A DNA stretch of 64,000 nucleotides from Prauserella flavalba. GTDB taxonomy: Bacteria > Actinomycetota > Actinomycetes > Mycobacteriales > Pseudonocardiaceae. The notes beneath the pieces are model-generated. The model did not search any database, was not told where the DNA came from, and saw only the letters and a program-made list of their open reading frames with translations. The stretch is from the NCBI RefSeq assembly GCF_003202235.1, contig NZ_MASU01000002.1, positions 434,001-498,000 on the forward strand, read 5' to 3'. The position numbers and the translations under genes are program-made. Of this stretch, positions 1-64,000 are shown in pieces; positions within the stretch are counted from its first letter, which is position 1; every line of letters starts with the position of its first letter.

Positions 1-841
1 CGTCGCGGGTGCGCAGGCCGAGGTAGCGCACGTCGGCGCGCTCGCGGGCCCATCCGGCGACCTCGCCGTCGAGCGGTCCCGAACCGGCCACCACGAGGGG
101 AAGGCCCACGCCGCCGCGCGCGCGGAGCAGGTCCCACGCCGCCATGAGCAGGCGGACGCCCTTCTCCTCGGTCAACCGTCCGATGTAGAGCAGGTGCTCC
201 CCGTCGCCGTCCCGCCGGTAAGGCGGCTCCTCGACGAAGTTGTACTTCACCGCGAGCTTCCCGGCGGGCATCCCGGCCTCGACGAGCATGCGGCGCAGGG
301 CACCGGAGATGCAGAAGAACCGCGTGATGCCCGACCACCAGCGGCGCCGGTTCACCGCGAGGCTCAGCGCCAGCGGCGCCGTCGCCACGGGGGAGCCGCG
401 GTAGCAGCCGTGCCGGACGGCGGGCAGCGGTGTGCCGCCGACGCAGTCGGTGCAGATGCGGCCGTCGCGGTACAGCGTGCCGGGGGTGCACACCTGCTGG
501 TAGTTGTGCAGGGTCGCGACCGAGGGCACGCCCGCGTCGGCGCACGCGGCCACGACCGACGGGCTGAGCAGCGGGAACGTGCTGTGGATGTGCACCACGT
601 CCGGCCGCACGTCCAGCAGGGTGCGAGCCAGCTCTGAGCGCGCCGCCGGGTTCCACGGCACCAGCAGCGGCACGGCGGCCTTCCTCGGCAGGGACATCCC
701 GGCGATGTCGTCGCTGCGCCGTTCGAAGAGCACCACGTCGTGACCCGCGGAGGACAGCAGCGCCGTCTCCTGGTCGACCACGCGATCCTCACCGCTCGGG
801 TGCTCCGAGCGATAGCGGTTGTGCACCACGACGATCCTCAT
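1..841 (-). CDS. Glycosyltransferase family 4, C-terminus off the window
   Basis: The gene starts at an ATG at 841 that overlaps the stop of the upstream heparinase-family gene (ATGA) and is still open at base 1, giving 280 visible residues. The protein begins MRIVVVHNRYRSEHPSGED, the typical N-terminal Rossmann strand of actinobacterial GT4 transferases. Near residue 210 it shows the linker and second Rossmann half (LLYIGRLTEEKGV), where the nucleotide-sugar donor binds. It would add one sugar to a lipid-linked repeat unit at the inner face of the membrane. As the last visible gene of a minus-strand polysaccharide operon its role is well supported, but donor and acceptor cannot be read. The donor-site ExxxxxxxE motif lies beyond the edge. 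Confidence 0.85.
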   Translation of the reverse strand, partial: MRIVVVHNRYRSEHPSGEDRVVDQETALLSSAGHDVVLFERRSDDIAGMSLPRKAAVPLLVPWNPAARSELARTLLDVRPDVVHIHSTFPLLSPSVVAACADAGVPSVATLHNYQQVCTPGTLYRDGRICTDCVGGTPLPAVRHGCYRGSPVATAPLALSLAVNRRRWWSGITRFFCISGALRRMLVEAGMPAGKLAVKYNFVEEPPYRRDGDGEHLLYIGRLTEEKGVRLLMAAWDLLRARGGVGLPLVVAGSGPLDGEVAGWARERADVRYLGLRTRD

Positions 842-2823
842 GCCCGGTTCCCCTCGAAGCGCAGGGTCGTGGCGAGGCCGGTGGAGGGCTCCGCGGTGCC
901 CGTGCCCAGCAGCGTCACGGCGGGTTCGCGGATCCCGAACCCGGGCGAGTACCAGCCCAGCGGCGGCTCGGTCTCGCCGCGGTGTGTGCTCCAGCGCAGC
1001 TCGGGCGGCAGCTCCAGCACCGCGGTGCGCTCCCCGTGCTCCCCCCGCCAGCGCAGCAAGGCAGTACGGCCGTCGAGGTCGGCCTCCACCGTGGGGCCGA
1101 GGTGGAACGCGAGCCGGCACGGATGCCGTTCGGAGCCCAGCACCTCGTCGAACACGCGCAGCTCGGCCCTGACGTCGTCCAGCTCGACGGAACGCCGGTG
1201 CAGCGCGGGGCTGTTGGTGTGGGAGTAGCCCTCGTGTTCGGCACACCACCTGGCGACGCCCGTGCGGGGCGTGTGCACCACGAGCACCTGGCTCTCGGCG
1301 TGCCGGGTCCACAGGAACGGGCCGCCCGACGCCGACTGGTCGGTGCCGTCGAGCTCGAGCGTGTTGTGCGCGAGCGTGGACCGGAAGTACGAACGCCACT
1401 CCGGTTCGCCGTGGTAGCAGTAGGTTCCCGGGTCGGCGAGGATGTCGACGCCGTCGTGCCGCACTTCCAGTGAGAGCGCGTCGGCGTGCGCGTGCGCCGC
1501 GATCGAGAGGAAGCCGTGCGGGCCGCCGTCGCAGCGGCACCAGATCTCCTCGCGCCCGGCACCGGCACGCAGGATCGTGAGCCCGGCGTCGGCGAAGTGG
1601 GCGGGGCGCCGGGCCGGGCGGTCGCCGGTCAGCTCGGGCGGGGCGGCGAGCGAGCCGACGAGCGCGGTGAAGACGTCGGCCTCGGCGACCTTCGGCCACC
1701 AGTCGAGCCGGCCGAACAGCAGCTCACCCGTGGTGAGCAGGGCGGCCCAGCGGTCGCGGCCCTCGCCGTCGAGCACGAGGCCGTAGCCGTCGTCGGCGTC
1801 GCCCTGCCTCGGCGGCCGCAGCCGGGTGTCCACAATGGCCGCGAGCGCGTCGGTCATGCGGCGCAGCGTCAGCCACGCCGACGCGGGCACGGCCATCCCG
1901 GCGAGGCTCGCCTCCGTGAGCCCGGCGAGGCCGAGCTCCAGCACCAGCCCGTGGTATTCGGTGGCCAGCTCGCGGTTGAGCCCCGAACCGAACGTGTTGT
2001 GCCGCAGCTGTTCGTCGAGCGAGCGCAGCGCGTCGGAACGCCACCGCGGTGAGTCGGGGAACCAGCCGAACGCGCACGCGGCGGCGAGCTGTCCCGCGTC
2101 CTCGGCGATCACGTGGTTGTTGGCCGAAGAGCCCCGGCTGTGGAACGTCGCGAGCCAGCGCTGGTGCCAGTAGATCTGGTGCAGGGCGACCGGGTTGTTC
2201 TCGAACAGCTCCGCCGCGCCGGACCAGCCGTCGAGCAGCCTGCGCACCCACACCCACGACAGCAGCCGGATGCCGAGCTCGATGCCGCTGACCCAGTGCA
2301 CGCCGTACATCGGCGGGTTTGCAGCCCACCACGACTTGAGGTGGTCGGCCACCCGCTCGGCGTAGCGATCCTCCCCGGTGCAGGCGTAGGCGGCGGCGAG
2401 CACGGTGAGGTGCTGGTGCCGCGAGGGCTCCCAGATCTGCTTGACGTCGCCGATGGCCTGCTCGTCGCGGTACGGCACGTCGAAGGCGTAGCCGTCGGCG
2501 GGTGCCCTGCGGCCGGTCTTGGGGTCGAACGACCAGTCGGGGCACACCAGGTCGTCGCGGGTGCGGCCGAAGTACTCGGCGTGGCCGTCCATGATCGTCT
2601 CGGCGCCCGCGACCAGGCGTTGCCGTGCGGCGGGCGGGATCGAGGCGAGCGCCGTGCCCGGCACCGTGGCGGCGAACCGGCGCTGCTCGTGCCACACCGT
2701 CGTGACGGGCGCGGTCAGCACCCGCCGCCACCGGCGCCTGCGCACGGCGTCGCCGACCCGGCCCGCCACCTCGGCGGGCCCCATGCGCGAGAGCCGTCGC
2801 AGGTACCAGCCCGCGCTGGTCAT
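838..2823 (-). CDS. Heparinase II/III family protein (alginate lyase-like fold)
   Basis: 661 residues from an ATG at 2823 that overlaps the preceding stop as TGATG; the reading frame continues upstream, but that part is the antisense of the neighbouring oxidoreductase. The N-terminal half is an alpha/alpha-toroid type region (for example GVHWVSGIELGIRLLSW and SSANNHVIAEDAGQLAAA). The C-terminal half carries the heparinase II/III beta-sandwich with HAHADALSLEVRHDG and DPGTYCYHGEPEWRSYFRS, which holds the usual His/Tyr positions. The family cleaves uronate-containing polysaccharides by beta-elimination. No signal peptide is evident, so it may act in the cytoplasm or be a divergent processing enzyme. 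Heparinase-family genes beside asnB-like and bi-domain oxidoreductase genes are a recurrent arrangement in bacterial exopolysaccharide clusters. Confidence 0.85.
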   Translation of the reverse strand: MTSAGWYLRRLSRMGPAEVAGRVGDAVRRRRWRRVLTAPVTTVWHEQRRFAATVPGTALASIPPAARQRLVAGAETIMDGHAEYFGRTRDDLVCPDWSFDPKTGRRAPADGYAFDVPYRDEQAIGDVKQIWEPSRHQHLTVLAAAYACTGEDRYAERVADHLKSWWAANPPMYGVHWVSGIELGIRLLSWVWVRRLLDGWSGAAELFENNPVALHQIYWHQRWLATFHSRGSSANNHVIAEDAGQLAAACAFGWFPDSPRWRSDALRSLDEQLRHNTFGSGLNRELATEYHGLVLELGLAGLTEASLAGMAVPASAWLTLRRMTDALAAIVDTRLRPPRQGDADDGYGLVLDGEGRDRWAALLTTGELLFGRLDWWPKVAEADVFTALVGSLAAPPELTGDRPARRPAHFADAGLTILRAGAGREEIWCRCDGGPHGFLSIAAHAHADALSLEVRHDGVDILADPGTYCYHGEPEWRSYFRSTLAHNTLELDGTDQSASGGPFLWTRHAESQVLVVHTPRTGVARWCAEHEGYSHTNSPALHRRSVELDDVRAELRVFDEVLGSERHPCRLAFHLGPTVEADLDGRTALLRWRGEHGERTAVLELPPELRWSTHRGETEPPLGWYSPGFGIREPAVTLLGTGTAEPSTGLATTLRFEGNRA

Positions 2824-4988
2824 CAGCGCGACTCGATCCGCACGGGCGCGCCGGTCGCGAGGCTCGTGTGCACGGCCAGTGTCGCGAGCGTGGTGGAGAC
2901 CAGCGATGACAGCGGTACCGGCATCGGCCCCCCGGAACGGACGGCCTCGACGAACGCGGCGAGCTCCGCCGCCTGCCCCTTGTCCCTGCCCTGCGGCAGC
3001 TTCGGGCTCACCGAGCGCTTGCGGCCGTACAGCGACGCGCGCTGGAAGTCGTCGAAGCGCAGCACCTTGCCGTCGGCGGTGACGTCGATGGTCTCCTTCG
3101 GGAAGGTCGGCGCACCGGAGGTGGTGTAGCCGATCGACGCCGTCGAACCGTCGTCGTAGCGGAGCAGGAGCTGCAGGTCGGCCTGGCCCGGCGTCGCGCA
3201 CGCGTACACCGACACCGGGTCGGCCCCGAGCAGCCAGCTCACCGTGTCGATGAAGTGCCCGCCCTCGCCCGCGAAGCGCGAACCCTCGGTGTCCTCCTGG
3301 TTGTACCAGCTGCCCTGCTCCAGCCGCCCCGCGTTGACGAGGTAGCGCACCGACGCCGGGCCGACGCGCGTGCCGAACCGGTTGCGGGCCTGGTTCAGCA
3401 GCGGGGCGAAGCGGCGGTTGAAGCCCACCTGCACGCGGTCGTTGCCGGACTCCTCGACGGCGGTCAGCACCTTCTCCAGCTCGGCCTCGCTGAGCGCGAG
3501 GGGTTTCTCGACGAACACGGCCTTGCCCGCCAGCAGCGCCTGCCGCGTCAGCTCGGCGTGCGAGCTGTGCCGGGTCACCACGAACACCGCGTCGACCGAA
3601 GGGTCGGCGAGCAACGCGGCGGTGTCGGTGGACGCCTCGGCGAAGCCGAACTTGCGCTGGGCGTTGGCGCCGGACAGGGCCGAGGTGGTGACCACCCGGT
3701 GCAGCTCCACGTCCTCGCGTTCGGCGAGGTGCGGCAGCAGCATCGAGGACGCGTAGTTGCCCGCGCCGATGAAGCCGACGCGGATCCGGCCCTTCGGCGT
3801 CACGCGGGCGGGGGCGGGGCGCGGGACCGTGGCCGACGTGACCGGCTCCGCGGCGGCCGTGGCGGCGCCGGGGTAGCGGAACAACACGGCGACGGCCTTC
3901 AGCTCACCCTCCGACAGTTGCCGGTAGGTCTCCACGGCATCGCCGAAGTCGGCGACGTGCGACACCAGGGGCTCCACGTCGAGCCGCCCGCGCGCGAGCA
4001 GGTCGACGAAGCACTCCAGGTTGCGGCGCTCGGTCCAGCGGACGTAGCCGATGGGGTAGTCGCGGCCCTCCAGCTCGTACCCCGGGTCGTAGCGGCCGGG
4101 GCCGTACGAGCGGGAGAACCGGACGTCCAGTTCCTTCTCGTAGTAGGCGTTCCACGGCAGGTTGAGGCTGCACTTGCCGATGTCGACCACGGTGGCGCGG
4201 TCGCGCGCGAGCTTCGCGGCCAGCTCCACCGGCTCGTTGCTGCTCCCGCCGGCGGCGAGGTAGACCTGGTCGACGCCGTGGCCGCCGGTCAGCTCGCCGA
4301 CCGCGGAGTCCACGAGCCCCGAGCCGGGGTCGGCGCACACGAGTGCGCCCAGTCGCTCGGCGAGCCTGCAGCGCGCCGGCGCCGGGTCGACGCCCACCAC
4401 CCGCACACCCGAGGCGACCAGCAGCTGCACCACGAGCTGGCCGATGAGCCCCAGCCCGATCACCAGCGCGACGTCGCCGAGCCGCGGTTCGCCCCGGCGC
4501 ACGCCCTGCAACGCGATCGAACCGACCGTGCCGAACGCGGCGTGCCGGGGCTCCACGCCCTCGGGCACGCGGCTGTAGAGGTTCTTCGGCACCCAGTTCA
4601 GCTCGGAGTGCAGCGCGTGCTCGTTGCCGGCGCACGCGACGAGATCGCCCACGGCGACGTCGTCGACCCCGGCGCCGACCTCCTCCACCACGCCGCACAG
4701 CGAGTAGCCGAGCGGGGTGTAGGAGTCGAGCTTGCTCGTCACCTTGCGGTAGGTCGCCGAAAGGCCGTTGGCGGCGACGCTCTGCATCACCTTGGCGACC
4801 TGGTCGGGCCGTGCCTTCGCCTTGCCCAGCAACGACATCCCGGCCTCGGAGACCTTCATCAGCTCGGTGCCGGTGGAGATCAGCGAGTAGCGGGTCCGCA
4901 CGAGGACGCCACCCGGTTTGCACGCGGGGGCGGGCACGTCGAGCAGTGCCAGCTCCCCGCTCTTGTAGTTCTGCACGACCTGCTTCAC
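2823..4988 (-). CDS. Bi-domain oxidoreductase: zinc-type alcohol dehydrogenase fused to Gfo/Idh/MocA dehydrogenase
   Basis: 721 residues from GTG 4988, overlapping the upstream stop (GTGA). Residues about 1-360 are a medium-chain alcohol dehydrogenase-like domain with a GroES-like half (GYSLCGVVEEVGAGVDDV, VGDLVACAGNEHALHSEL) and a Rossmann half (VIGLGLIGQLVVQLL). After an Ala/Pro/Thr-rich linker, residues about 390-721 are a Gfo/Idh/MocA domain with GFIGAGNYASSMLLPHLAE, followed by VFVEKPLAL (the EKP motif) and GGHFIDTVSWLLGADPV. Such fusions sit in sugar-polymer clusters and probably oxidise or epimerise a nucleotide sugar through a keto intermediate; the substrate is not known. The neighbouring heparinase-family, asparagine synthetase and GT4 genes belong to the same transcript. 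Confidence 0.88.
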   Translation of the reverse strand: MKQVVQNYKSGELALLDVPAPACKPGGVLVRTRYSLISTGTELMKVSEAGMSLLGKAKARPDQVAKVMQSVAANGLSATYRKVTSKLDSYTPLGYSLCGVVEEVGAGVDDVAVGDLVACAGNEHALHSELNWVPKNLYSRVPEGVEPRHAAFGTVGSIALQGVRRGEPRLGDVALVIGLGLIGQLVVQLLVASGVRVVGVDPAPARCRLAERLGALVCADPGSGLVDSAVGELTGGHGVDQVYLAAGGSSNEPVELAAKLARDRATVVDIGKCSLNLPWNAYYEKELDVRFSRSYGPGRYDPGYELEGRDYPIGYVRWTERRNLECFVDLLARGRLDVEPLVSHVADFGDAVETYRQLSEGELKAVAVLFRYPGAATAAAEPVTSATVPRPAPARVTPKGRIRVGFIGAGNYASSMLLPHLAEREDVELHRVVTTSALSGANAQRKFGFAEASTDTAALLADPSVDAVFVVTRHSSHAELTRQALLAGKAVFVEKPLALSEAELEKVLTAVEESGNDRVQVGFNRRFAPLLNQARNRFGTRVGPASVRYLVNAGRLEQGSWYNQEDTEGSRFAGEGGHFIDTVSWLLGADPVSVYACATPGQADLQLLLRYDDGSTASIGYTTSGAPTFPKETIDVTADGKVLRFDDFQRASLYGRKRSVSPKLPQGRDKGQAAELAAFVEAVRSGGPMPVPLSSLVSTTLATLAVHTSLATGAPVRIESR

Positions 4989-6889
4989 GGAGTGAACCCT
5001 TCTGTGGCACCGCGATACCAGTACTCGAGAGTCAAGATGTGCCAGAGGTGCTTCGAGCGGTCCTGCCTGCCGGAGGCGTCCTCGTCCACGAGCCGTTGCA
5101 GCGCCTCGCGCCGCAGCAGCCCGGATCTCACGAGCTCGCCCTCGTTGACGACCTCGCGTACGAGCGGCGCGAGGTCCCGGCTCATCCACGCCCGCAGCGG
5201 CGCGCTGAACAGGCCCTTCGGCCGGTACACGATCTCGCTGGGCAGGATCGATGACGCGGCTTCCTTCAGCGCGACTTTGCCCTGCCTGCCGACGATCTTG
5301 TGGTTGCCCGGGATGCTGAACGCGGCCTTCACCACCTCGACGTCCACGAACGGCACCCGCACCTCCGTGGAGGCGGCCATGCTGGAACGGTCGGTGTAGG
5401 TGAGGTTGAGCCCCGGCAGGAAGAGCCGAGCGTCGGCGAGGCACATGCGGTTGACGAAGTCGGTGAGCGCCGTGTCGTGGTAGGTGTCGGCGTGTTCGGT
5501 GAGCACGTCGTCGACGGCGGGCGCGAGGTCAGGGTCGAGCAGTTCGAGCAGCTCCGCGCGGTCGTACATCGTGTAGCTGCGCCGGAACGCCGTCTCCTCG
5601 GGCAGCTCCGCGAACGACAGGAACCGCTTGGCGAAGCGCACCGAGCGCAGGCCCCGTCTGGAGGTCGCCACCGGCAGCCGGTCCACAATGGACTTCACGG
5701 GCGAGCGCACCCCGCCGGGCACCCGCTGGTAGCGCAGGGCCAGCAGGTTCGCCAGGTGCTTGCGGTAGCCGGCGAACAGCTCGTCGGCGCCCATCCCGGA
5801 GAGCATCACCTTCACCCCGGCGTCGCGTGCCGCGGTGCAGATGAGGAACGTGTTGATGGCCGCGGGGTCGCCGATCGGCTCGTCGAGGTGGTAGGTCATG
5901 CGCGGCAACAGGTCCAGCACCTTCGGCGCGATCTCGATCTCGTGTAGGTCCACGCCGAATTTCGAGGCCACCTGCCGCGCGTAGCGCAGGTCGTCGGGCA
6001 TCGCCTCGAACTTCGCGTCCTCGGCGCGGAAACCGATGGTGTAGGCGGAGATCCCCGGCTGCTCGCGGGCCGCGAGCGCGGTCAGGTAGCTGGAGTCGAG
6101 GCCGCCGGAGAGGAACGTCGCCACCGGGACGTCGGAGAGCAGGTGCTTACGCGTGGATTCGGCCACCACCTCGGCGAGGTCGGCCTCCGGCTCGTGCGCG
6201 GCCTGCTCGGCGACGTCGCGGATCGAGTAGAACCGTCCTCGCCGCACGCGGCCGTCCGGCAGGCACCGCAGCCACGTGCCGGGCGGCAGCTTCTCGGCCT
6301 CGCGGTAGGCGCAGCGCCCGTCGGGCACCCAGTAGTAGAGCAACGAGGCCACGAGCGCGGTCTCGTCCACTCGCAGCGAGTCGCCCAGCTCCGTCGCGAG
6401 TGCCTTCAGCTCGGAGGAGAACACCACGCCCCGGCCCCGCCTGAGCAGGAACAGCGGTTTGATGCCGAGCTGGTCACGCACGAGCGTCAGCTCACCGGTG
6501 CGCTCCTCGAAGACGCCGAACGCGAACATCCCGCGCAGCCGGGGCAGGCAGTCGGTGCCCCAGCGCCGCCACGCCTGCAGCACCACCTCGGTGTCGGACG
6601 TGCCGCGGAAGCTCACGCCCGCGCTTTCCAGCTCCGCGCGCAGCTCGGGCGCGTTGTACAGCTCGCCGTTGTACGTGAGCGCGAAGCCGTCGAGCACCAT
6701 CGGCTGCGCGCCGGTCTCCGAGAGGTCGAGGATCGAGAGCCTGCGGTGCCCGAGGTGCACCTCGCCGTCGGCGACCGCCCCCGCGTACCGGCCCGAGCCG
6801 TCCGGGCCCCGGTGGGCGAGCCGCTTGGTGAGCCGGTCGGTCAGCGGACCGCCGTCGGTCCACAGGTACGTCCCCGCGATTCCGCACAC
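4985..6889 (-). CDS. asnB: Asparagine synthetase (glutamine-hydrolysing) family, polysaccharide-cluster type
   Basis: 634 residues from GTG 6889. This start puts Cys at position 2 (VCGIAGTYLW), which becomes the N-terminal nucleophile of the class II glutaminase domain. LAHRGPDGSGRY and LGHRRLSILDLS complete that domain. The synthetase half has the PP-loop signature SGGLDSS near residue 265 and GMGADELFAGYRKH. Length matches AsnB. The chemistry is ATP-dependent transfer of glutamine-derived ammonia to a carboxylate. In polysaccharide loci these homologues are believed to amidate uronic acids rather than aspartate; beside a GDP-mannuronate-forming enzyme that is a plausible inference here. A GAGG lies directly upstream, and the spacing to the stop of the upstream Wzz-type gene is one base. 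Confidence 0.88.
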   Translation of the reverse strand: MCGIAGTYLWTDGGPLTDRLTKRLAHRGPDGSGRYAGAVADGEVHLGHRRLSILDLSETGAQPMVLDGFALTYNGELYNAPELRAELESAGVSFRGTSDTEVVLQAWRRWGTDCLPRLRGMFAFGVFEERTGELTLVRDQLGIKPLFLLRRGRGVVFSSELKALATELGDSLRVDETALVASLLYYWVPDGRCAYREAEKLPPGTWLRCLPDGRVRRGRFYSIRDVAEQAAHEPEADLAEVVAESTRKHLLSDVPVATFLSGGLDSSYLTALAAREQPGISAYTIGFRAEDAKFEAMPDDLRYARQVASKFGVDLHEIEIAPKVLDLLPRMTYHLDEPIGDPAAINTFLICTAARDAGVKVMLSGMGADELFAGYRKHLANLLALRYQRVPGGVRSPVKSIVDRLPVATSRRGLRSVRFAKRFLSFAELPEETAFRRSYTMYDRAELLELLDPDLAPAVDDVLTEHADTYHDTALTDFVNRMCLADARLFLPGLNLTYTDRSSMAASTEVRVPFVDVEVVKAAFSIPGNHKIVGRQGKVALKEAASSILPSEIVYRPKGLFSAPLRAWMSRDLAPLVREVVNEGELVRSGLLRREALQRLVDEDASGRQDRSKHLWHILTLEYWYRGATEGFTP

Positions 6890-6890
6890 C

Positions 6891-8480
6891 TCAGGAGACC
6901 TCCGCGTCGTTGGGCCGCACCGGGGCGAACCGCTTGGTGGGCAGGTCGTCGGCGTGCGAGAGGCCGTTCTCGTGCTGCACCGGGGCGAACACCTCGGTCT
7001 TCTGCTCGTCGGCCTTCGCCTCGACGCGGGCGGTGGGCAGCTCGCGCCCGGCCCTGCCCCGCAGCGCGGTGTGCAGGCCGTTCCACAGCGTCCCGTCGGA
7101 GCGGTCATTCGGGTCCGGCCCGACGAGCACGACACCGATGATCGGGATCCGCGCGTCGGCCAGCTGCCTGGCCACCGTGTGCAGCCAAAGGCTCGTGGCG
7201 TGCCCGGCCCTGACGACGAGCACGGTCTCGGTGCCGAGCCGGGCGAGGTCGGTCCACGCCGTGCCCGGCGACACCGAGCCGACACCGACGTGCAGCTCCT
7301 CCGGCCAGACCGGCAGCGGGAGGCTGCTCGCCTCGACGATCCGGATCGGTCGCTCCGTGGTGCCGGCGAGCCTGCCGAGCTGCGCGCCTGGGAGGTCGTC
7401 GATCAGCACCACCTTGCCGTCGATGGCCAGCTCCTCGGCGACGTCGAGCGCGAGTGCCGCCGCGGTCTCCGCGCATCCGAGCTCCAGCACCGACACCGGT
7501 TCGGAGTCCTCCCGCACGAGCCGGGCGAGCGTCACGGCGACCCGCTTGCGGTCCTTGACCGTCCGGGACCGCCGCCACAGCGCCGGCGGGCCCCGGTGGG
7601 GCAGCGGCAGCTCCGCGATCACCGACGCACCGAGGTCCTCCGCGACCTCCCTGCGCAGCACCGGCCGCTCGCGCACCACGCTCAGCACGGCCGTGAGCCC
7701 GAGGCCCGCGGCGAGCCCGAGCGCGAGACCGATGAAGGCGTTCATGGCGACGGCGGTGACCAGCGAATCGGGGACGGGCCTCGGCGCGTCCACGATCTGC
7801 GTGCCCGCGATGACGCCCGGCTCACCGATCCTGGCCTGCTCGGCCTCCTCGTTGAGCTGCGCGATCTGAGACTCCAGCTCGGCGCGCCGGGCGTAGAGGG
7901 TCTGCAGGTGCGCGGCGTCGTTCTGGTCGCCGCTCACCGTCAGCTCCGTGATGGTTCCGTTCACGGAGCTGAGCTCGCCCTGTGCCCGGTCGCGCTGGTC
8001 GACCAAAGCCTGCGCGGCCGCGTCGGCCGCGGTGCGGATCCGCTGCCGGTAGTCGGCGATGAACGTGTCGGCGAGCGCCTGCGCCCGCCTCATCGCCTCG
8101 CCCTGGCTGGTCGCCTCGACGCTGATCTCCATGATGTTGTTGGTGACCGGCGTGCCCCGGTAGGTCTTCAGGAAGTCCTCGGGCGACTCGTTGGCGCCCA
8201 GCCTGCGCAGCGCCTGCTCGGCGACCCGGGTGGTCTGCAGCAGTGCCACGTCGGTCGCGACGAGCGTGCCGCTGTCGGTGGGCGTATCGGCCTGGTGGAT
8301 CACCAGCACGCGCGTCGCCGCCGAGGGCGGCGAGGGCATGAGCACCGCCAGTGCGCCGCCCAGCACCAGGCCGAGCAGGCCCAGCGAGAGCCAGAACCGC
8401 CTGCGTCTGCGAATCGTCATCCCCAGCCGCTGCAGGTCGAGCAGCGGCTGGGTCGTCTGGGTGTTCTCCGTCGCCGTCAC
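6891..8480 (-). CDS. Wzz-type polysaccharide co-polymerase with degenerate kinase-like tail
   Basis: 529 residues from GTG 8480, overlapping the upstream stop (GTGA). A cytosolic N-terminus is followed by a first membrane segment (FWLSLGLLGLVLGGALAVLM) and a periplasm-side Wzz/chain-length region with coiled-coil character (ALVDQRDRAQGELSSVNGTI). A second membrane segment follows near residue 235 (AMNAFIGLALGLAAGLGL). The tail of about 270 residues resembles a BY-kinase/CpsD domain, but the Walker A loop is gone (VLELGCAETAAALAL in its place) and Walker B is altered (VVLIDDLPG). It would control polymer length without kinase activity of its own. It pairs with the similar gene immediately upstream. 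Confidence 0.8.
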   Translation of the reverse strand: MTATENTQTTQPLLDLQRLGMTIRRRRRFWLSLGLLGLVLGGALAVLMPSPPSAATRVLVIHQADTPTDSGTLVATDVALLQTTRVAEQALRRLGANESPEDFLKTYRGTPVTNNIMEISVEATSQGEAMRRAQALADTFIADYRQRIRTAADAAAQALVDQRDRAQGELSSVNGTITELTVSGDQNDAAHLQTLYARRAELESQIAQLNEEAEQARIGEPGVIAGTQIVDAPRPVPDSLVTAVAMNAFIGLALGLAAGLGLTAVLSVVRERPVLRREVAEDLGASVIAELPLPHRGPPALWRRSRTVKDRKRVAVTLARLVREDSEPVSVLELGCAETAAALALDVAEELAIDGKVVLIDDLPGAQLGRLAGTTERPIRIVEASSLPLPVWPEELHVGVGSVSPGTAWTDLARLGTETVLVVRAGHATSLWLHTVARQLADARIPIIGVVLVGPDPNDRSDGTLWNGLHTALRGRAGRELPTARVEAKADEQKTEVFAPVQHENGLSHADDLPTKRFAPVRPNDAEVS

Positions 8481-9832
8481 GCTGACCCCGCCATCGCGTC
8501 GTCGGTCGAGGGCTCGGGTGCCTGCCGCTCGCGCGGCGCCCGGGCGCGGTAGGTCACCACCGCGCCGATCACCCGGTGTCCCGCGTCGGCACACGCCTCC
8601 GCGATGCCGACCAGCTCCCAGCCGGTGCGGCTGCCCGCCGTGAGCACCACGAGCACGCCGTCGGCCTCGGTGCGGTCCGGCACGGTCGGCCTGCCCGCGG
8701 AGACGTCGATGACGCGCAGCGTCGTCCCTTGCCCCCCGGAGCGGTTCCCAGCCGCGGCCGCGAGGCGGGCGGCGGCCGCCTGCGCGGCGGCGTCGTCGTC
8801 GGGGGCGAGCACCAGCAGGCGCCCCGTCCGGCCGTTCGCGGGCAGTTTCGCGACGATCCGCCGCAGGCGGGTGCTTCTGCCCTCCTCGTCACCGGTGAGC
8901 AGCACCGGAGCGAGGTCGAGCGGCTCGTCGTCCCACACCAGCCTGCGCAGCCTCGCCCACCCGCTCGCCTCCCTGCGCTTGGGCGGCTTGCCGTCGCCGG
9001 GCACGTCGACGATGCCGAGCACCGGCGAGCCGAGCGCGGCCGCGATGTCGGACTCCTGGCGCAGCCTCCGGTCGGTGCGGATCGCCAGCAGCTGGGCGAA
9101 CACCCCGAGCAGCAGGAAGACGAGCACGCCACCGCCGACGAAGTGCAGCATCGTCGGGCTGGCCGGGCCGGACGGCACGGGCGCGGGGCCCATGATCACC
9201 ATGTTCGACCGGCTCGTGGTGGCCTCGGTCTCGTTCAGCGTGGTCATGGCCTCCGCGAGCGAGGTGCGCAGTGCCTCCAGGTCGGTGCGCATCTGCACGT
9301 CCTCGACGGTCAGGTTCTGCGCGGCCGCGTGCAGCTCCGTGATGCGGCGGTTGGTCTCGGCGACCTGCCTGCGCAGCGTCTCCTGCTGCTGGCGCACCAG
9401 CCTGCTGGCCGCGTCCGCGGAGTTGTTGGCGAGCTGGCCCGAGTAACGCACGAACTCCTCGGCCACGGTGTCCGCGATGCGCTGTGCCTGCGCGGGTTCG
9501 TCGGCGCCGCCGGTGATCCGGATGACGCCGCCGTCGACGACCTCGGCCGTCACCGAGCCCCGCAGCTCGCCGCCCCCTCCGGAGCGGCCGAGCGCGAGCG
9601 CGGCGCGGTCGAGCACCGCCGAGCTCATCGCCACCTGCTCCTGCGTCAGCAGCTCGTTCTCCTCCCGCGGGCCTTGCAACAGCACGCTCGTGGTCGTCTC
9701 GTACCCGGGGGAGAAGACCAGCGAAGCGCCGGCACCGACGAGCCCCCCGAGCACGGCGAGTACGACGAGCTGTCGCCAGCGCCTGCGGAGGACCTCCCAG
9801 ACCAGGGACAACCGAACCGGTTCATCACTCAA
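8477..9832 (-). CDS. Wzz-type chain-length determinant protein, first of a tandem pair
   Basis: 451 residues from ATG 9832. Two membrane segments (LVVLAVLGGLVGAGASLVF near residues 20-40 and MLHFVGGGVLVFLLLGVFAQ near 220-240) bracket a Wzz region with a heptad-rich helix (RLVRQQQETLRRQVAETNRR). As in its downstream neighbour, the C-terminal domain keeps the shape of a BY-kinase fold (LLVLAPDDDAAAQAAAARLA, then DGVLVVLTAGSRTGWEL) without a Walker A lysine. The family sets the modal chain length of Wzy-dependent polymers in the cytoplasmic membrane. No separate tyrosine kinase gene is visible in the window. Confidence 0.8.
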   Translation of the reverse strand: MSDEPVRLSLVWEVLRRRWRQLVVLAVLGGLVGAGASLVFSPGYETTTSVLLQGPREENELLTQEQVAMSSAVLDRAALALGRSGGGGELRGSVTAEVVDGGVIRITGGADEPAQAQRIADTVAEEFVRYSGQLANNSADAASRLVRQQQETLRRQVAETNRRITELHAAAQNLTVEDVQMRTDLEALRTSLAEAMTTLNETEATTSRSNMVIMGPAPVPSGPASPTMLHFVGGGVLVFLLLGVFAQLLAIRTDRRLRQESDIAAALGSPVLGIVDVPGDGKPPKRREASGWARLRRLVWDDEPLDLAPVLLTGDEEGRSTRLRRIVAKLPANGRTGRLLVLAPDDDAAAQAAAARLAAAAGNRSGGQGTTLRVIDVSAGRPTVPDRTEADGVLVVLTAGSRTGWELVGIAEACADAGHRVIGAVVTYRARAPRERQAPEPSTDDAMAGSA

Positions 9833-9970
9833 CGCCGGAGCCTCCCCTCTCGTTTATCGAGTGCCGTTTCGGACTGGTATTCACCCACCAGGTCGCGGCG
9901 ATTAGGCCATTGGTTACAAGCACCGCGCAGTCTTGTTCAAAACGCGACCTGGAATCTGTCCGAAACCGAG

Positions 9971-11161
9971 TTATTCGCACGCGGCGGCATAAGCGGCGAG
10001 CAACGACGCCGCCGAGTTGCGCCAGGAGAGCGCCCCGTTTACGCGTTCGTTGCCGAGCGTTCCCATGCGGGCCCGCTCCGCGGGGTCGTCGAGCAGTCGC
10101 GCGGTGAGCTTGGCGAACTCGCGCACGTCGTTGGCCGGCGCGTAGACGGCGGCGTCACCTGCCGAGACCCGCGCCTCCTTCAGGTCGAACGAGACGATCG
10201 GGCGGCTCATCGCCATGTACTCCATGATCTTGTTCATGGTCGACAGGTCGTTGAGCGGGTTCAGCGGGTCGGGCGAGAGGCACACGTCGGCCGTGGAGAG
10301 GTAACGAACCAGGTCCGCATCTGGTATGCGACCGGTGAACTCGACGTGGTCGGCCAGTCCAAGCTCGCGGGAAAGAGCCACCATCGCGTCGAACGTGTCG
10401 CCGGAGCCGATGAACGCCGCGTGCCAGTCGGTGCGGCCCAGGTCGTCGCGCAGCGACGCGAGCGCGCGCAACGCGTAGTCCACGCCGTCCTGTGGCCCCA
10501 TCACGCCGAGGTAGCACAGCAGGTGTGGCTTGCCGTGCTTGAGCTCCGGCTCGGGTGGCACCTGGTGGAACCGCTCGATCGCGGGCGCGCTGCGCACCAC
10601 GAACACGTCCTCGGGCGCCTTGTTCCCCCGCGTCAACGCCACCGCACGGTAGCTCTCGTTGGTGGCGATCACGACATCGGCCGCGCGGTAGGTCGCCCGC
10701 TCCAGCGCGCACACGCCCTTGTAGAGCAGGTCCTTCCCGCGATCGAAGCGGGAGAGGTACAGCTCGGGCACCAGGTCGTGCTGGTCGAACACGAACCGCG
10801 CGCCGCGCCGTTTCAGCATGCGGGCCACGAGGAACAGCAGGTCGGGCGGGTTGCAGGCGTGCACGACGTCGACGCGGCCGATGCGCCGCGCGATCCGGAA
10901 CGTGTGCCACAGCGCGGATCCGTACTCCTGGACGTACCCCGAGGGCCCGCCCGTCGCGGCACGCAGCGGGTAGCGGTGGATGCGCACCCCGTCGACGACC
11001 GCTTCGCGCTCGGTGTCCCTTTTCGTCCCTTGTGGACAGATGACGTGGACCTCCCAGCCCGCGTCGCGCAGCGTCGTGCACTCCTGCCACACGCGCCGGT
11101 CGAACGGGACGGAAAGGTTCTCGACGAGGATCAGCGCTCTCTTACCAGGCAAGGCCCACAT
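9971..11161 (-). CDS. Glycosyltransferase family 4 (WbuB/WcaI-like)
   Basis: 396 residues from ATG 11161, overlapping the end of the dehydrogenase gene upstream by 20 bases. The N-terminus ALILVENLSVPFDRRVWQEC is the hallmark of WbuB/WcaI-type GT4 enzymes. Further on are VVHACNPPDLLFLVARMLKR, LLCYLGVMGPQDGVDYALRA (start of the donor-binding half) and DVCLSPDPLNPLNDLSTMNK. It should act at the cytosolic membrane face in repeat-unit assembly. The donor may be GDP-mannuronate or a derived sugar, because the neighbour makes it, but this is inference. About 138 bases without a gene separate its stop from the next gene in the operon. Confidence 0.88.
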   Translation of the reverse strand: MWALPGKRALILVENLSVPFDRRVWQECTTLRDAGWEVHVICPQGTKRDTEREAVVDGVRIHRYPLRAATGGPSGYVQEYGSALWHTFRIARRIGRVDVVHACNPPDLLFLVARMLKRRGARFVFDQHDLVPELYLSRFDRGKDLLYKGVCALERATYRAADVVIATNESYRAVALTRGNKAPEDVFVVRSAPAIERFHQVPPEPELKHGKPHLLCYLGVMGPQDGVDYALRALASLRDDLGRTDWHAAFIGSGDTFDAMVALSRELGLADHVEFTGRIPDADLVRYLSTADVCLSPDPLNPLNDLSTMNKIMEYMAMSRPIVSFDLKEARVSAGDAAVYAPANDVREFAKLTARLLDDPAERARMGTLGNERVNGALSWRNSAASLLAAYAAACE

Positions 11162-12458
11162 ACCCCTCTTCGGTCCTGCGCACGTCGGCGTCGGGAAGGC
11201 GGACGAGATCGATGAGCACCCGCTCGCCGCCGTGCGGGAGCGCGGCCAGGACCGACGAGTCCGTGCTGCCGACGAGGCACACCTCGGCGTGCGCGAGCAC
11301 CTCTTCGACGGACCCGGCGAGCAGCTGGCCGAGGTGCGGCAGCCTGCTCTCGATGTACTCGCGGTTGGCGCCGAGCAGCCGCGAGAGGCTCACGTTGGCG
11401 TCGTAGATCCTGAGGTCGTAGCCCTTGCCGAGCAGCCGCTCCGCCAGCTCCACGAGCGGGCTCTCGCGCAGGTCGTCCGTGCCGGGTTTGAACGAGAGCC
11501 CGAACAGGCCCACGCGGCGCTTTCCGGTGCGCACCACGAGATCGACCGCGCGCCGCAGGTGCTCCTCGTTGGAGGGCAGGACGTGCGACAGGATCGGCAC
11601 GGACACGTCGGCGCGGTGTGCCGCGTGGACCAGACCACGCAGGTCCTTCGGCAGGCACGAGCCGCCGAACGCGAACCCGGGCCGCAGATAGGCGGGGCTG
11701 ACGTTGAGCTTGCGGTCGGCGAGGAACACGTCCATCACGCGGTGGGAGTCGAGCCCGAGTGCCCGGCAGATCGCGCCGAGCTCGTTGGCGAAGCCGATCT
11801 TGAGGCCGTGAAAGGCGTTGTCGGCGTACTTCGTCATCTCGGCAACCGGTACCGGAACGCGGAACACCTCGCCGGGAAGGCCCTCGTACAGCGCGGCCAC
11901 GGCGTCGCCGCTGGCGGCGTCGAACTCGCCGATCACCGTCTTCGGTGGGTCGAAGAAGTCCTTGACACTGCTGCCTTCGCGCAGGAACTCGGGGTTCACG
12001 GCCACGCCGAAGTCGACCCCCGCGGTGCGACCCGACGCCTTCTCCAGGATCGGCACCAGCAGTTCGAGACACGTGCCGGGCAGCATCGTGCTGCGGAAGA
12101 CCACGGTGTGCCGGTGGTCCACCTCGGCCAGCGCCGAGCCGATCTCCTCGGTCACGCGCTCCAGGTACGCCGTGGAAAGGCTGCCGTTAGGCGCGGACGG
12201 TGTACCCACGCACACCAGGGAGATCTCGCTGTTCGCGATCGCCTCGGCGACATCCGTGGTGGCACGCAGCGCGCCCGAGGCCACGACCTGCGCGGTCAGC
12301 TCACCGATGCGTTCCTCCACGACCGGCGCCTTGCCCGCGCGCACCAAGTCGATCTTGATCGGGTTGACATCGACGCCGATGACCTGGTTCCCGCGGCCGG
12401 CAAGGCACGCGGCGGACACGCAGCCCACGTAGCCGAGCCCGAAGACACTGATCTTCAT
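11142..12458 (-). CDS. algD: GDP-mannose 6-dehydrogenase (UDPG/GDP-mannose dehydrogenase family)
   Basis: 438 residues from ATG 12458. It opens with the NAD-binding MKISVFGLGYVG and VIGVDVN. It has the catalytic GGSCLPKDL with the cysteine at residue 268, the number known for Pseudomonas AlgD, and GLSFKPGTDDLRESPLVELA near residue 325. Several stretches read as in AlgD (VCVGTPSAPNG, AGVDFGVAVNPEFLRE, RPGFAFGGSCLPKD) rather than as in UDP-glucose dehydrogenases. The reaction is GDP-mannose to GDP-mannuronate with two NAD reductions. It is the first gene of the visible polysaccharide operon, so the polymer probably contains mannuronate or a derivative. UDP-glucose or UDP-ManNAc as substrate cannot be excluded from sequence alone. 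Confidence 0.85.
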   Translation of the reverse strand: MKISVFGLGYVGCVSAACLAGRGNQVIGVDVNPIKIDLVRAGKAPVVEERIGELTAQVVASGALRATTDVAEAIANSEISLVCVGTPSAPNGSLSTAYLERVTEEIGSALAEVDHRHTVVFRSTMLPGTCLELLVPILEKASGRTAGVDFGVAVNPEFLREGSSVKDFFDPPKTVIGEFDAASGDAVAALYEGLPGEVFRVPVPVAEMTKYADNAFHGLKIGFANELGAICRALGLDSHRVMDVFLADRKLNVSPAYLRPGFAFGGSCLPKDLRGLVHAAHRADVSVPILSHVLPSNEEHLRRAVDLVVRTGKRRVGLFGLSFKPGTDDLRESPLVELAERLLGKGYDLRIYDANVSLSRLLGANREYIESRLPHLGQLLAGSVEEVLAHAEVCLVGSTDSSVLAALPHGGERVLIDLVRLPDADVRRTEEGYVGLAW

Positions 12459-12750
12459 GTGGCTCTCCTCCCGCCACCGCCCGCCAGGGCGGCCGCGACT
12501 CTCCTGCTGATTCGCTGGGCGAGCGGAGGTCGTTACGCGATTTACCGAGTGGTGATGTCAGCGGAAGCCGGTGAATGAGAATCGATCGGACGCGCTTGTC
12601 GGTGAACAACGCACTCGCGCGGGAAGGATATTGATCGGTCCGGAGTGGACTCTCATTTTCTCAATTATTCGAGAGTGAGAACGACCCTTTGCGGAAAATG
12701 TCCAACCGAGTCGCGTGGTGGACGTCTCGGCACCAGCCCCGGTCACCGAC

Positions 12751-12775
12751 CGCAGTGAAGGCCACCTTCACTGCG
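12751..12775. repeat. 25-bp hairpin repeat, unit 1
   Basis: Perfect 11-bp arms CGCAGTGAAGG and CCTTCACTGCG are separated by CCA. The unit lies in the gap between the polysaccharide operon promoter region and the end of the beta-propeller gene. A second, inverted, slightly decayed unit follows at 12835. Confidence 0.75.
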
Positions 12776-12834
12776 TCGGATCAACACAGCGGCGCGCAGC
12801 GCCTCCGTCTGGGCGGCGGGGGGAGACGGGCGGG

Positions 12835-12859
12835 CGCAGGCAAGGTGGCCTTCACTGCG
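12835..12859. repeat. 25-bp hairpin repeat, unit 2 (inverted copy)
   Basis: CGCAGGCAAGG, loop TGG, CCTTCACTGCG. This is the reverse complement of unit 1 with two mismatches in the left arm. It ends 17 bases beyond the stop of the minus-strand beta-propeller gene, so it could also act as its terminator. Confidence 0.65.
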
Positions 12860-12876
12860 GTGGGCGTCCCCCAGGG

Positions 12877-13842
12877 TCAGAAGTCGCGGACCACGCAGAC
12901 CGAGTCGTGCACCGGGTCGGTCGCGTAGACGACCCGCGTGTGCTGGTCCACGGCCACGGCGCCGGGGTTGATGCCGAGCGGCAGCTCGCCCGTCCGCTCG
13001 CCGCGGGACCCGTCGATCCGCACGAGACCGTTCGCCCCGCCGTTGGCGTAGACGGTGGCGGTGCCCTGGTGCACGGCGACGGCCGAGGCCGCGCTGCCGA
13101 GCAGGATCGTCTCCGTCTCGGTGCGGGTGGAGCCGTCGAGCACCGAGAGGTGGTGGATGCCGGAGTTGGCGACGTAGACGGTGTTGCTCAGCCGGTGCAG
13201 CGCGACGCCCGCGGGCGAGCGGCCCACCGGGATCGAGCCCGTGAACCGCGCGGTGTGCAGGTCGAGCACCTCCACCCGCGCCGAGTCCACGCTCGTGCAG
13301 TAGGCCAGCCGCCTGCCCGGGTCGACGCAGATCCCGCCGAGGGCGGCCGCCTCGCCCAGCACGAGGTTCGCGAACGACCCGGCCACGCCGTCGAGCACCG
13401 TCACCGCTCCGCTCGCGTCACTGGCGACGTAGACCGTGTCGGTGGTCTCGTCCACGGCGAGCGCCGCCGCACCCGGTCCCGCCGCGATGGTGCTCAGCAC
13501 CCGGCCGGTGGCTCCTTCGAAGACGGTCACGGTTCCGGCACGGCGGTTGCTCGCGTACACCCGCCCGGTGACCTGGTTCACCGCGACACCGCTCACCGTG
13601 GACCCGACGGGCACGACCGCGCGCAGCACGCCCGCGCGGTCGAGCACGCACACCGTGCCGTCGCCCTCGCAGCCGACGTAGACCGATCCGGTGAGTGAGT
13701 TCACAGCGAGGCTCGACGGCGACCGGCCCACCGGCACGCCCGTGACCTGCGTCGCTCCGGCCCTTCCCGCAGGCAGGAGCGAGGCCAGCGCGGCCACCGC
13801 GGTTCCGAGCACCACGCGACGCGCCCACCTCGGCTCGGCCAC
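12877..13842 (-). CDS. Secreted YVTN-type beta-propeller repeat protein
   Basis: 321 residues from GTG 13842 (an in-frame GTG at 13866 is an alternative). The N-terminus RWARRVVLGTAVAALASLLPAGRAGA is a signal peptide with twin arginines, ending at an AGA type cleavage site. The rest is a series of about 42-residue repeats of the form AVNxxTGxVYVxxxxxxTVxVLDG (LAVNSLTGSVYVGCEGDGTV, VAVNQVTGRVYASNRRAGTV, LAVDETTDTVYVASDASGAV and so on). This is the seven-bladed propeller pattern of surface-layer/YVTN proteins. Such proteins are extracytoplasmic binding scaffolds; no catalytic residues can be assigned. It is divergent from the HtpX-like gene across a 208-base gap. Confidence 0.82.
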   Translation of the reverse strand: MAEPRWARRVVLGTAVAALASLLPAGRAGATQVTGVPVGRSPSSLAVNSLTGSVYVGCEGDGTVCVLDRAGVLRAVVPVGSTVSGVAVNQVTGRVYASNRRAGTVTVFEGATGRVLSTIAAGPGAAALAVDETTDTVYVASDASGAVTVLDGVAGSFANLVLGEAAALGGICVDPGRRLAYCTSVDSARVEVLDLHTARFTGSIPVGRSPAGVALHRLSNTVYVANSGIHHLSVLDGSTRTETETILLGSAASAVAVHQGTATVYANGGANGLVRIDGSRGERTGELPLGINPGAVAVDQHTRVVYATDPVHDSVCVVRDF

Positions 13843-14050
13843 TCCGACCCCCCGTTTTTCCTCCACGTTTCTGCGCTGTTGTCGGTCGGACCGTAACCTG
13901 AGGGCAGGCTGAACGTCGGCTGAAATGCGAGTGTGATTGCGGCTTCGCCCCTGCCGAGTGACGTTCACCAGGAACTTCGCAAGCATCGACGGCGTTCGAT
14001 CTAGTGAAGCCGGCGCCCATCGGCCGGCACTCGAAGGGAGGCGTGAGCAC

Positions 14051-14905
14051 GTGCACAAGCACCGCAACGGGCTGAAAACCGCGATGCTGCTCGGCCTGCT
14101 GAGTGCCCTCATCATCGCGATCAGCGGCCTCTTCGGCCGCGGCGCGTTGTTCATCGGACTGGCGATCGCGATCGGCATGAACGCCTACGCGTACTTCCAG
14201 TCCGACAAGCTCGCACTGCGAGCCATGCGTGCGCGGCCGGTGTCGGAGGCCCAGCAGCCCGCGATGTACCGCATCGTGCGCGAGCTGGCCACCCAGGCGC
14301 GTCAGCCCATGCCGAGGCTCTACATCAGCCCCACCCAGGCGCCCAACGCGTTCGCGACGGGCCGCAACCCGCGCAACGCCGCCGTCTGCTGCACCACCGG
14401 CATCCTGGAGATCCTCAACGAGCGGGAGCTACGGGCCGTGCTCGGCCACGAGCTGTCGCACGTCTACAACCGCGACATCCTCATCTCGTGCGTGGCCGGT
14501 GCGCTGGCCAGTGTGGTGAGCGTGCTGGCGAACCTGGCCCTGTTCACGGGGGGCAACCGCGAGGGGGGCAACCCGTTCGTCTCGCTGCTGCTCGTCTTCC
14601 TCGGCCCCATCGCGGCCGGCATCATCAAGATGAGCGTCAGCCGCTCGCGGGAGTACCAGGCCGACGCCTCGGGCGCCGAGCTCACCGGCGACCCGCTCGC
14701 GCTCGCCTCGGCACTGCGCAAGCTGGAGCGGGGCACCCGTGCCCTGCCGCTGGCGCCAGAGCCCAAGGTCGTCTCGCAGTCGCACCTGATGATCGCCAAC
14801 CCGTTCCGGCCAGGCCAGCGGCTCTCGCAGCTGTTCTCCACGCACCCGCCGATCGAGGACCGCGTGCGCAGGCTCGAGGAGATGGCCAAGGGTCCTCGGT
14901 ACTGA
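14051..14905 (+). CDS. htpX: HtpX-like M48 membrane metalloprotease
   Basis: 284 residues from GTG 14051, chosen because GGGAGG sits at the right distance upstream. Two N-terminal membrane helices ([20 protein letters not shown] and [19 protein letters not shown]) precede the zinc motif [11 protein letters not shown] near residue 132. Two further hydrophobic segments follow, then [13 protein letters not shown], which gives the third zinc ligand Glu. Length fits HtpX (about 285). The enzyme degrades misfolded membrane proteins as part of envelope quality control. The gene converges on rmlA with only three bases between their stops. Confidence 0.93.
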
Positions 14906-14908
14906 GCC

Positions 14909-15790
14909 TCAGCCCGAGGCGCCCGCGGCCCTGGCGACGTCCATCACGTAGTCGCCGTAGCCGCTCTTGGCGAGCTTCGCGCCCAGCTGGTAGCACTCGT
15001 CGGGGCCGATGAAGCCCATGCGCAGCGCGATCTCCTCCAGGCACGCGATGCGGACCCCGGTGCGGTGTTCGAGCACCTGCACGAACTGCGCGGCCTCCAG
15101 CAGCGAGTCGTGCGTGCCGGTGTCGAGCCACGCGAACCCGCGGCTGAGCTCCACCAGCCGCGCGCGGTCCTGCCGCAGGTAGGCCATGTTGACGTCGGTG
15201 ATCTCGAGCTCGCCGCGCTTCGACGGGGTCAGCCCCTTCGCGATCTCCACCACCTGGTTGTCGTAGAGGTACAGACCGGTGATGGCGCGATTGGAGCGCG
15301 GCCGCTCCGGCTTCTCCTCGATGGACAGCAGCCTGCCGTCCGCGTCCATCTCGCCGACGCCGTAGCGCTGCGGGTCCTTGACGGGGTAGCCGAACAGCAC
15401 GCAGCCGTCCAGAGTGGACACCTGCTCCTGCAGGGTCCGCGAGAAGCCTTGGCCGTAGAAGATGTTGTCGCCGAGGATGAGCGCCACGTCGTCGTCGCCG
15501 ATGAAGTCGGCGCCGATCACGAACGCCTCCGCCAGCCCGTTGGGTGCGGCCTGCTCGGCGTAGCTCAGCTCGATGCCGAACTGGCTGCCGTCACCGAGCA
15601 GGCGCCGGAAGTTCGGCAGGTCCGTGGGCGTGGAGATGACCAGCACCTCGCGGATCCCGGCCAGCATGAGCACCGAGAGCGGGTAGTAGATCATCGGCTT
15701 GTCGTAGACCGGGAGCAGCTGTTTGGAGATCGCCTGCGTGATGGGGTGGAGCCGGGTGCCGCTGCCACCAGCCAGCACGATGCCCTTCAT
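14909..15790 (-). CDS. rmlA: Glucose-1-phosphate thymidylyltransferase
   Basis: 293 residues from ATG 15790. It has the nucleotidyltransferase signature [20 protein letters not shown] at the N-terminus, [21 protein letters not shown] and [13 protein letters not shown]. It converts dTTP and glucose-1-phosphate to dTDP-glucose, the entry step to dTDP-rhamnose and other deoxysugars in the cytoplasm. No rmlB, rmlC or rmlD is in the window, so the rest of the pathway must lie elsewhere. It stands alone between HtpX and a secreted sialidase-fold gene. Confidence 0.95.
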
Positions 15791-15841
15791 CCAGATACTC
15801 CTGCCGTCACTCGGTCGTGAATGGCCAGGGTATCGCGGCGG

Positions 15842-16984
15842 TCAGCGGGACGGCCCCCTGCCGAAGTAGGCCTTGCACACCCCGTTGGTGTAGTCCGCCG
15901 CGATTTGCAGCACGTTCTCGCCGTCGTCCACGGGCAGCAGCGTGGAGCTGTAGTTCGGGCACCAGTTGTCGTAGGGCCTGCGCACGTGGACGGGAGCGGG
16001 TACCTCGTACCAGTCACCCGCGCCGAGGTGGTCGTTGGCGAGCAAGGTGCGTCCGTTGCCCGGCAGCGGCTTGCCGTGCCGGTCGACGTAGATCTGGCCG
16101 ACCATGAGGATGCGGGTCCCGGTGGGCCCGCCGGGGAACAGCGTGATGGTCTGGGCGTGCTGGAAGTGGTTGCCGCTCGCCGTGTCCACCCTGGTGCCGG
16201 GCGCCTTCGGGTCGCCGTAGTTGGCGCCGTCGGGGGAGATCTTGAAGTACGGGTCGCAGAAGCGGTCGCCGTAGTTGCAGATCTCGTAGGCGAAGTAGTA
16301 CCGGCCGTCGGGCAGCCTGCGCACGATCGGCATGCCGGGGCGCACGCGGTCCGGCGGAATGGCCAGGGTGCGCTGCTTGGTGCCCCAGTTGATGCCGTCT
16401 GTGCTGGCGACGCGGTTGAGCACCTGGCCGTAGCGGGGCGCCTCGGTCTCGTCGGCGTAGTGCATCCAGAGGTTGCCGCCCGCGTCGACGGTGAACTCGG
16501 GTTCCCACACACCGTCGTAGTTGTGGGAGCGAACGGGCTCGGCGAGGAAGCTCCAGCTGCGACCGAGGTCACGGCTGGCCCACACGCGGATGCCGATGCG
16601 CCGGTCGGGCCCCGCCTTCTGCCGGTAACTCGCGGCCCAGAGCAGCGTCCCCGCGCGCAGCCGCCCGACACGTTCCGGCAGCTCGTAGAGGGTGCCGCAG
16701 CACATGCCGGCGGCGCCGGCGGGATCACGCACGGCGCCGACGCGAGTGAACGTGCGACCCTCGTCGGTGCTCTCGAAGATCGGCGCGTAGTAACCGGCGG
16801 CGTCCCTGCTGGTGACGGACGCGAGGATGCGCCCGTCGCCGAGCAGCCCGCCGTGCTCGAGGCGGATCAGCCGAGGGTAGGAGCCGAGCCCGCTGTGAAG
16901 GAGCTTCCGCTCGGCGGCCGCCGCGGGGGCGACCAACCCGGAGAGCATGAGCAGGCAGAACAACAGGACGAAGACCTTGCGCAT
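15842..16984 (-). CDS. Secreted sialidase-fold (BNR-like) protein
   Basis: 380 residues from ATG 16984. The first 23 residues (MRKVFVLLFCLLMLSGLVAP then AAAA) are a classic Sec signal peptide. The mature part has Asp-box-like motifs of six-bladed sialidase propellers (STDEGRTFTRVG, SRDLGRSWSFLAE, STDGINWGTKQR) and paired cysteines. It resembles exo-alpha-sialidase/neuraminidase-like domains, but the sialidase arginine triad could not be confirmed by eye. The true substrate may be another glycan, or it may bind only. No operon partner is evident; rmlA follows 51 bases downstream on the same strand. Confidence 0.75.
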   Translation of the reverse strand: MRKVFVLLFCLLMLSGLVAPAAAAERKLLHSGLGSYPRLIRLEHGGLLGDGRILASVTSRDAAGYYAPIFESTDEGRTFTRVGAVRDPAGAAGMCCGTLYELPERVGRLRAGTLLWAASYRQKAGPDRRIGIRVWASRDLGRSWSFLAEPVRSHNYDGVWEPEFTVDAGGNLWMHYADETEAPRYGQVLNRVASTDGINWGTKQRTLAIPPDRVRPGMPIVRRLPDGRYYFAYEICNYGDRFCDPYFKISPDGANYGDPKAPGTRVDTASGNHFQHAQTITLFPGGPTGTRILMVGQIYVDRHGKPLPGNGRTLLANDHLGAGDWYEVPAPVHVRRPYDNWCPNYSSTLLPVDDGENVLQIAADYTNGVCKAYFGRGPSR

Positions 16985-17079
16985 GGTGACCCCCTTCGCG
17001 CTGTGACGGGGGGATTACACCATGACGTGATCTTGTGCGCCGACCCGTGGCGCCATTCGCTGGCCCGTGGCCTGGCTAC

Positions 17080-17883
17080 CTATCGAGCTGCGGAAACGTG
17101 GACCCGGCCGATCAGCATCGTCACCTGAACCTGTTCGGTGAACGGCCGGTGTGGCTGAAGTACGTGGCAGAGCCGCTCGGCGAAGCGTGGGCGTTGTTCC
17201 GGGGACGGAAGGCGGTCAACGGGTAACGCCGAGTAGACGCCACCGACGATCTGCTCGGCGCTGAGCTCGTCGAGGTAGTCGACGCTGGTGACGGCGACGT
17301 CGTAGCCAGCCGCGGCCAGCCCGTCACTGTATCGCCGCCGGCTGGCTTCATCAGTGCCGCAGGTGCTGGTCAGCTCGCTGCCCAGCCAGTCCTCCAGATG
17401 GCCGCGCAGAGCGCGAGACCACGCCGTGTTCTGCAGCCACAGCGGTGTTCCGTTGGTCACCACAGCCACACCACCGCCGGGCCGGACGAGGGGAACCACT
17501 GCGCGGAACAACTCCTCGTGGTCCATCCAGTGCAGCGCCTGTCCGATGGTCACCACACCCAGGCGTCGATCACCGATCAGGGCGCCAAGCGTGGGAATGT
17601 CGGTGTCGGCCCCGATCATCCAGGTCACGTTGGCGACCCCGCGCTCACGCGCGGCGCGCCGGGCTCGCAGCAGCATGTCCGGCTCAGGATCCACGGCAAC
17701 CACAGACCGCACCCGCTCGGCGATCGGCAGGGTCAGCTGGCCGGTTCCGCACCCGAGGTCCACCACGACGTCGTCGGTCGTCAACCCGAAGGCGCCCACC
17801 AGCGAGTCGATCACGGTCGGCGGATAGCCACGCCGAAACCGATGATAGAAGTCAACGACCTCGCCACGAAAACCCAAGTCCAC
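17080..17883 (-). CDS. SAM-dependent class I methyltransferase
   Basis: 267 residues if GTG 17883 is the start; a TTG at 17913 would add ten residues, and neither has an ideal ribosome binding site. The SAM-binding motif I is VVVDLGCGTGQLTLP, followed by the acidic end of strand 2 (VVAVDPEPDMLLRA) and the motif IGQALHWMDHEELF. This is the UbiE/Methyltransf_11 pattern. The C-terminal 100 residues are unremarkable. The acceptor is unknown. It is flanked by unrelated genes and looks like a single-gene unit. Confidence 0.82.
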   Translation of the reverse strand: MDLGFRGEVVDFYHRFRRGYPPTVIDSLVGAFGLTTDDVVVDLGCGTGQLTLPIAERVRSVVAVDPEPDMLLRARRAARERGVANVTWMIGADTDIPTLGALIGDRRLGVVTIGQALHWMDHEELFRAVVPLVRPGGGVAVVTNGTPLWLQNTAWSRALRGHLEDWLGSELTSTCGTDEASRRRYSDGLAAAGYDVAVTSVDYLDELSAEQIVGGVYSALPVDRLPSPEQRPRFAERLCHVLQPHRPFTEQVQVTMLIGRVHVSAAR

Positions 17884-18094
17884 GGCCTCAGTCTGCTCAC
17901 CGGGTCCTGGCAACGACAGCGGTTCAGCTCACGGCGTAGAGCGTTGCCCGAGCGGTACAGGGCTGTCGGCTACCTGGCTTCCGGGTGCGGCCGACCGTCG
18001 TCGCGGGCAGGCAGCCGGACCTCGCTGCCGCCCACGACGAAGACCGGCCGTCGAGGACGCGGGCCTGCCGAAGGCTCCGGCCTGCGCGGCCGGA

Positions 18095-18586
18095 TCAGCG
18101 GTAGTTGGTGAACTGCAGAGCGATCTCGAAGTCCTTGTTCTTCAGCAGAGAGATGACATCCTGCAGGTGGTCCTTCTTCTTGCCGGAGACTCGCAGCTGG
18201 TCGCCCTGGATCTGCGCCTGAACGCCCTTGGGGCCCTCGTCGCGGATGAACTTGGCGATCTGCTTGGCCTTGTCCGAGGCGATGCCCTCGATGATCTTGC
18301 CCTGGACCTTGTAGACCTTCCCCGAGACGGCGGGCTCGCCCGCGTCGAACGCCTTGAGCGAGATGCCGCGCTTGATCAGCTTCTCCTTGAACACCTCGAC
18401 CGCGGCGAGCACGCGCTCCTCGGTCTCGGCCTCGAGCACCACGCCGTCGGAGCCGGACCACTCGATCTTGGCGCCGGTGCCGCGGAAGTCGAACCGGGTG
18501 GACAGCTCCTTGCCCGCCTGGTTCAGCGCGTTGTCCACCTCCTGGTGATCGACCTTGCTCACCACGTCGAACGATGGATCGGCCAC
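18095..18586 (-). CDS. yajQ: YajQ family nucleotide-binding protein
   Basis: 163 residues from GTG 18586, preceded by ACGAGG at a good distance; a GTG three codons upstream (18595) is a weaker choice. The sequence is nearly all consensus: [12 protein letters not shown] at the start, [30 protein letters not shown]-like [12 protein letters not shown], and [20 protein letters not shown] at the end. YajQ proteins have two ferredoxin-like domains. They bind nucleic acids or nucleotides, and cyclic di-GMP in Xanthomonas. Their role in actinobacteria is not settled. It is transcribed away from the tRNA-Tyr gene. Confidence 0.95.
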
Positions 18587-18706
18587 GTCACACACCTCGT
18601 AGTCTGCTGGTTGGAATGGGTCCCACCTTAGTGACCGCGAACCCCCGGCGTGGGCAGGCCGGGGGCATTGGGTACTCTGTTCCTCGGCCGGGCGAGCACC
18701 GGCCCC

Positions 18707-18788
18707 GGCGGGTTGCCCGAGCGGCCAAAGGGATCTGACTGTAAATCAGACGGCACTGCCTTCGGGGGTTCGAATCCCTCACCCGCCA
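18707..18788 (+). tRNA. tRNA-Tyr (anticodon GTA), integration site of the AICE
   Basis: 82 bases, type II with a long variable arm. The acceptor stem is GGCGGGT/ACCCGCC with discriminator A788. The anticodon stem TCTGA/TCAGA encloses CTGTAAA, so the anticodon is GTA. The T-arm is GGGGG TTCGAAT CCCTC. CCA is not encoded. From 18739 onward its sequence is shared with the 53-bp repeat at 33752, so the 3' half of the functional gene is now supplied by the integrated element. Confidence 0.97.
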
Positions 18789-18791
18789 CAC
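18739..18791 (+). repeat. attL: 53-bp direct repeat overlapping tRNA-Tyr
   Basis: Begins in the anticodon stem/loop (CTGTAAATCAGACGG) and ends three bases past the discriminator (CCGCCACAC). It is identical to 33752-33804. The crossover for this class of integrase usually falls in the anticodon loop region, so the strand exchange site is probably near the left end of the repeat. Confidence 0.95.
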
Positions 18792-18797
18792 TCGGCA

Positions 18798-18840
18798 AAC
18801 ACCCCCGCGACCTGCGAGAACAGGGCACGGGGGTGTTCTT
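18798..18840 (+). terminator. Element-borne terminator after tRNA-Tyr
   Basis: AACACCCCCG (18798-18807) pairs with CGGGGGTGTT (18828-18837) around a 20-base loop and is followed by CTTG. It lies inside the element, so integration brings its own terminator to the tRNA gene. It also lies just past the integrase stop on the other strand. Confidence 0.75.
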
Positions 18841-18908
18841 GTATGTCCGGCCGCGTCCGACTCGGTCCGGCACCGACCGGCATCCCGCCCCAAATACACC
18901 CCAGAGCT

Positions 18909-20288
18909 CTAATAGCCACGCATGGCGCGCTCAGCGCGGTCACGAGCGGCCTTCTCGCCGCCGTCCAGGCACTTCGCGTAGACCTTCAGCAGCACTGAGA
19001 GGCTGTGGCCTGCCCACTTCGCCACCCTGGTCGGCTCCACGCCGCCGCTCAACCAGGTTGAGACGCACGCGTGACGCAGGTCGTACGGCCGCTTGGCGAG
19101 CGGGCCAGCCTGCACCTCTTCGGTGAAGACCAGCTCGCGTGCGGCAGCCCATACGCGTCCGTAGACGCTGCTCGACACCCGGCCGCCGTCTCGGGCGCCG
19201 CGGAAGAGGCGACCGTCCGGCGCCGTGCCGAAGCGGGTCAGGTGGTTGTGCAGGATCTCCGTCAACGCGGGCGCGCAGGGAACCGTCCGGCCGGTGTTCT
19301 CCTCGCGGTGCTTCAGTGGACCCGCTTCGCTCGCCTCGCCCGAGTCGGTCCACTCCTTTGCGATCTCGGGGCGCGCGCCACTCAGGTTGAGATCGCCCCA
19401 GCCTTCCTCGGGAATCGCGAGATCGGTCTTGTTCAGGTTTGCGGCCTCCTCAGGGCGCAAACCGGCGTAGTACATCGTGGCGAAGAAGGCGACGAGTGGT
19501 GGCCCCGGTTTCCCCACGTTGCCGACTGCCTCCAACAACATCCGCGCTTGCATCGGGTTCACGACCGAAGCGGGGTCGACCTCCTTGAGCGCGTAGTTGC
19601 GCCTCTTGGTCTTCAGCTCGGCGAGTGGGTTGCCCGCGAGCAGCTTCTTCTCAATGGCGTAGTCGATGGAGTTGGTGAGCGCGGCCTTGCGGATGCGCAC
19701 GGTGTTCGTCGATCCTCGCTTGCCGTCCAGGTTGGTTTCGAGTTCGGCAAGTACCGACCGAAGAACGTCGGGCTTCTCCAGGTCGTTCACGTTGCGACTG
19801 TGCCGGGCGATCGTGCTCAGCTCGCCGGCCATCCGGCCGGACAGCGCGGCCTCGCGCGTCGTCGGATTGAACGCAGCCATCAGGGCTTGCCGCAACTCCC
19901 GTCCCTCGGGGCTGCCTGCATCGGGCAACGAACCGCGATTGTCGGTCATGGCCAGAGTGATCCGTGCGAGCGATTCCGCAGTGGACTTCCGATATCGAGG
20001 CGAGGAGTTCGGCCACTTCATGTCGATGTACTCGCACGCGAACTCGAACCACGGCATCGTCGCGAGCTTTCGCATCATCGAGACCGGTAAGCCAGTGTCG
20101 GTGTCGAATGCTTCGCCCTTACGCGACGCGGTGACGAGATCCGAGCGGAAGCTGTCGGCGAGACCGACTGTCGCAAAGGACTCGCCGAACCTCTGCTTCG
20201 CAACGAGCCAGCGCACGCGGTAGGTGGTCTTCCGCTTGCCCTTGATCTTCTCTACTGCCCAGATACGGACGTCGTGGCTGGTCTGCAT
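18909..20288 (-). CDS. int: AICE tyrosine recombinase (integrase)
   Basis: 459 residues from ATG 20288, which overlaps the excisionase stop as TGATG. The N-terminal part has an arm-binding-like region and a core-binding SAM-like domain (about 70-215). The catalytic domain shows Arg278 (AGLRPEEAANL), box II YDLRHACVST with Arg405 and the usual His replaced by Tyr402, AGHS with His428, and VYAK with nucleophile Tyr437. It performs site-specific insertion and excision at the tRNA-Tyr 3' end, 118 bases away. The length is typical for AICE integrases. The gene reads toward attL, the standard arrangement. Confidence 0.95.
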   Translation of the reverse strand: MQTSHDVRIWAVEKIKGKRKTTYRVRWLVAKQRFGESFATVGLADSFRSDLVTASRKGEAFDTDTGLPVSMMRKLATMPWFEFACEYIDMKWPNSSPRYRKSTAESLARITLAMTDNRGSLPDAGSPEGRELRQALMAAFNPTTREAALSGRMAGELSTIARHSRNVNDLEKPDVLRSVLAELETNLDGKRGSTNTVRIRKAALTNSIDYAIEKKLLAGNPLAELKTKRRNYALKEVDPASVVNPMQARMLLEAVGNVGKPGPPLVAFFATMYYAGLRPEEAANLNKTDLAIPEEGWGDLNLSGARPEIAKEWTDSGEASEAGPLKHREENTGRTVPCAPALTEILHNHLTRFGTAPDGRLFRGARDGGRVSSSVYGRVWAAARELVFTEEVQAGPLAKRPYDLRHACVSTWLSGGVEPTRVAKWAGHSLSVLLKVYAKCLDGGEKAARDRAERAMRGY

Positions 20289-20476
20289 CAGGCGGCCACC
20301 TCTCGGGATTCGAGCCACGCTTCGAGGTCCGAGCGTCGAATGCGGATTTCGCCGTTCGGCAGCTTGATATGCCGTGGTGCGCGGCCCTTTGCACACCAGT
20401 CGTAGAAGGTCGACTTGGCGACCTGGAGCTCTTCGCAGAACGCTTTCAGCGTGAGGAATCGGGACGTGGTGCCCAT
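20288..20476 (-). CDS. xis: Excisionase, MerR/AlpA-type helix-turn-helix
   Basis: 62 residues from ATG 20476, with GGAGG upstream. The helix-turn-helix is LTLKAFCEELQVAKSTFYDW, followed by KGRAPRHIKLPNGEIRIRRS and DLEAWLESREVAA, the standard layout of AlpA/Xis proteins with a winged segment. It overlaps int by one base, so the two are translationally coupled. It should bind the attachment region and bias recombination toward excision. It lies directly downstream of the GTAAC repeat cluster. Confidence 0.9.
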   Translation of the reverse strand: MGTTSRFLTLKAFCEELQVAKSTFYDWCAKGRAPRHIKLPNGEIRIRRSDLEAWLESREVAA

Positions 20477-20565
20477 GACGAGGTGTCCTCCGAGGAGTGG
20501 TGACGGTCGGCGACGGCTGGCATGAGGCATGGCGGATTCCTTCTGGTGTTGGGCGGCTATGTCGC

Positions 20566-20697
20566 GTAACTGGCGTAACCGGCGTAACCGCCCTGGTCAG
20601 CGGGTTACGGATGCTTGGGCGGTTACGGATGCATCCGTAACCGGGGCTCTTGCCGTAACCGGCTGGCCTGCGGGGTTACGTGAGTTACGTCGGTTAC
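20566..20697. repeat. Cluster of ten GTAAC/GTTAC repeats, candidate iterons or operator array
   Basis: GTAAC occurs at 20566, 20575, 20584, 20637 and 20655, and its complement GTTAC at 20604, 20622, 20675, 20684 and 20693, giving ten copies in 132 bases, five in each orientation. Most are extended to CGTAACCGG or CGGTTACGG. The first three and last three are 9 bases apart. The cluster fills the 217-base gap between the DUF3631 ATPase and xis and runs into the ATPase stop. Iterated short repeats beside a replication gene suggest the replication origin or an autoregulatory site of the element. Confidence 0.65.
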
Positions 20698-21851
20698 GCG
20701 GTAGAGCCGGGGTCGGCGGGTAGGTACCGCTTCCAGGCGTCGGCGAGGCCGGTTTCGCCGGTGGCGAGGTAGCCGCGGGTGGGCTTGCCCTCGGCCTTGT
20801 AGACGGTGGGCTTGACGCCGTAGCGGTCCAGCTCCTTCGCCAGTCGCCGGGCGTCCAGCGGCTTGCCGTAGAGGTCGCCCCACGGTGCCTCTTCGTTGGC
20901 GTAGAGGGCTTCCAGGATCGCCGCAGTGGGCAGTCGGTCGGCCTGGCGCTGGGTGAAGACCTCGCGGAGATCGGCCAGGAGCCGGATGCCGAGGCTGCCC
21001 TTGTGCGGGTCGTTGTTCGCCACGAAGTGGGCGCAGGCGGCCCGGGCGGTGTCGGGCCAGTGGCCGCCGGCGGCGTCGGCGAGGGCGATCAGCGGTTCCC
21101 AGATCTCGGCGGATCGGTCGGTGACGCCTTCGGGCATGTCGGGTTCGGCGTCGTCGAGGCTGTCGGCGACGCTGGCGACCCACGCGGCGAGCTTGTCCCG
21201 CAGCGGTTCGGCCTCGGTCTCGATGCGGCGGGTCTTGAAGGGTTCTACGTGCTCGTTCGGGGCGCGGCGGCGCATGTGGATGGTGATGGCGCGGGTGGTG
21301 ATGGTGTCGGGCATGTGCCCGGCGATCCCGGCCAGCGCGACGGGGGCGTAGACCTTGAAGCGCTGCACGTTCATGGCCTTGGCGTCGCCGACGCACCGGG
21401 CGATGGTGGCGGAGCGCTTGTAGCCGGCGTTGAGCATGGCGCGCAGGTCTTCGTAGTTGCCGCCGTTCTTTGGGTTGAAGATCGCGTCCACCTCGTCGAA
21501 CAGGATGGTGATGGGGGCGGCGTTGACCATCCGGAAGAGTGCCGCGGTGCTGGCGGAAATGGTCATCTCCGGGGCGTGCACGAGGTACTGGGCGACCTCC
21601 AGCACGCGGGTCTTACCGGACCCGGGTTCGGCGCTGGACAGGATCAGCCGTGGGGTGACGTAGAAGTGCTCGGCGGCGTGGGTGTGGGCGTACCAGAGCG
21701 CGAGGGTAGGCACGCAGTGCTCGTCGGGGAAGGCGTTGAAGCGGGACACGAAGGCTCCGATCTCATCGAGGACGGCGGCACCATCGGCGGGCGTGGGGCC
21801 AGGTGCGCGGGCGGCGGGCACGACCCGTAGTGGGCGGGCGGGATGGCTCAT
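20694..21851 (-). CDS. DUF3631-type P-loop ATPase, probable AICE replication protein
   Basis: 385 residues from ATG 21851. Walker A is SSAEPGSGKTRVLE near residue 75 and Walker B is ITILFDEVDAIF near residue 115. A sensor-like segment (TRAITIHMRRRAPNEHVEPF) and a C-terminal DUF3631 region (YANEEAPWGDLYGKPLDARR, LAKELDRYGVKP) follow. Proteins of this family occur on actinobacterial plasmids and prophages, often with primase/helicase modules, and have the look of a helicase loader or replicative ATPase. The mechanism is not established. The gene is the last of a co-oriented series and faces the GTAAC repeat cluster. Confidence 0.75.
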   Translation of the reverse strand: MSHPARPLRVVPAARAPGPTPADGAAVLDEIGAFVSRFNAFPDEHCVPTLALWYAHTHAAEHFYVTPRLILSSAEPGSGKTRVLEVAQYLVHAPEMTISASTAALFRMVNAAPITILFDEVDAIFNPKNGGNYEDLRAMLNAGYKRSATIARCVGDAKAMNVQRFKVYAPVALAGIAGHMPDTITTRAITIHMRRRAPNEHVEPFKTRRIETEAEPLRDKLAAWVASVADSLDDAEPDMPEGVTDRSAEIWEPLIALADAAGGHWPDTARAACAHFVANNDPHKGSLGIRLLADLREVFTQRQADRLPTAAILEALYANEEAPWGDLYGKPLDARRLAKELDRYGVKPTVYKAEGKPTRGYLATGETGLADAWKRYLPADPGSTA

Positions 21852-21884
21852 CCGGGCTTCCTTCCTCGGCTCAGGTAGGGGATG

Positions 21885-22352
21885 TCAGGCGGCGTCCTGG
21901 TCGGCCCGTAGACGGGCGCGGACGCGGACGACGGTGCGCGGGGTGGTGCGCAAGGTGCAGGCGATCTCGCGGGCGGTCTTGCCGGCGCGGGTCAGCCGGG
22001 CGACCTCCCGGTCGCGCGGGTTCTCCGGACGGCGGTGGCGGTGTGGGCGTTCCTGCTCGGTCTGTCCGCCCCAGATGCCGAACTCCTCGTCGTGGCTCCG
22101 AGCCCACTCCGCGCAGGCAGCGCGGACCGGGCAGACGGCACACACGCGCTTGGCCGCGGCGGTCAGCTCGGCGGCACCGGGGCCGGGTTCGGGGAAGAAC
22201 GCGTCCGGGTCGGTGCCGCGGCAGGCAGCGTGCTCGTGCCAGGCGAGCTCGGCGGCGGTCACGCCGAGGACGGCCCAGGTTGGCGGGGCGGCTGGTGCGC
22301 GGCCGGGGGTGGTTGTACCGGTGATGCGGCGTGGCTGGCGAAGTTGGGGCAT
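21885..22352 (-). CDS. WhiB-family iron-sulfur regulator with C-terminal helix-turn-helix
   Basis: 155 residues from ATG 22352 (TGATG overlap with the upstream stop). The four cluster cysteines are in HAACRGTDPDAFFPE and RVCAVCPVRAAC, followed by the WhiB turn FGIWGGQTEQER. The last 45 residues (RDREVARLTRAGKTAREIAC, then TLRTTPRTVVRVRARL) look like a region-4/LuxR-type helix-turn-helix, which compact chromosomal WhiB proteins lack. It is a redox- or NO-sensitive 4Fe-4S transcription factor and is likely to control element genes. Its place in the operon between the DnaB-N-like gene and the ATPase is typical of AICE gene content. Confidence 0.88.
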   Translation of the reverse strand: MPQLRQPRRITGTTTPGRAPAAPPTWAVLGVTAAELAWHEHAACRGTDPDAFFPEPGPGAAELTAAAKRVCAVCPVRAACAEWARSHDEEFGIWGGQTEQERPHRHRRPENPRDREVARLTRAGKTAREIACTLRTTPRTVVRVRARLRADQDAA

Positions 22353-22858
22353 CAGGCTGCCACCTCCAAATTCGGCCGGCCGGTCACGGCGGCCTGGTAG
22401 CGCGACCAGAGTTCGTCGACGGCGGCGGCGTCGTCGGCCAGCTCGCGCAGCACCTCGGTCGGTGAGCTGGCCACGGCCTGCTCGATGCGGCGGGCGTGGG
22501 CGAGCAGGGCGCGGCGCCATGCGGTCTCCAGCAGGACGGCCTTGAGGTGGTCAGCAAGCTCGGGCGGCGGGGCGTCGCGGAAGGTGTCGGCCAGCCAGCC
22601 GGACAGCCACTCGCGGCGCTTCTCACCCGGTGCCTGCCCGGTGGCGATGGCGTGGGTGTAGAGGGTGACCGGGGCCGGGGTCCGTTCGGCGGCCACGACT
22701 TCGATGGCGAGTTGGAGGCTGTGGGCGGTCATGCCGCCGGCGAAGTCGGTGGCGCGCATTCCGGCCAGCAACCGCCGCGCGATGCGGGCGGGAAGCTGCA
22801 TCAGGCAGCCGAGGAACTGGCGTTCGGGGTCGGTCAGGGCATCGGTAGCGGTGACCAT
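22352..22858 (-). CDS. DnaB N-terminal-domain-like replication protein
   Basis: 168 residues from ATG 22858, with AGGAAGG upstream. The first 90 residues (DPERQFLGCLMQLPARIARR, DFAGGMTAHSLQLAIEVVAA, PAPVTLYTHAIATGQ) follow the helical pattern of the DnaB helicase N-terminal domain, which mediates hexamer collar formation and primase contact. The RecA-like helicase domain is absent and the remainder is helical. It may act as an adaptor with the DUF3631 ATPase encoded two genes downstream. The similarity is by pattern only, so the call is moderate. Confidence 0.6.
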   Translation of the reverse strand: MVTATDALTDPERQFLGCLMQLPARIARRLLAGMRATDFAGGMTAHSLQLAIEVVAAERTPAPVTLYTHAIATGQAPGEKRREWLSGWLADTFRDAPPPELADHLKAVLLETAWRRALLAHARRIEQAVASSPTEVLRELADDAAAVDELWSRYQAAVTGRPNLEVAA

Positions 22859-22881
22859 GATGGTCCTTCCTGTGTGGAGGG

Positions 22882-23514
22882 TCAGGCGCAGCGGGCGAGG
22901 ACGGCGGCCAGGGAGTCGTGTTCGGCTTGGTCGATCGAGAGGCGGTAGCGGGTCTTGGTCTCGATCCAGCGGGCGGCGTAGCCGCACCGGTCCCGCTCCG
23001 GGAGCCAGTGCGCGGGGTCGGAGTCCCCTTTGGACCGGTTCGCGCGGGCGGTGGCGACGACGAGGACGTCCGGGTCGTTGGCGTAGCGTTCCCGCTCGGC
23101 GCGGGACCAGGTGCGGGGGCCGACGCGGTGGCCGTTCTCGATGCGGCCGGAGCGGGCGACCTCGGCCAGTGGCACGAGGTGGTCAATGTCCAGTTTGGAC
23201 GCGTCGGTGACGGTCACCCCGTCGTAGGCGCTGACCCAGGTCCCGGTGATCGGGCGGCACTGGTCGTCGGCGCGGACGTCCTGGCCCTGATCGAGCAGGG
23301 CTTGTTCGCGGGCGTTGCAGGTGCCGTGCACGGTCTTCCAGTGCGGCCAGTCGTCGCGGTCGTAGTGGAACCCGGTGTCTTCGGGGGCGATCGGCAGCGC
23401 GGCGAGCGTGGCGGCGACCTCAGCAGGGGCGGCGGAGGTGTCGGTGACGGGCAGGCAACCGGCGGTCAGGGCGAGGGTGGCGAGCGCGGCAACGGTGATG
23501 GCGGCGGGCTTCAT
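22882..23514 (-). CDS. Secreted HNH-type nuclease lipoprotein (DUF1524/HNH family)
   Basis: 210 residues from ATG 23514 with GAGAGGAAG upstream. A lipoprotein signal peptide ends in LTAGC (Cys20). The nuclease core has DRDDWPHWK, the metal/catalytic motif DIDHLVPLAEVARSG near residue 110, YANDPDVLVVATARANRSKG, DSDPAHWLP and YAARWIETKTRY, matching actinobacterial extracellular HNH nucleases. It should sit on the outside of the membrane and cut DNA. Inside a DNA-transfer operon it might process DNA in the cell envelope or attack competitors. A chromosomal relative lies at 42508-43107. Confidence 0.85.
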   Translation of the reverse strand: MKPAAITVAALATLALTAGCLPVTDTSAAPAEVAATLAALPIAPEDTGFHYDRDDWPHWKTVHGTCNAREQALLDQGQDVRADDQCRPITGTWVSAYDGVTVTDASKLDIDHLVPLAEVARSGRIENGHRVGPRTWSRAERERYANDPDVLVVATARANRSKGDSDPAHWLPERDRCGYAARWIETKTRYRLSIDQAEHDSLAAVLARCA

Positions 23515-23638
23515 GACTTCCTCTCGATGACTACTCAACGTGTCGAAAGATGGGCGTGAGACGCCAGGGCGACAGCCGGGCGGGGGTGTCGCCGAGACGG
23601 GTTTCCCGGGGTTCCGGGGGTGTTTGCGCTGGTGGACG

Positions 23639-23732
23639 CTAGGAGCTAGCTCGCAGCTCAGGAAGGGTGTGGGGCGCTAGCGGGGATGCTAGATCTAGCA
23701 TCGGGTGACGCTAGCGAGCCGGAACCCGCTAG
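23639..23732. repeat. CTAG-rich cluster with an 18-bp palindrome, candidate clt transfer locus
   Basis: CTAG, normally scarce in high-GC DNA, occurs seven times in 94 bases: 23639, 23646, 23677, 23689, 23695, 23711 and 23729. Five copies are part of GCTAGC or CGCTAG. Two form the perfect palindrome GATGCTAGATCTAGCATC at 23685-23702. The cluster begins 14 bases beyond the stop of the TraB-like translocase gene. In Streptomyces conjugative plasmids the TraB recognition repeats (clt) lie next to traB, so this is a candidate for that site. Confidence 0.6.
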
Positions 23733-23745
23733 CACCCCACGGCGG

Positions 23746-26043
23746 TTACTCTCCGTTGTTCTTGGTGCGGTGGCGGTCGGCCGCGGCGAGCACGGCGGCG
23801 CGTTCGACACCGCGCCGGTTGGCGGTCTTGCCGTCCTCGGTGCGGCCGTAGACCTGGAGCGTGTCCACGCCGAACGGCTTGAGCGCGGAGGCGAGCTGGT
23901 TGGCCTTCGCCCGCCCGTCCAGCTCGGCCCACGACCCGTAGACCTCCGGGCGCAGCTCGGCGAGCCGGTCGACCAGGGTTTCCGACCACACCTTCTGTTC
24001 CCCGGCCCGGATCACCGACGCGGTGTCGGCGATGACCGAATAGGACGGACGCGCGGCCTCGTCGGTGACCACTTCGCCGGCGGCGTGGCCGGTGATGGTG
24101 CCGTGTCCCTCGCGCAGGGCGCGGGCGCGGTTCACGATCTTCTCGGCGGCTGGGCCGTCGATGTAGTAGCCGCGCACGATCTGCGGGTCGTCGCTGGCGC
24201 CGACCAGGTAGCCGATGCCCTTGTCCTTCGCCCCGAACGTGGTGGCCCGGATGCCGTTCTTGTACGACGAGGTGCCCAGCACCATGTCGTTCTCCAGCTG
24301 GCCCATGACCCGCAGGCAAAACCGCAGACCGGCGTTCGCCGAGACGCCCGGCGGCAGGGACTGGGCGTCGGGGCGCTGGGTGGCCAGCACGAGGATGATG
24401 CCCATCGCCGGGCCGCGCTTGATGATGCCCTCGGCTAGCTTGCGGGCCTCGTCCTTGTAGTCGTCGTGGGAGAACAGTTCCTGGCACTCGTCAATCGCGG
24501 CGAAGATCGGGTGCAGCCCGAGCTTGCGGTTGCGCGAGAGCTGCGGGGTGACCTTGTTTTCCGGGCACAGCGCCCGGTTTTCCTTGGCGATGCGGGTGAT
24601 GGTCTTCGACCGGCGCTCCAGCTCCTTATACAGCCGGCGCAGGCTGTTCATGGCGCCTTCCAGCGTCTCGTCGTCGGCGCCGGAGCCGTACTCGTGCGCG
24701 ACCTTCTCGAACATCCCCAGGTCACCGGTGCCCTTGAGCTCCCACAACACCAGCTCCACCCACGGGTCCAGCGCCGCGGCCAGCACCAGCACCCGCAGGG
24801 AGAACGTCTTGCCCATGCGGGGCATGGCGCCGATGACCATGTTCGCGAACATCAGGTCCACCCCGACCGGACGGCCGCGCTGGTCGGTGCCGAACGGGAC
24901 CGACTTGAACAGGTCCGCCTCACCCGACTTCGCCAGCGGCCAGGTCGCGGGCTTGGCCTTGGACATGTCCTGGTCCCCGACCCAGATCACCAGCCGCCCG
25001 GCGTGCTCCTCGGACACCGGCTCGGGCCACACGCAGCCCAGCGGGCGGCGCAGCCCTGACGCCAGCTTGTCGCGACGCTCCATCACATCCGTCACGGTGA
25101 CGCCGTGCGGCAGGTCGACCTCGGCGCGCCAGCCCGGCCCGTCCCGGGTGATCGGCGCCGGGAACGTGATGCCCTGCCCCTTCGCTACGGCCTGGTTGAT
25201 CCCGGAGATGCCCAGCGCGGCCAGGGCGCGGACCACAACGTCGCTGGTCAGCTTCGGCGCCTTCGACGTCACGACGGCGCGGCCGAGAACCGGCTTGTCC
25301 GCCGGGGTGCCGACCTTGCCCAGCAGCGCGACCCCGGCGGCGGCCAGCAGCCACGCCAGGCCGGTGCTGTAGCTGGCTAGCACGTACACGCCGGCCGCGG
25401 CCACGAGCAGGGTCAGGAAGGCGAGCAGGCCGCGCTTGCGGATGCGCTCGGCGCGGACCTCGGCGAGCTTGAAGTACTTGTCGTACTCGTTCGCCGTCAC
25501 CGCCGCCGCGCGCAGCGGCTTGCCCTCCGCGTCGTAGACCCACCGGTGCGTGGCCACGACCACCCGCCACAGCCCGCGGGGCGAGCGCAGCAGCAGGATT
25601 CCGGCATAGGCCGGGGTCCGCACCGCGTGGTAGGCGATCGTGTGGCCGGTGTAGAAGGCGACCCACTTCACCCGGTCCCGCAGCTCGGCCTTGGACCGCG
25701 CCCACGCGGGCAGCAACGGCCGGATCTTCGCGTCCCGGGTGGTCTCCCACCACGACGCCTTGGCCGGTGTCGGCGGGTCCACGAGCACCGCGTGCCGGAC
25801 CTGCTCGGCGTCCTCGTCGTCGACGATCTCGGCGTCGATCACGTCCGACCGGGACAGGTCGCGGCGTTCCTGAACGGGGATCTCGTCGGCGTTGTTGGCG
25901 CTGTCCGGGCGGGGCGTGAACGGCAGCACCTTGCCGTTCACGGTCTCGCGCTGGTCGGTGTTCACGGGCTCCTGTTCGGGGGTGTTCATGAGGTCCTCAC
26001 GGTTGGAGTCGTCGCCGGGGCGCGGGTTGGTGGGGATGGACAT
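23746..26043 (-). CDS. traB: TraB/TraSA-type FtsK-SpoIIIE DNA translocase
   Basis: 765 residues from ATG 26043, overlapping the upstream stop as TGATG. The first 120 residues are acidic and flexible, and membrane helices span about 206-242 (LLAFLTLLVAAAGVYVLASY). The FtsK-type motor has Walker A GAMPRMGKT (405-413) and Walker B FAAIDECQEL (acid pair 518-519), then ATQRPDAQSLPPGVSANAGL. The C-terminal 60 residues form a winged-helix-like domain, as in TraB proteins that read clt repeats. It moves double-stranded DNA between mycelia during conjugation and is the core transfer gene of the element. Confidence 0.93.
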   Translation of the reverse strand: MSIPTNPRPGDDSNREDLMNTPEQEPVNTDQRETVNGKVLPFTPRPDSANNADEIPVQERRDLSRSDVIDAEIVDDEDAEQVRHAVLVDPPTPAKASWWETTRDAKIRPLLPAWARSKAELRDRVKWVAFYTGHTIAYHAVRTPAYAGILLLRSPRGLWRVVVATHRWVYDAEGKPLRAAAVTANEYDKYFKLAEVRAERIRKRGLLAFLTLLVAAAGVYVLASYSTGLAWLLAAAGVALLGKVGTPADKPVLGRAVVTSKAPKLTSDVVVRALAALGISGINQAVAKGQGITFPAPITRDGPGWRAEVDLPHGVTVTDVMERRDKLASGLRRPLGCVWPEPVSEEHAGRLVIWVGDQDMSKAKPATWPLAKSGEADLFKSVPFGTDQRGRPVGVDLMFANMVIGAMPRMGKTFSLRVLVLAAALDPWVELVLWELKGTGDLGMFEKVAHEYGSGADDETLEGAMNSLRRLYKELERRSKTITRIAKENRALCPENKVTPQLSRNRKLGLHPIFAAIDECQELFSHDDYKDEARKLAEGIIKRGPAMGIILVLATQRPDAQSLPPGVSANAGLRFCLRVMGQLENDMVLGTSSYKNGIRATTFGAKDKGIGYLVGASDDPQIVRGYYIDGPAAEKIVNRARALREGHGTITGHAAGEVVTDEAARPSYSVIADTASVIRAGEQKVWSETLVDRLAELRPEVYGSWAELDGRAKANQLASALKPFGVDTLQVYGRTEDGKTANRRGVERAAVLAAADRHRTKNNGE

Positions 26044-26912
26044 CAGGCGGCCTCCTCGCGGCTGTGGGCAGCGGACGGGAACGGGGCGGGCTCGGCGGTC
26101 GCGGTGACCTCGGCGCGCAGGTCGTCGGCGACGTTCTTGCTGGTCCCCCGGGAGATGTCCGGGCAGACCGTCCGGACCCACGCCGGCGTGATCTCGATGC
26201 CCGGCGCCCACGCCGCGCGGACCTCGGCGAGGTAGTCGGCCCGCAGCTTGCGGGCTGGCTTGGCCGCAGCTTTCGGCTTCCGGGGCGTCCGCTTGACCGG
26301 CTCGGGAGCGGGCTCCTGAACGGGCTCCGGGGTGGCGTCCTGAACGGCCTCGTGAGGCTGTCCAGTGAACGCCGGGGCGGCGGCGCGGGTGACCGCCTCG
26401 GTGAGCCGGTCCCGCAGCACGGGGGCGGTCTCGGCGGCCAGGAACACCAGCACCGGCGGCACCGAGTGCAGCACGACCCCGGCCACGTGCAGCTCGGTCC
26501 AGGAGTGCCACGTGTTCATCACGTAGGTGGCCAGGAACGCGAACCACTTCGTGCGGTGCGGCCACTTCCCGGTCTCGACCTGGTACCGGGCGGTGATCTG
26601 CTCGGCGCGCAGCACCGCCACCAGCACCAGCGACACCATCGGGTCCAGCAGCCACGCGGCCAGCCACGGCAGCGACCACATGGCGGCGCCGGCGGCGGCG
26701 AAGGTCTGGACGTTGACCATCGTGAACGCCAGCCCGAGGAAGATGCCGACCCACACCAGCGTGTCCACGAAGCCGCGGACCTTCTCCACCCGCAGCGCGA
26801 TCACGTCCGGGTGGTTGGACAGCGCCCGCACCTCGGCCGCGGTCTCCGCGTCCTGGCGCAGCTTGTCCGCAGTGGACAGAGGAACGAGCTGGGCGTCCTG
26901 CGTTGCCGTCAT
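26043..26912 (-). CDS. DUF2637/SpdB-like conjugation membrane protein
   Basis: 289 residues from ATG 26912 (ATGA overlap). There are hydrophobic segments at about 45-65 (TLVWVGIFLGLAFTMVN), 75-110 (MWSLPWLAAWLLDPMVSLVL) and 150-165 (LHSVPPVLVFLAAE). The stretch NTWHSWTELHVAGVVLHSVP is the type of motif seen in DUF2637 proteins of actinobacterial plasmids. A Pro/Ala/Lys-rich linker (PVQEPAPEPVKRTPRKPKAA) leads to a small C-terminal domain. It is adjacent to and coupled with traB, suggesting a role in intramycelial spread. No enzyme motif is seen. Confidence 0.72.
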   Translation of the reverse strand: MTATQDAQLVPLSTADKLRQDAETAAEVRALSNHPDVIALRVEKVRGFVDTLVWVGIFLGLAFTMVNVQTFAAAGAAMWSLPWLAAWLLDPMVSLVLVAVLRAEQITARYQVETGKWPHRTKWFAFLATYVMNTWHSWTELHVAGVVLHSVPPVLVFLAAETAPVLRDRLTEAVTRAAAPAFTGQPHEAVQDATPEPVQEPAPEPVKRTPRKPKAAAKPARKLRADYLAEVRAAWAPGIEITPAWVRTVCPDISRGTSKNVADDLRAEVTATAEPAPFPSAAHSREEAA

Positions 26913-27223
26913 CGCTGCCCCCTCGTGGTCGTGACGATCTCGGTCACCGCGAGCAGCCGCGCCACGGCCGCGCCGGCGAACAGCGACGGCACGATGAGCA
27001 CGATCAGCAGCGCGGTGGTGTTGGGCCACCAGGTGATGACGGCCCACTGGATGGCGACGATCACCGCGGCCGTGAGCAGCGTCCGCACGGCGTTGCCGGT
27101 CATCCGGGTCACCTCGCGGACGCCCTTGCGGGCCTTGAGCGCGGACTTCCGGCCGGACCGCCAGGTCGCGAACAACCCGATCAGCGCGAGTCCGCCGAGG
27201 ACGTAGAGCGCGGTGTGGTTCAT
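26909..27223 (-). CDS. Small SpdA-like membrane protein
   Basis: 104 residues from ATG 27223 (TGATG overlap). One helix lies at residues 4-20 (TALYVLGGLALIGLFATW), then a basic loop (RSGRKSALKARKGVREVTRM), and two further helices cover about 50-90 (LLTAAVIVAIQWAVITWW and LLIVLIVPSLFAGAAVA). It is coupled on both sides within the transfer operon. Small basic multi-pass proteins of this kind accompany TraB and Spd proteins in AICEs; the exact role is unknown. Confidence 0.65.
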   Translation of the reverse strand: MNHTALYVLGGLALIGLFATWRSGRKSALKARKGVREVTRMTGNAVRTLLTAAVIVAIQWAVITWWPNTTALLIVLIVPSLFAGAAVARLLAVTEIVTTTRGQR

Positions 27224-27468
27224 CAGGCCACCTCCTTCGCGGTGTCGAGCTCGGCGAACAGGTCGATCTGGTCGGCGGGCTGCCACGCCCCGTCGCGCCA
27301 AACGGCGTCGAGAGCGATGCCTTCCTCAGCACGCAGGACGGGTTCGGTCCTGGACAGCCACGCGGCGCGCTGGACGGCGGTCAGGTCGCGCCACCGGCGC
27401 CCGGTCGTGGTCTCGTAACGGCGGATGGCGAGGGTCTTGAGCTGGGCGGGTGTGGCGACGGTCCTCAT
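27223..27468 (-). CDS. Hypothetical AICE protein
   Basis: 81 residues from ATG 27468, with a four-base ATGA overlap with the SsgA-like gene and a TGATG overlap with the next gene, which supports translation. The composition is soluble and charged, with many Arg and Trp (RRYETTTGRRWRDLTAVQRA). No family is recognised. It lies between the SsgA-like and the small membrane protein genes in the transfer operon. Confidence 0.6.
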   Translation of the reverse strand: MRTVATPAQLKTLAIRRYETTTGRRWRDLTAVQRAAWLSRTEPVLRAEEGIALDAVWRDGAWQPADQIDLFAELDTAKEVA

Positions 27469-27908
27469 GCGGCCTCACCACCCAGCGCCGCGAACTCGCG
27501 GTCCCAGTCGATCCGGTCCGACTCGCTGCCGATCGGCACCAGGGCCTCGGTCTTGGCCAGCGCGTCGACCAGGCTGGCGCGCTTGAACGCGAAGTCGGCC
27601 ACCCCGGTCGGAGAGGACAGGCTGATCCACACCCGCCACGGCACGTCCAGGCACGGGGCGACCAGCACGTCCCCCATGCCCGCGTTGTCGGCGCTGCCGG
27701 GCGGGATCGCCAGGCCCTCGGCGAGCAGGTCCCGGGCGATGTGCCAGCGCGCCCACTGCTCGGCGCCGACCGCGAAGTCCAGCACCACCGCGAACGGGTC
27801 ATCCGTGCGGTAGCGGAACTTCACCTTCACCGGCACCAGCTCGATCACCTCGCCAGAGCAGTCCTCCAGCTCGGCCCACATCGGCAGGTTCAGGCTCGTG
27901 GGCAGCAT
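27465..27908 (-). CDS. SsgA-like protein (SALP family)
   Basis: 147 residues from ATG 27908 (TGATG overlap). The family pattern is clear: VPVKVKFRYRTDDPFAVVLD, WARWHIARDLLAEGLAIPPG, GDVLVAPCLDVPWRVWISLS and SPTGVADFAFKRASLVDALA, which match the beta-sheet core of SsgA/SsgB. Chromosomal SALPs control septum placement and peptidoglycan remodelling during sporulation in actinomycetes. One encoded among transfer genes may steer transfer or spread to particular septa or cell poles, which is an inference. It is also longer than a minimal SALP core by about ten residues at the start. Confidence 0.8.
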   Translation of the reverse strand: MLPTSLNLPMWAELEDCSGEVIELVPVKVKFRYRTDDPFAVVLDFAVGAEQWARWHIARDLLAEGLAIPPGSADNAGMGDVLVAPCLDVPWRVWISLSSPTGVADFAFKRASLVDALAKTEALVPIGSESDRIDWDREFAALGGEAA

Positions 27909-28279
27909 CAGCGCTCACCCCGCTCGATCTCCGGGGCGAGGGCGGCGAAGCGGCACACCGCTTCACACACGTCGCCGTAGAGGTCCAGGGCCGCCGCGTA
28001 GCTGGCGTCCTGCACCACGTCCTCGGCCTCCATGCTGCCCACGCGCTGCTCGGCGCCCTGCCGGATCAGATCGGCCCAGGTCTCCAGGTGCTCGCGGCCG
28101 GCTCGCAGCTTGGCCAACACGCGCTCGCGCTCCTGCACAGCCTGGTCGCGCTCGTTGGTGCCTACCATTGGGTTCCTTCCCGAGTGGTCTTGCGACTGGT
28201 TGGGGAGTCCCGGCACGGCGTGCTTGTTCTTGGCGGAGTGGGCCGCCGTGCCGGGGTCCGTGATCACAAAGCGAGTCAT
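27908..28279 (-). CDS. Hypothetical AICE protein with helical C-terminus
   Basis: 123 residues from ATG 28279, preceded by GGGGGC. An in-frame ATG at 28168 with GGAAGGAACCC upstream would give 86 residues and has the better ribosome binding site; the longer form is kept because its codons are strongly G/C at the third position. The N-terminal 37 residues look disordered. The rest is helical and acidic (RERVLAKLRAGREHLETWAD, YGDVCEAVCRFAALAPEIE). No family is recognised. Confidence 0.55.
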   Translation of the reverse strand: MTRFVITDPGTAAHSAKNKHAVPGLPNQSQDHSGRNPMVGTNERDQAVQERERVLAKLRAGREHLETWADLIRQGAEQRVGSMEAEDVVQDASYAAALDLYGDVCEAVCRFAALAPEIERGER

Positions 28280-28296
28280 GTTTCTTGCCCCCGTTC

Positions 28297-28749
28297 TCAG
28301 GCGAGGACGGACAGGACCAGCGCGACGGCGAGCGCGCCGGCGCCGAGGATGAGCAGGTTCACCGCGTGCTTGACGCGGGTGTGCTTGTCCACCGCGAGCT
28401 GACCCAGCAGGCACACGTCCTGCGCGGCAGCCTCGGCGGCGTAGCTACCGGCCTCCAGCAGCACACTCGGCCCGTGCAACGTGGCGTCCAGCCACGATCC
28501 CGGCGCCGGGAACTGCGAAAGCTTCGGCCGGATCGTGGCCAGCAGCACCAGCACCGCACCGAAGATCGGCAGAGCCGACAGCCACAGCGCGGCCAGCGCC
28601 GGAACCGGCATCCCGGCCTTGGCCAGCGCCACCACCCCGGCCAGCGCCACCCCGACCACCGACAACAACGTCGTGGCCTTGGTGTCCGCCCGGCGCAACT
28701 CGTCCCGAACCTGCTCGTGCGCCCGCAGCACCACCGGCGGCGCGTCCAT
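28297..28749 (-). CDS. PycTM-like two-helix membrane protein
   Basis: 150 residues from ATG 28749. The sequence HEQVRDELRRADTKATTLLS, then VVGVALAGVVALAKAG and a second helix LAALWLSALPIFGAVLVLLA, follows the pattern of the Pycsar effector membrane family (PycTM). A helical cytosolic segment and a third C-terminal hydrophobic helix follow. In Pycsar defence such proteins open in response to cyclic pyrimidine nucleotides, but no cyclase gene is nearby. Relatives on actinobacterial plasmids are usually treated as transfer-associated membrane proteins. Function here is open. Confidence 0.6.
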   Translation of the reverse strand: MDAPPVVLRAHEQVRDELRRADTKATTLLSVVGVALAGVVALAKAGMPVPALAALWLSALPIFGAVLVLLATIRPKLSQFPAPGSWLDATLHGPSVLLEAGSYAAEAAAQDVCLLGQLAVDKHTRVKHAVNLLILGAGALAVALVLSVLA

Positions 28750-28762
28750 CCGAAGGCGTCCA

Positions 28763-29080
28763 TCAGGCGGCCTCCCCCTCGATCAGGTCGGCCACGTCCA
28801 GCCGGGCCGGCAGCGACCGCAGCACGGTCGCCTCCGCCCGGCGCAACTCCCGCCCCGCCCGGCGCGGATCGGTGAACCGCGGCACCCGAACCAGCGCCGC
28901 GAGCGCGGCGGCCTCCAACTCGGCGTCGATCTCGTCGAGCAGGTCCAACGCGCCGGCCAACTCGTCGGCATCCGCCGCGCAGGCAGCCTGCGCCTGCACC
29001 GCGAACACCTCGTCGTAGTCGATGTCCAGACCGTCGAACCGGGCCTCGGCCTGCCGACGGCTGATGTGTGCGGACCTCAT
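28763..29080 (-). CDS. Hypothetical acidic AICE protein
   Basis: 105 residues from ATG 29080. It is strongly acidic and alanine-rich (FAVQAQAACAADADELAGAL, DLLDEIDAELEAAALAALVR), probably all-helical. It is the first gene of the long minus-strand transfer operon and faces the divergent GntR repressor gene across 121 bases. No family is recognised. First genes of such operons are often small regulators or mating-pair proteins, but nothing in the sequence decides this. Confidence 0.6.
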   Translation of the reverse strand: MRSAHISRRQAEARFDGLDIDYDEVFAVQAQAACAADADELAGALDLLDEIDAELEAAALAALVRVPRFTDPRRAGRELRRAEATVLRSLPARLDVADLIEGEAA

Positions 29081-29201
29081 CGGGTCTCCCTTCCGGGTTC
29101 AATGCCTTAACGTGCCTTAGTGCACTACATGGTGCTCGGGCCCGTCAAGGTCGCACATGTGGTGCTTTAGGGTGATGTTGGTTCCGAGGTACCCTCGGTC
29201 A
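29081..29201. promoter_or_regulatory. Divergent promoter/operator region of the AICE transfer operon
   Basis: 121 bases between the minus-strand transfer operon and the plus-strand GntR gene. It contains direct repeats TGCCTTA at 29103-29109 and 29113-29119, and GGTGCT at 29131-29136 and 29161-29166, exactly 30 bases apart. Repeats at about ten- and thirty-base spacing lie on the same helix face, as expected for a KorSA/TraR-type operator. Confidence 0.5.
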
Positions 29202-29540
29202 GTGCCTATCGATCAGCACGGCGCTCAGCCGCTAAGCACTCAGATCAGGGACGACCTCGCCCGACGCATCCGCGCGGGGGAGTTCAACGTGGGGGAGAAG
29301 ATTCCGTCGCTTCGGGCGCTCGCCGCGGACTACGGCGTCGCCGAGCTGACGGTGCACGGCGCGATCCGGGAGCTTCAGCACGCGGGCGTTCTGGAGTCCT
29401 CCACGGGCCGCGGCACCTTCGTCCGTGCTCTGCCGGACGAGGTTGCCTCTAACGCCGACGCCCTGGAAGCCCTCCGAGCCGAGGTCGCGGACCTCCGGGA
29501 GCGAGTCGAGGCCTTGGAGAAGGAGCGCCAGTCGCGCTGA
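29202..29540 (+). CDS. GntR-family repressor of the AICE (KorSA/TraR-like)
   Basis: 112 residues from GTG 29202; an upstream in-frame ATG at 29175 is less likely because the family begins with the PIDxxxxxPLxxQIxxDL pattern seen directly after the GTG. The winged helix is VGEKIPSLRALAADYGVAEL and TVHGAIRELQHAGVLE, ending TGRGTFVRALP. The last 30 residues are a coiled coil (ALRAEVADLRERVEALEKER) for dimerisation instead of a large ligand domain. Compact GntR proteins of this kind repress tra genes in AICEs and plasmids. Its divergent position fits that role. Confidence 0.85.
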   Translation: MPIDQHGAQPLSTQIRDDLARRIRAGEFNVGEKIPSLRALAADYGVAELTVHGAIRELQHAGVLESSTGRGTFVRALPDEVASNADALEALRAEVADLRERVEALEKERQSR

Positions 29541-29637
29541 CCCGGTGTTCGTGTTCGCTGTCATGACCTAAGAACACCGCAGGAACGGCCGCGCTGGTAG
29601 GCGATGCGCAGTCGCGTCCGCGCTATTCCGGAAAGGA

Positions 29638-30576
29638 CTATTCCGGGGCGGCATACGCGCTGGTCAGAGACTTCCAGCCGTCCGAAAGAATCTGCGACAA
29701 ATCCGAGTTCGGGGCTTGCCAGCCCAGCTCCTCACGGATGCGCCGGCTGTCCGCGAGCAGCACGCGCGGCTCGTTCGCGGGCGGGTTCCGCTTGATCCGG
29801 ACCGGACGGCCGGTGATCTGCTCGGCGGCCGCGAGAACGTCGTTGATGGACGTCTCGCGGCCGCTGCCGACGTTGTAGGCGCGCCACTCGCCAGGGGTGC
29901 ACGCCTCGATGGCGAGGACGAAGGCGTGTGCCATGTCGGCGACGTGCACGAAGTCGCGGACGGCTGATCCGTCGCCGTTGACGCCCAGCTCCTCGGCGAG
30001 TCCGGCCTGGACGGCGAGCACCTTGGGGATCAGGCGGGTGAAGTCGCGGTCCGGGTGGCCGTCGACGGCACCGGCGATGTTGAACGCGCGCAGGCTGATC
30101 GCCCCGAGCCGGCCGGTTGCCGCGACGTTCGCGGCCGCGAGGTCAGCCGCGGCTTTGGTCGCTCCGTACGGGTTCGTCGGCGCGATCGGCGCGTCTTCGC
30201 TGATGGGCTGGACGGTCGGGGTGCCGTAGACGGCCGCCGTCGACGCGAGCACGAGGCTGGCCGGCGCGTCCCGGTCCGTGAGGGCTCCGAGCAGGTTGAG
30301 CGTGCCGTTGACGTTGGTACGCCAGTAGGGCAGGGGATCGGCCAGGGACTCGCGGACCCGAGCGCGGGCCGCGAGGTGGCACACGCCTTCGACGTCGCGG
30401 ACCGCTTCGCGGAGGCTGGCCGGGTCTTCGACGTCCCCGACTGCCGTTGCCGCTGCTTGACGTGGGGCCTTGGCGGCGTCGCGCACGAACGCCACCGGGT
30501 CGTGCCCCCGCTCGGCGAGGGCAGCGACGACGGCGTGTCCGAGGTACCCGGCAGCGCCGGTGACGAGAACGCGCAC
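29638..30576 (-). CDS. NAD-dependent epimerase/dehydratase (GalE-like), AICE cargo
   Basis: 312 residues from GTG 30576. It has an N-terminal NAD-binding GAAGYLGHAVV, catalytic Ser/Thr in LASTAAVYGTP and the NPYGATKAAADLAA dyad (Tyr and Lys). SLRAFNIAGA and RDFVHVADMAHAFVLAIEAC follow, as in UDP-glucose 4-epimerases of the extended SDR family. It would interconvert or dehydrate a nucleotide sugar. The gene follows the XRE-NUDIX-like regulator by four bases, so they form a two-gene unit. A sugar-nucleotide enzyme is unusual cargo for an AICE and might modify the host surface. Confidence 0.85.
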   Translation of the reverse strand: MRVLVTGAAGYLGHAVVAALAERGHDPVAFVRDAAKAPRQAAATAVGDVEDPASLREAVRDVEGVCHLAARARVRESLADPLPYWRTNVNGTLNLLGALTDRDAPASLVLASTAAVYGTPTVQPISEDAPIAPTNPYGATKAAADLAAANVAATGRLGAISLRAFNIAGAVDGHPDRDFTRLIPKVLAVQAGLAEELGVNGDGSAVRDFVHVADMAHAFVLAIEACTPGEWRAYNVGSGRETSINDVLAAAEQITGRPVRIKRNPPANEPRVLLADSRRIREELGWQAPNSDLSQILSDGWKSLTSAYAAPE

Positions 30577-30580
30577 GTGC

Positions 30581-32047
30581 TCAGCTTGCCAGGAGGGTGT
30601 TCCGGTGCTGCCAGGCCAGCTCGATGCAGGCGCGCGAGATCGGTGAGAGCGGTTCGGACTTCAGCCGCTCGCGAGACTCCGAGTTGAAGGGGATGCCCAC
30701 AGTCGGCCGGCCCGCCTCGGTGCTGACGGCGGCGCCCTCCTCGTTAACCTCGACCATGCCGGCGAAGAGCTGATCGAACACCGGCGCCTCAATCACGGCG
30801 ACAGTCAGCAGCTCCACCCACAGCGTCAGCGGTTCGAGCACCACGGCGCAGGTGAAGACACGGAAGTCACCGGCCGCTCGAGCAGCGGCGAACGAGCGGA
30901 ACGGCTCGTCGTGCTCGTAGTCGATGGGGTCAAGGGCGTTGCCGTCGTGCTCGGGGTTGCCGAGGAACTCTTCGGAGTACTCGCGCTGGATGTTGCGCCA
31001 CAGGGAGAAGTCGTTGGCCTGGTGCGCGGGCGCGAGCGCGGCGGGCTGGAACACCCCGGCGGGGATGACGTGGAACATGCCGCCGGCGACCGCGGTGGCC
31101 TTGGCGTCGCGGCGGTGCAGGAACATCCGGTGCCCGTCGATCGGGTCCCGCCGGATGGTCAGGGTGTTGATACTGGGCAGCATCGGCCGGGCGAGCAGGT
31201 CGAACGGGTCGACGATGTGGCGGCGCAGCGGCAGGTGAGCGAGGCTGGGCCGCTTCCGGCCGGCGCGGAGCCAGGCGTCGGCGAACTCGTGCGCCGCGGC
31301 CTCGCAGACGTCCAGGACGTCGAAGTAGGTGGTGTAGCTGAACCCGAGGCGGCCCTTGTCGCCGGTCCAGTCGACCTCGGCGAGGCGGTAGCTGACGCGG
31401 TTGTCCAGCAGCTTCGGCCGGGCGAGGTCGCGCAGGGCGCGCGAGTAGAGCCGGAAGCGGTCGCCGTCCGCGGCCAGCGGCCGGACGCTCTCGGTCTGCT
31501 CGATGCCCCGGGTGATGGCGGGCTTGGGCAGGGCCTCGGCGAGCCAGTACAGCTCGATATCGGACAGCTCGACTGGCTCGGAGGGCAGCCAGTTCGGCTG
31601 GGTCAGGACGGTGGTGCCGGGGATGCAGTGGGCCTGCGGGTACAGCTCGGACGCGAGGTCGCCGAGCCGGGCGCGGTTGGCGTTCAGCTCACGCCGCACG
31701 AGCTTCCAGTGCTCCTGGCTCTCGTGCGGCGCGCCGGCGTCGCTGACCTGCCCCGGCTTGGGGATGGCGTCCGCGGAGTGGTCGGGCAGGATGCCGAGGC
31801 GTTCCGGCGGGATGTGCAGCTTGGCCGCGATCGACCGCAGCTCGGCGAGGCCAGGCACGAGCTTGCCTTTCTCGACCTTCGACACCCAGGACTGCGTGGT
31901 GTTGAGCAGGTCAGCGGCTTCCTGCTGAGTGAGGTTGTGGTGCTGCCGGTACCAGCGGATGACCTCTCCAGCGTCGGAGCCATCTGGGGGAGCGGCAACA
32001 GCCTGCGCCACGTGTAGCCACCTTCCGGTGTCGGCGGTGTCGGTCAA
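30581..32047 (-). CDS. XRE-family regulator with NUDIX-like C-terminal region
   Basis: 488 residues from TTG 32047, chosen because GAAAGGAAG precedes it; a GTG at 32074 is the alternative. The helix-turn-helix is IRWYRQHHNLTQQEAADLLN and TTQSWVSKVEKGKLVPGLA, residues about 30-70. The long middle region is not recognised. Near residue 360 a NUDIX-like stretch appears (GGMFHVIPAGVFQP and later QREYSEEFLGNPE, resembling the REUxEExG box), so the protein may sense or hydrolyse a nucleotide derivative. AICEs such as pSAM2 encode NUDIX and activator proteins, and here both seem fused. It probably regulates the epimerase or element activation. Confidence 0.65.
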   Translation of the reverse strand: MTDTADTGRWLHVAQAVAAPPDGSDAGEVIRWYRQHHNLTQQEAADLLNTTQSWVSKVEKGKLVPGLAELRSIAAKLHIPPERLGILPDHSADAIPKPGQVSDAGAPHESQEHWKLVRRELNANRARLGDLASELYPQAHCIPGTTVLTQPNWLPSEPVELSDIELYWLAEALPKPAITRGIEQTESVRPLAADGDRFRLYSRALRDLARPKLLDNRVSYRLAEVDWTGDKGRLGFSYTTYFDVLDVCEAAAHEFADAWLRAGRKRPSLAHLPLRRHIVDPFDLLARPMLPSINTLTIRRDPIDGHRMFLHRRDAKATAVAGGMFHVIPAGVFQPAALAPAHQANDFSLWRNIQREYSEEFLGNPEHDGNALDPIDYEHDEPFRSFAAARAAGDFRVFTCAVVLEPLTLWVELLTVAVIEAPVFDQLFAGMVEVNEEGAAVSTEAGRPTVGIPFNSESRERLKSEPLSPISRACIELAWQHRNTLLAS

Positions 32048-32158
32048 GGCGCGCTTCCTTTCGCGGCTCGTCACACATTCCCGGCTCAATTGTCGCAGCT
32101 TCGAGCACTGTTTGGGCAGGAAGGGCGTGAAGTGCCGAGAAGCTCCGGTTGCTGCTTC

Positions 32159-33463
32159 CTAGACCTTCAGTGCATCGCCCCAGCGAAGGTAGAACGCCAG
32201 GAACGGATCCAGCACATAAAACCGATCATCTTTGTATGCCACGGCTGGGTCACCTGCGCCTCTTTCTGCCTCGGCGATCGTAGACATGTGGCGGAGAGTG
32301 TTGGACACCTGTTGTGCGCTAGGAACATCTTCCTTCAGTTCCGCATCCAACCGCCTGGTGATCTCTTGATATGTCAAGATCGTCTTAGGTCCGGTCATCG
32401 CGATAGCCCGCAAGACGGCGCCGTAAATGTCGGTTGTGAATCCATCTTTGAACGGACGATCTATGCGTTCCTGTCCGCGACTCTTCGGTCCCGCAAGTAG
32501 ACGATCGAAAACGGGGGGCGTTATCCTGTTTGCGATACGCCGAAAGAATGCTTCCCAGCCACCAATTGGTCCAGATATCGATTGCGGGTCGTTCTTGGTT
32601 TCAAGGATTCCGCTTGCCGTGCAAACGTCGTGGCACAGTTGCTGCATGAGGAAGGGGGCGCCATAGGAGTGCTCGGCAAGTTTTGTCGCAACCACGTCCT
32701 CAGGGTCTGCAACGTTGAGGGCCTCGAAGCCCTTTTTTGCGATGAAGATCAACTCGTCTTTAGTCCACGGTTCGATTCTGAGATTCCAGACGCGGCCGCT
32801 CATGTCTGGTTCCCGTCGGACCACTTCAAAGGCTTCGTGCGGAACTGCGACGAGGACCACATGCGTGATGGTGATGATGCTCTTGACGGCTCGTGCAACC
32901 TCAAGTTGAGCTGCTCGGTCGATGTAGTGGAAGTCATCCAGAACTATAGGAACCGGTAGGGTTTCGAGACCTTGCCGCGCGACTGCGGCGTATGCGCGCT
33001 TTCTTGCAAGTTTGACCGTTGAGGTTGCCGTGCTGCTGTCGCCGACGTTTGCCGTAACTGACGCGACTTTCGGGACGCCGATAGACCCAGAGACGCCAGT
33101 GCTGGTTTGGTCAGCGTTCTGGGTGCTGACCTCAACTTGATCATACAGGCCATACCAGTCGACGATTCTCTCCCAGAATTCGTCAACACTCTTGATGTCA
33201 GAACCCTGTAACCAAATCGCGTCGTGTGTCGGAAGCTGCTTCTCGATAAGGACAGTCTTACCCGATTTCGTTGGGCCGGATACAGAGAGGGCCTTTCCGC
33301 CTTGGGAGAGGTAGCTTCCAACCTCGGATTCCTGTTGGCGTTCGTCTCTCGGATTATACGTGACGAGCGGTGTTCGTCCGGCGACGAACACGTTTTTTGT
33401 CAGGTAGACAATCCTCTGATCAACGGTCTTATCAGCCAAGTGTGGCTCCCATCCCTGCGTCAT
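32159..33463 (-). CDS. AAA/ORC-type ATPase, low-GC cargo gene
   Basis: 434 residues from ATG 33463; a TTG at 33487 is also possible. Walker A is SVSGPTKSGKTVLIEKQL near residue 75 and Walker B is VPIVLDDFHYIDRA near residue 190, followed by a sensor-like HVVLVAVPHEAFEVVRR. The C-terminal 150 residues look like a helical lid and a winged helix. The segment between the motifs has a Thr/Ser-rich stretch. GC content is close to one half by inspection, far below the flanking 70 percent, so this gene was recently acquired. NTPases of this shape occur in defence and regulatory systems, but no partner gene is present and the function is unknown. Confidence 0.6.
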   Translation of the reverse strand: MTQGWEPHLADKTVDQRIVYLTKNVFVAGRTPLVTYNPRDERQQESEVGSYLSQGGKALSVSGPTKSGKTVLIEKQLPTHDAIWLQGSDIKSVDEFWERIVDWYGLYDQVEVSTQNADQTSTGVSGSIGVPKVASVTANVGDSSTATSTVKLARKRAYAAVARQGLETLPVPIVLDDFHYIDRAAQLEVARAVKSIITITHVVLVAVPHEAFEVVRREPDMSGRVWNLRIEPWTKDELIFIAKKGFEALNVADPEDVVATKLAEHSYGAPFLMQQLCHDVCTASGILETKNDPQSISGPIGGWEAFFRRIANRITPPVFDRLLAGPKSRGQERIDRPFKDGFTTDIYGAVLRAIAMTGPKTILTYQEITRRLDAELKEDVPSAQQVSNTLRHMSTIAEAERGAGDPAVAYKDDRFYVLDPFLAFYLRWGDALKV

Positions 33464-33751
33464 CGCCCCTCGGTAGATGAGTGGCAACAGCTTCCCAGTG
33501 TCTGGCGCTTCGAGCGCCGCCGTTCTCCCCTCTCTTGCGTCCCCGTGGGTCCGATGCGTCCCTGCGCTAGCCGTAATGTCTGCGGACGATGACCCAGTGT
33601 TACGGCGGGCTGCTCAACTTCTGCTGGGAGGTACTGGTGCGCTGACGGAGCGCTTCCATGCGTTCCGGCTCGGTGCGCACGCCCCAAATGCTCCCCTAGT
33701 GGTGCCGCTCAGAAGGTAAAGGTCCAGGTCAGACCCGGTTTGCTCGCCGCT
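33464..33751. other. Non-coding right end of the AICE
   Basis: About 290 bases between the low-GC ATPase and the right attachment repeat. One short frame (33576-33719, 47 codons, including a TTA codon) has no ribosome binding site and is not called as a gene. GC content rises again toward the repeat. Nothing else is recognisable; arm-type integrase binding sites may lie here. Confidence 0.4.
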
Positions 33752-33804
33752 CTGTAAATCAGACGGCACTGCCTTCGGGGGTTCGAATCCCTCACCCGCC
33801 ACAC
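33752..33804 (+). repeat. attR: second copy of the 53-bp tRNA-Tyr repeat
   Basis: Perfect copy of 18739-18791. It contains the tRNA 3' half (anticodon stem onward, including TTCGAATCCCTCACCCGCC) without a 5' half, so it is a remnant and not a gene. It marks the right boundary between element and chromosome. Confidence 0.95.
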
Positions 33805-33812
33805 CTACCGAT

Positions 33813-33853
33813 ACGCCCCGGTGACCTGTTCGATCAGGTCTCGGGGCGTTTTC
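33813..33853 (+). terminator. Original tRNA-Tyr terminator, displaced by the AICE
   Basis: ACGCCCCG-GT-GACCTG (33813-33828) pairs with CAGGTC-T-CGGGGCGT (33835-33849) around a six-base loop and is followed by TTTTCG. It sits 9 bases past the right repeat, where the chromosomal terminator of the tRNA gene would have been before integration. It now also lies at the end of the convergent IclR gene. Confidence 0.8.
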
Positions 33854-33877
33854 GTGCGTGGGCCAGGGGGCGGCCCC

Positions 33878-34669
33878 TCACAGACGCGAGGCGCGGACCG
33901 TGGTGCTCAGCCGGTCCGCCGCGGCCCGCACGGCTTCCGCTCGGGCCTCGCCTTCGGCGCCCGCGAAATCCTCGCTGTGTCCTCCGAGGCTGATCGTTCC
34001 CGTGAGAGACCCGTGCCTGCCGAGGACGGGCGCCGCGACCGCGGACACGCCACGCAGGTAGTCGTCGTGGCTGCGGGAGATCCCCTCGGTGCGTACCCGC
34101 TCCAGGTGACTTTCGAGCGCTGCCGGGTCGATGTGCGTTTCCTCGGTGAACGCTTCGAGCCGCCCCTTCAGGACCCGGCGGCGGATCTCCGGATCGAACG
34201 CGGCCATGACGACCGGTGCGGCGGCCGCGTGGAAGGGCAGGACCGAACCGACGCTGATGGCGGCCAGAGCCATCGGTTTCCCGCCCTCGACCCGGTCGAT
34301 GCACACGGCGCCTGCGTCGGAGGGCACCATCAGGAACGCGGTGTCGCCGAACCGCTGCGCCAGCGCCTCGAGTTCAGGCCTGGCCTCGGTGCGCAGGTCG
34401 AATCCGGAGAGCGCCGCGGCGCCGATGGTGAACACGGGCATCCGGATCCGGTACGCGCCCGTGTGGTCCCGGTGCACCCAGCCGGCCTCGACGAACGAGC
34501 TCATGAGCCGGTGCACCGTGGGCTTGTTGAGTCCGGTGGTCGCCGTCAGCTCGGCCAGGGTGATGACCGGCCGGTCGGCGCTGAAGTGGCCGAGCAGCTG
34601 GCACGCGCGGAGCACCGAGGTGACGGTCTCGCGCCCCGCGGAGCCGTCCTGAAGTGCTTCTTGCGCCAC
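33878..34669 (-). CDS. IclR-family transcriptional regulator
   Basis: 263 residues from GTG 34669 with GAGGTGAGC upstream. The N-terminal winged helix is TSVLRACQLLGHFSADRPVI and LAELTATTGLNKPTVHRLMS. The C-terminal effector domain shows YRIRMPVFTIGAAAL and CIDRVEGGKPMALAAISVGS, ending with ISRSHDDYLRGVSAVAAPVL. IclR proteins bind small carboxylates or aromatic acids. It is divergent from the lyase-led catabolic cluster, and the palindrome at 34772-34788 is a candidate operator, so it probably controls those genes. Confidence 0.93.
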   Translation of the reverse strand: MAQEALQDGSAGRETVTSVLRACQLLGHFSADRPVITLAELTATTGLNKPTVHRLMSSFVEAGWVHRDHTGAYRIRMPVFTIGAAALSGFDLRTEARPELEALAQRFGDTAFLMVPSDAGAVCIDRVEGGKPMALAAISVGSVLPFHAAAAPVVMAAFDPEIRRRVLKGRLEAFTEETHIDPAALESHLERVRTEGISRSHDDYLRGVSAVAAPVLGRHGSLTGTISLGGHSEDFAGAEGEARAEAVRAAADRLSTTVRASRL

Positions 34670-34771
34670 CGCTCACCTCACCTGCCGCGTGCTTGCTGGA
34701 CTCAGGTTAGCGATGAGTTCGGACCGGTTCCTTGACATGCTCGGTGTCCTTCCCGCAAAGTTTCGGAACGC

Positions 34772-34788
34772 GTATCGCATTACGATAC
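34772..34788. promoter_or_regulatory. 17-bp palindrome, candidate IclR operator
   Basis: GTATCG-CATTA-CGATAC, with perfect 6-bp arms and a 5-base spacer, 15 bases before the lyase start and inside the divergent IclR/lyase gap. Length and position fit an IclR-family operator. Confidence 0.6.
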
Positions 34789-34803
34789 ACAAGGGAGTGA
34801 TCA

Positions 34804-35667
34804 GTGGATTTGCGCGAGTTGATCAGCGACCGACTCGTCTACGCGCCGGGTGTCTGGGACGGTCTGACCGCCCGCCTGGCCGAACAGGCGGGCTTTCCCG
34901 CGCTGTGCGCGTCGGGCTTCGCGATCTCGGCGGCGCTGGGCTATCCGGACACCGAGCTCTACTCGATGTCGGAGAATCTGCAGGCCGTGCGGACGATTCG
35001 CGAAGCGAGCGGGCTGCCCCTCATCGCCGACATCGACACGGGCTACGGCAACGCCGTCAACGCACACCGCACGGCGCGTCTGTTCGCCGGCGCCGGAGTG
35101 TCCGCCGTGTTCATGGAGGACCAGCGTTCGCCCAAGCGATGCCCACTGATCCCCGGCGCCGCACCCGAACTGCTCGACGTGCCCGAGGCGACCGGCAAGA
35201 TCCGCGCCGTGGTCGAGGCGGCCAGGGACTCGGGCATGCTCGTCATCGCCAGGACGGACGCCGCGGGCGACGAGGCGCTCCGCCGTGCCGAGGCGTACGT
35301 CGAGGCGGGCGCGGACCTGATCATGCCGGTGACGAAGACGTTCAGCACCGTCGAAGAGTGGCGGCGCTGTCACGAGGTCACCGGTGTTCCGCTGATGGCC
35401 ACCCTCACCGCGTCGGCGTGGACCGAACGCGAGTTCACTCCCGAGGTGATGGGCCAGATCGGTGTCCGCATCGCATTGTTGCCGACACAGGTGCTGATGG
35501 CGGTCACGCGTGCCGCGGGTGACTGCCTGCGCCGGCTCGCCTCCGGCGAGAACCCGGCCGACGTCAGCGCGGACGCGACCGCGCACCACGACTTCCTCGG
35601 CCTCATCGGCATGCCCGAGATCGAGCGGCTCCAGCAGGCGTACCTGCCCGCCGCGGAGCCGGTGTGA
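34804..35667 (+). CDS. Isocitrate lyase/PEP mutase family lyase
   Basis: 287 residues from GTG 34804, with AAGGGAG upstream. It is a TIM-barrel with LIADIDTGYGNAVNAHRTAR (metal-binding Asp), AVFMEDQRSPKRCPLIPG and VIARTDAAGDEALRRAEAYV. The catalytic loop reads KRCP in place of KKCGH, so the cysteine is kept but Gly-His is lost. Lyases of this family cleave 2-methylisocitrate, 2,3-dimethylmalate or related acids to pyruvate or glyoxylate plus a second acid; some are oxaloacetate decarboxylases. The next two genes encode an aconitase-type hydratase, which favours a dialkyl-malate type substrate. It is the first gene of the IclR-controlled cluster. Confidence 0.88.
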   Translation: MDLRELISDRLVYAPGVWDGLTARLAEQAGFPALCASGFAISAALGYPDTELYSMSENLQAVRTIREASGLPLIADIDTGYGNAVNAHRTARLFAGAGVSAVFMEDQRSPKRCPLIPGAAPELLDVPEATGKIRAVVEAARDSGMLVIARTDAAGDEALRRAEAYVEAGADLIMPVTKTFSTVEEWRRCHEVTGVPLMATLTASAWTEREFTPEVMGQIGVRIALLPTQVLMAVTRAAGDCLRRLASGENPADVSADATAHHDFLGLIGMPEIERLQQAYLPAAEPV

Positions 35668-35675
35668 GGAGCGCC

Positions 35676-36944
35676 ATGCCGAGCACGATCGCCGAGAAGA
35701 TCCTGGCCAGGGCCGCCGGTGTCGACGTCGTCAAGGCAGGCGACAACCTGCCCGTGCGTCCCGACTACATGATCGCCTACGACTTCCCTGGCTACACCGA
35801 CGTGATGTTCAAGCAGATGCACGACGACTTCGGCATCCGGACGCTCGCCGAGCCTCACCGGTACGTCGTGTTCATCGACCACATGCTCACGAAGGGCACG
35901 GAGCAGGAACGCCAGGTCCACCAGGTCACGCGGGACTGGTGCGAGTTCTACGGCATCGAACTGCACGAAGCCCGCGGCATCGGCCACCAGGTGATGGCCG
36001 AACTGGGGTACGCGCTGCCCGGCAACTTCCTGATCCACTTCGACGGCCACATCTCGGGCGCCGGCGCGTTCGGCGCGCTCGGCTGGGGCGTGCGCCGGGA
36101 TCTCCTGGAGGCGTGGGTGTCCGGGCAGATCTACCTCGACGTCCCGGCGACGACGCGGTTCGAGCTGGTCGGTGAGCTGGCCGACGGCGTGGACAGCCGC
36201 GATCTGGTGCACCACATCATCGGTGAGTACGGTGCCGACGGCTGTGCGCACCAGGTCATGGAGTTCGCGGGCCCCGGTGCGCGCGGCATGTCGATCGACC
36301 GCAGGCAGGGCCTCTGTGGCATGGCCATGTTCACCGGCGCCGTGTCCGCGGTCTTCGAACCCGACGAGGCGGCACTGGCCTACGCGAGCCGGGTTGCCAG
36401 AACCGAGTTCACGCCGCAGCTGCCGGACGAGGGCGCCGACTACGCCGCAGTGCACACCATCGACCTTTCCGAGCTGCGCCCCCGGGTCGTGCTGCCCGGA
36501 TCGGCACGGTCGGACAACACCCGGGGGGTCGACGAGCTGGCGGGCACCCCGGTCACCAAGGCCTTCATCGGTTCCTGCGCCAGCGGCCGCATCGAGGACA
36601 TCCGCGCCGCCGCGCTCATCCTGGACGGCCGCAAGGTCGCTCCCGGCGTCGAGCTCAACGTCGTGCCGACCTCCGACTCGGTGCACCAGCAGGCGGAGGA
36701 CGAAGGGCTGCTCGACGTGCTGCGCGCTGCCGGTGCGCAGATCGCACGCTCCAGCTGCGACTTCTGCTTCGGTTACCAGAAGCCGTTGCAGCCGGGCGAG
36801 AACTGCATCTCCACCGGCGTGCTGAACATCTCGGGCCGGATGGGCAGCACCGAGGCGAACATCTACATGGGGTCGGCGTACACGGTCGCGGCCAGTGCCG
36901 TCGCCGGAACGATCTCGTCAGCGGAGGGGGTGGCCCGGTCGTGA
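35676..36944 (+). CDS. Aconitase-family dehydratase large subunit (LeuC-like)
   Basis: 422 residues from ATG 35676 with GAGGAG upstream. The 4Fe-4S ligands are GSCASGRIEDI near residue 305 and SSCDFCFGYQKP near residue 365; IDHMLTKGTEQERQVHQ and FDGHISGAGAFGALGWG are substrate-side motifs. Length is that of LeuC/homoaconitase large subunits. With the small subunit downstream it would hydrate a substituted maleate or isomerise a hydroxy-acid. Leucine biosynthesis is less likely, because the partners here are a lyase, a transporter and a CoA ligase. The dimethylmaleate hydratase DmdA/DmdB pair of nicotinate catabolism belongs to the same family. Confidence 0.87.
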   Translation: MPSTIAEKILARAAGVDVVKAGDNLPVRPDYMIAYDFPGYTDVMFKQMHDDFGIRTLAEPHRYVVFIDHMLTKGTEQERQVHQVTRDWCEFYGIELHEARGIGHQVMAELGYALPGNFLIHFDGHISGAGAFGALGWGVRRDLLEAWVSGQIYLDVPATTRFELVGELADGVDSRDLVHHIIGEYGADGCAHQVMEFAGPGARGMSIDRRQGLCGMAMFTGAVSAVFEPDEAALAYASRVARTEFTPQLPDEGADYAAVHTIDLSELRPRVVLPGSARSDNTRGVDELAGTPVTKAFIGSCASGRIEDIRAAALILDGRKVAPGVELNVVPTSDSVHQQAEDEGLLDVLRAAGAQIARSSCDFCFGYQKPLQPGENCISTGVLNISGRMGSTEANIYMGSAYTVAASAVAGTISSAEGVARS

Positions 36945-37486
36945 GCGCACTCCGCGACTACCCACCACCGCCCGACGTGATCCGCGGCCGCGTGGCCTGG
37001 ATCTTCGGTGACGACTTCGACATCGACCTCGTCATCGGTGTCGAGAACATCAAGTCCTACGACGCGGATTTCCTGCGCGGCAAGGTGATGCGGCAGTACG
37101 ACCCGACGTTCGCCGATCGGGTCAGGCCCGGTGACGTGATCGTCGGTGGCCGCAACTTCGGCTACGGCCATCCGCATTACCCGCCGATGGTGGCGCTGCG
37201 GGACCTCGGCATCGCGGCGGTGCTGGCCGAATCGTTCTCCCCGGGCTTCTGGCGGGGGGAGACGTACAACGGAATGCCGTTGCTGACCGTGCCCGGCATC
37301 AGCACCGGCGTGGCCAAGGGGGACAACGTGGCGGTGGACTGGCGCGCCGCCACCGTGCGCCTCGACGACGGCACCGAGTTGCGGGGCACCCCACCCAGCG
37401 ACCGGGTTCGCCGCGTCATCGAGGCGGGCGGCTCGCTGAAGCTTCTGCTCGCCGAGCACGCACGTCAACCAGCCGACCGATCCTGA
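36941..37486 (+). CDS. Aconitase-family dehydratase small subunit (LeuD-like)
   Basis: 181 residues from GTG 36941, overlapping the large subunit stop (GTGA). It has the swivel-domain features RVAWIFGDDFDIDLVIGVEN and DVIVGGRNFGYGHPHYPPMV; the usual GxNFGxGSSR is changed to GRNFGYGHPHYP. AVLAESFSPGFWRGETYNGM follows. Small subunits determine substrate specificity, so the changed loop suggests a substrate other than isopropylmalate. It forms one enzyme with the preceding gene product. Confidence 0.87.
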   Translation: MSALRDYPPPPDVIRGRVAWIFGDDFDIDLVIGVENIKSYDADFLRGKVMRQYDPTFADRVRPGDVIVGGRNFGYGHPHYPPMVALRDLGIAAVLAESFSPGFWRGETYNGMPLLTVPGISTGVAKGDNVAVDWRAATVRLDDGTELRGTPPSDRVRRVIEAGGSLKLLLAEHARQPADRS

Positions 37487-37527
37487 TATCCCTCCGCCCA
37501 GTCAACGACGACGGACCCAGGAGCACC

Positions 37528-38844
37528 ATGTCCGAGACGACCTCACACCCGTCGACCGAAAGCCCCGCTGTGCCCTCACCTGCCACGGCCAAACGCGCCG
37601 CGCTGGCCGGTGGGGTCGGCACCCTGATCGAGTACTACGACTTCAGCGTGTACGCGTTCCTCGCGGTGACGATCGGTCCGCTGTTCTTCCCCAGCGGCGA
37701 GCCCGCGGTCTCCGTGCTCGTCGCGCTGGCCGTGTTCGGGTCCGGCTATGTCATGCGGCCCATCGGTGGCTGGTTCTTCGGTCGCCTCGGCGACCGCCGC
37801 GGGCGCCGCAGCGCGCTCGTGGTGACGGTCGTCGCCATGGGTATCTGCTGTGGCCTGCTGGGTCTGTTGCCGACCTACGCCTCCATCGGCATCGCCGCGC
37901 CGATCCTGCTGGTGCTGCTCCGCCTGGCCCAGGGGTTCTCCGCGGGCGGTGAGATCGGTGGTGCGGCGACCTACGTGGCCGAGTCGGCGCCGACCAAACG
38001 CCGTGGTTTCTACGGCTCCGTCACCGCGCTCGGCTCGACCCTCGGCTTCTCCGTGTCCGCGGCCGTGGTCGGCCTCGTGAGCAGCCTGACGACGACCGAG
38101 CAGATGATGTCGTGGGGCTGGCGCATCCCGTTCCTCATCTCGCTCCCGCTCGCGCTGCTCTGCCTGTGGGTGCGGGTGCGGCTCGAGGACACCGACGAGT
38201 TCGCTGAGATGGCCAACAAGCGCGAGATCGTGCGCAGCCCGCTGCTCCAGGTCATCAAGGAGCGGCCAGGAAGCGTCGCGCGGGTCGTCGGCATCGCGAT
38301 CGCCATGAACGGCAGTGGCTACATCGGACTGACGTACTTCAACGTCTACCTCATCGATCAGGGGTTCGACAAACAGGCCGTCTACTGGGCATCCGCCATC
38401 GGCATCGCGCTCGCCTGCGTGACGTTCCCGCTGGCCGGTGCGCTCGCCGACCGGTTCGGGCGCCGTCCCGTGCTGCTCACCGCGTACATCGGGTACCTGC
38501 TGATCGCGTGGCCCGCGTTCGCGATCCTCGGCGGGACGTCGAGCATCCTCGTCGTGGTGCTCGTCTACATCGTCTACATGTCGTTCAACGGCCTCGCCCA
38601 GGTGCCGGCGTTCCCCCAGTTCACCGAGCTGTTCCCGCGGCGAATGCGCTACACCGGTGTCGCGCTCGGCTTCAACATCGGCACCATCATCGCCGGCGGG
38701 TCGGCCCCGTACATCGCCGCTCAGCTGGTGGAGAGCACCGGCGAGCCGATGGCGCCCGCCTTCTGGGTCATGGGTGTCGCGATCGTCGGCATCGTGACGG
38801 TGCTGACGTTCCGCGAGACCGGCAGGAAGCGCCTGCCGGTGTGA
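37528..38844 (+). CDS. MHS-type MFS transporter (carboxylate:proton symporter)
   Basis: 438 residues from ATG 37528. About twelve membrane helices. The loop-2 signature GYVMRPIGGWFFGRLGDRRG and the preceding GTLIEYYDFSVYAFLAVTIG are characteristic of the metabolite:H+ symporter family (KgtP, ProP, ShiA, citrate carriers). A second half-repeat loop is ALADRFGRRPVLL. It very likely imports the acid metabolised by the surrounding genes. The gap to the small subunit gene is 41 bases, and the stop overlaps GTGA with an unused in-frame start for the next gene. Confidence 0.9.
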   Translation: MSETTSHPSTESPAVPSPATAKRAALAGGVGTLIEYYDFSVYAFLAVTIGPLFFPSGEPAVSVLVALAVFGSGYVMRPIGGWFFGRLGDRRGRRSALVVTVVAMGICCGLLGLLPTYASIGIAAPILLVLLRLAQGFSAGGEIGGAATYVAESAPTKRRGFYGSVTALGSTLGFSVSAAVVGLVSSLTTTEQMMSWGWRIPFLISLPLALLCLWVRVRLEDTDEFAEMANKREIVRSPLLQVIKERPGSVARVVGIAIAMNGSGYIGLTYFNVYLIDQGFDKQAVYWASAIGIALACVTFPLAGALADRFGRRPVLLTAYIGYLLIAWPAFAILGGTSSILVVVLVYIVYMSFNGLAQVPAFPQFTELFPRRMRYTGVALGFNIGTIIAGGSAPYIAAQLVESTGEPMAPAFWVMGVAIVGIVTVLTFRETGRKRLPV

Positions 38845-38882
38845 CCGAGACGGCCACCGCGACACGACTCGAGGAGAACACC

Positions 38883-39305
38883 TTGTCCGATTCCCTGTAC
38901 ACCGCGTCGGTGAGCGTCACGCACGGCCGGGGCGGCACGGCACGCAGTGACGACGGAAAGCTCGACGTGACACTCGCGCCGCCCGCCGCTCTCGGCGGCG
39001 ACGGCGCCGGAACGAATCCGGAGCAGCTCTTCGCCGCCGGTTTCGCGGCCTGCTACCTCAGCGCGCTCGGCGCCGTGGCTCGCCGGGCCCGCACGAAACT
39101 GCCCGAGTTGTCCGCCACGTCGCACGTGGACCTGCGTCGTGCCGACGACGGTGGTTTCGAGCTCGCGGTCGATATCGTCGTCACGGTGCCCGCGGACTCC
39201 GTCGGCCAGGTGCGGCCGCTGCTCGCCGAGGCTGAGAAGACGTGCCCGTACAGCCGCGCCACCCGAGGCAACATCAACGTGAGTATCGACGTGAGGGGCT
39301 CCTGA
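38883..39305 (+). CDS. ohr: Organic hydroperoxide resistance protein (Ohr/OsmC)
   Basis: 140 residues from TTG 38883, preceded by CGAGGAGAACACC; a GTG at 38841 overlapping the transporter stop is an alternative, but Ohr proteins typically begin SDSLYTASV. The peroxidatic cysteine is in FAAGFAACYLSAL (about residue 60) and the resolving cysteine in AEKTCPYSRATRGNINV (about residue 125). It reduces organic peroxides in the cytoplasm. Its place inside the catabolic cluster suggests that the following flavin dehydrogenase generates peroxides. Confidence 0.92.
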   Translation: MSDSLYTASVSVTHGRGGTARSDDGKLDVTLAPPAALGGDGAGTNPEQLFAAGFAACYLSALGAVARRARTKLPELSATSHVDLRRADDGGFELAVDIVVTVPADSVGQVRPLLAEAEKTCPYSRATRGNINVSIDVRGS

Positions 39306-39307
39306 CG

Positions 39308-40918
39308 ATGTCAGGCGTCCGGGAGGTCGACCTCCTCTGCGTCGGCGGCGGTCTGGGTGGTCTCGCCGGGGCGCTGCGGGCTCACGACCTCGGCGCCGAG
39401 GTGCTCGTGGCCGAACGGTCGTCGCTGGTCGGTGGTGTCGCCGCCTACAGCGGCGGGTTCGTCTGGGTCGGCGGCGGTCCGCTCGCCTCCGCCGCCGACC
39501 CCATCGAGGCCGTCGAGTCCTATCTGGACCACGTGCAGGGAGAGCGCCCGGTCGACCGCGCCGCACGCCGTGAGTACCTGCTGGACGCGGTCGAGGCGAC
39601 GGCGTGGTTCGCCGACGCCGGTGTACCGCTGCGGGTGATCCCGGACGCTCCCGATCTGTACCACCCAGCGCCCGGATCCACGGGCGAAGGCAGGCTGCTG
39701 GAGTGCGTGCTCGACGGCGCGGAGCTGGGCGCCTGGCGGCCGTATCTGCGTCCCGGGCCGTACTACGACATCGGCGTCACCCGGGCCGAGCAGTACACCG
39801 GACCAGCCACATCGGACGGTGCGGGGCGCGGCGAGGACCGCCTGACGCACGGAGTGGGGCTCGCGGGCGGCTTCGTCAGGGAGACGCTCGTGCGACGCGG
39901 TGTCGAATGCCTGCTCGAGCACCGGGTGGTGGAACTGCTGTGCGAGGACGGCGCGGTGGTCGGCGCGGTGCTCGCCGGGCCCGGCGGCCGCGTCGCCGTC
40001 AGGACGCGTGGTGGCGTGCTGATCGCGGCGGGCGGCTACGGCTGGACCGCGCACGCGGCCGAGCTGGAGGACGTGCCCGAGCTGGTGGAATGCGCCCCTC
40101 CGGTCGTCGAGGGCGACTCGGCGGCGCTCGCGGAGCAGGCGGGAGCGGGCCTGGTCCGAGGGGCCGACCCGTTCTTCAGCGTCGGCTACGGGTTCCCCGG
40201 TGAGCTCCACCCCGGCACCGACGTCCCGCTCGTCCGGCCGTTGCTCGCCCATCTCGGCCTGCCGCACTCGATGATCGTCAACCGGGATGGGCGACGGTTC
40301 GGCGACGAGAGCTACTACGGGGCCCTGATCGGTGCCCTGCGCCGGTTCGACGGTCGTCGCCGCCGCTGGGAGAACATGCCGTGCTGGTTCCTCGTCGACG
40401 ACGAGTACCGGAAGCGGTACCCACTCGGGCCCTACGCGGCGGGGCAGGAATGGCCGGACTCGATCCCGAGGGCGGACAGCGTCGCCGAACTGGCCGCGCT
40501 CACGGGCATCGACCCCGACGGGCTGGAACGGACCGTCAACGCGTTCAACGAGTGCGCCGACCGTGGTGAGGACCGGGAGTTCGGGAGGGGTGCGCTGCCG
40601 TTCGTGCTGCGGACCTACGGCGATGCCGCCCACGAGCCCAACGCGTGCCTCGGCGCCCTGCGCACCCCACCGTTCTACGCACTGGAGCTGACCGTGGTCG
40701 GGTTCGGCATGGGCACGCTCGGTCTCTGGATCGACCGCGACGCCCGCGTGCTGCGCCGGGACGGCACGCCGATCCACGGTCTGTACGCCACGGGAAACGC
40801 GGCAGCCACCCGGGAACTGCGTGGCTACGTCACCGGACTGGCGAACGCCCGGAACTACACGTACGCCTACCGCGCGGCCGGCCACGCCTGTGACCGGGTA
40901 CGCGGCACCCACGAGTGA
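39308..40918 (+). CDS. FAD-dependent dehydrogenase, fumarate reductase/3-ketosteroid dehydrogenase type
   Basis: 536 residues from ATG 39308. It has the FAD-binding dinucleotide fold LLCVGGGLGGLAGALRAHDL, then VGGVAAYSGGFVWVGGG, GGVLIAAGGYGWTAHAAELE and the second FAD contact GLYATGNAAATRELRGYVTG. The family oxidises or reduces a C-C bond next to a carbonyl or carboxylate (ketosteroid 1-dehydrogenase, fumarate reductase, urocanate reductase). In this cluster it probably introduces a double bond into, or removes one from, the dicarboxylate skeleton. It follows ohr by two bases and precedes the CoA ligase by eight. Confidence 0.88.
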   Translation: MSGVREVDLLCVGGGLGGLAGALRAHDLGAEVLVAERSSLVGGVAAYSGGFVWVGGGPLASAADPIEAVESYLDHVQGERPVDRAARREYLLDAVEATAWFADAGVPLRVIPDAPDLYHPAPGSTGEGRLLECVLDGAELGAWRPYLRPGPYYDIGVTRAEQYTGPATSDGAGRGEDRLTHGVGLAGGFVRETLVRRGVECLLEHRVVELLCEDGAVVGAVLAGPGGRVAVRTRGGVLIAAGGYGWTAHAAELEDVPELVECAPPVVEGDSAALAEQAGAGLVRGADPFFSVGYGFPGELHPGTDVPLVRPLLAHLGLPHSMIVNRDGRRFGDESYYGALIGALRRFDGRRRRWENMPCWFLVDDEYRKRYPLGPYAAGQEWPDSIPRADSVAELAALTGIDPDGLERTVNAFNECADRGEDREFGRGALPFVLRTYGDAAHEPNACLGALRTPPFYALELTVVGFGMGTLGLWIDRDARVLRRDGTPIHGLYATGNAAATRELRGYVTGLANARNYTYAYRAAGHACDRVRGTHE

Positions 40919-40926
40919 GGACGCCG

Positions 40927-42486
40927 ATGCCGATTCGCAGCCCGTATCCAGCTGTCACCGTCCCCGACGTTTCCCTGACCACGTTGCTGTTCGGCGACGG
41001 TCCTGGTGAGCATGCCGATGCGACCGCGCTCGTCGACGGCCGCACGGGCGCGGTGACGACCTTCGGCGAGCTGCACCAGCGCGTCGGGCGCGTGGCGGCG
41101 GGCTTGCGCCGCCACGGACTGCGCACCGGCGACGTCGTCGGTCTGGTGGGCCCGAACTCGCCGGACTGGGTGACGGCGTTTCACGCCGTGCTGCGCGCGG
41201 GTGGCGTCGTCACGTCCGCGAACCCCACGTACACGACCGCCGAGCTCGCCCATCAGCTCCACGACTCGGGCACCCGTTTCGCCATCGCGGCGGCCGCGCA
41301 GCGGGAGCTGGTGGCGGCGGCCGCGGAGAAGGCCGGGATCGCGCAGGAGGCCGTGTTCACCCTGGAGCCGGTCGAAGGCCACGGCTGCCTTGCCGAGCTG
41401 GCGACGGAATCCGGCCCCGCACCCGTACCGTCCGTCGGGCCGGACGACCCCGCCGTGCTGCCGTACTCGTCGGGTACCACGGGCCAGGCCAAGGGCGTGG
41501 TGCTCACCCACCGCAACGTCGTCTCGAACGTCCTGCAGTTCGACCGGATGGTGCCGCTGACGCGCGGAAGCACGCAGCTGGCCGTGCTGCCGCTGTTCCA
41601 CATCTACGGCATGACCGTGCTGATGAACCACAGCCTGTACACCCGCGCACCACTGGTCACGATGGCGCGGTTCGACCTGGCCGAGCTGCTCCGCCTGGTG
41701 GAGGAGCACCGCGTGCGCAAGCTGTACGTGGCACCGCCGGTCGTGCGCGCACTCGCCAAGGAACCGCTGGTGGACCGGTACGACGTGGGCAGCCTGGAGA
41801 TGGTCTTCTCCGGTGCGGCCCCGCTGGACCGCGGGTTGAGTGCCACGCTGGCGGAGCGGCTGGGGTGCGCGGTCATGCAGGGCTACGGGATGACGGAGAT
41901 GTCGCCCGTATCGCACGCGGCGCCCGAGGACCGCCTCGACATCGACCCGGCGAGCTGCGGGTTCGCCCTGCCCGGCATCGAGTTCCGGCTCGTCGACCCA
42001 GTGACCGGTGACGACGCGCAGCCTGGCGAGCGGGGCGAGCTGTGGGTGCGGGGACCGAACGTCATGTCCGGGTACCTGAACAACCCCTCGGCTACGGCCT
42101 CCGCGCTCGACGAGGACGGCTACCTGCACACCGGAGACGTCGCGACGCTCGGCCCGCACGGTGAGCTCAAGATCGTCGACCGGATCAAGGAGCTGATCAA
42201 GTACAAGGGCTACCAGGTCGCGCCCGCCGAGCTCGAGGACGTGCTGCTCGGCCATCCGGACCTGGACGACGCGGCCGTGGTCGGGGCCCGTGACGCCGAC
42301 GGGGAGGAGGTGCCCAAGGCGTTCGTCGCGCGCCGCAGGGGGAGCACCGTCACCGCGGAGGCGGTCATGACCTTCGTGGCCGAACGGGTGGCGCCCCACA
42401 AACGCGTCCGCGCCGTGGAGTTCGTCGCCGCGATTCCCAAGTCGGCGTCCGGGAAGATCCTGCGCAACAAGCTCCGCGAGTCGTGA
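40927..42486 (+). CDS. AMP-forming acyl-CoA ligase (4-coumarate-CoA ligase-like)
   Basis: 519 residues from ATG 40927, with GAGG upstream. The P-loop is PYSSGTTGQAKGVVLTHRN (about residue 180), with QGYGMTEMSPVSH, YLHTGDVATLGPHGELKIVD and the catalytic C-terminal lysine in PKSASGKILRNKL. It activates a carboxylic acid to its CoA thioester with ATP through an acyl-AMP. It is last in the IclR-linked cluster and may start or finish the pathway. The substrate cannot be read from sequence; plant-type 4CL similarity suggests medium or aromatic acids, yet the neighbours suggest a branched short acid. Confidence 0.9.
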   Translation: MPIRSPYPAVTVPDVSLTTLLFGDGPGEHADATALVDGRTGAVTTFGELHQRVGRVAAGLRRHGLRTGDVVGLVGPNSPDWVTAFHAVLRAGGVVTSANPTYTTAELAHQLHDSGTRFAIAAAAQRELVAAAAEKAGIAQEAVFTLEPVEGHGCLAELATESGPAPVPSVGPDDPAVLPYSSGTTGQAKGVVLTHRNVVSNVLQFDRMVPLTRGSTQLAVLPLFHIYGMTVLMNHSLYTRAPLVTMARFDLAELLRLVEEHRVRKLYVAPPVVRALAKEPLVDRYDVGSLEMVFSGAAPLDRGLSATLAERLGCAVMQGYGMTEMSPVSHAAPEDRLDIDPASCGFALPGIEFRLVDPVTGDDAQPGERGELWVRGPNVMSGYLNNPSATASALDEDGYLHTGDVATLGPHGELKIVDRIKELIKYKGYQVAPAELEDVLLGHPDLDDAAVVGARDADGEEVPKAFVARRRGSTVTAEAVMTFVAERVAPHKRVRAVEFVAAIPKSASGKILRNKLRES

Positions 42487-42507
42487 GCGTGGGCCCCCGC
42501 TGACCCG

Positions 42508-43107
42508 TCACCTCGGGCAGTGCCTGAGCACCGCGTTGATCGCTTCCAGCTCCGCCTGGTCGGCCGTCAGGTCGTACTTGGCCTTCGCCTGGACCCAGCG
42601 GGTCACATAGCCGCAGCGGTCCTGTTCCGGGAGCCACGTCGCCGGGTCCTGGTCGCCCTTCTGCCGGTTGCTGCTGGCCGTCACCGCCACCAGTACCTCC
42701 GGGTCGTTGGCGTACGCCTCGCGCTCGGCTTCCGTCCAGTCGCGGGAACCGGAGCGGGCCACTTCCGCCAGCGGGACGATGTGGTCGATGTCCAGGTCGC
42801 CGGCGTCGGTCACGATCTCGCCGTCGTAGACGCTCGTCCACTCGCCGGTCACCTTGCAGTTGTCGCCGACGCGGATGGAACGGCCCTGGTCCTGCAGGAT
42901 CTGGTCCCGCACGTCGCAGCCGTCGCCGAGGTAGTCCCAGTGCGGCCAGTCGTCGCGGTCGTAGCGGGCGCCCGTGTCCTCCGGTGCCTCCCGCAGCTGC
43001 GGGAGCTCTCCCTGCGGAGCGGGCGTTTCGGCCGGGGCTTCGGGTAGTTCGCACGCGGTGAGCGTGAACGCGGCTGCAAGGGCGAGGACGAGGGCGCGGA
43101 TCTTCAC
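42508..43107 (-). CDS. Secreted HNH-type nuclease lipoprotein, chromosomal relative of the AICE gene
   Basis: 199 residues from GTG 43107. The lipoprotein signal ends in FTLTACELP (Cys about residue 19). It has the same blocks as the AICE protein: EDTGARYDRDDWPHWDY, GEIVTDAGDLDIDHIVPLAE, WTEAEREAYANDPEVLVAVT and KGDQDPATWLPEQDRCGYVT. It should be a surface-anchored HNH/DUF1524 nuclease. It converges with the CoA ligase gene across 21 bases. It stands alone and no toxin immunity gene is visible. Confidence 0.85.
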   Translation of the reverse strand: MKIRALVLALAAAFTLTACELPEAPAETPAPQGELPQLREAPEDTGARYDRDDWPHWDYLGDGCDVRDQILQDQGRSIRVGDNCKVTGEWTSVYDGEIVTDAGDLDIDHIVPLAEVARSGSRDWTEAEREAYANDPEVLVAVTASSNRQKGDQDPATWLPEQDRCGYVTRWVQAKAKYDLTADQAELEAINAVLRHCPR

Positions 43108-43179
43108 CCCGTGATCATCTCTGGTCGCCGTCCGTATCCGTGGCAACGACAGAGGAGGAGAACGTCACATCGGATGCGG

Positions 43180-43449
43180 TCAGGCGATCGCGTCGAAGCG
43201 GGCGAAGAGGGCACAGTCTTCGCGCGGGTGGGCTTCGTGTTCCGGGCACAGTTCCGCCGCGTACGCCGTCACCTCGCCCCGCGCGCGCCATTCGGCGGCG
43301 GCCGCCAGGGCCTCCTCGTGTTCGTAGATGCCGACCACCAGGCAGCCGCTTTGCAGTGAGAAGACCCCGTACTCGGTCGAGTCTTCTTCCGGAGGGACCG
43401 ACCACGATTCGAAGGAGGAGGTCCGTACGAGTACGTCCCGTCCGCTCAT
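43180..43449 (-). CDS. Small conserved-looking hypothetical protein
   Basis: 89 residues from ATG 43449 with GGAGGT eight bases upstream; an ATG five codons earlier is the alternative. The sequence is soluble, with a mix of strands and helices (FSLQSGCLVVGIYEHEEALA, AAAEWRARGEVTAYAAELCP) and three cysteines. Nothing identifies a family. It lies between the HNH lipoprotein and the terminator of the ABC transporter operon and is probably monocistronic. Confidence 0.6.
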   Translation of the reverse strand: MSGRDVLVRTSSFESWSVPPEEDSTEYGVFSLQSGCLVVGIYEHEEALAAAAEWRARGEVTAYAAELCPEHEAHPREDCALFARFDAIA

Positions 43450-43541
43450 ACCTGAGACCTCCATCGGTCGGTCACGCTTGACCGGTGGTGAAAACCGTTC
43501 GCATCACCATGGACGATTCCCCTGGTCAAGAGCAAGGGAGT

Positions 43542-43566
43542 CACCCGGGTGGCAGGCACCCGGGTG
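43542..43566. repeat. Twin palindromes CACCCGGGTG
   Basis: Two identical self-complementary 10-mers (43542-43551 and 43557-43566) separated by five bases, in the gap between the hypothetical gene and the ABC operon terminator. They could be a regulator site for the small gene or extra stem structure downstream of the operon. Confidence 0.5.
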
Positions 43567-43589
43567 AGCGAACGACACTTTCCGTAGCA

Positions 43590-43626
43590 CGGCCGGGGCG
43601 CGGGCCGCACGCCCGCACCCCGGCCG
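43590..43626 (-). terminator. Strong GC-rich hairpin after the ABC/catabolic operon
   Basis: CGGCCGGGGCGCGGGC (43590-43605) pairs with GCCCGCACCCCGGCCG (43611-43626) with one mismatch and a five-base loop. It starts six bases beyond the stop of the binding-protein gene. There is no T-run, as is common for actinobacterial terminators. Confidence 0.75.
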
Positions 43627-43631
43627 GGAAC

Positions 43632-44774
43632 TCAGCCCGTGAAGTGGAACGCCTGGTTCCAGGTCTGCACGGTGCTCGCCGAACGCTCCTTGGCGTCTTC
43701 CGGCGTGAAGAGGTGGAACTGCTCCGAATCGGCGGGGGGCAGCTGGTACTCACCTGTCGGTGTCGGTTCCAGTCCGGGGCGGGCGGGCACGAAGCCCTGT
43801 GCCGCCGCGAACTTCTGGCCCGCCTTCGACATCGTCCAGTTGATGAACAGCTTCGCCGCCGGGCTCTTCTCACCTGCCGGCGTGAGGCCCATCAGGTTGA
43901 ACGAGCCCGAGATGCCGTCCTCGGGCACCACCAGCTTCACCGGCGCACCTGCCACCTCGGCGCCGTACGTGCTGTTGAAGCCCAGCGTCGCGACCGTGAT
44001 CTCGCCCCTCGCCAGCGCCTCCAGCTGCACCGACGTGGTGTCGAAGATGCGGGGCTGCTGGGCACCGAGTGCCTTGACGTAGTCCTCGCCGAACGCGTCG
44101 AGCTGGAAGGCGGCGAGCGCCGTCACCGTGCCGCCCGCGCCCGCGTGCACCACGCCCAGCTTGCCCTTCCACTTCGGGTCGAGCAGGTCGGCCCACTTCT
44201 TCGGCACGTCCTTGCCCTGCACGGCCGCCGAGTTGTAGCCGAAGGCGTAGGCCGAGTAGTAGGCGGTGAGGTACTGGCCGTCGTTGAAGACGACATTGTC
44301 GCCCTTCGCGAGCTCGCCGATCGACGGCGGCTGGTAGTTCACGTACACGCCCCGTTTGGCGAACTCCTCCGCCACCAGCGGGTCGGTGACCCGCACGACG
44401 CCCGCGCCGAGCTGGTTCGCGCCGTGCTCGCTGAGCACCCGCTCCGAGAGCTTGTTCGTCGGCATCCGGGTGAGCTCGATGTCGATGCCCGTCTCGGCCT
44501 TGAACCGCGCGATCGTGAGGTCCTCGCTCTCCTTGCCGGAGCCCGAGTACAGCACCACCTTGTCCTTCTTCGCGGCCTCGAAGAGCTGCTTGTCGGCGAT
44601 CCGCTCGCCGTCGATCACGAGACCGTTGGAGGTGTCGATCTTGGCGGGCATCGGCAGCACCTCGTTGCGTGCCGCGTCGCTCGCGGGGGACTCGCCAGAG
44701 CCGCCGCCACCGCACGCGGTGGTCAGCACCAGTAAGGCCGTCGTGGCGAGGCCGAGGGTCAGTTTTCTCCGCAT
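43632..44774 (-). CDS. Fbp-type ABC transporter substrate-binding lipoprotein
   Basis: 380 residues from ATG 44774 with AAAGGAG upstream. The lipoprotein signal ends in VLTTACGGG (Cys21). The mature protein begins like family-1/FbpA binding proteins (VVLYSGSGKESEDLTIARF, FKAETGIDIELTRMPTNKLS), with AYYSAYAFGYNSAAV and WADLLDPKWKGKLGVVHAG. At the place where ferric-binding proteins carry the paired tyrosines (NNYY) this one reads FNSTYG, so iron is doubtful as ligand. Relatives bind phosphonates, thiamine or organic acids. It is the last gene of an operon that also encodes CoA-ester metabolism, favouring an organic carboxylate. Confidence 0.85.
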   Translation of the reverse strand: MRRKLTLGLATTALLVLTTACGGGGSGESPASDAARNEVLPMPAKIDTSNGLVIDGERIADKQLFEAAKKDKVVLYSGSGKESEDLTIARFKAETGIDIELTRMPTNKLSERVLSEHGANQLGAGVVRVTDPLVAEEFAKRGVYVNYQPPSIGELAKGDNVVFNDGQYLTAYYSAYAFGYNSAAVQGKDVPKKWADLLDPKWKGKLGVVHAGAGGTVTALAAFQLDAFGEDYVKALGAQQPRIFDTTSVQLEALARGEITVATLGFNSTYGAEVAGAPVKLVVPEDGISGSFNLMGLTPAGEKSPAAKLFINWTMSKAGQKFAAAQGFVPARPGLEPTPTGEYQLPPADSEQFHLFTPEDAKERSASTVQTWNQAFHFTG

Positions 44775-44809
44775 CGGATTCAACTCCTTTGTCGTCCTGA
44801 GTGCGTTGG

Positions 44810-46573
44810 TCAGGGGGTCATTCCGCCCGAGCCGAGGCGGCGGGGCAGGTAGGAGAGCACGAACATGATCAGGCAGTAGATGACACTCATCGCCGCCGCT
44901 TGCTGCAGCGCTCCACCGTTCTCGAACTGGTCGAAGATGGTGATCGAAAGGATGTGAGTGTCCGATGTGTACAGGAACAGTGGAACGGTCAGCTCCCGCA
45001 TGGAGAGCATGAGCAACATGAGGAACGTCGACGCGATGCCCACCCGCATGAGCGGCACGGTGATCGAGAGCACCGCGCGGGACCGCCTCGCGCCGTGCAG
45101 CACGGCGTTGTCCTCCAGGTCCCGTTCCGTGGACTGGATCGACGACGCGATGCCGCGCAGGCCCTGCGGCATCTGCACCGCGATGAACGCGATCATCAGC
45201 ACCGCCAGCGTCCCGTACAGCGGCACCGGCATCACGAGCCACGTCCACAGCAGACCCATGCCGAGCACGATCGCGGGGATCGCGAGCGGCACCATCGACA
45301 CGCCTTCCAGCGCACCGCGGGCCTTGGCCTTGGTGCGATACACGGTGTAGCCGACGAGGAACGCGAGCACGGTGCCGAGTGCGGCGGACACCACGGCCAC
45401 GAGCACGCTGTTGCCCGCCGAGTCGAGGAACAGGTCCGACTGCAAGACCCGGCCGAAGGAACCGAAGTCGATCGCGCCCGGCGCCGAGAGGTCGTTGAAC
45501 GACTGCATGTACGGCGACGTCCGCACGGCCGTCAGCACCAGCGCCGCGAGCGGCAGCACGATCGACAGCAGCAGGTACACGAGCGCGACCGCGAACAGCG
45601 GCCACCGCCAGCGGCCGAGCGAGATGCGCCGCGCCTTGAGGCCCTTGCCCGACACCGTGGTGTAGGAGCGGCGGGCCAGAATGCGGCGCTGGCCGAGCGT
45701 CACCAGCAGCACTACGAGCACGAGCACCACGGCCATCACCGCGGCCTCGTTGCCGCGCGAGGGCGAGGCGTTCATGAGGCGGTAGATGAACGTCGGCAAT
45801 GTGTCGATCTGGCCCGGTGTCGCCAGCACCTGCGAGACGGGGAAGTTCTCGAAGATGTGGGTGAACACCAGCAGCGCGGAGCCCAGGATCGCGGGCAGTG
45901 CCAGCGGGAACGTGACGCTGCGCAGCATCTGCCACGTCGACCCGCCGTGCACGCCCGCCGCGTCCTCGAGGTCGGGGTTCATCAGCGACATCGAGCTGTG
46001 CATGAGCAGGAAGGCGTACGGCGCGTAGAACATGCCCATCACGAGCACGACGCCGCCCATGCTGTAGATGTTCACGGTGAAGTCGATGCCGAGGTCGCGC
46101 ATGCCGATGTTGAGCAGCCCGGCCACGGGGCTGCCGAGGATCGACCACGCCAGCGCGCCGACGTAGGACGGCAGGAACAGCGGCATCAGCCCGATCAGGA
46201 ACACGAAGCCGCGCATCGGGATGTTGGTCCGCGCCGTCACGAACGCCAGGAAGCCGCCGATCAGCAGCGCCAGCAGCGTCGCCGAGACACCGATGATCAG
46301 CGAGTTCAGCGTCGCCTTCAGCACGCCCGGCTCGGTGAACACGGCCAGGTGCTTGAGCGTCAGGTCGAAGTTGATGCTGCCGGGGCGGGGGATGTCGACG
46401 CTGAACGCGGCGAGCAGCACGAACCCCGCCGGGACGAGGATCAGGAAGCCCACCACCAGCAGCAACGGCAGGCTGCCGAGGCCCTTCGGCCTGCGCCACC
46501 GGCGACGCGAGGCCGGGGCCGGTGACGGCGCCGAGGGACGGGCCTTCACGCGGGTGCTCTGCATGGTCGTCAT
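44810..46573 (-). CDS. Fbp-type ABC transporter permease, two fused transmembrane domains
   Basis: 587 residues from ATG 46573, overlapping the ATPase stop (ATGA). Two homologous permease halves with six or so helices each carry the EAA-type loops LEDAAGVHGGSTWQMLRSVT (about residue 215) and LEDNAVLHGARRSRAVLSIT (about residue 500). This duplicated architecture is that of FbpB/AfuB permeases. It forms the membrane channel for the substrate delivered by the lipoprotein and is driven by the ATPase encoded upstream. Confidence 0.93.
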   Translation of the reverse strand: MTTMQSTRVKARPSAPSPAPASRRRWRRPKGLGSLPLLLVVGFLILVPAGFVLLAAFSVDIPRPGSINFDLTLKHLAVFTEPGVLKATLNSLIIGVSATLLALLIGGFLAFVTARTNIPMRGFVFLIGLMPLFLPSYVGALAWSILGSPVAGLLNIGMRDLGIDFTVNIYSMGGVVLVMGMFYAPYAFLLMHSSMSLMNPDLEDAAGVHGGSTWQMLRSVTFPLALPAILGSALLVFTHIFENFPVSQVLATPGQIDTLPTFIYRLMNASPSRGNEAAVMAVVLVLVVLLVTLGQRRILARRSYTTVSGKGLKARRISLGRWRWPLFAVALVYLLLSIVLPLAALVLTAVRTSPYMQSFNDLSAPGAIDFGSFGRVLQSDLFLDSAGNSVLVAVVSAALGTVLAFLVGYTVYRTKAKARGALEGVSMVPLAIPAIVLGMGLLWTWLVMPVPLYGTLAVLMIAFIAVQMPQGLRGIASSIQSTERDLEDNAVLHGARRSRAVLSITVPLMRVGIASTFLMLLMLSMRELTVPLFLYTSDTHILSITIFDQFENGGALQQAAAMSVIYCLIMFVLSYLPRRLGSGGMTP

Positions 46574-47661
46574 GCCGCGGCCTCCTCCGGCACCGGTGCG
46601 GCCTCGACCTCGTCGGGCAGCACCAGCACGGCCTCGGGCGCGATCTCGACGCTCGCGCGCTCGCCCCGTGCCAGCGCGCCGGGACCGGCGGGGCACACGG
46701 CGTCGAGCAGGGGACCGTCGTCGAGCCTCACCTGGTAGCGCACCGAAGAACCCTGGTAGACGCACACCTCGACGGTTCCCGGAAGGCCGGAGCCTTCGCC
46801 TCGCACGACGACGTCCTCGGGGCGGACGGCGACGCTCGCCGCCCCGGCCGGAGCCGCCGAGGCCGTGAGGAGTTCCAGCGCGTGGTCGGCGAGCGTCACG
46901 CGGTTGCCCGAGGCGCCGCCGACGGCGAACACGTTGGTGACGCCCATGAACTTCGCGATCGACGCGCTCGCCGGGGTCGCGTAGACCTCCTCGGGAGTGC
47001 CGAGCTGGGTGATGCGCCCGCCCTGCATGATCGCGATGCGGTCGGCCAGTGCGAGGGCCTCCTGCTGGTCGTGCGTGACGTACATGCTCGTCAGGCCCCG
47101 TTCCTGCTGGATGTGCCTCAGCTCCACGCGCAGGTCCTCACGCAGCCGGGCGTCCAGGTTGGACAGTGGCTCGTCGAGCAGCAGCACGCTCGGCTCCATC
47201 GCCATGCTCCTGGCCAGCGCCACCCGCTGCATCTGCCCGCCGGAGAGCTGGCTCGCGCCGCGCTCGGCGAGGTGGTCGAGCCCGACGAGCCCGAGCACCT
47301 CCATCGCCTTGTCCCTGGCCGCGCCGCGCTTGACCTTCTTCATCCGCAGCGGGAAGGTCACGTTCTCCAGCACGGTCTTGTGCGGCCACACGGCGTAGGA
47401 CTGGAACACCATGCCGACGTTGCGCCGGAACGACGGCACCGAGCGGCCGGTCTCGTGGTCGAACACCACGGTGTCACCGATCGAGATCCGGCCGCCGGTG
47501 GGCTCCTCCAGCCCCGCGATGCAGCGCATCGTGCTGGTCTTGCCGCAGCCGGACTGTCCGAGCAGGACGATCGACTCGCCGTCGGCGATGGTCAGGTCGA
47601 GCCCTTTCACGGCGGTGAAACCGCCGTAGGCAAGGCTGAGATTGGTGATCGTCACCTGCAT
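46570..47661 (-). CDS. Fbp/Pot-type ABC transporter ATP-binding protein
   Basis: 363 residues from ATG 47661. It has Walker A LLGQSGCGKTSTMRCIAGLE, Q-loop MVFQSYAVWPHKTV, signature ASQLSGGQMQRVALARSMA, Walker B VLLLDEPLSNLDARLREDLR and the switch His in YVTHDQQEAL. The C-terminal TOBE-type domain (about 270-350; VAVRPEDVVVRGEGSGLPGT) is that of FbpC/PotA subfamilies. It energises uptake by the adjacent permease. It follows the CoA ligase gene by 26 bases in the same operon. Confidence 0.95.
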   Translation of the reverse strand: MQVTITNLSLAYGGFTAVKGLDLTIADGESIVLLGQSGCGKTSTMRCIAGLEEPTGGRISIGDTVVFDHETGRSVPSFRRNVGMVFQSYAVWPHKTVLENVTFPLRMKKVKRGAARDKAMEVLGLVGLDHLAERGASQLSGGQMQRVALARSMAMEPSVLLLDEPLSNLDARLREDLRVELRHIQQERGLTSMYVTHDQQEALALADRIAIMQGGRITQLGTPEEVYATPASASIAKFMGVTNVFAVGGASGNRVTLADHALELLTASAAPAGAASVAVRPEDVVVRGEGSGLPGTVEVCVYQGSSVRYQVRLDDGPLLDAVCPAGPGALARGERASVEIAPEAVLVLPDEVEAAPVPEEAAA

Positions 47662-47687
47662 GACGGTCTCCTTCCTTGGGCTGGGGA

Positions 47688-49784
47688 TCAGGGTTGGCCG
47701 GCGACCCGCACGAGCGCGTCGAGCGCGGTGGCACCCTCTCCGGCGGCGCCGACGGAGAGCGGGTTCACCTCCGCCTCGACGACGTCGGGCCGGTCGACGG
47801 CGAGGTTCGACACGGCGACGATCGTGTCGACGAGCGCGTCGACGTCACCGGCCTCGGATCCACGGAAGCCGGCGAGCGTGCCGAGGCCACGCACGTCGGC
47901 GATCATGCCGCGCGCGGTGGCCGGATCCACCGGTGCGAGCCGCACGGTGGAGTCGGAGTACAGCTCGGCGTAGATGCCGCCCGCGGCGAGCACCACGAGC
48001 GGGCCCGCCGAGGGGCTGACGCGGTAGCCGACGAGGGCCTCGGCGACACCCTTCGCGGCCATCCGCTGCACGAGCACGCGGTCGATCCCGATCGAGGAGT
48101 CGTAGGCGGCGACGTTGGCCTTGATCCGCGCCACCGCCTCGCGCACGCCGGCGGCGTCGGCGACGTCCAGCACGACGGCACCGGCTTCGGTCTTGTGCGG
48201 CAGCTTCTCCGACAGGGCCTTGACCACCACCGGGTACTCGAACGGCAGCGTGAACTCCCCGGCGACGTCGGCGGTGCCGAGCACCACGGACGGAACCCTC
48301 GCGACACCCTGCGCCGCCAGCAGCTCCGCCGACTCCGCCTCGTCCAGCACGCGCGACGACGCGGGCGGGGGCGTGCCGAGCGGGACGCCCGCGCGCACGG
48401 TCGGCACGGATCTGCCGAACGCGGTGGCGATGGCGTCGGCACACGCCTCCGGCGTGCGGAACGCCGCGACCCCGGCCTCGTCGAGCAACCGCAGCGTGGT
48501 GAGCGCGTCGGGCAGCGCGAACGCGACGAGCGGCGTCTTGCCGTTCGCGCACTCGGCGATCGCCTTGACAGCTAGCTCGGGGTTGTTGCGGGCCGAGGAG
48601 CCGATCACGAAGCACACGAGGTCGAACTCGCCGCTGTCCTGCATGATCTCGATCGCCGAGCGCACCACCTCGTGCTTGGCGCCCGCGAGGGTGAGGTCGG
48701 CGATGAGGTTCGGCGCGACCGGGGCCTTGGCCTCCGCGAAGCGCTCCAGCACCTGCTCGCTCGGCGCCACGACCTGCACGCCACGCGTGGCGAGCTGGTC
48801 GACCATGATCGCCGCGCCGCCGCCGGTCGTGGTGATCACCCCGACACGGGCGGGCTTCTCACCCTCGGCGGGCGCCAGCTTGCGCAGCAGCGACGGCGCC
48901 TCGATGAGGGCCTCGAGGTGGTCGACGCGGGCGAAGCCGCACGCGCGGAAGAACGCGTCCGACTCGCTGTCCTCACCCGCGAGCGCGCCGGTGTGCGACA
49001 CCGAGAGCTGCGCGGCCTCCTCCGAGCGGCCCAGCTTGTAGACCACCACCGGCTTGCCCGCCCGATGCGCGGCGTGCGCGAACGACGCGAGCTCGTCGGT
49101 GTGCTGCAACGACTCCATGAACAGCGCGTAGGCGCCGATGCCAGGGTCGTCGACGGTCGCCTCGCACAGCGCGCCGATCGAGACGTCGGCCTCGCCGCCC
49201 ACCGAGACGAGCCCCGCGAAGCCGATGCCGCGTGCCTTGCCCCTGCTCACCAGCGCGCCGATCATCGAGCCCGACTGCGAGGCGACGAACAGGTCGCCCT
49301 GCAGCAGCTCCTCATCGAACGCGGCGTTGGCGGTGAGCAGCAGGTGGTTACGCGGGTTGACCACGCCGAGGCTGCTCGGGCCGATCAGCCGCACACCGCC
49401 CGCGCGGGCCGCCTCGCGCAGCCGTTCCTGCCGCTCGTGCCCCTCGGGGCCCTCCTCACCGAACCCGCTCGCGAGGATCGTCGCCACCGGAACGCCCAGC
49501 GCGGCGCATTCCCGCACCGTCTCGATCGCGGGCTCGGCGTTGGTGAGCACGAAGACGTGGTCGGGCACCTCGGGCAACGCGGACAGGCTCGGGTAGCAGC
49601 GCTCGCCGAGCACCTCCTCGCGGGCGGGGTTCACCAGGTACACCGCACCGGCGAACCCGGCCTGGCGCAGGAACCGCTGCGGCCGCGACGTGGTCTTCGC
49701 AGGGTCGCCGGACGCGCCGACCACCGCGACACTGCGCGGACGCAGCAGGCTCTCGGCGAAGCTGGACTGGTTGTCAGCAACCAT
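47688..49784 (-). CDS. ADP-forming acyl-CoA synthetase (acetate-CoA ligase ADP-forming family)
   Basis: 698 residues from ATG 49784. The N-terminal CoA-binding domain is LLRPRSVAVVGASGDPAKTT; the succinyl-CoA-ligase-like middle includes the phosphorylated histidine in QLSVSHTGALAGEDSES (about residue 260) and VGVITTTGGGAAIMVDQLA. The C-terminal ATP-grasp domain (about 480-698) has FEYPVVVKALSEKLPHKTEA. It makes acyl-CoA from acid, CoA and ATP with ADP as product. Within this operon it probably activates the imported or dehydrated acid before the acyl-CoA dehydrogenase step. Confidence 0.92.
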   Translation of the reverse strand: MVADNQSSFAESLLRPRSVAVVGASGDPAKTTSRPQRFLRQAGFAGAVYLVNPAREEVLGERCYPSLSALPEVPDHVFVLTNAEPAIETVRECAALGVPVATILASGFGEEGPEGHERQERLREAARAGGVRLIGPSSLGVVNPRNHLLLTANAAFDEELLQGDLFVASQSGSMIGALVSRGKARGIGFAGLVSVGGEADVSIGALCEATVDDPGIGAYALFMESLQHTDELASFAHAAHRAGKPVVVYKLGRSEEAAQLSVSHTGALAGEDSESDAFFRACGFARVDHLEALIEAPSLLRKLAPAEGEKPARVGVITTTGGGAAIMVDQLATRGVQVVAPSEQVLERFAEAKAPVAPNLIADLTLAGAKHEVVRSAIEIMQDSGEFDLVCFVIGSSARNNPELAVKAIAECANGKTPLVAFALPDALTTLRLLDEAGVAAFRTPEACADAIATAFGRSVPTVRAGVPLGTPPPASSRVLDEAESAELLAAQGVARVPSVVLGTADVAGEFTLPFEYPVVVKALSEKLPHKTEAGAVVLDVADAAGVREAVARIKANVAAYDSSIGIDRVLVQRMAAKGVAEALVGYRVSPSAGPLVVLAAGGIYAELYSDSTVRLAPVDPATARGMIADVRGLGTLAGFRGSEAGDVDALVDTIVAVSNLAVDRPDVVEAEVNPLSVGAAGEGATALDALVRVAGQP

Positions 49785-49804
49785 CGTTCTGTTTCCGTTT
49801 CCTC

Positions 49805-51172
49805 TCAGCTGGCTCGGCGGAGCAGCTCGTCGGCGCGGTCGAGGAAGCCGAGGCCGTCGAGGGCCCACACGGCGTCGATCAGCTCGGCGGCCGCGGCCTC
49901 CCCGAGGATGGGGTCCACGAGCGCGTGGAACTTGCCCGCCAGCGACTCGTCGCTCATCGGGTTCGACGGCTCCCCGTAGGGCTGCTCGACGGTCTCGGCC
50001 ACCGTGCGGCCGTCCCGCAGTGTGAGCGTGAGCGTGGCGGGGCGGGCCTTCGGGTAGACGTCCTGCGCGGCCTGGTCCACCTCGACGGCGACCGCGCGGG
50101 TCAGCCGCCCGATCTCGGCGTCGGCGCGGGCCTCGTCGCCGAACTCGGCGAGCGCGACCTTGCCGCGTGCCAGCGCGGCCGCCACCGCATAGGGGATGCT
50201 CATCTGCGCGTCGAGCAGGCCGTTCACCTCGGTGTGCGAGTGATGCGTGGCCACGGTGTAGGTGCCGACGTGCGCCTGCTCGACGTCGGCGGCGGTGAGG
50301 CCGTGCCGCTCGCGCAGCGCGAGCGCCGCGTCGATCGGACCGTGCAGGTGGCGGCAGCTCGGGTACGGCTTGACGTAGGTGTCGAGCAGCGTCCAGCGCG
50401 AGCCGAGTCCGTCGCGGACGGTCTCGGGCGACCACTCGTCGCGGGCGAACGCGGCGAAGTAGCCGTGGGTGCCCTCCAGCACCGTGTGCGGGCCGGTGAC
50501 GCCCGCCGCCGCGAGCTGCGCGCTCGCGATGCCGTCGCGTGCGGCCTTGCCGGGGTGGACCCGCTTGACCTCGGCCGACTGGCCGAGGAACTCGAACAGC
50601 CCGCCCGCGTGCGAGCCCGCGATGCCCAGCGCGTCCTGCACCCGCTCGGTGTCGAGGCCCAGCAGCCCGGCGACCCCGGCCGCCGAGGCGACGACCCCGG
50701 TGAGCGGCGTGTTGTGGAAGTGGTTGCGCCACGTCGCGGGGTGTCCGGCCGCGGCGAGGCGGCACGTCAGTTCCAGCGCGATGGCGGAGGCGGCGAGGGT
50801 CCGCTCTGGGTCGGCGCCCGCCTGCTGCGCGGCGGCGAGCACCGCGGGCAGCGCGACCGCGCTCGGGTGGACACTGCCCGGCGTGTAGCCGTCGTCCACC
50901 TCCAGCCCGTGCGCGGCGGTGCCGTTGACCAGCGCGGCGCCGAGCGCCGACAGCCTGCCCGCACCGATACCGGTGGCCCCGTCCCCGCCGTAGGACTCGC
51001 GGGCGTGCGCGGCCACGGCCTTCGACACCGGCGTGGTCGCACTGGCGATCACCCCGCCGAGGTGGTCGAGGATCAGGCGCTTGACGTGGTGTTCGACCTC
51101 GGGCGACAGCGGCGTGGCAGCCTGCTCGCTCACCCAGCCCGCGACGTGCGCGGTGAGTCCCTGCGCGCTCAC
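49805..51172 (-). CDS. MmgE/PrpD family protein (first of two)
   Basis: 455 residues from GTG 51172, overlapping the acyl-CoA dehydrogenase stop (GTGA). It has the family's helical N-terminal half (HHVKRLILDHLGGVIASATT, AALVNGTAAHGLEVDDGYTP, GSVHPSAVALPAVLAAAQQA) and the lid domain with KPYPSCRHLHGPIDAAL and MSIPYAVAAALARGKVAL. MmgE/PrpD enzymes include 2-methylcitrate dehydratase, cis-aconitate decarboxylase and iminodisuccinate epimerase, all acting on small di- and tricarboxylates. A paralogue is encoded two genes upstream. The substrate is likely a branched tricarboxylate or dicarboxylate. Confidence 0.9.
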   Translation of the reverse strand: MSAQGLTAHVAGWVSEQAATPLSPEVEHHVKRLILDHLGGVIASATTPVSKAVAAHARESYGGDGATGIGAGRLSALGAALVNGTAAHGLEVDDGYTPGSVHPSAVALPAVLAAAQQAGADPERTLAASAIALELTCRLAAAGHPATWRNHFHNTPLTGVVASAAGVAGLLGLDTERVQDALGIAGSHAGGLFEFLGQSAEVKRVHPGKAARDGIASAQLAAAGVTGPHTVLEGTHGYFAAFARDEWSPETVRDGLGSRWTLLDTYVKPYPSCRHLHGPIDAALALRERHGLTAADVEQAHVGTYTVATHHSHTEVNGLLDAQMSIPYAVAAALARGKVALAEFGDEARADAEIGRLTRAVAVEVDQAAQDVYPKARPATLTLTLRDGRTVAETVEQPYGEPSNPMSDESLAGKFHALVDPILGEAAAAELIDAVWALDGLGFLDRADELLRRAS

Positions 51173-52320
51173 TTGGCGGCCTCCACGGGACGCTGGCTGA
51201 AGCGCTGGCCGAGCACGTTCTGCGAGATCGTGTTGCGCAGCACCTCCACCGAACCGCCCGCGATCATCCAGCCGCGCGTGCGGCGCACGATGTACTCCAG
51301 CGGGAACTCGGTGGAGTAGCCGCTCGCGCCGAACATCTGCAGCGCGTCGTTGGCGACCTTGAACGCCGTCTCGTTGCAGTGCAGCTTCGCGATCGCCGCC
51401 TCGGTCGGGTCGGGGGTGCCGGTGTCCGCTCCCGCCACGGCGCGCATCAGCAGCAGCTTCGCGGCGTCGAGCTGCACCTTCATGTCGGCGAACTTCCACT
51501 GCAGGCCCTGGAACTCCGAGAGCGTGCGGCCGAACGCCTTGCGGGTCTTGACGTGCTCGATCGCGCGCTCGTAGGCCGATTCGGCGAGCGCGAGCGACCG
51601 CGAGGCGTTGCCCATGCGCTCGACGCCGAACACCGAGAGCATCTTCTTGATCGCGCCCGAGTCGGCGAGCACGTACTCCTTGGGCACGCGCGCGTTGTCG
51701 AAGTACAGCTGGCAGTGCCGCTCACCGGACATGTAGGTCTCCGCCTTGCCGCGCGAGAAACCGGGGGCGTCCACGGGCACCACCACGGCGCCGATGTCGC
51801 GGCTGCGCGGGCCGAACCGGCACCACACCACGGAGTGCGTGATGTCGGGGCCGTGGGAGTTCCAGCACTTCTGCCCGTTGAGCACCACGTCGCCGCCGTC
51901 GTACTCGGCGCGCGTGGTGAGGTCGGTCAGCGCGGTGCCCGCCTCCGGCTCGCTCATGCCCGCGCTCACCAGCGCGTCACCGGCCAGCAGCGGCGCGAGC
52001 ACCTCCGTGCGCACGCGCTCGGAACCGAAGTGCGCGATCTGCCGGATGGCGCCGAAGTTGGCGGCCTGGAAGGCGTCGGCGCTGTGCGGGCACACCTTGG
52101 TCAGCGACATCATCACGAGCACCGCGTCGAGCAGGCCGGCACCCTGTCCGCCCACCTCCACGGGCAGCGTGAGGCCGGTGAGCTCGTTGGCGGCCAGCGT
52201 CTTCAAGCTGTCCCACGCGAAGCCGTCGCGCTGGAACGCCTGTGCGGCGAACTCGCGCTCCGCGAGCTTGGTGACGGAGTCGACGAGGGCTTTCTGTTCG
52301 TCGGTCAGCTGGAAGTCCAT
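51169..52320 (-). CDS. Acyl-CoA dehydrogenase
   Basis: 383 residues from ATG 52320. FAD-binding segments are AGMSEPEAGTALTDLTTRAE and NGQKCWNSHGPDITHSVVW; the C-terminal domain has YERAIEHVKTRKAFGRTLSE and ANDALQMFGASGYSTEFPLE. The usual YEGT catalytic Glu position near the end reads MIAGGSVEVLR, so that base is absent. A Glu does occur in helix G (VFGVERMGNASRSLA), the position used by isovaleryl-CoA dehydrogenase. This suggests a branched acyl-CoA substrate. It is sandwiched between two MmgE/PrpD genes in the operon. Confidence 0.92.
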   Translation of the reverse strand: MDFQLTDEQKALVDSVTKLAEREFAAQAFQRDGFAWDSLKTLAANELTGLTLPVEVGGQGAGLLDAVLVMMSLTKVCPHSADAFQAANFGAIRQIAHFGSERVRTEVLAPLLAGDALVSAGMSEPEAGTALTDLTTRAEYDGGDVVLNGQKCWNSHGPDITHSVVWCRFGPRSRDIGAVVVPVDAPGFSRGKAETYMSGERHCQLYFDNARVPKEYVLADSGAIKKMLSVFGVERMGNASRSLALAESAYERAIEHVKTRKAFGRTLSEFQGLQWKFADMKVQLDAAKLLLMRAVAGADTGTPDPTEAAIAKLHCNETAFKVANDALQMFGASGYSTEFPLEYIVRRTRGWMIAGGSVEVLRNTISQNVLGQRFSQRPVEAAK

Positions 52321-52373
52321 GGTCTCCACTTCTCTTCTCGGGAGCGCTTTTCTTGCGTAAGCGCGGGGAAAAC

Positions 52374-53714
52374 TCAGGCGCCGAGTGCGGCGAGCGCGGG
52401 GCCGAGGCCGGCTGGGGAGAGGTCGGCGAGCCGCTCGGCGAGCGCGGCGATGGCGGCGACCGTGCCGTCCGGGTCGTGCCCGCCGACGCGGGCGCACGCG
52501 GCGGTCTTGGCGGCGAGCCGCTCCTCGGTGAGGGGATGTTCGGGGGAGCCCGCCATCGGCGCGGTGGCCTCGTGGGTCCGCCCGTCGTCGGTGCGCAGCA
52601 CCACGGTGGCCGGGGCCATCGCGGCGGTGCCGTGCCGGTCCTGGTGCACGGTGACGCGCGCCGCGAAGGTCTCCACATCGGTGTCGAGCAGGGTCGGCCC
52701 GGCGATCGTGGTGAGGTCGACGGTGCCGGTGACCAGCTGCGCGGCGACGAGCCAGGGGATGGAGAACTGAGCGTCGATCACCGGGCGGCCCCGGCGTTCG
52801 AAGGGACGCGACACCAGGGCGTACGCCGCGCCGTCGGGCACGTGCACGTCGACGGAGGAGATCCTCGTGTGCGCGATGCCGAGTCCCGCTTCGGCCGCGG
52901 CGGCGATCGCGGCGTGGGTGTAGCGGCACGCGGGGTAGGGCTTGAGCGAGAGGTTGGCGCCCTCCCAGCCCGGCGCGAACAGCACGCCCGCCGGGTCGCT
53001 GGCCTTGGCGAGCAGGCCGTAGCCGCCGTCGGCCCAGCCCGAGGGGCCCTCGACGCCTGCCTGTGCGAGGAACGCCGCCGTGAGCCCGGCCTGTACCGCG
53101 AAGCCCGGCTGGAGCCGTTTGTTGACGGCGCTGTTCTCCACCACCTGCCTGCTGTGCGGCGATCCGGCCGAGGAGAGTGCGAGCGCCATCGCGTTGCCGA
53201 TGCCCTCGGCGCCGAGGCCCAGTGTGCGGGCCGCGGCCGCCGCGGCGGCGGGTGCGCCGAGGCTCGCGGTGCGCACCATGCCGTGCTGCGGGCCGAGGGC
53301 GAGCGAGAGCCTGCTCAGCGCCTGCACGCCGACGACAACGCCGTCGAGCAGGTCGGCACCGGACCGGTTCGTCCGCAGTGCGGCCGCGAGCGCGGCGGGG
53401 AGTGCGACGGCCATCGCGTGCACCACGGCGTCGTCGTGGGTGTCGTCGAAGTCCCACGCGTGCACGAGCGCGGAGGTGGCGAGCCCGGCCTGTGCGGCGG
53501 GCAGCCGGAGATCGGTCCAGGGCACCGCGACCTCGCCGGAACCCAGCGCGCGCAGGGCGTTCAGTGCCGGCTCGATGCCGGTGGCGCGGGTGCCGGCTGA
53601 GGCGATGCCGAGCGCGTCGCGCAGCAGCACGATTCCCGCGTGGCGTTCGGTGGGGGACAGTCCTGACCAGCTCATGCCCGCCAGTTCGGCAGGCCACTTC
53701 GTCGTGGATTCCAT
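52374..53714 (-). CDS. MmgE/PrpD family protein (second, divergent copy)
   Basis: 446 residues from ATG 53714. It has the same fold signatures as the downstream paralogue but is divergent: VLLRDALGIASAGTRATGIE, LVHAWDFDDTHDDAVVHAMA, KPYPACRYTHAAIAAAAEAG and AQFSIPWLVAAQLVTGTVDL. The conserved FDDTH/H segment suggests retained activity. It is the first gene of the long minus-strand catabolic/transport operon, facing the FCD-GntR regulator across 194 bases. It probably acts on the same class of carboxylate as the other copy, perhaps as epimerase or dehydratase of a different stereoisomer. Confidence 0.88.
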   Translation of the reverse strand: MESTTKWPAELAGMSWSGLSPTERHAGIVLLRDALGIASAGTRATGIEPALNALRALGSGEVAVPWTDLRLPAAQAGLATSALVHAWDFDDTHDDAVVHAMAVALPAALAAALRTNRSGADLLDGVVVGVQALSRLSLALGPQHGMVRTASLGAPAAAAAAARTLGLGAEGIGNAMALALSSAGSPHSRQVVENSAVNKRLQPGFAVQAGLTAAFLAQAGVEGPSGWADGGYGLLAKASDPAGVLFAPGWEGANLSLKPYPACRYTHAAIAAAAEAGLGIAHTRISSVDVHVPDGAAYALVSRPFERRGRPVIDAQFSIPWLVAAQLVTGTVDLTTIAGPTLLDTDVETFAARVTVHQDRHGTAAMAPATVVLRTDDGRTHEATAPMAGSPEHPLTEERLAAKTAACARVGGHDPDGTVAAIAALAERLADLSPAGLGPALAALGA

Positions 53715-53770
53715 GGGGCTCCAGGCTTTCGAGAGTTGGAAGTCACTCTGCGACTACCGGGAAGGTACAT

Positions 53771-53793
53771 AGTCTATAGAGTGTTGTCTATAA
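53771..53793. promoter_or_regulatory. Candidate operator of the FCD-GntR regulator
   Basis: Direct repeats GTCTATA at 53772-53778 and 53786-53792 (14-base period), the first inside the palindrome TCTATAGA, in a conspicuously AT-rich patch of the divergent gap. Half sites of this kind (GTxTAxA) are typical for FadR-subfamily GntR proteins. Confidence 0.5.
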
Positions 53794-53908
53794 CCAATTG
53801 AGGAGCGAAGATGGTGCGGAGAGTGTCGGTCCGGACCCGGTCCGGGAGGAGTTCGCGACATACTGTGTCCAGTTCCTGGCATGGTGGTCGCTGGAGGAGA
53901 GGGTCCCC

Positions 53909-54601
53909 ATGACGTCGGAGGTCGAGCCGATGCGGCCGCCTCAGAGCCGTGTGGCCTACGTGGTCGAGCGGCTCAAGGAAGACCTGGCCAGCGGGCTGAT
54001 CCAGCCCGGCGAGCTGATCAAGCAGACCGTGCTCGCCAAGCGGTACGGGGTCAGCCCCACACCCGTGCGCGAGGCGCTGCGCGTGCTGGAGGCCGACGGC
54101 ACCATCACCTACCAGCCGCACCGCGGCGCGTCGGTGCGCGAAATGGCCCCCGAGGCCGCGGTCGACCTGTACCGGATGCGCGCGAGCGCGGAGGGCACCG
54201 CGACGGAGATGGCCGTCGAGCGGATGACCCCGGCCGGGCTCAACCGCATCGAGGCCAAGCACGAGGAGCTGAACCGGGAACGCGCCGAAGGGGCGACCTC
54301 GGCCAGGCTGTCGCAGCTGAATCGCGAACTGCACTTCACGATCTACGCGCAGAGCTCGCCGCTGGTGGTGGAGTACCTGGAGCTGCTGTGGACCCGGTTC
54401 ACGCCGTCCAGCACGATCTGGACCGGTGAGCACGCCGGCGAGCTGGCCGACGACCACGAGGCGATCATGGACGCCATCCGCGATGGCGATGCCCGGCGTG
54501 CGGGCGCGCTGATGTCCGAGCACATCCTGCGGGCGTCGCGGATCCGCGCGGGTGACCCCACGGCTCGCGCCGAGGGTACCCACGACCAGATGGACTCCTG
54601 A
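53909..54601 (+). CDS. GntR-family regulator with FCD domain
   Basis: 230 residues from ATG 53909 with GGAGGAGAGGG upstream. The winged helix is QPGELIKQTVLAKRYGVSPT and PVREALRVLEADGTITYQPH; the FCD ligand domain (about 85-215) has LYRMRASAEGTATEMAVERM, LNRELHFTIYAQSS and DDHEAIMDAIRDGDARRAGA with the His residues that bind a metal and a carboxylate. It is divergent from the MmgE/ACAD/ABC operon and most likely represses it until the acid inducer binds. Confidence 0.92.
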   Translation: MTSEVEPMRPPQSRVAYVVERLKEDLASGLIQPGELIKQTVLAKRYGVSPTPVREALRVLEADGTITYQPHRGASVREMAPEAAVDLYRMRASAEGTATEMAVERMTPAGLNRIEAKHEELNRERAEGATSARLSQLNRELHFTIYAQSSPLVVEYLELLWTRFTPSSTIWTGEHAGELADDHEAIMDAIRDGDARRAGALMSEHILRASRIRAGDPTARAEGTHDQMDS

Positions 54602-54675
54602 GCCTCGAGACCTGAACCGCCCCGCTACCGCGGGGTGGTCCACCGAGGCTGGCCCCGATACGGCAGAAGGTGGCA

Positions 54676-55851
54676 ATGCGGCACTGGTATCCCCACCTGT
54701 GCGTCGTCACGGCGCTGTCCCAGGCGGCGTTCAACGCGGCCAGGATGCTCGTCTCCTACCGCGCGCTCGGACTCGGCGCCGACGGCGTGGCACTCGGCGT
54801 CATCGCGGCGCTCTTCTCGCTACTGCCCCTCGTGGTGGCGGTGCACGTCGGCAGGGCCGTCGACAACGGCCACCCCGCCGGGATGCTGCGGGCGGGCGTA
54901 CTGCTCACCGCGGCCTCGCTGATCGTGATCGCGTTGAGCGGCGACCTCGTGGTGCTCGGCATCGGCAACGCCCTGCTCGGGTTCGGGCAGATCCTCGTGG
55001 TCGTGGCCGCGCAGGGGTTCATCCCGCTGCTGTCGGAGCCGTACGAGCTGGACAAGCGGTTCGCGGGGTGGTCGCTGGCGGTCTCCATCGGACAGACGGT
55101 GGGCCTGCCGGTGGCCGGGCTCGTGTCGTCGGCCAGCAGCGCCGAGGGCGAGGGCGTGGCGACCACCGGGGCGGTGCTCGCGCTCGCCGGGCTCGTCGCG
55201 CTCGCGGCGCCCTCTTCGCTCCTGCTGCCCGTGCCGAGGCGGGTCAACGGCAAGGCGCCGTCCCAGGAACCCACACAGTCGGTGCTGACGATGCTCGGCA
55301 TCCGCGGCATGTGCCCCGCCGTCTTCAGCAGTCTCGTGGTGCTGACGTCGATGGACGTGCTCTCGGCGTTCCTTCCCGTGCTGGGCGAGGAGTACGGCTT
55401 CAGCGTCCTGCTGGTGACCGTGCTGCTGATGCTGCGCACGGGCTCCTCGATCGTGTCCCGGGCGTTCCTGCCCGCGCTGCTGCGGGTGGTGTCGCGCCGC
55501 TGGCTGCTGCTGTCGGCGACGCTGTGCTCCGCGCTGCCGATGTCACTGCTTCCCCTTGCGCACCAACCGGTGCTGATGGGCATCCTGCTCGTCATCGTCG
55601 GCTTCTTCTGGGGCATCGGGCAGCCGCTGACGATGACGTGGGTGGTGACGCTCGTGTCGCAGCGCAGCCGCGCTTCGGCGTTGTCGTTGCGGCTCACGGG
55701 AAACCGGCTCGGTCAAGTGCTCGTACCCCTCGGCGCGGGTGCCATCGCGGGCTCGGCGGGCGTCGCGTCGGTGTTCGTGGTCACCGGCGCGCTGCTGTGG
55801 ACCTCCAGCGGCTTCACCTGGCGAGCCGTCCGCCGCGAACGGGACGCCTGA
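54676..55851 (+). CDS. MFS transporter (DHA1-like)
   Basis: 391 residues from ATG 54676 with AGAAGG upstream; a GTG two codons earlier is possible. About twelve hydrophobic segments (FSLLPLVVAVHVGRAVDNGH loop, QILVVVAAQGFIPLLSEPYE, ILLVIVGFFWGIGQPLTMTW). It is shorter than the MHS symporter at 37528 and resembles drug/metabolite efflux carriers. It follows the regulator gene by 74 bases on the same strand and may be co-regulated, exporting or importing a compound linked to the divergent operon. Confidence 0.85.
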   Translation: MRHWYPHLCVVTALSQAAFNAARMLVSYRALGLGADGVALGVIAALFSLLPLVVAVHVGRAVDNGHPAGMLRAGVLLTAASLIVIALSGDLVVLGIGNALLGFGQILVVVAAQGFIPLLSEPYELDKRFAGWSLAVSIGQTVGLPVAGLVSSASSAEGEGVATTGAVLALAGLVALAAPSSLLLPVPRRVNGKAPSQEPTQSVLTMLGIRGMCPAVFSSLVVLTSMDVLSAFLPVLGEEYGFSVLLVTVLLMLRTGSSIVSRAFLPALLRVVSRRWLLLSATLCSALPMSLLPLAHQPVLMGILLVIVGFFWGIGQPLTMTWVVTLVSQRSRASALSLRLTGNRLGQVLVPLGAGAIAGSAGVASVFVVTGALLWTSSGFTWRAVRRERDA

Positions 55852-55894
55852 CCCGGGAAGGGCGGGGGTTGCGCGATGGGTGTAGATCTTCAAT

Positions 55895-57106
55895 GTGAGG
55901 AATTCCGGACTTTTCCGGCTCGTTGCCGGAGCACTCGCCGTGACGACGTCGGCCGCGCTTGTCGCGCCACCCGCGAACGCGGCTCCGCAGCAGGTGCACC
56001 TGCCCGATCCCGAAGGCCCGTACGCGCCGGGGACGAGCCTGCTTCACCTTGTCGACGAGGGCCGCACCGACGCCCTCGCTCCCGAGGGCGGGCCACGGGA
56101 ACTGATGGCACAGGTCTGGTATCCGGCGCTGCCCCTGCCCTGGTACGAGCGCGCGGCCTACGCGCCCGCGAAGGAGGCCGCGCGGCAGGAGGAGTTCTAC
56201 GTCCTTCCCGACGGCGTGCTCGAAGGTGCCGTCACCAACAGCAGGCAGGACGCGCCCGCGCTGCCGGGCAACTACCCGGTGGTGCTCTTCTACCACGGCC
56301 TGTGCGCGAGCCGGACCGACACGACGGCCGTCAACGAGCGCCTCGCGAGCCTCGGCTTCGTCGTCGTCGCACTCGGCAGCACCCATGAGTCCGACCTGGT
56401 CGAGTTCCCCGGCGGCAGGACGGTCTCCACCGCCGACCCGGCGTTCTGCGCCGCGGCCAGCGACTTCAGCCCGGAGAACCAGGCGATCCTCAACCGGCTC
56501 CAGGAGACCAGGGTCGCCGACGTCCGGTTCGTGCTCGACGGGCTTCAGCAGGGGTCCCTGCCGCTGCCATCGGGCGTTGCCCGCGCCGCCGACATCGACC
56601 GTGCGGGCATCTACGGGCACTCGTTCGGCGGCTCCACAGCGGCGCAGGCGATGCTGGAGGACCCGAGGCTGCTGGCGGGCATCAACCTCGACGGCCTTGT
56701 CGTCGGCCCGGTCCGCACCGAGGGCCTCGACAAGCCGTTCCTGGTCATGGGCAGCGACTACCACGACGACAAGGCCGACCCCACGTGGGCGGATTTCCTG
56801 CCCGCCCTCACCGGGTGGCACCAGTGGCTGCGGATCCGCGACGCGGGCCACTACCGCTTCGTCGACCAGGGCGGCAGCGCCGACCGCTGGAACATGCGCG
56901 AGGTGATGCCGCCGGAGATCTGGACCGCGAACTTCGACGACATCGGTGACGAACGCTCGCAGCGGATCCTGCTCGACTACACGTCGGCCTTCTTCCTGCG
57001 CTTCCTCAAGGGCGAGGAGCAGCCGCTCCTCGACGGTCCGTCCGCGGGGTACCCCGAGGTGGAGTTCAAGACCGCAGGCGGGCCAGCGCCTCGTCCAGGT
57101 CGGTGA
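55895..57106 (+). CDS. Secreted alpha/beta hydrolase (PAF-acetylhydrolase-like)
   Basis: 403 residues from GTG 55895. The signal peptide covers about residues 1-29 (FRLVAGALAVTTSAALVAPP then ANAA). The hydrolase core has PVVLFYHGLCASRTDTTAVN (oxyanion region), GSTHESDLVEFPGG, the nucleophile elbow IYGHSFGGSTAAQA (Ser about residue 248) and a C-terminal AGHYRFVDQ with the likely catalytic His. This matches platelet-activating factor acetylhydrolase/lipase-like enzymes. It would cleave short-chain esters outside the cell. Its 3' end overlaps the convergent amidohydrolase gene by 41 bases. Confidence 0.87.
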   Translation: MRNSGLFRLVAGALAVTTSAALVAPPANAAPQQVHLPDPEGPYAPGTSLLHLVDEGRTDALAPEGGPRELMAQVWYPALPLPWYERAAYAPAKEAARQEEFYVLPDGVLEGAVTNSRQDAPALPGNYPVVLFYHGLCASRTDTTAVNERLASLGFVVVALGSTHESDLVEFPGGRTVSTADPAFCAAASDFSPENQAILNRLQETRVADVRFVLDGLQQGSLPLPSGVARAADIDRAGIYGHSFGGSTAAQAMLEDPRLLAGINLDGLVVGPVRTEGLDKPFLVMGSDYHDDKADPTWADFLPALTGWHQWLRIRDAGHYRFVDQGGSADRWNMREVMPPEIWTANFDDIGDERSQRILLDYTSAFFLRFLKGEEQPLLDGPSAGYPEVEFKTAGGPAPRPGR

Positions 57107-57686
57107 CGTCGGCGTACTTCGCGTCCAGGTCGGTCAGGTTCGCGTCGTGCAGCTGGACGGATCGGTCGGCGCACGCCTGGCGCACCACCTGCGGCCGGAA
57201 GCCGTGCGCGAGCGCGTCCGTGGCCGAGGCACGCACACAGCCCGACGTCGACACCCCGGCCACCACCACGGTGTCGACGCCTGCCGAGTGCAGGGTCGCC
57301 GCGAGCGACGTGCCGAAGAACGCCGACGCGTACTGTTTCACGATCACCGGCTCGCCCGGCTCCGGCTTCAACGGCGGCGCGATCTCACCCCAGCCGCCCT
57401 CGGCATCCTCCGCGAACGCCGCCAGCGCGGGCACCTTCCGCACGAACAGCCCGCCGTCGGCGAGCCCGCGCGTGTACCGGACCACCGTCCACAGCACCGG
57501 CCTGCCCGCAGCCCTCGCCGCGGCCACCAGCTCGCCCGTCGCGGCGACGGCCGGTCCGGGATCCGGCAGCAGGAACGGCCCGCCCGGCTCGGTGTAGGCG
57601 CGCACCAGGTCGATCACGAGCACCGCAGGGCGCTCACCCCAGCCGACCCTGCCGGAGAACGCCGTCCCGTGCGGCCCGGTGCTCAC
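57066..57686 (-). CDS. Isochorismatase-family amidohydrolase, N-carbamoylsarcosine amidase-like
   Basis: 206 residues from GTG 57686, overlapping the hydantoinase B stop (GTGA). The catalytic triad is visible as Asp in AVLVIDLVRAYTEPG, Lys in VIVKQYASAFFGTSL and Cys in VVAGVSTSGCVRASATDA. GRPVLWTVVRYTRGLADGGL and ADRSVQLHDANLTDLDAKYA follow the N-carbamoylsarcosine amidase pattern. That enzyme converts N-carbamoylsarcosine to sarcosine, CO2 and ammonia; maleamate amidase is the nearest alternative. Coupling to hydantoinase genes favours the carbamoyl substrate. Confidence 0.85.
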   Translation of the reverse strand: MSTGPHGTAFSGRVGWGERPAVLVIDLVRAYTEPGGPFLLPDPGPAVAATGELVAAARAAGRPVLWTVVRYTRGLADGGLFVRKVPALAAFAEDAEGGWGEIAPPLKPEPGEPVIVKQYASAFFGTSLAATLHSAGVDTVVVAGVSTSGCVRASATDALAHGFRPQVVRQACADRSVQLHDANLTDLDAKYADVTDLDEALARLRS

Positions 57687-59560
57687 GATTCCGCCCAGTG
57701 CGGCCGTTTCGGCGCGGGCAGGCCGGTCTCGGCCTCGCAGCGCTCCAGCAGCTCCTCGATCGGCGGGCCCATGTCGAACACCGGCAGCTCGGCGGGCCGC
57801 GACGCCTTCAGCTCCGCCCGCAGCGCCTCGGTCGCCTCGGCGTCCACCGCGCCGGAACCGTCGAGCACCACGCCGTAGCGCCGCGCGCCCTCTGCGGTCA
57901 CCAGTCCTCGCGCCACCTCCAGCGCCACCAGCTCGGGGTCGCGTTGCAGCGGGTCACCCCAGCCGCCACCGCCCCACGTGACGAAGTGCAGCACGTCCCC
58001 CGGCCGCACCGGCACGTCGTGACACTTGCTCGGCAACACCTCGCGGGTGCCGTCGGCTCGCTCCAGCCACTTCGTGCCGCGCGCCCCGGGCTCGCCGCCG
58101 TTGACGCCCCACGGGTAGGTCAGCCACCGGTCGTCATGGATCGCGATCGTGCCCGGCTCCTCGAACACGTACGTCACGTCCACACCGTTGCCGCCCCGGT
58201 GCAGGCCCGCGCCGCCGGTGTCGGACACGGTCTCCCAGCGTTCGATGCGCAGCGGGTAGTACGACTCCAGGTACTCGCACGGGATGTTGACGAAGCTCGG
58301 CCACAGCGAGTGCCCGTCGGGCCCGTCCCCGAGCGGGCGGCCGGGGATGCCGCCGAAACCGATGGAGTAGAGCTGGAACCACTCGCCCTCGCGGTCGCCG
58401 GAGGTGTAGTAGCCGGAGTACATGAAGTGCGGACTGGAGGAGAACCCGGCCGCGTTGAGCAGCGCGGGGTTGGTCTGCCCGAGCAGCCCGCCGAAGAGGT
58501 CGAACACACGCCCGATGCCGTGGTTGCGGCCGTTGAGCGACGCCGGGTGCTTCGGCTTCCAGTACGAGCCGTCCGGGATCGTCACGTCCACGAGCGGGTA
58601 GAAGCCGTCGTTCCACAGGATCTGCGGGTCGGCCACCGTGATCATGTAGATCCCGAAGAACATCCGGGTCAGGTTCTCGTTGATGTAGTAGTTCACCGGC
58701 CCGGCCGCCTGCGGCGAGCTGCCCGTGAAGTCCAGGTGCACCTTCTCGCCGTTCCTGGTGAGCGACAGCTTCAGCTCGTAGGGCCCGTTGCCGACGCCGT
58801 CGTCGCAGATGTAGTCGGTGAAGCTGATCGTCTTGCCGTCCTCGAAGACGGTCTCCAGCAGCACCTTCATCGCGTCGTAGTTGCGTTGCAGCAGCGCGTC
58901 GAGCGCGGACAGGTAGGTCGCCGTGCCGAACCGCTCGCACATCTCCACCACGCGACGGCCCGCCGTGCGGCACGCGGCGACGAGCCCGTTGAGGTCGGCG
59001 CGGTTCCAGTCCGGCATGCGCACCTGGTTGAGGATGATGCGCAGCGCGTCGGCGTTCAGCTCTCCCCTGCGGTACAGCTTGAACGGCGGCACGACCACGC
59101 CCTCCTCGTAGATCGTGCGCGCGTCGGTGGGCATCGAGCACGGGGTCTTGCCGCCGACGTCGGACATGTGCCCGAACATCGACGCCCAGCCGACGAGCCT
59201 GCCCTCGTGGAAGATCGGCATCACGAGCAGCCAGTCGTTGGCGTGGCTGATCGCGGCGCCGCACGCGTAGGGGTCCGACGTCATCAGCACGTCGCCCTCT
59301 TCGATCGTGTCGTCGAAGTTCTCCAGGAAGTCGGGAATGGACAGTCCGAACTGGCCGACCACCATCTTGCCGCTCGGGTCGCCGATGAGCGGGAACTCGT
59401 CGTGCTGCTCGCGGATCCCAGGCGACAGCGCGGTGCGGAACAGCACCTCGTCCATCTCGTAGCGCGCGTTGCGCAGGCCGTTCTCGATGAGGTCGAGGGT
59501 CACCGGGTCCACGGTGCCCTTGGTGAGCTCGCCGGTCGCGGTCTCGATGATGCGGGCCAT
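57683..59560 (-). CDS. hyuB: Hydantoinase B/oxoprolinase family subunit
   Basis: 625 residues from ATG 59560, three bases after the hyuA stop. Family blocks are LIENGLRNARYEMDEVLFRT, GQFGLSIPDFLENFDDTIEE, SDPYACGAAISHANDWLLVM, FGHMSDVGGKTPCSMPTDAR and the C-terminal TGGAGLHRGGNGVDVTYVFE with GGGGWGDPLQRDP. The B subunit works with the ATP-dependent A subunit on five-membered cyclic amides (N-methylhydantoin, 5-oxoproline) or, in related complexes, on ketone carboxylation. With the amidase gene next to it, N-methylhydantoin cleavage is the best inference. Confidence 0.93.
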   Translation of the reverse strand: MARIIETATGELTKGTVDPVTLDLIENGLRNARYEMDEVLFRTALSPGIREQHDEFPLIGDPSGKMVVGQFGLSIPDFLENFDDTIEEGDVLMTSDPYACGAAISHANDWLLVMPIFHEGRLVGWASMFGHMSDVGGKTPCSMPTDARTIYEEGVVVPPFKLYRRGELNADALRIILNQVRMPDWNRADLNGLVAACRTAGRRVVEMCERFGTATYLSALDALLQRNYDAMKVLLETVFEDGKTISFTDYICDDGVGNGPYELKLSLTRNGEKVHLDFTGSSPQAAGPVNYYINENLTRMFFGIYMITVADPQILWNDGFYPLVDVTIPDGSYWKPKHPASLNGRNHGIGRVFDLFGGLLGQTNPALLNAAGFSSSPHFMYSGYYTSGDREGEWFQLYSIGFGGIPGRPLGDGPDGHSLWPSFVNIPCEYLESYYPLRIERWETVSDTGGAGLHRGGNGVDVTYVFEEPGTIAIHDDRWLTYPWGVNGGEPGARGTKWLERADGTREVLPSKCHDVPVRPGDVLHFVTWGGGGWGDPLQRDPELVALEVARGLVTAEGARRYGVVLDGSGAVDAEATEALRAELKASRPAELPVFDMGPPIEELLERCEAETGLPAPKRPHWAES

Positions 59561-59563
59561 GCC

Positions 59564-61627
59564 TCACGCCTCCAGCGGGTTGATGAGCAGGCTGCCGGTC
59601 GGGTGCACCGTGGCCGCGTGGCCGGGCAGCACGAGGGTCGTCGAGTCCATCTCGGTCACGATCGCGGGGCCATTGACCACGTCGCCGGCCCGCAGCTTCG
59701 CCCGGTCGTACACGCGGGCGTCGTGCCGGGCGCCGGAGACGTGGATCGGGTGGGTGTCCACGAGCGCGTCGGCGGGATCGCCCGTGCCCTCCGGCAGGGT
59801 CAGCGGGGCGACCTCCGGCCTCGGCCCTGTCACCGTGGCGCGGGCGTTGACCAGCTCGTGGTCCACCGAGAGCAGGAACGAGAACAGCCGGTCGTGCTCG
59901 GCGTCGAAGCGGCTCGCGAGCGTCTCCAGCGCGGTGCCGGGTCCGTCCAGCCACGCCGGATCGAGCTCGACGGGGATCTCGAAGCCCTGGCCGTGGTAGC
60001 GCACGTCGACCTCGAAGCCGACCTCCTGTGCGTCCTTCGCCAGGCCCTGCGCGGCGAGCCGTTCGCCCGCCTCGTCCGCCAGCTCCAGCAGGATCGCGCC
60101 CAGCTCGTCGCCGGTGAGGTCGCCGAAGCGGCGCAGCACCGTGCGGGCGGCGATGTCACGCAGGCTCGTCGTCGCGTCACCGAGCGCGCACAGCACGCCG
60201 GGTGACGGCGGCACGATCACGGGCCACGCGCCGGTGAGCCTGCCGAGCGCGTTGGCGTGCAGCGGTCCCGCGCCGCCGAAGGCGACGAGCGCGAAGTCGC
60301 GCGGGTCGAAACCCTGCTGCACGGAGACGAGGCGCAGGCCGCCGAGCATGTTCTCGTTGACGATGTCGACGATGCCCGCCGCTGCGGTCTCGGCGTCGGG
60401 CAGGCCCATCGCCTCCGCGACCTTCTCCACCGCGTCCCTCGCGGCGGCGACGTCGAGCGTGATCTCCCCGCCCGCCAGCGCGGGCGGAAGGTAGCCGAGC
60501 ACCACGTTCGCGTCGGTGACGGTCGGCTCGGTGCCGCCCCGGCCGTAGGCGGCGGGGCCCGGGTCGGCACCGGCCGACTGCGGGCCGACGCGCAGCGCCC
60601 TGGTCAGCTCCGGCACGTGCGCGATCGAGCCACCACCGGCTCCGACCGTGCGGACGTCCACACTGGACGCTCGCACGGTGAGGTCGCCGACCTTGGTTTC
60701 CCTGCCGATGCGCGGCGAGAGGCCCTGGACCAGCGCGACGTCGGTGGAGGTGCCGCCCATGTCGAACGTGATCAGGTCGCGGTAGCCGCACTGCTCGGCC
60801 ACCCACACCGCACCGGTCACCCCGCCCGCGGGCCCGGACAGCAGCATGGTCACCGGCGAGGCGACGGCCGCGTCGGCGGCGGACAGCCCGCCATCGCTGC
60901 GCAGGATCGCGAGCTCCCCGGCGACGCCGCCCCTGCCGAGCTCGCCGGCGAGCGTCTCCACGTAGCGTTTGACCTGCGGCTGGACGTAGCCGTTGGCGAC
61001 GGTGGTCACCGTGCGCTCGTACTCGCGCAGCTCCGGCAGCACGTCGGAGGACAGCGACACCGGCACGCCGGGCAGTTCCTCGGCGGCGAGCTCGGCGACC
61101 CGGCGCTCGTGGGCGGCACCCGCGAAGGAGTTGATGAGCGAGACGGCCAGCGCCTGGATGCCACGGCCGCGCAGCCTGCCGAGCTGGGCGCGGACGTCGG
61201 CCTCGTCGAGTGCCCGGATCACCGTGCCGTCGCTGGCGATCCGCTCGTCGACCTCCACGGTGTTCTCCAGCGCGGCGAGCGGCTCCGGCTTCGGCCAGAT
61301 GATCCACCCCGCAAGGCCGCCCGGCACGTAGGACCGCGCGATCTGCAGCACCTGCCGGAAGCCCTTGGTGGTGACCAGGCCGACCTTGGCGCCCTTGCCC
61401 TCCAGGATCGCGTTGGTCGCCACGGTGGTGCCGTGCAGCACCTGGGCCACCTCGTGCAGGCCGATCCCGGCGTCGGCGCACACCTTGCCGATGCCGTTGA
61501 GCACGCCGACGGACTGGTCGGCGGGCGTGGACGGGGTCTTCGCGCGCCAGGTGGCGCCCGTGGCCTCCTCGACCAGCAGCACGTCGGTGAAGGTGCCGCC
61601 GACGTCGACTCCGAGCCGGTAACTCAT
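59564..61627 (-). CDS. hyuA: Hydantoinase A/oxoprolinase family subunit (ATPase)
   Basis: 687 residues from ATG 61627, overlapping the regulator stop (ATGA). The ASKHA-type nucleotide-binding sites are YRLGVDVGGTFTDVLLVEEA at the start and LITFDMGGTSTDVALVQGLS near residue 285. GAGGGSIAHVPE and LVAFGGAGPLHANALGRLTG follow. It hydrolyses ATP to drive ring opening with subunit B. It is the first structural gene after the FCD-GntR regulator and is co-transcribed with hyuB and the amidase. Confidence 0.94.
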   Translation of the reverse strand: MSYRLGVDVGGTFTDVLLVEEATGATWRAKTPSTPADQSVGVLNGIGKVCADAGIGLHEVAQVLHGTTVATNAILEGKGAKVGLVTTKGFRQVLQIARSYVPGGLAGWIIWPKPEPLAALENTVEVDERIASDGTVIRALDEADVRAQLGRLRGRGIQALAVSLINSFAGAAHERRVAELAAEELPGVPVSLSSDVLPELREYERTVTTVANGYVQPQVKRYVETLAGELGRGGVAGELAILRSDGGLSAADAAVASPVTMLLSGPAGGVTGAVWVAEQCGYRDLITFDMGGTSTDVALVQGLSPRIGRETKVGDLTVRASSVDVRTVGAGGGSIAHVPELTRALRVGPQSAGADPGPAAYGRGGTEPTVTDANVVLGYLPPALAGGEITLDVAAARDAVEKVAEAMGLPDAETAAAGIVDIVNENMLGGLRLVSVQQGFDPRDFALVAFGGAGPLHANALGRLTGAWPVIVPPSPGVLCALGDATTSLRDIAARTVLRRFGDLTGDELGAILLELADEAGERLAAQGLAKDAQEVGFEVDVRYHGQGFEIPVELDPAWLDGPGTALETLASRFDAEHDRLFSFLLSVDHELVNARATVTGPRPEVAPLTLPEGTGDPADALVDTHPIHVSGARHDARVYDRAKLRAGDVVNGPAIVTEMDSTTLVLPGHAATVHPTGSLLINPLEA

Positions 61628-62298
61628 GGGTTCTCCTGCTCCCTCGCCGCGCGGACCATCACGGCCCGCGCGTTGCGGATATGGGCGGTCATCACGGCAC
61701 GGGCCCACTCCGGGTCTCCCGCCCGCACGGCGGCGACGATCTCGACGTGGTGCGCGAGGCTGCGCCGCAGCGACGTCTCGTCGTAGGTGTGGAAGTTGCG
61801 CAGCACGATCGGGGCGTGCACCGCGCTGGCGAGCGCGCCCGCGAGCGCGGGGTGGTGCGCGAGCGCGACGAGCCTGCCGTGGAACTCGCGGTTGAGTGGC
61901 ACGAGCGCGTCGAGGTCCTGCTCAGGGCCCGGGCTGCCGACCTCGACCATGCGCAGCGCGAGCCGGTCGAGCTCCTCGACGTCCTCGGGGCGCGCCTTGG
62001 GTACGGCGAGCGCGGTGAGCTTGGGTTCGAGCGCGGTCCTCAGTTCGAACACGCCTTCGAGCTCCTCGACGCTCCACTTGCTGACGCGAGCGCCACGGTT
62101 GGGCACCAGCTCGACGAGGCCCTCGGCGGCGAGCCGGGTGAGGGCCTCCCGGACCGGTGTGCGGCTGACCCCGAGCCGGGTGGCCAGCTCCATCTCGCCG
62201 AGCCGGGCACCCGCCGGGAAGTCGCCGCGCAGGATCAGCTCGCGCAGCGCGTCGACGGCCTTCTCGCGGCCCGTCACCGAGGGCGAAGTCTGTGTCAT
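61624..62298 (-). CDS. GntR-family regulator with FCD domain
   Basis: 224 residues from ATG 62298. The winged helix is PAGARLGEMELATRLGVSRT and PVREALTRLAAEGLVELVPN; the FCD domain begins ELEGVFELRTALEPKLTALA, with NREFHGRLVALAHHPALAGA and LAHHVEIVAAVRAGDPEWAR supplying the metal/ligand histidines. It leads the hydantoinase operon and is divergent from the second lyase gene, and two candidate operators lie in the gap of 104 bases. It probably controls both directions. Confidence 0.92.
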   Translation of the reverse strand: MTQTSPSVTGREKAVDALRELILRGDFPAGARLGEMELATRLGVSRTPVREALTRLAAEGLVELVPNRGARVSKWSVEELEGVFELRTALEPKLTALAVPKARPEDVEELDRLALRMVEVGSPGPEQDLDALVPLNREFHGRLVALAHHPALAGALASAVHAPIVLRNFHTYDETSLRRSLAHHVEIVAAVRAGDPEWARAVMTAHIRNARAVMVRAAREQENP

Positions 62299-62314
62299 GA
62301 ATCACCTCGAAGCC

Positions 62315-62330
62315 AGATTGTGTGCAATCT
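62315..62330. promoter_or_regulatory. 16-bp palindrome, candidate FCD-GntR operator 1
   Basis: AGATTG-TGTG-CAATCT, with perfect 6-bp arms, 17 bases upstream of the regulator start. The ATTGTxxxCAAT core is of the FadR/VanR operator type and would allow autoregulation. Confidence 0.6.
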
Positions 62331-62381
62331 AGGCCGAAGGGGATTCCACTGGCAATGGGTGACGCGTAAATTCGAGGTGTC

Positions 62382-62389
62382 TGTATACA
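62382..62389. promoter_or_regulatory. TGTATACA palindrome, candidate FCD-GntR operator 2
   Basis: TGTATACA inside TCTGTATACAAGGAGG, overlapping the ribosome binding site of the divergent lyase gene. It resembles the TGTATACA core bound by many FadR-family proteins, so the regulator could block lyase expression directly. Confidence 0.5.
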
Positions 62390-62402
62390 AGGAGGCTGTG
62401 AC

Positions 62403-63299
62403 GTGGGAGATCTGCTCGGTACCGCAAGGACCCCGAGGGCCCGCCTGCGGGAGCTGCTGACGGCCGGGGAACCGCTCGTCGCACCCGGCTCGTACGACGC
62501 GCTGTCGGCCAGGCTGATCGAACAGGCCGGCTTCGACGTCGTCTACATGACGGGGTTCGGGACCACCGCCTCGCTCATCGGCAGGCCCGACGTCGGCCTG
62601 CTCTCCGGCGCCGAGATGGTCGACAACGCGAGCCGTATCGTCGCCGCCGTCGACGTGCCGGTGATCGCCGACGCCGACACCGGCTACGGCAACGCGATCA
62701 ACGTCGTACGCACCGTGCGTGCCTACGAGCAGGCCGGGGTGTCCGGCATCCACCTTGAGGACCAGGTGATGCCGAAGAAGTGCGGGCACATGAGCGGCAA
62801 GGCGGTGATCTCGCGCGAGGAGATGGCGGGCAAGCTCCGCGCCGCCGTCGCCGCGAGGCAGGACCCCGACTTCGTGCTCATCGCCCGTACCGACGCCGCC
62901 GCCGTGCACGGGCTCGACGACGCGATCGACCGCGCCAAGGCCTACGCCGACGCGGGCGCCGACGTGCTCTTCGTGGAGGCGCCGACGAGCGAGGAGGGCA
63001 TCGAGCGCGTCGCGACGGAGCTGCGCGGCGTCGCACCGCTCGTGTTCAACTGGGCCGAGGGTGGCCGCACCCCGCCGATTTCCTTGCAGCGCATAGGAGA
63101 GCTCGGCTTCTCGCTCGTGATCTTCCCCATCGGGACACTGCTCGCCGCGACCGCCGGGATCCGGTCACTGCTGGAGGTGCTGCGCGCCGAGGGGACCCCG
63201 CAATCGGCGCTGCCGGGGCTGCCTTCGTTCGGCGAGTTCACCGATCTCATCGGGCTTCCCGAGATACAGAAACTGGAGCAGCGCTTCGCGAGTGAATGA
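62403..63299 (+). CDS. Isocitrate lyase/PEP mutase family lyase (2,3-dimethylmalate or methylisocitrate lyase type)
   Basis: 298 residues from GTG 62403 with AAGGAGG upstream. It has VIADADTGYGNAINVVRTVR, IHLEDQVMPKKCGHMSGKAV with the intact KKCGH catalytic loop (Cys about residue 122), FVLIARTDAAAVHGLDDAID and FNWAEGGRTPPISLQRI. This is the classic lyase signature, unlike the altered loop in the copy at 34804. It would split a 2-methyl-malate or isocitrate type acid to pyruvate or glyoxylate and a short acid. It is divergent from the FCD-GntR and hydantoinase operon. Confidence 0.92.
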   Translation: MGDLLGTARTPRARLRELLTAGEPLVAPGSYDALSARLIEQAGFDVVYMTGFGTTASLIGRPDVGLLSGAEMVDNASRIVAAVDVPVIADADTGYGNAINVVRTVRAYEQAGVSGIHLEDQVMPKKCGHMSGKAVISREEMAGKLRAAVAARQDPDFVLIARTDAAAVHGLDDAIDRAKAYADAGADVLFVEAPTSEEGIERVATELRGVAPLVFNWAEGGRTPPISLQRIGELGFSLVIFPIGTLLAATAGIRSLLEVLRAEGTPQSALPGLPSFGEFTDLIGLPEIQKLEQRFASE

Positions 63300-63397
63300 G
63301 TTACCCCGGCCGATACCTGGAAATACGGGCAGGTAGGAGCTACGTTCGCGGTACGCCCACGCACTCCGAACCGGCGATCAGACAAAGGGGTTTGGAC

Positions 63398-64000
63398 ATG
63401 CCGGATAACCATGTTGTCGTGTATCAGGGGCCGGGACGGGTCTCCGTCGAGTCGATCGACTATCCGAAGCTCGAACTTCCTTCTGACGTCGTCGAAGGAC
63501 TGGGCCTGCCGAAGAAGGCTCCCCATGCAGCGATCCTGAAGATCGTCACCACCAACATCTGCGGAAGCGACCAGCACATGGTGCGCGGCCGCACCACCGC
63601 GCCCGTCGGGCAGACCCTCGGGCACGAGATCACCGGGGAGGTGGTCGAAGCCGGTGACGACGTGCTGTTCGTCAAACCCGGCGACATCTGTTCGGTGCCC
63701 TTCAACATCGCGTGCGGCCGCTGTCGCATGTGCTTCGAGGGCAAGACCGGAATCTGCCTCAACGTCAACCCCGCCCGGCCCGGCGCGGCCTACGGCTACG
63801 TCGACATGGGCGGCTGGATCGGTGGCCAGGCCGAGTACGTGATGGTGCCGTACGCGGACTTCAACCTGCTGCCGTTCCCCGACCGCGACCAGGCGCTGGA
63901 GAAGATCCTCGACCTGACGATGCTGTCGGACATCTTCCCGACCGGCTACCACGGCGCCTTCTCAGCGGGCGTGACCACGGGCTCCACGGTCTACGTCGCC
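63398..64000 (+). CDS. fdhA: Glutathione-independent formaldehyde dehydrogenase, C-terminus off the window
   Basis: 201 visible residues from ATG 63398, still open at 64000. MPDNHVVVYQGPGRVSVESI, then TTNICGSDQHMVRGRTTAPV (zinc-site Cys and the SDQHM motif of Pseudomonas FdhA), LGHEITGEVVEAGDDVLFVK and CGRCRMCFEGKTGICLNVNP with the four structural zinc cysteines. LDLTMLSDIFPTGYHGAFSA leads to the NAD-binding half. It oxidises formaldehyde to formate with bound NAD. If the neighbouring hydantoinase/amidase operon yields sarcosine, demethylation would produce the formaldehyde. The gap to the lyase is 98 bases. Confidence 0.93.
   Translation, partial: MPDNHVVVYQGPGRVSVESIDYPKLELPSDVVEGLGLPKKAPHAAILKIVTTNICGSDQHMVRGRTTAPVGQTLGHEITGEVVEAGDDVLFVKPGDICSVPFNIACGRCRMCFEGKTGICLNVNPARPGAAYGYVDMGGWIGGQAEYVMVPYADFNLLPFPDRDQALEKILDLTMLSDIFPTGYHGAFSAGVTTGSTVYVA

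Follow-up and report, generated by a model that had tools for sequence, protein, structure and literature searches.

SLP1 is an AICE in the tRNA-Tyr of Streptomyces. PMC3218068 gives it a Prim-Pol replication operon and equates RepAM with DUF3631. RepAM-type AICEs (pMEA300; the pSE211/pMEA100 Tra clades, Ghinet et al. 2011) have in common Int-Tyr, Xis and a DUF3631 Rep, along with an FtsK-type Tra, a GntR and a tRNA site. In Streptomyces plasmids, the clt is a set of repeats that serves as the Tra recognition/transfer site. According to PMC3583192, the repeats are 8 bp long in pSVH1, 9 bp long in pJV1 and TGACACC in pWTY27, whose clt lies beside an FtsK-type tra and takes in the final 16 bp of traA plus the 159 bp that follow; the C-terminal winged helix of TraB binds 8-bp motifs that occur as repeats. 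The string CTAG is absent from the available text of PMC3583192, PMC3218068, PMC4170104 and PMC6722414, and among the papers listed in searches of the open-licence PMC literature, most of them judged by title and abstract start, none reported a CTAG clt.

Here we analyse an element in the tRNA-Tyr of Prauserella flavalba, lying in a 64-kb stretch of DNA (the window). It has all the above modules in common with RepAM-type AICEs, but differs from them in having genes for an SsgA-like protein, PycTM and WhiB within or next to its transfer operon and in its tRNA-Tyr site, a distinction drawn from descriptions of the reference elements. The tRNA-Tyr target is common to SLP1 and our element, whereas the replication protein of the latter is RepAM. 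Like the Streptomyces clt, the array of the window consists of repeats beside tra; unlike it, the repeats are CTAG-centred palindromic units in a layout common to many genera.

A 15-kb element with AICE modules occupies tRNA-Tyr

The preliminary description had claimed a perfect 53-bp direct repeat, with the 3' part of the tRNA recurring 15,013 bases further on. Both claims were confirmed to the base: on re-alignment the copies are 100% identical over 53 nt and spaced exactly 15,013 apart (Table 1). The repeat overlaps the 3' part of tRNA-Tyr, as expected of an AICE, which inserts site-specifically at the 3' end of a tRNA gene and is flanked by direct repeats. Other long direct repeats (39-51 nt) in the 16.5-kb stretch reach only 61-73% identity, and a 101-base query of tRNA-Tyr with short flanks matches at just these two places in the whole 8.09-Mb genome.

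Comparing relatives, as had been suggested, we find an uninterrupted tRNA-Tyr. G001, of the same genus, has a single copy, and no element integrase was found behind it. Synteny with the window resumes from 42517; because the first ~5 kb after the tRNA are non-homologous to the right flank of the window, G001 provides an uninterrupted tRNA-Tyr and not a perfect left-flank/right-flank junction. G002, also of the same genus, is 98% identical to the window over tRNA-Tyr and the left flank, carries a different 16.3-kb element flanked on each side by the same 53-bp sequence, and then continues with the right flank of the window at 92% identity.

Integrase and Xis adjoin the intact tRNA-Tyr, and the core modules are intact in that all core genes are open reading frames, both as described earlier. 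The integrase, whose start is one choice among candidate starts, has catalytic-type residues and matches phrog_1 (E 2.9e-25) and PF00589 (E 1.6e-4; 21.9 bits, under the curated cut-off of 27.1). Tra matches PF01580 (E 3.8e-8), and profile scanning of 20 of the element's ORFs found no relaxase or T4SS family. The proposed order int-xis-rep-tra-repressor stood, except for Spd: no named Spd family was found, and its position holds nothing but two small genes, orf8 and orf9, whose products have predicted membrane segments. The assignment to the pSAM2/pSE211 type likewise held for gene order but not for Rep, which is of the RepAM (DUF3631, pMEA300) type and not the RepSA type of pSAM2. These features support reading the element as an AICE, a typical representative of an established family. 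Integrase and Xis would recombine the two 53-bp sites; judging by their families, RepAM would replicate the excised circle, and the FtsK-like Tra would pump double-stranded DNA into the mating partner. The element may excise and transfer.

Table 1. Features of the element (positions in the window)
Feature	Position	Strand	Basis or remark
tRNA-Tyr (GTA), intact, left attachment gene	18707..18789	+	tRNA call
attL-side direct repeat, 53 bp	18739..18791	+	repeat search
Tyrosine integrase, 459 aa from ATG 20288	18909..20288	-	AGLR, YDLRH, GH, Y residues present
Xis, HTH_17/excisionase family	20288..20530	-	profile match
GTAACC/GGTTAC repeats in the xis upstream region; possible sites for Xis/Int or replication	20562..20699	.	
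RepAM-type replication protein (DUF3631)	20694..21851	-	PF12307, E 1.4e-65
WhiB-like regulator	21885..22352	-	E 1.1e-22; cysteines checked
orf5	22352..22858	-	homologues in 10/137 loci, window included
Secreted/lipoprotein-like HNH nuclease (GmrSD_C)	22882..23514	-	E 2.5e-06
CTAG-centred palindromic repeat array, candidate clt (putative Tra binding site)	23639..23732	.	directly 3' of tra
tra, FtsK/SpoIIIE translocase, 765 aa	23746..26043	-	last ~100 residues, predicted winged helix
orf8, tra-coupled gene for a predicted membrane protein; Spd position	26043..26912	-	phrog_25954
orf9, small protein, predicted membrane segments, usual Spd position	26909..27223	-	
orf10	27223..27468	-	
SsgA-like protein (SALP)	27465..27908	-	E 1.2e-23; PDB SsgA 1.5e-15
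orf12	27908..28279	-	
PycTM-domain membrane protein (PF18967)	28297..28749	-	no cyclase found beside it
orf14, first gene of transfer operon	28763..29080	-	
GntR regulator, divergent from transfer operon, KorSA/TraR position	29157..29540	+	E 1.3e-16
GalE-like sugar epimerase, cargo	29638..30576	-	travels with XRE gene
XRE-HTH protein, 502 aa	30581..32089	-	PDB matches in the HTH part only
AAA ATPase, candidate defence model PDC-S59	32159..33487	-	55% G+C
attR-side direct repeat, 53 bp	33752..33804	+	repeat search; same right flank in G002

It is unlikely that the element is a decaying relic, no longer mobile. Its cargo does differ in base composition (the AAA ATPase gene is probably recent cargo on account of its G+C content), and related elements have decayed: the G003 tra has an internal TAG, and A. 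deserti (L135) lacks the genes between XRE and SsgA, both of which are shortened and adjoin each other. However, in the window the core genes are all open, catalytic-type residues are present, the 53-bp repeat is perfect and the array is intact. Moreover, the window and A. deserti share 92-97% identity in tra, HNH, WhiB and rep (orf5, 85%), whereas both A. deserti integrase genes are only 47-48% identical, suggesting that the modules moved or recombined recently.

A CTAG array follows tra in many loci

Of the 16 CTAG in the entire window, 7 fall within 146 bp at the array. We counted CTAG at 80 tra loci (the window and 79 of 80 named loci; L146 was dropped at a contig end). At least five CTAG lie within 300 bp after the tra stop in 67 of the 80 loci, and this interval is the CTAG maximum of the locus in 69. 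The mean per 300 bp is 6.26 after the stop versus 0.20 elsewhere. The commonest spacings (6, 12, 16, 31 and 7) make one layout across loci, a repeated motif beside tra as in a clt. No recognisable array was found in the post-tra count at L207 and L167, or on the P. alni plasmid L250, whose Tra is 52.6% identical with a divergent C-terminus. A generic 6-mer repeat test against shuffles was weak (35/80 loci at p <= 0.01; p 0.22 for the window itself). The argument for the array is carried by CTAG count, layout and covariation, not by this test.

In the 8.09-Mb host genome, the paired motif CTAGNNCTAG is confined to two places, this array among them, and would thus make a very selective address for this Tra if the array is the clt. 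A pattern search for two paired units gave 26 places across 100 relatives, 15 of them elsewhere than directly behind a recognised tra; the pattern fails to pick up the window array itself. Arrays also occur in five loci that have an integrase but no recognised FtsK gene, and in such loci they lie beside the integrase or towards the far end. Period-10 CTAG repeats in G032 (L254, L260, L261) match the reverse pattern and look like a different repeat.

That the array is a replication origin (iterons or a nick region) is the least probable reading: it does sit between tra and rep, with at least five CTAG in 21/21 loci with a RepAM match, but it is also present in 46/59 loci without one, in variant form on plasmid L249 with its annotated primase/polymerase gene, and in elements that have a DUF3987 gene but lack a recognised tra, and it follows tra, not rep type.

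The array covaries with the Tra C-terminus

The centre of the array (the dinucleotide of its paired units) tracks one residue in the predicted wing of the Tra C-terminal winged helix in 70/70 scorable loci, the same loci from which the rule was drawn (10 of the 80 were not scorable). The centres GT, AC and GC go with W (47 loci), AT with Y or H (6) and CG with a deletion (17). In a held-out set of 15 loci, of which 2 were not scorable and L068 had been looked at beforehand, 12 of 13 fit the rule; the misses in this set are L099, with centre CT, and L092 and L095, which are without a paired unit. By eye, plasmid L249 and Nonomuraea L251 also fit.

Counting flanks, which leaves out 13 loci with fewer than five CTAG, we find G/C in all 41 NRRG loci (Fisher 1.1e-5 without ties, loci treated as unrelated). 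The 26 non-NRRG loci divide into 10 T/A, 2 ties and 14 G/C, making the flank rule one-sided; in the held-out set 5/8 were T/A. Since the loci are related, these counts are not independent events, and by parsimony 5 changes of centre and 7 of wing suffice on the Tra-core tree.

The nearest neighbour by Tra C-terminus has the correct centre in 69 of 70 loci, compared with 62 by Tra core. This control bears on whether the array is an operator/promoter array for an element regulator (GntR, WhiB or XRE) controlling the operon downstream of tra. The array does precede the next operon gene, GntR-profile matches are frequent (89/137 loci scanned), and they persist at some loci where no FtsK gene was recognised (L252, L253, L256). 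However, in the 59 loci with GntR, taking the best GntR match per locus only, the centre was correct in 58 by Tra C-terminus, 53 by Tra core and 43 by GntR, and the flank in 49 of 52 by C-terminus versus 44 by GntR, a comparison that covers GntR alone of the three regulators. Where a recognised FtsK gene is lacking, the array does not precede the same gene. Its class also changes with the Tra C-terminus, including at two apparent domain swaps. We regard an operator as very improbable, though slightly less so than an origin; the GntR and Tra-core control lowered its odds a little.

In the first apparent swap, the Tra core of L206 is nearest L209 and L191 (76 and 75%) and its C-terminus nearest L210 and L177 (74 and 73%), whose array type it has. 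In the second, the L139 core is nearest L137 and the window (68%) and its C-terminus nearest L202 and L203 (68%), and its array is in their T/A class. C-terminus and array class thus appear to have changed together in both loci.

Modelling the Tra C-terminus predicts a winged helix (mean pLDDT 82.6) and places the covarying residues in its wing strands. No Foldseek match had E <= 0.001, though winged-helix proteins were common among the weak ones. In the TraB precedent specificity lies in helix alpha-3, whereas in the window Tra family it is wing residues that covary. It is the covariation only that points to a motif specific to the cognate Tra C-terminal winged helix, as expected of a clt.

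Accessory genes of the element

As a second lead, an SsgA-like septation gene lies inside the transfer operon. By FastTree, mobile-element SsgA-like proteins and two relaxase-type elements fall apart from chromosomal SALPs (support 0.957), a tree built from 21 short sequences whose ORF starts were left untrimmed, and not decisive for a single mobile-element clade. Among the open-licence PMC papers listed, most of them judged by title and abstract start, none reported SsgA in an AICE.

The PycTM gene was considered as a Pycsar defence effector and rejected: no pyrimidine cyclase was found beside it, nor any cyclase among the element's scanned ORFs. Of 120 genes listed next to PycTM in related loci we scanned 87, finding no Pycsar-kind nucleotide cyclase among the best 25 of 60 Pfam and 25 of 89 PADLOC families; GGDEF occurred in 2 members. 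A Tra-profile match was present in 18/19 PycTM loci, a count in which two locus pairs are the same element twice, some loci were preselected for tra, and several Tra matches are weak, three of those proteins being without a Pfam match. For the XRE C-terminus, a conserved REx2EE stretch suggested a Nudix domain like that of Pif conjugal immunity; it is the only Nudix feature conserved there, and Pfam at E up to 10 gave nothing. PDB matches of the XRE protein were confined to the HTH part, and the C-terminal model (pLDDT 34.6) is unusable.

Discussion

Reading the sequences together, we hold it highly probable that the element is an integrated AICE whose CTAG array is the clt recognised by the Tra C-terminal winged helix. 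The winged helix would bind the CTAG repeats, a Tra hexamer would be loaded at the array, and the wing would set array specificity. We propose that, with specificity set by the wing, the array and the Tra end evolve and swap together.

A wider proposal, for and against which we are evenly balanced, is a transfer-address code common to one Tra family in many genera of actinomycetes. Residues in the wing of the Tra C-terminus would recognise both the central dinucleotide and the flank in CTAG-type palindromes. Integrated elements that are small and tra-less, carrying one or two arrays, would be moved in trans by resident AICEs. In a Pseudonocardiaceae branch the operon would also supply an SsgA-like septation factor, perhaps for cross-walls in spread. 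If the array is the clt, sequence alone would tell which Tra moves which element, cross-mobilisation of tra-less elements would be predictable, and the recognition code would be testable with short DNA duplexes.

A CTAG array directly follows tra

Recomputing the repeat, we confirmed that the element is bounded by a 53-bp perfect direct repeat at the positions first assigned to it. The tRNA-Tyr is intact by tRNA detection, as the preliminary description had claimed, and a tRNA-Tyr query matched the whole genome (8,093,541 bases, 39 contigs) at the two attachment places only. The claim of a complete-looking AICE was right: Int, Xis, RepAM, Tra and GntR were all recovered. Such an AICE is ordinary by itself. 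Directly after its tra gene lie seven CTAG in palindromic settings; the entire 64-kb window holds 16.

We compiled 80 tra loci, namely the window and 79 of 80 named loci (L-handles) from Streptomyces, Kitasatospora, Micromonospora, Actinomadura, Nonomuraea, Pseudonocardia, Amycolatopsis and others; L146 was dropped because its contig ends. At least five CTAG occur within 300 bp after the tra stop in 67/80 loci. The mean is 6.26 CTAG per 300 bp there versus 0.20 elsewhere, and these 300 bp hold the locus maximum of CTAG density in 69 loci. Successive CTAG are most commonly spaced by 6, 12, 16, 31 or 7 bases. By eye, 11 of the 13 loci with fewer than five CTAG carry a variant array of the same layout, for example CTATCGATAG (L143), CTACCGGTAG (L174), CTAACGTTAG (L177, L181, L206, L210), CTACATGTAG (L189) and CTACACGTAG (L213); the post-tra sequence of L167 and L207 showed no recognisable array. 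In other Tra clades, the equivalent place behind tra seems to hold different repeats, by eye GAGGGAG in L069 and L066 and GGGGA in L076.

The array covaries with the Tra C-terminus

One Tra C-terminal position is W, Y/H or deleted among the 80 loci. The centre, meaning the dinucleotide between paired CTAG units, is GT/AC/GC for W (47 loci), AT for Y/H (6) and CG for the deletion (17), with no exception in the 70 scorable loci from which this rule was itself derived; 10/80 were unscorable. At a second position, loci with the NRRG variant of the N-R-x-G motif have a G/C base flanking CTAG in 41/41 cases, while the 26 other loci comprise 10 T/A, 14 G/C and 2 ties, which the scoring script had put under T/A; the 13 loci with fewer than five CTAG were excluded from this count.

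Mapped on a Tra-core tree (C-terminus removed), the wing state needs 7 changes and the centre 5, against about 24 and 22 with shuffled labels. In a control comparison, the nearest neighbour has the same centre in 69/70 loci by the Tra C-terminus and in 62/70 by the core. Among 59 loci with a GntR hit, it is correct for 58 by the C-terminus, 53 by the core and 43 by GntR; for the flank, the values are 49/52, 43/52 and 44/52, respectively. Two tra genes appear to be domain-swapped. The L206 core is W-type (76% to L209, 75% to L191), and its C-terminus is deletion-type (74% to L210, 73% to L177), with the array type of the latter two. The L139 core is nearest to L137 and the window (68%), and its C-terminus to L202/L203 (68%), whose T/A array class it shares.

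Of 15 held-out loci, one of which (L068) had been inspected beforehand, 12 fit the centre rule, one (L099) misfits and two were unscorable. Their flank is G/C in 7/7 NRRG loci and T/A in 5/8 others, some having few CTAG. Outside both sets, a Streptomyces plasmid (L249) and a Nonomuraea locus (L251) fit by eye; the Pseudonocardia alni plasmid (L250) has no array.

AlphaFold2 predicts a winged helix for the Tra C-terminus (mean pLDDT 82.6), and both covarying positions fall in the two wing strands of the model. Foldseek returned no match at E <= 0.001 for it, with winged-helix proteins frequent among the weak matches. Lying behind tra, conserved and varying together with the Tra wing, the array is best read as a cis-acting transfer locus (clt). 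Among the open-access papers covered by our literature search, we found no clt with such a CTAG motif.

Arrays away from tra

Scanning 100 relatives for two paired units, we found 26 places in 12 genomes; this pattern misses the window's own array, in which paired units are fewer. Eleven places are no more than about 55 bp away from where a tra match ends. Of the other 15, seven are in five integrase-bearing loci (L252, L253, L255, L256, L257). None of the five has a Tra-profile hit, and Pfam named no FtsK in ten proteins from four of them (none from L257). tRNA repeats flank L252 (56 bp) and L253 (46 bp), each of which has two arrays, one G/C and one T/A class. L258 holds two further places, some 9 kb away from a distant Tra homologue (G027:C8, 32%), and L259 and L262 have one each. 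The other four are period-10 CTAG repeats found at several sites on the chromosome of a single relative (G032: L254, L260, L261) and are unlike the tra arrays.

The tra-less array and that of the resident Tra are both T/A class in one relative (G064); the first arrays and the resident array are both G/C in another (G015), and the tra-less array is mixed in a third (G061). Small as these numbers are, the tra-less arrays would fit mobilisation in trans.

Features of the window element and of related loci
Feature	Position	Remarks
tRNA-Tyr (GTA)	18707-18789 (+)	
Direct repeats	18739-18791; 33752-33804	53 bp
Int		First gene from tRNA-Tyr
Xis		
GTAACC/GGTTAC repeats	20562-20699	Dense; between rep and xis
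RepAM		PF12307, E 1.4e-65
WhiB		
orf5		
HNH nuclease		Lipoprotein-like
Tra		FtsK type
CTAG array	23639-23732	
orf8, orf9		Predicted membrane segments
orf10		
SsgA-like	27465-27908	
orf12		
PycTM-domain	28297-28749	PF18967
orf14		
GntR		Divergent
GalE-like epimerase, XRE protein	29638-32089	XRE, 502 aa
AAA ATPase	32159-33487	55% G+C (element about 69%); matches candidate defence model PDC-S59
Matches to one G001 gene	42517-43159; 22922-23388	85% and 67% DNA identity
Integrated elements	L252:5574-17240; L253:6392-17249	About 11-12 kb, one genome, no FtsK gene recognised; at tRNA-Ser and tRNA-Thr; Int and GntR; DUF3987 protein in L252
Other SsgA-like genes	L216:9912-10355; L227:9440-9994	

The tRNA-Tyr site and module exchange

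Three congeners were returned for comparison at this site. In G001, the tRNA-Tyr is single and uninterrupted, and synteny with the window resumes from 42517 onward. G002 has a different element at the same tRNA-Tyr (Int 68%, RepAM 69%, Tra only 33% identity; cargo GalE 57%, XRE 74%), followed by a right flank matching the window's at 92%. G003 has a related element of ~12.7 kb with an internal TAG in its tra. From this comparison, the site is occupied by different related elements in different species; other AICE sites are likewise reported to hold different elements (PMC9513070).

From orf12 through tra, the overlap between successive genes is 1 or 4 bases, depending on the start codons picked among candidates, and we therefore read them as one putative translationally coupled operon. 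RepAM corresponds to DUF3631 according to Ghinet et al. (PMC3218068). In Amycolatopsis deserti, the counterparts of tra, HNH, WhiB and rep are 92-97% identical and that of orf5 85%, with two integrase genes that are only 47-48% identical to the window's; modules are thus exchanged.

GalE and XRE genes are also paired in elements of G002, Tamaricihabitans and a Pseudonocardia MAG (L149). Scanning 137 loci, we found a second copy of the PDC-S59-type ATPase gene in a Micromonospora locus (L186) only. Some 9 kb past attR lies a chromosomal relative of the element's secreted HNH nuclease gene, and stretches of both match one and the same gene of G001.

SsgA-like and PycTM genes in transfer regions

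Proteins of PF18967 ('Pycsar effector') are found repeatedly in transfer regions resembling those of AICEs (the window, L087, L068, L070, L219-L226). No recognised cyclase accompanies them there, and the Pfam label may be misleading for these proteins.

Surveying 137 loci with iterated profiles, we found an SsgA-like gene no more than 7 kb from tra in the window, A. deserti, A. bartoniae, A. pithecellobii, A. suaedae, A. sacchari, Tamaricihabitans, an Actinophytocola MAG and two further relatives (G075, G079). Among the 80 named tra loci, seven have it, all from Amycolatopsis, Tamaricihabitans or Actinophytocola. In G022 and G003, the SsgA-like ORF adjoins or overlaps a TraG/TrwB-type coupling protein gene, and a TrwC relaxase gene lies beyond it; SsgA-like genes thus occur both in FtsK-type AICE transfer operons and beside TraG/TrwB/TrwC. 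None of the open-access papers covered by our search appeared to describe SsgA in an AICE or other integrative/conjugative element. Since SsgA reportedly stimulates septum formation in Streptomyces, our guess is that the SsgA-like protein may serve cross-wall formation for spread of the element.
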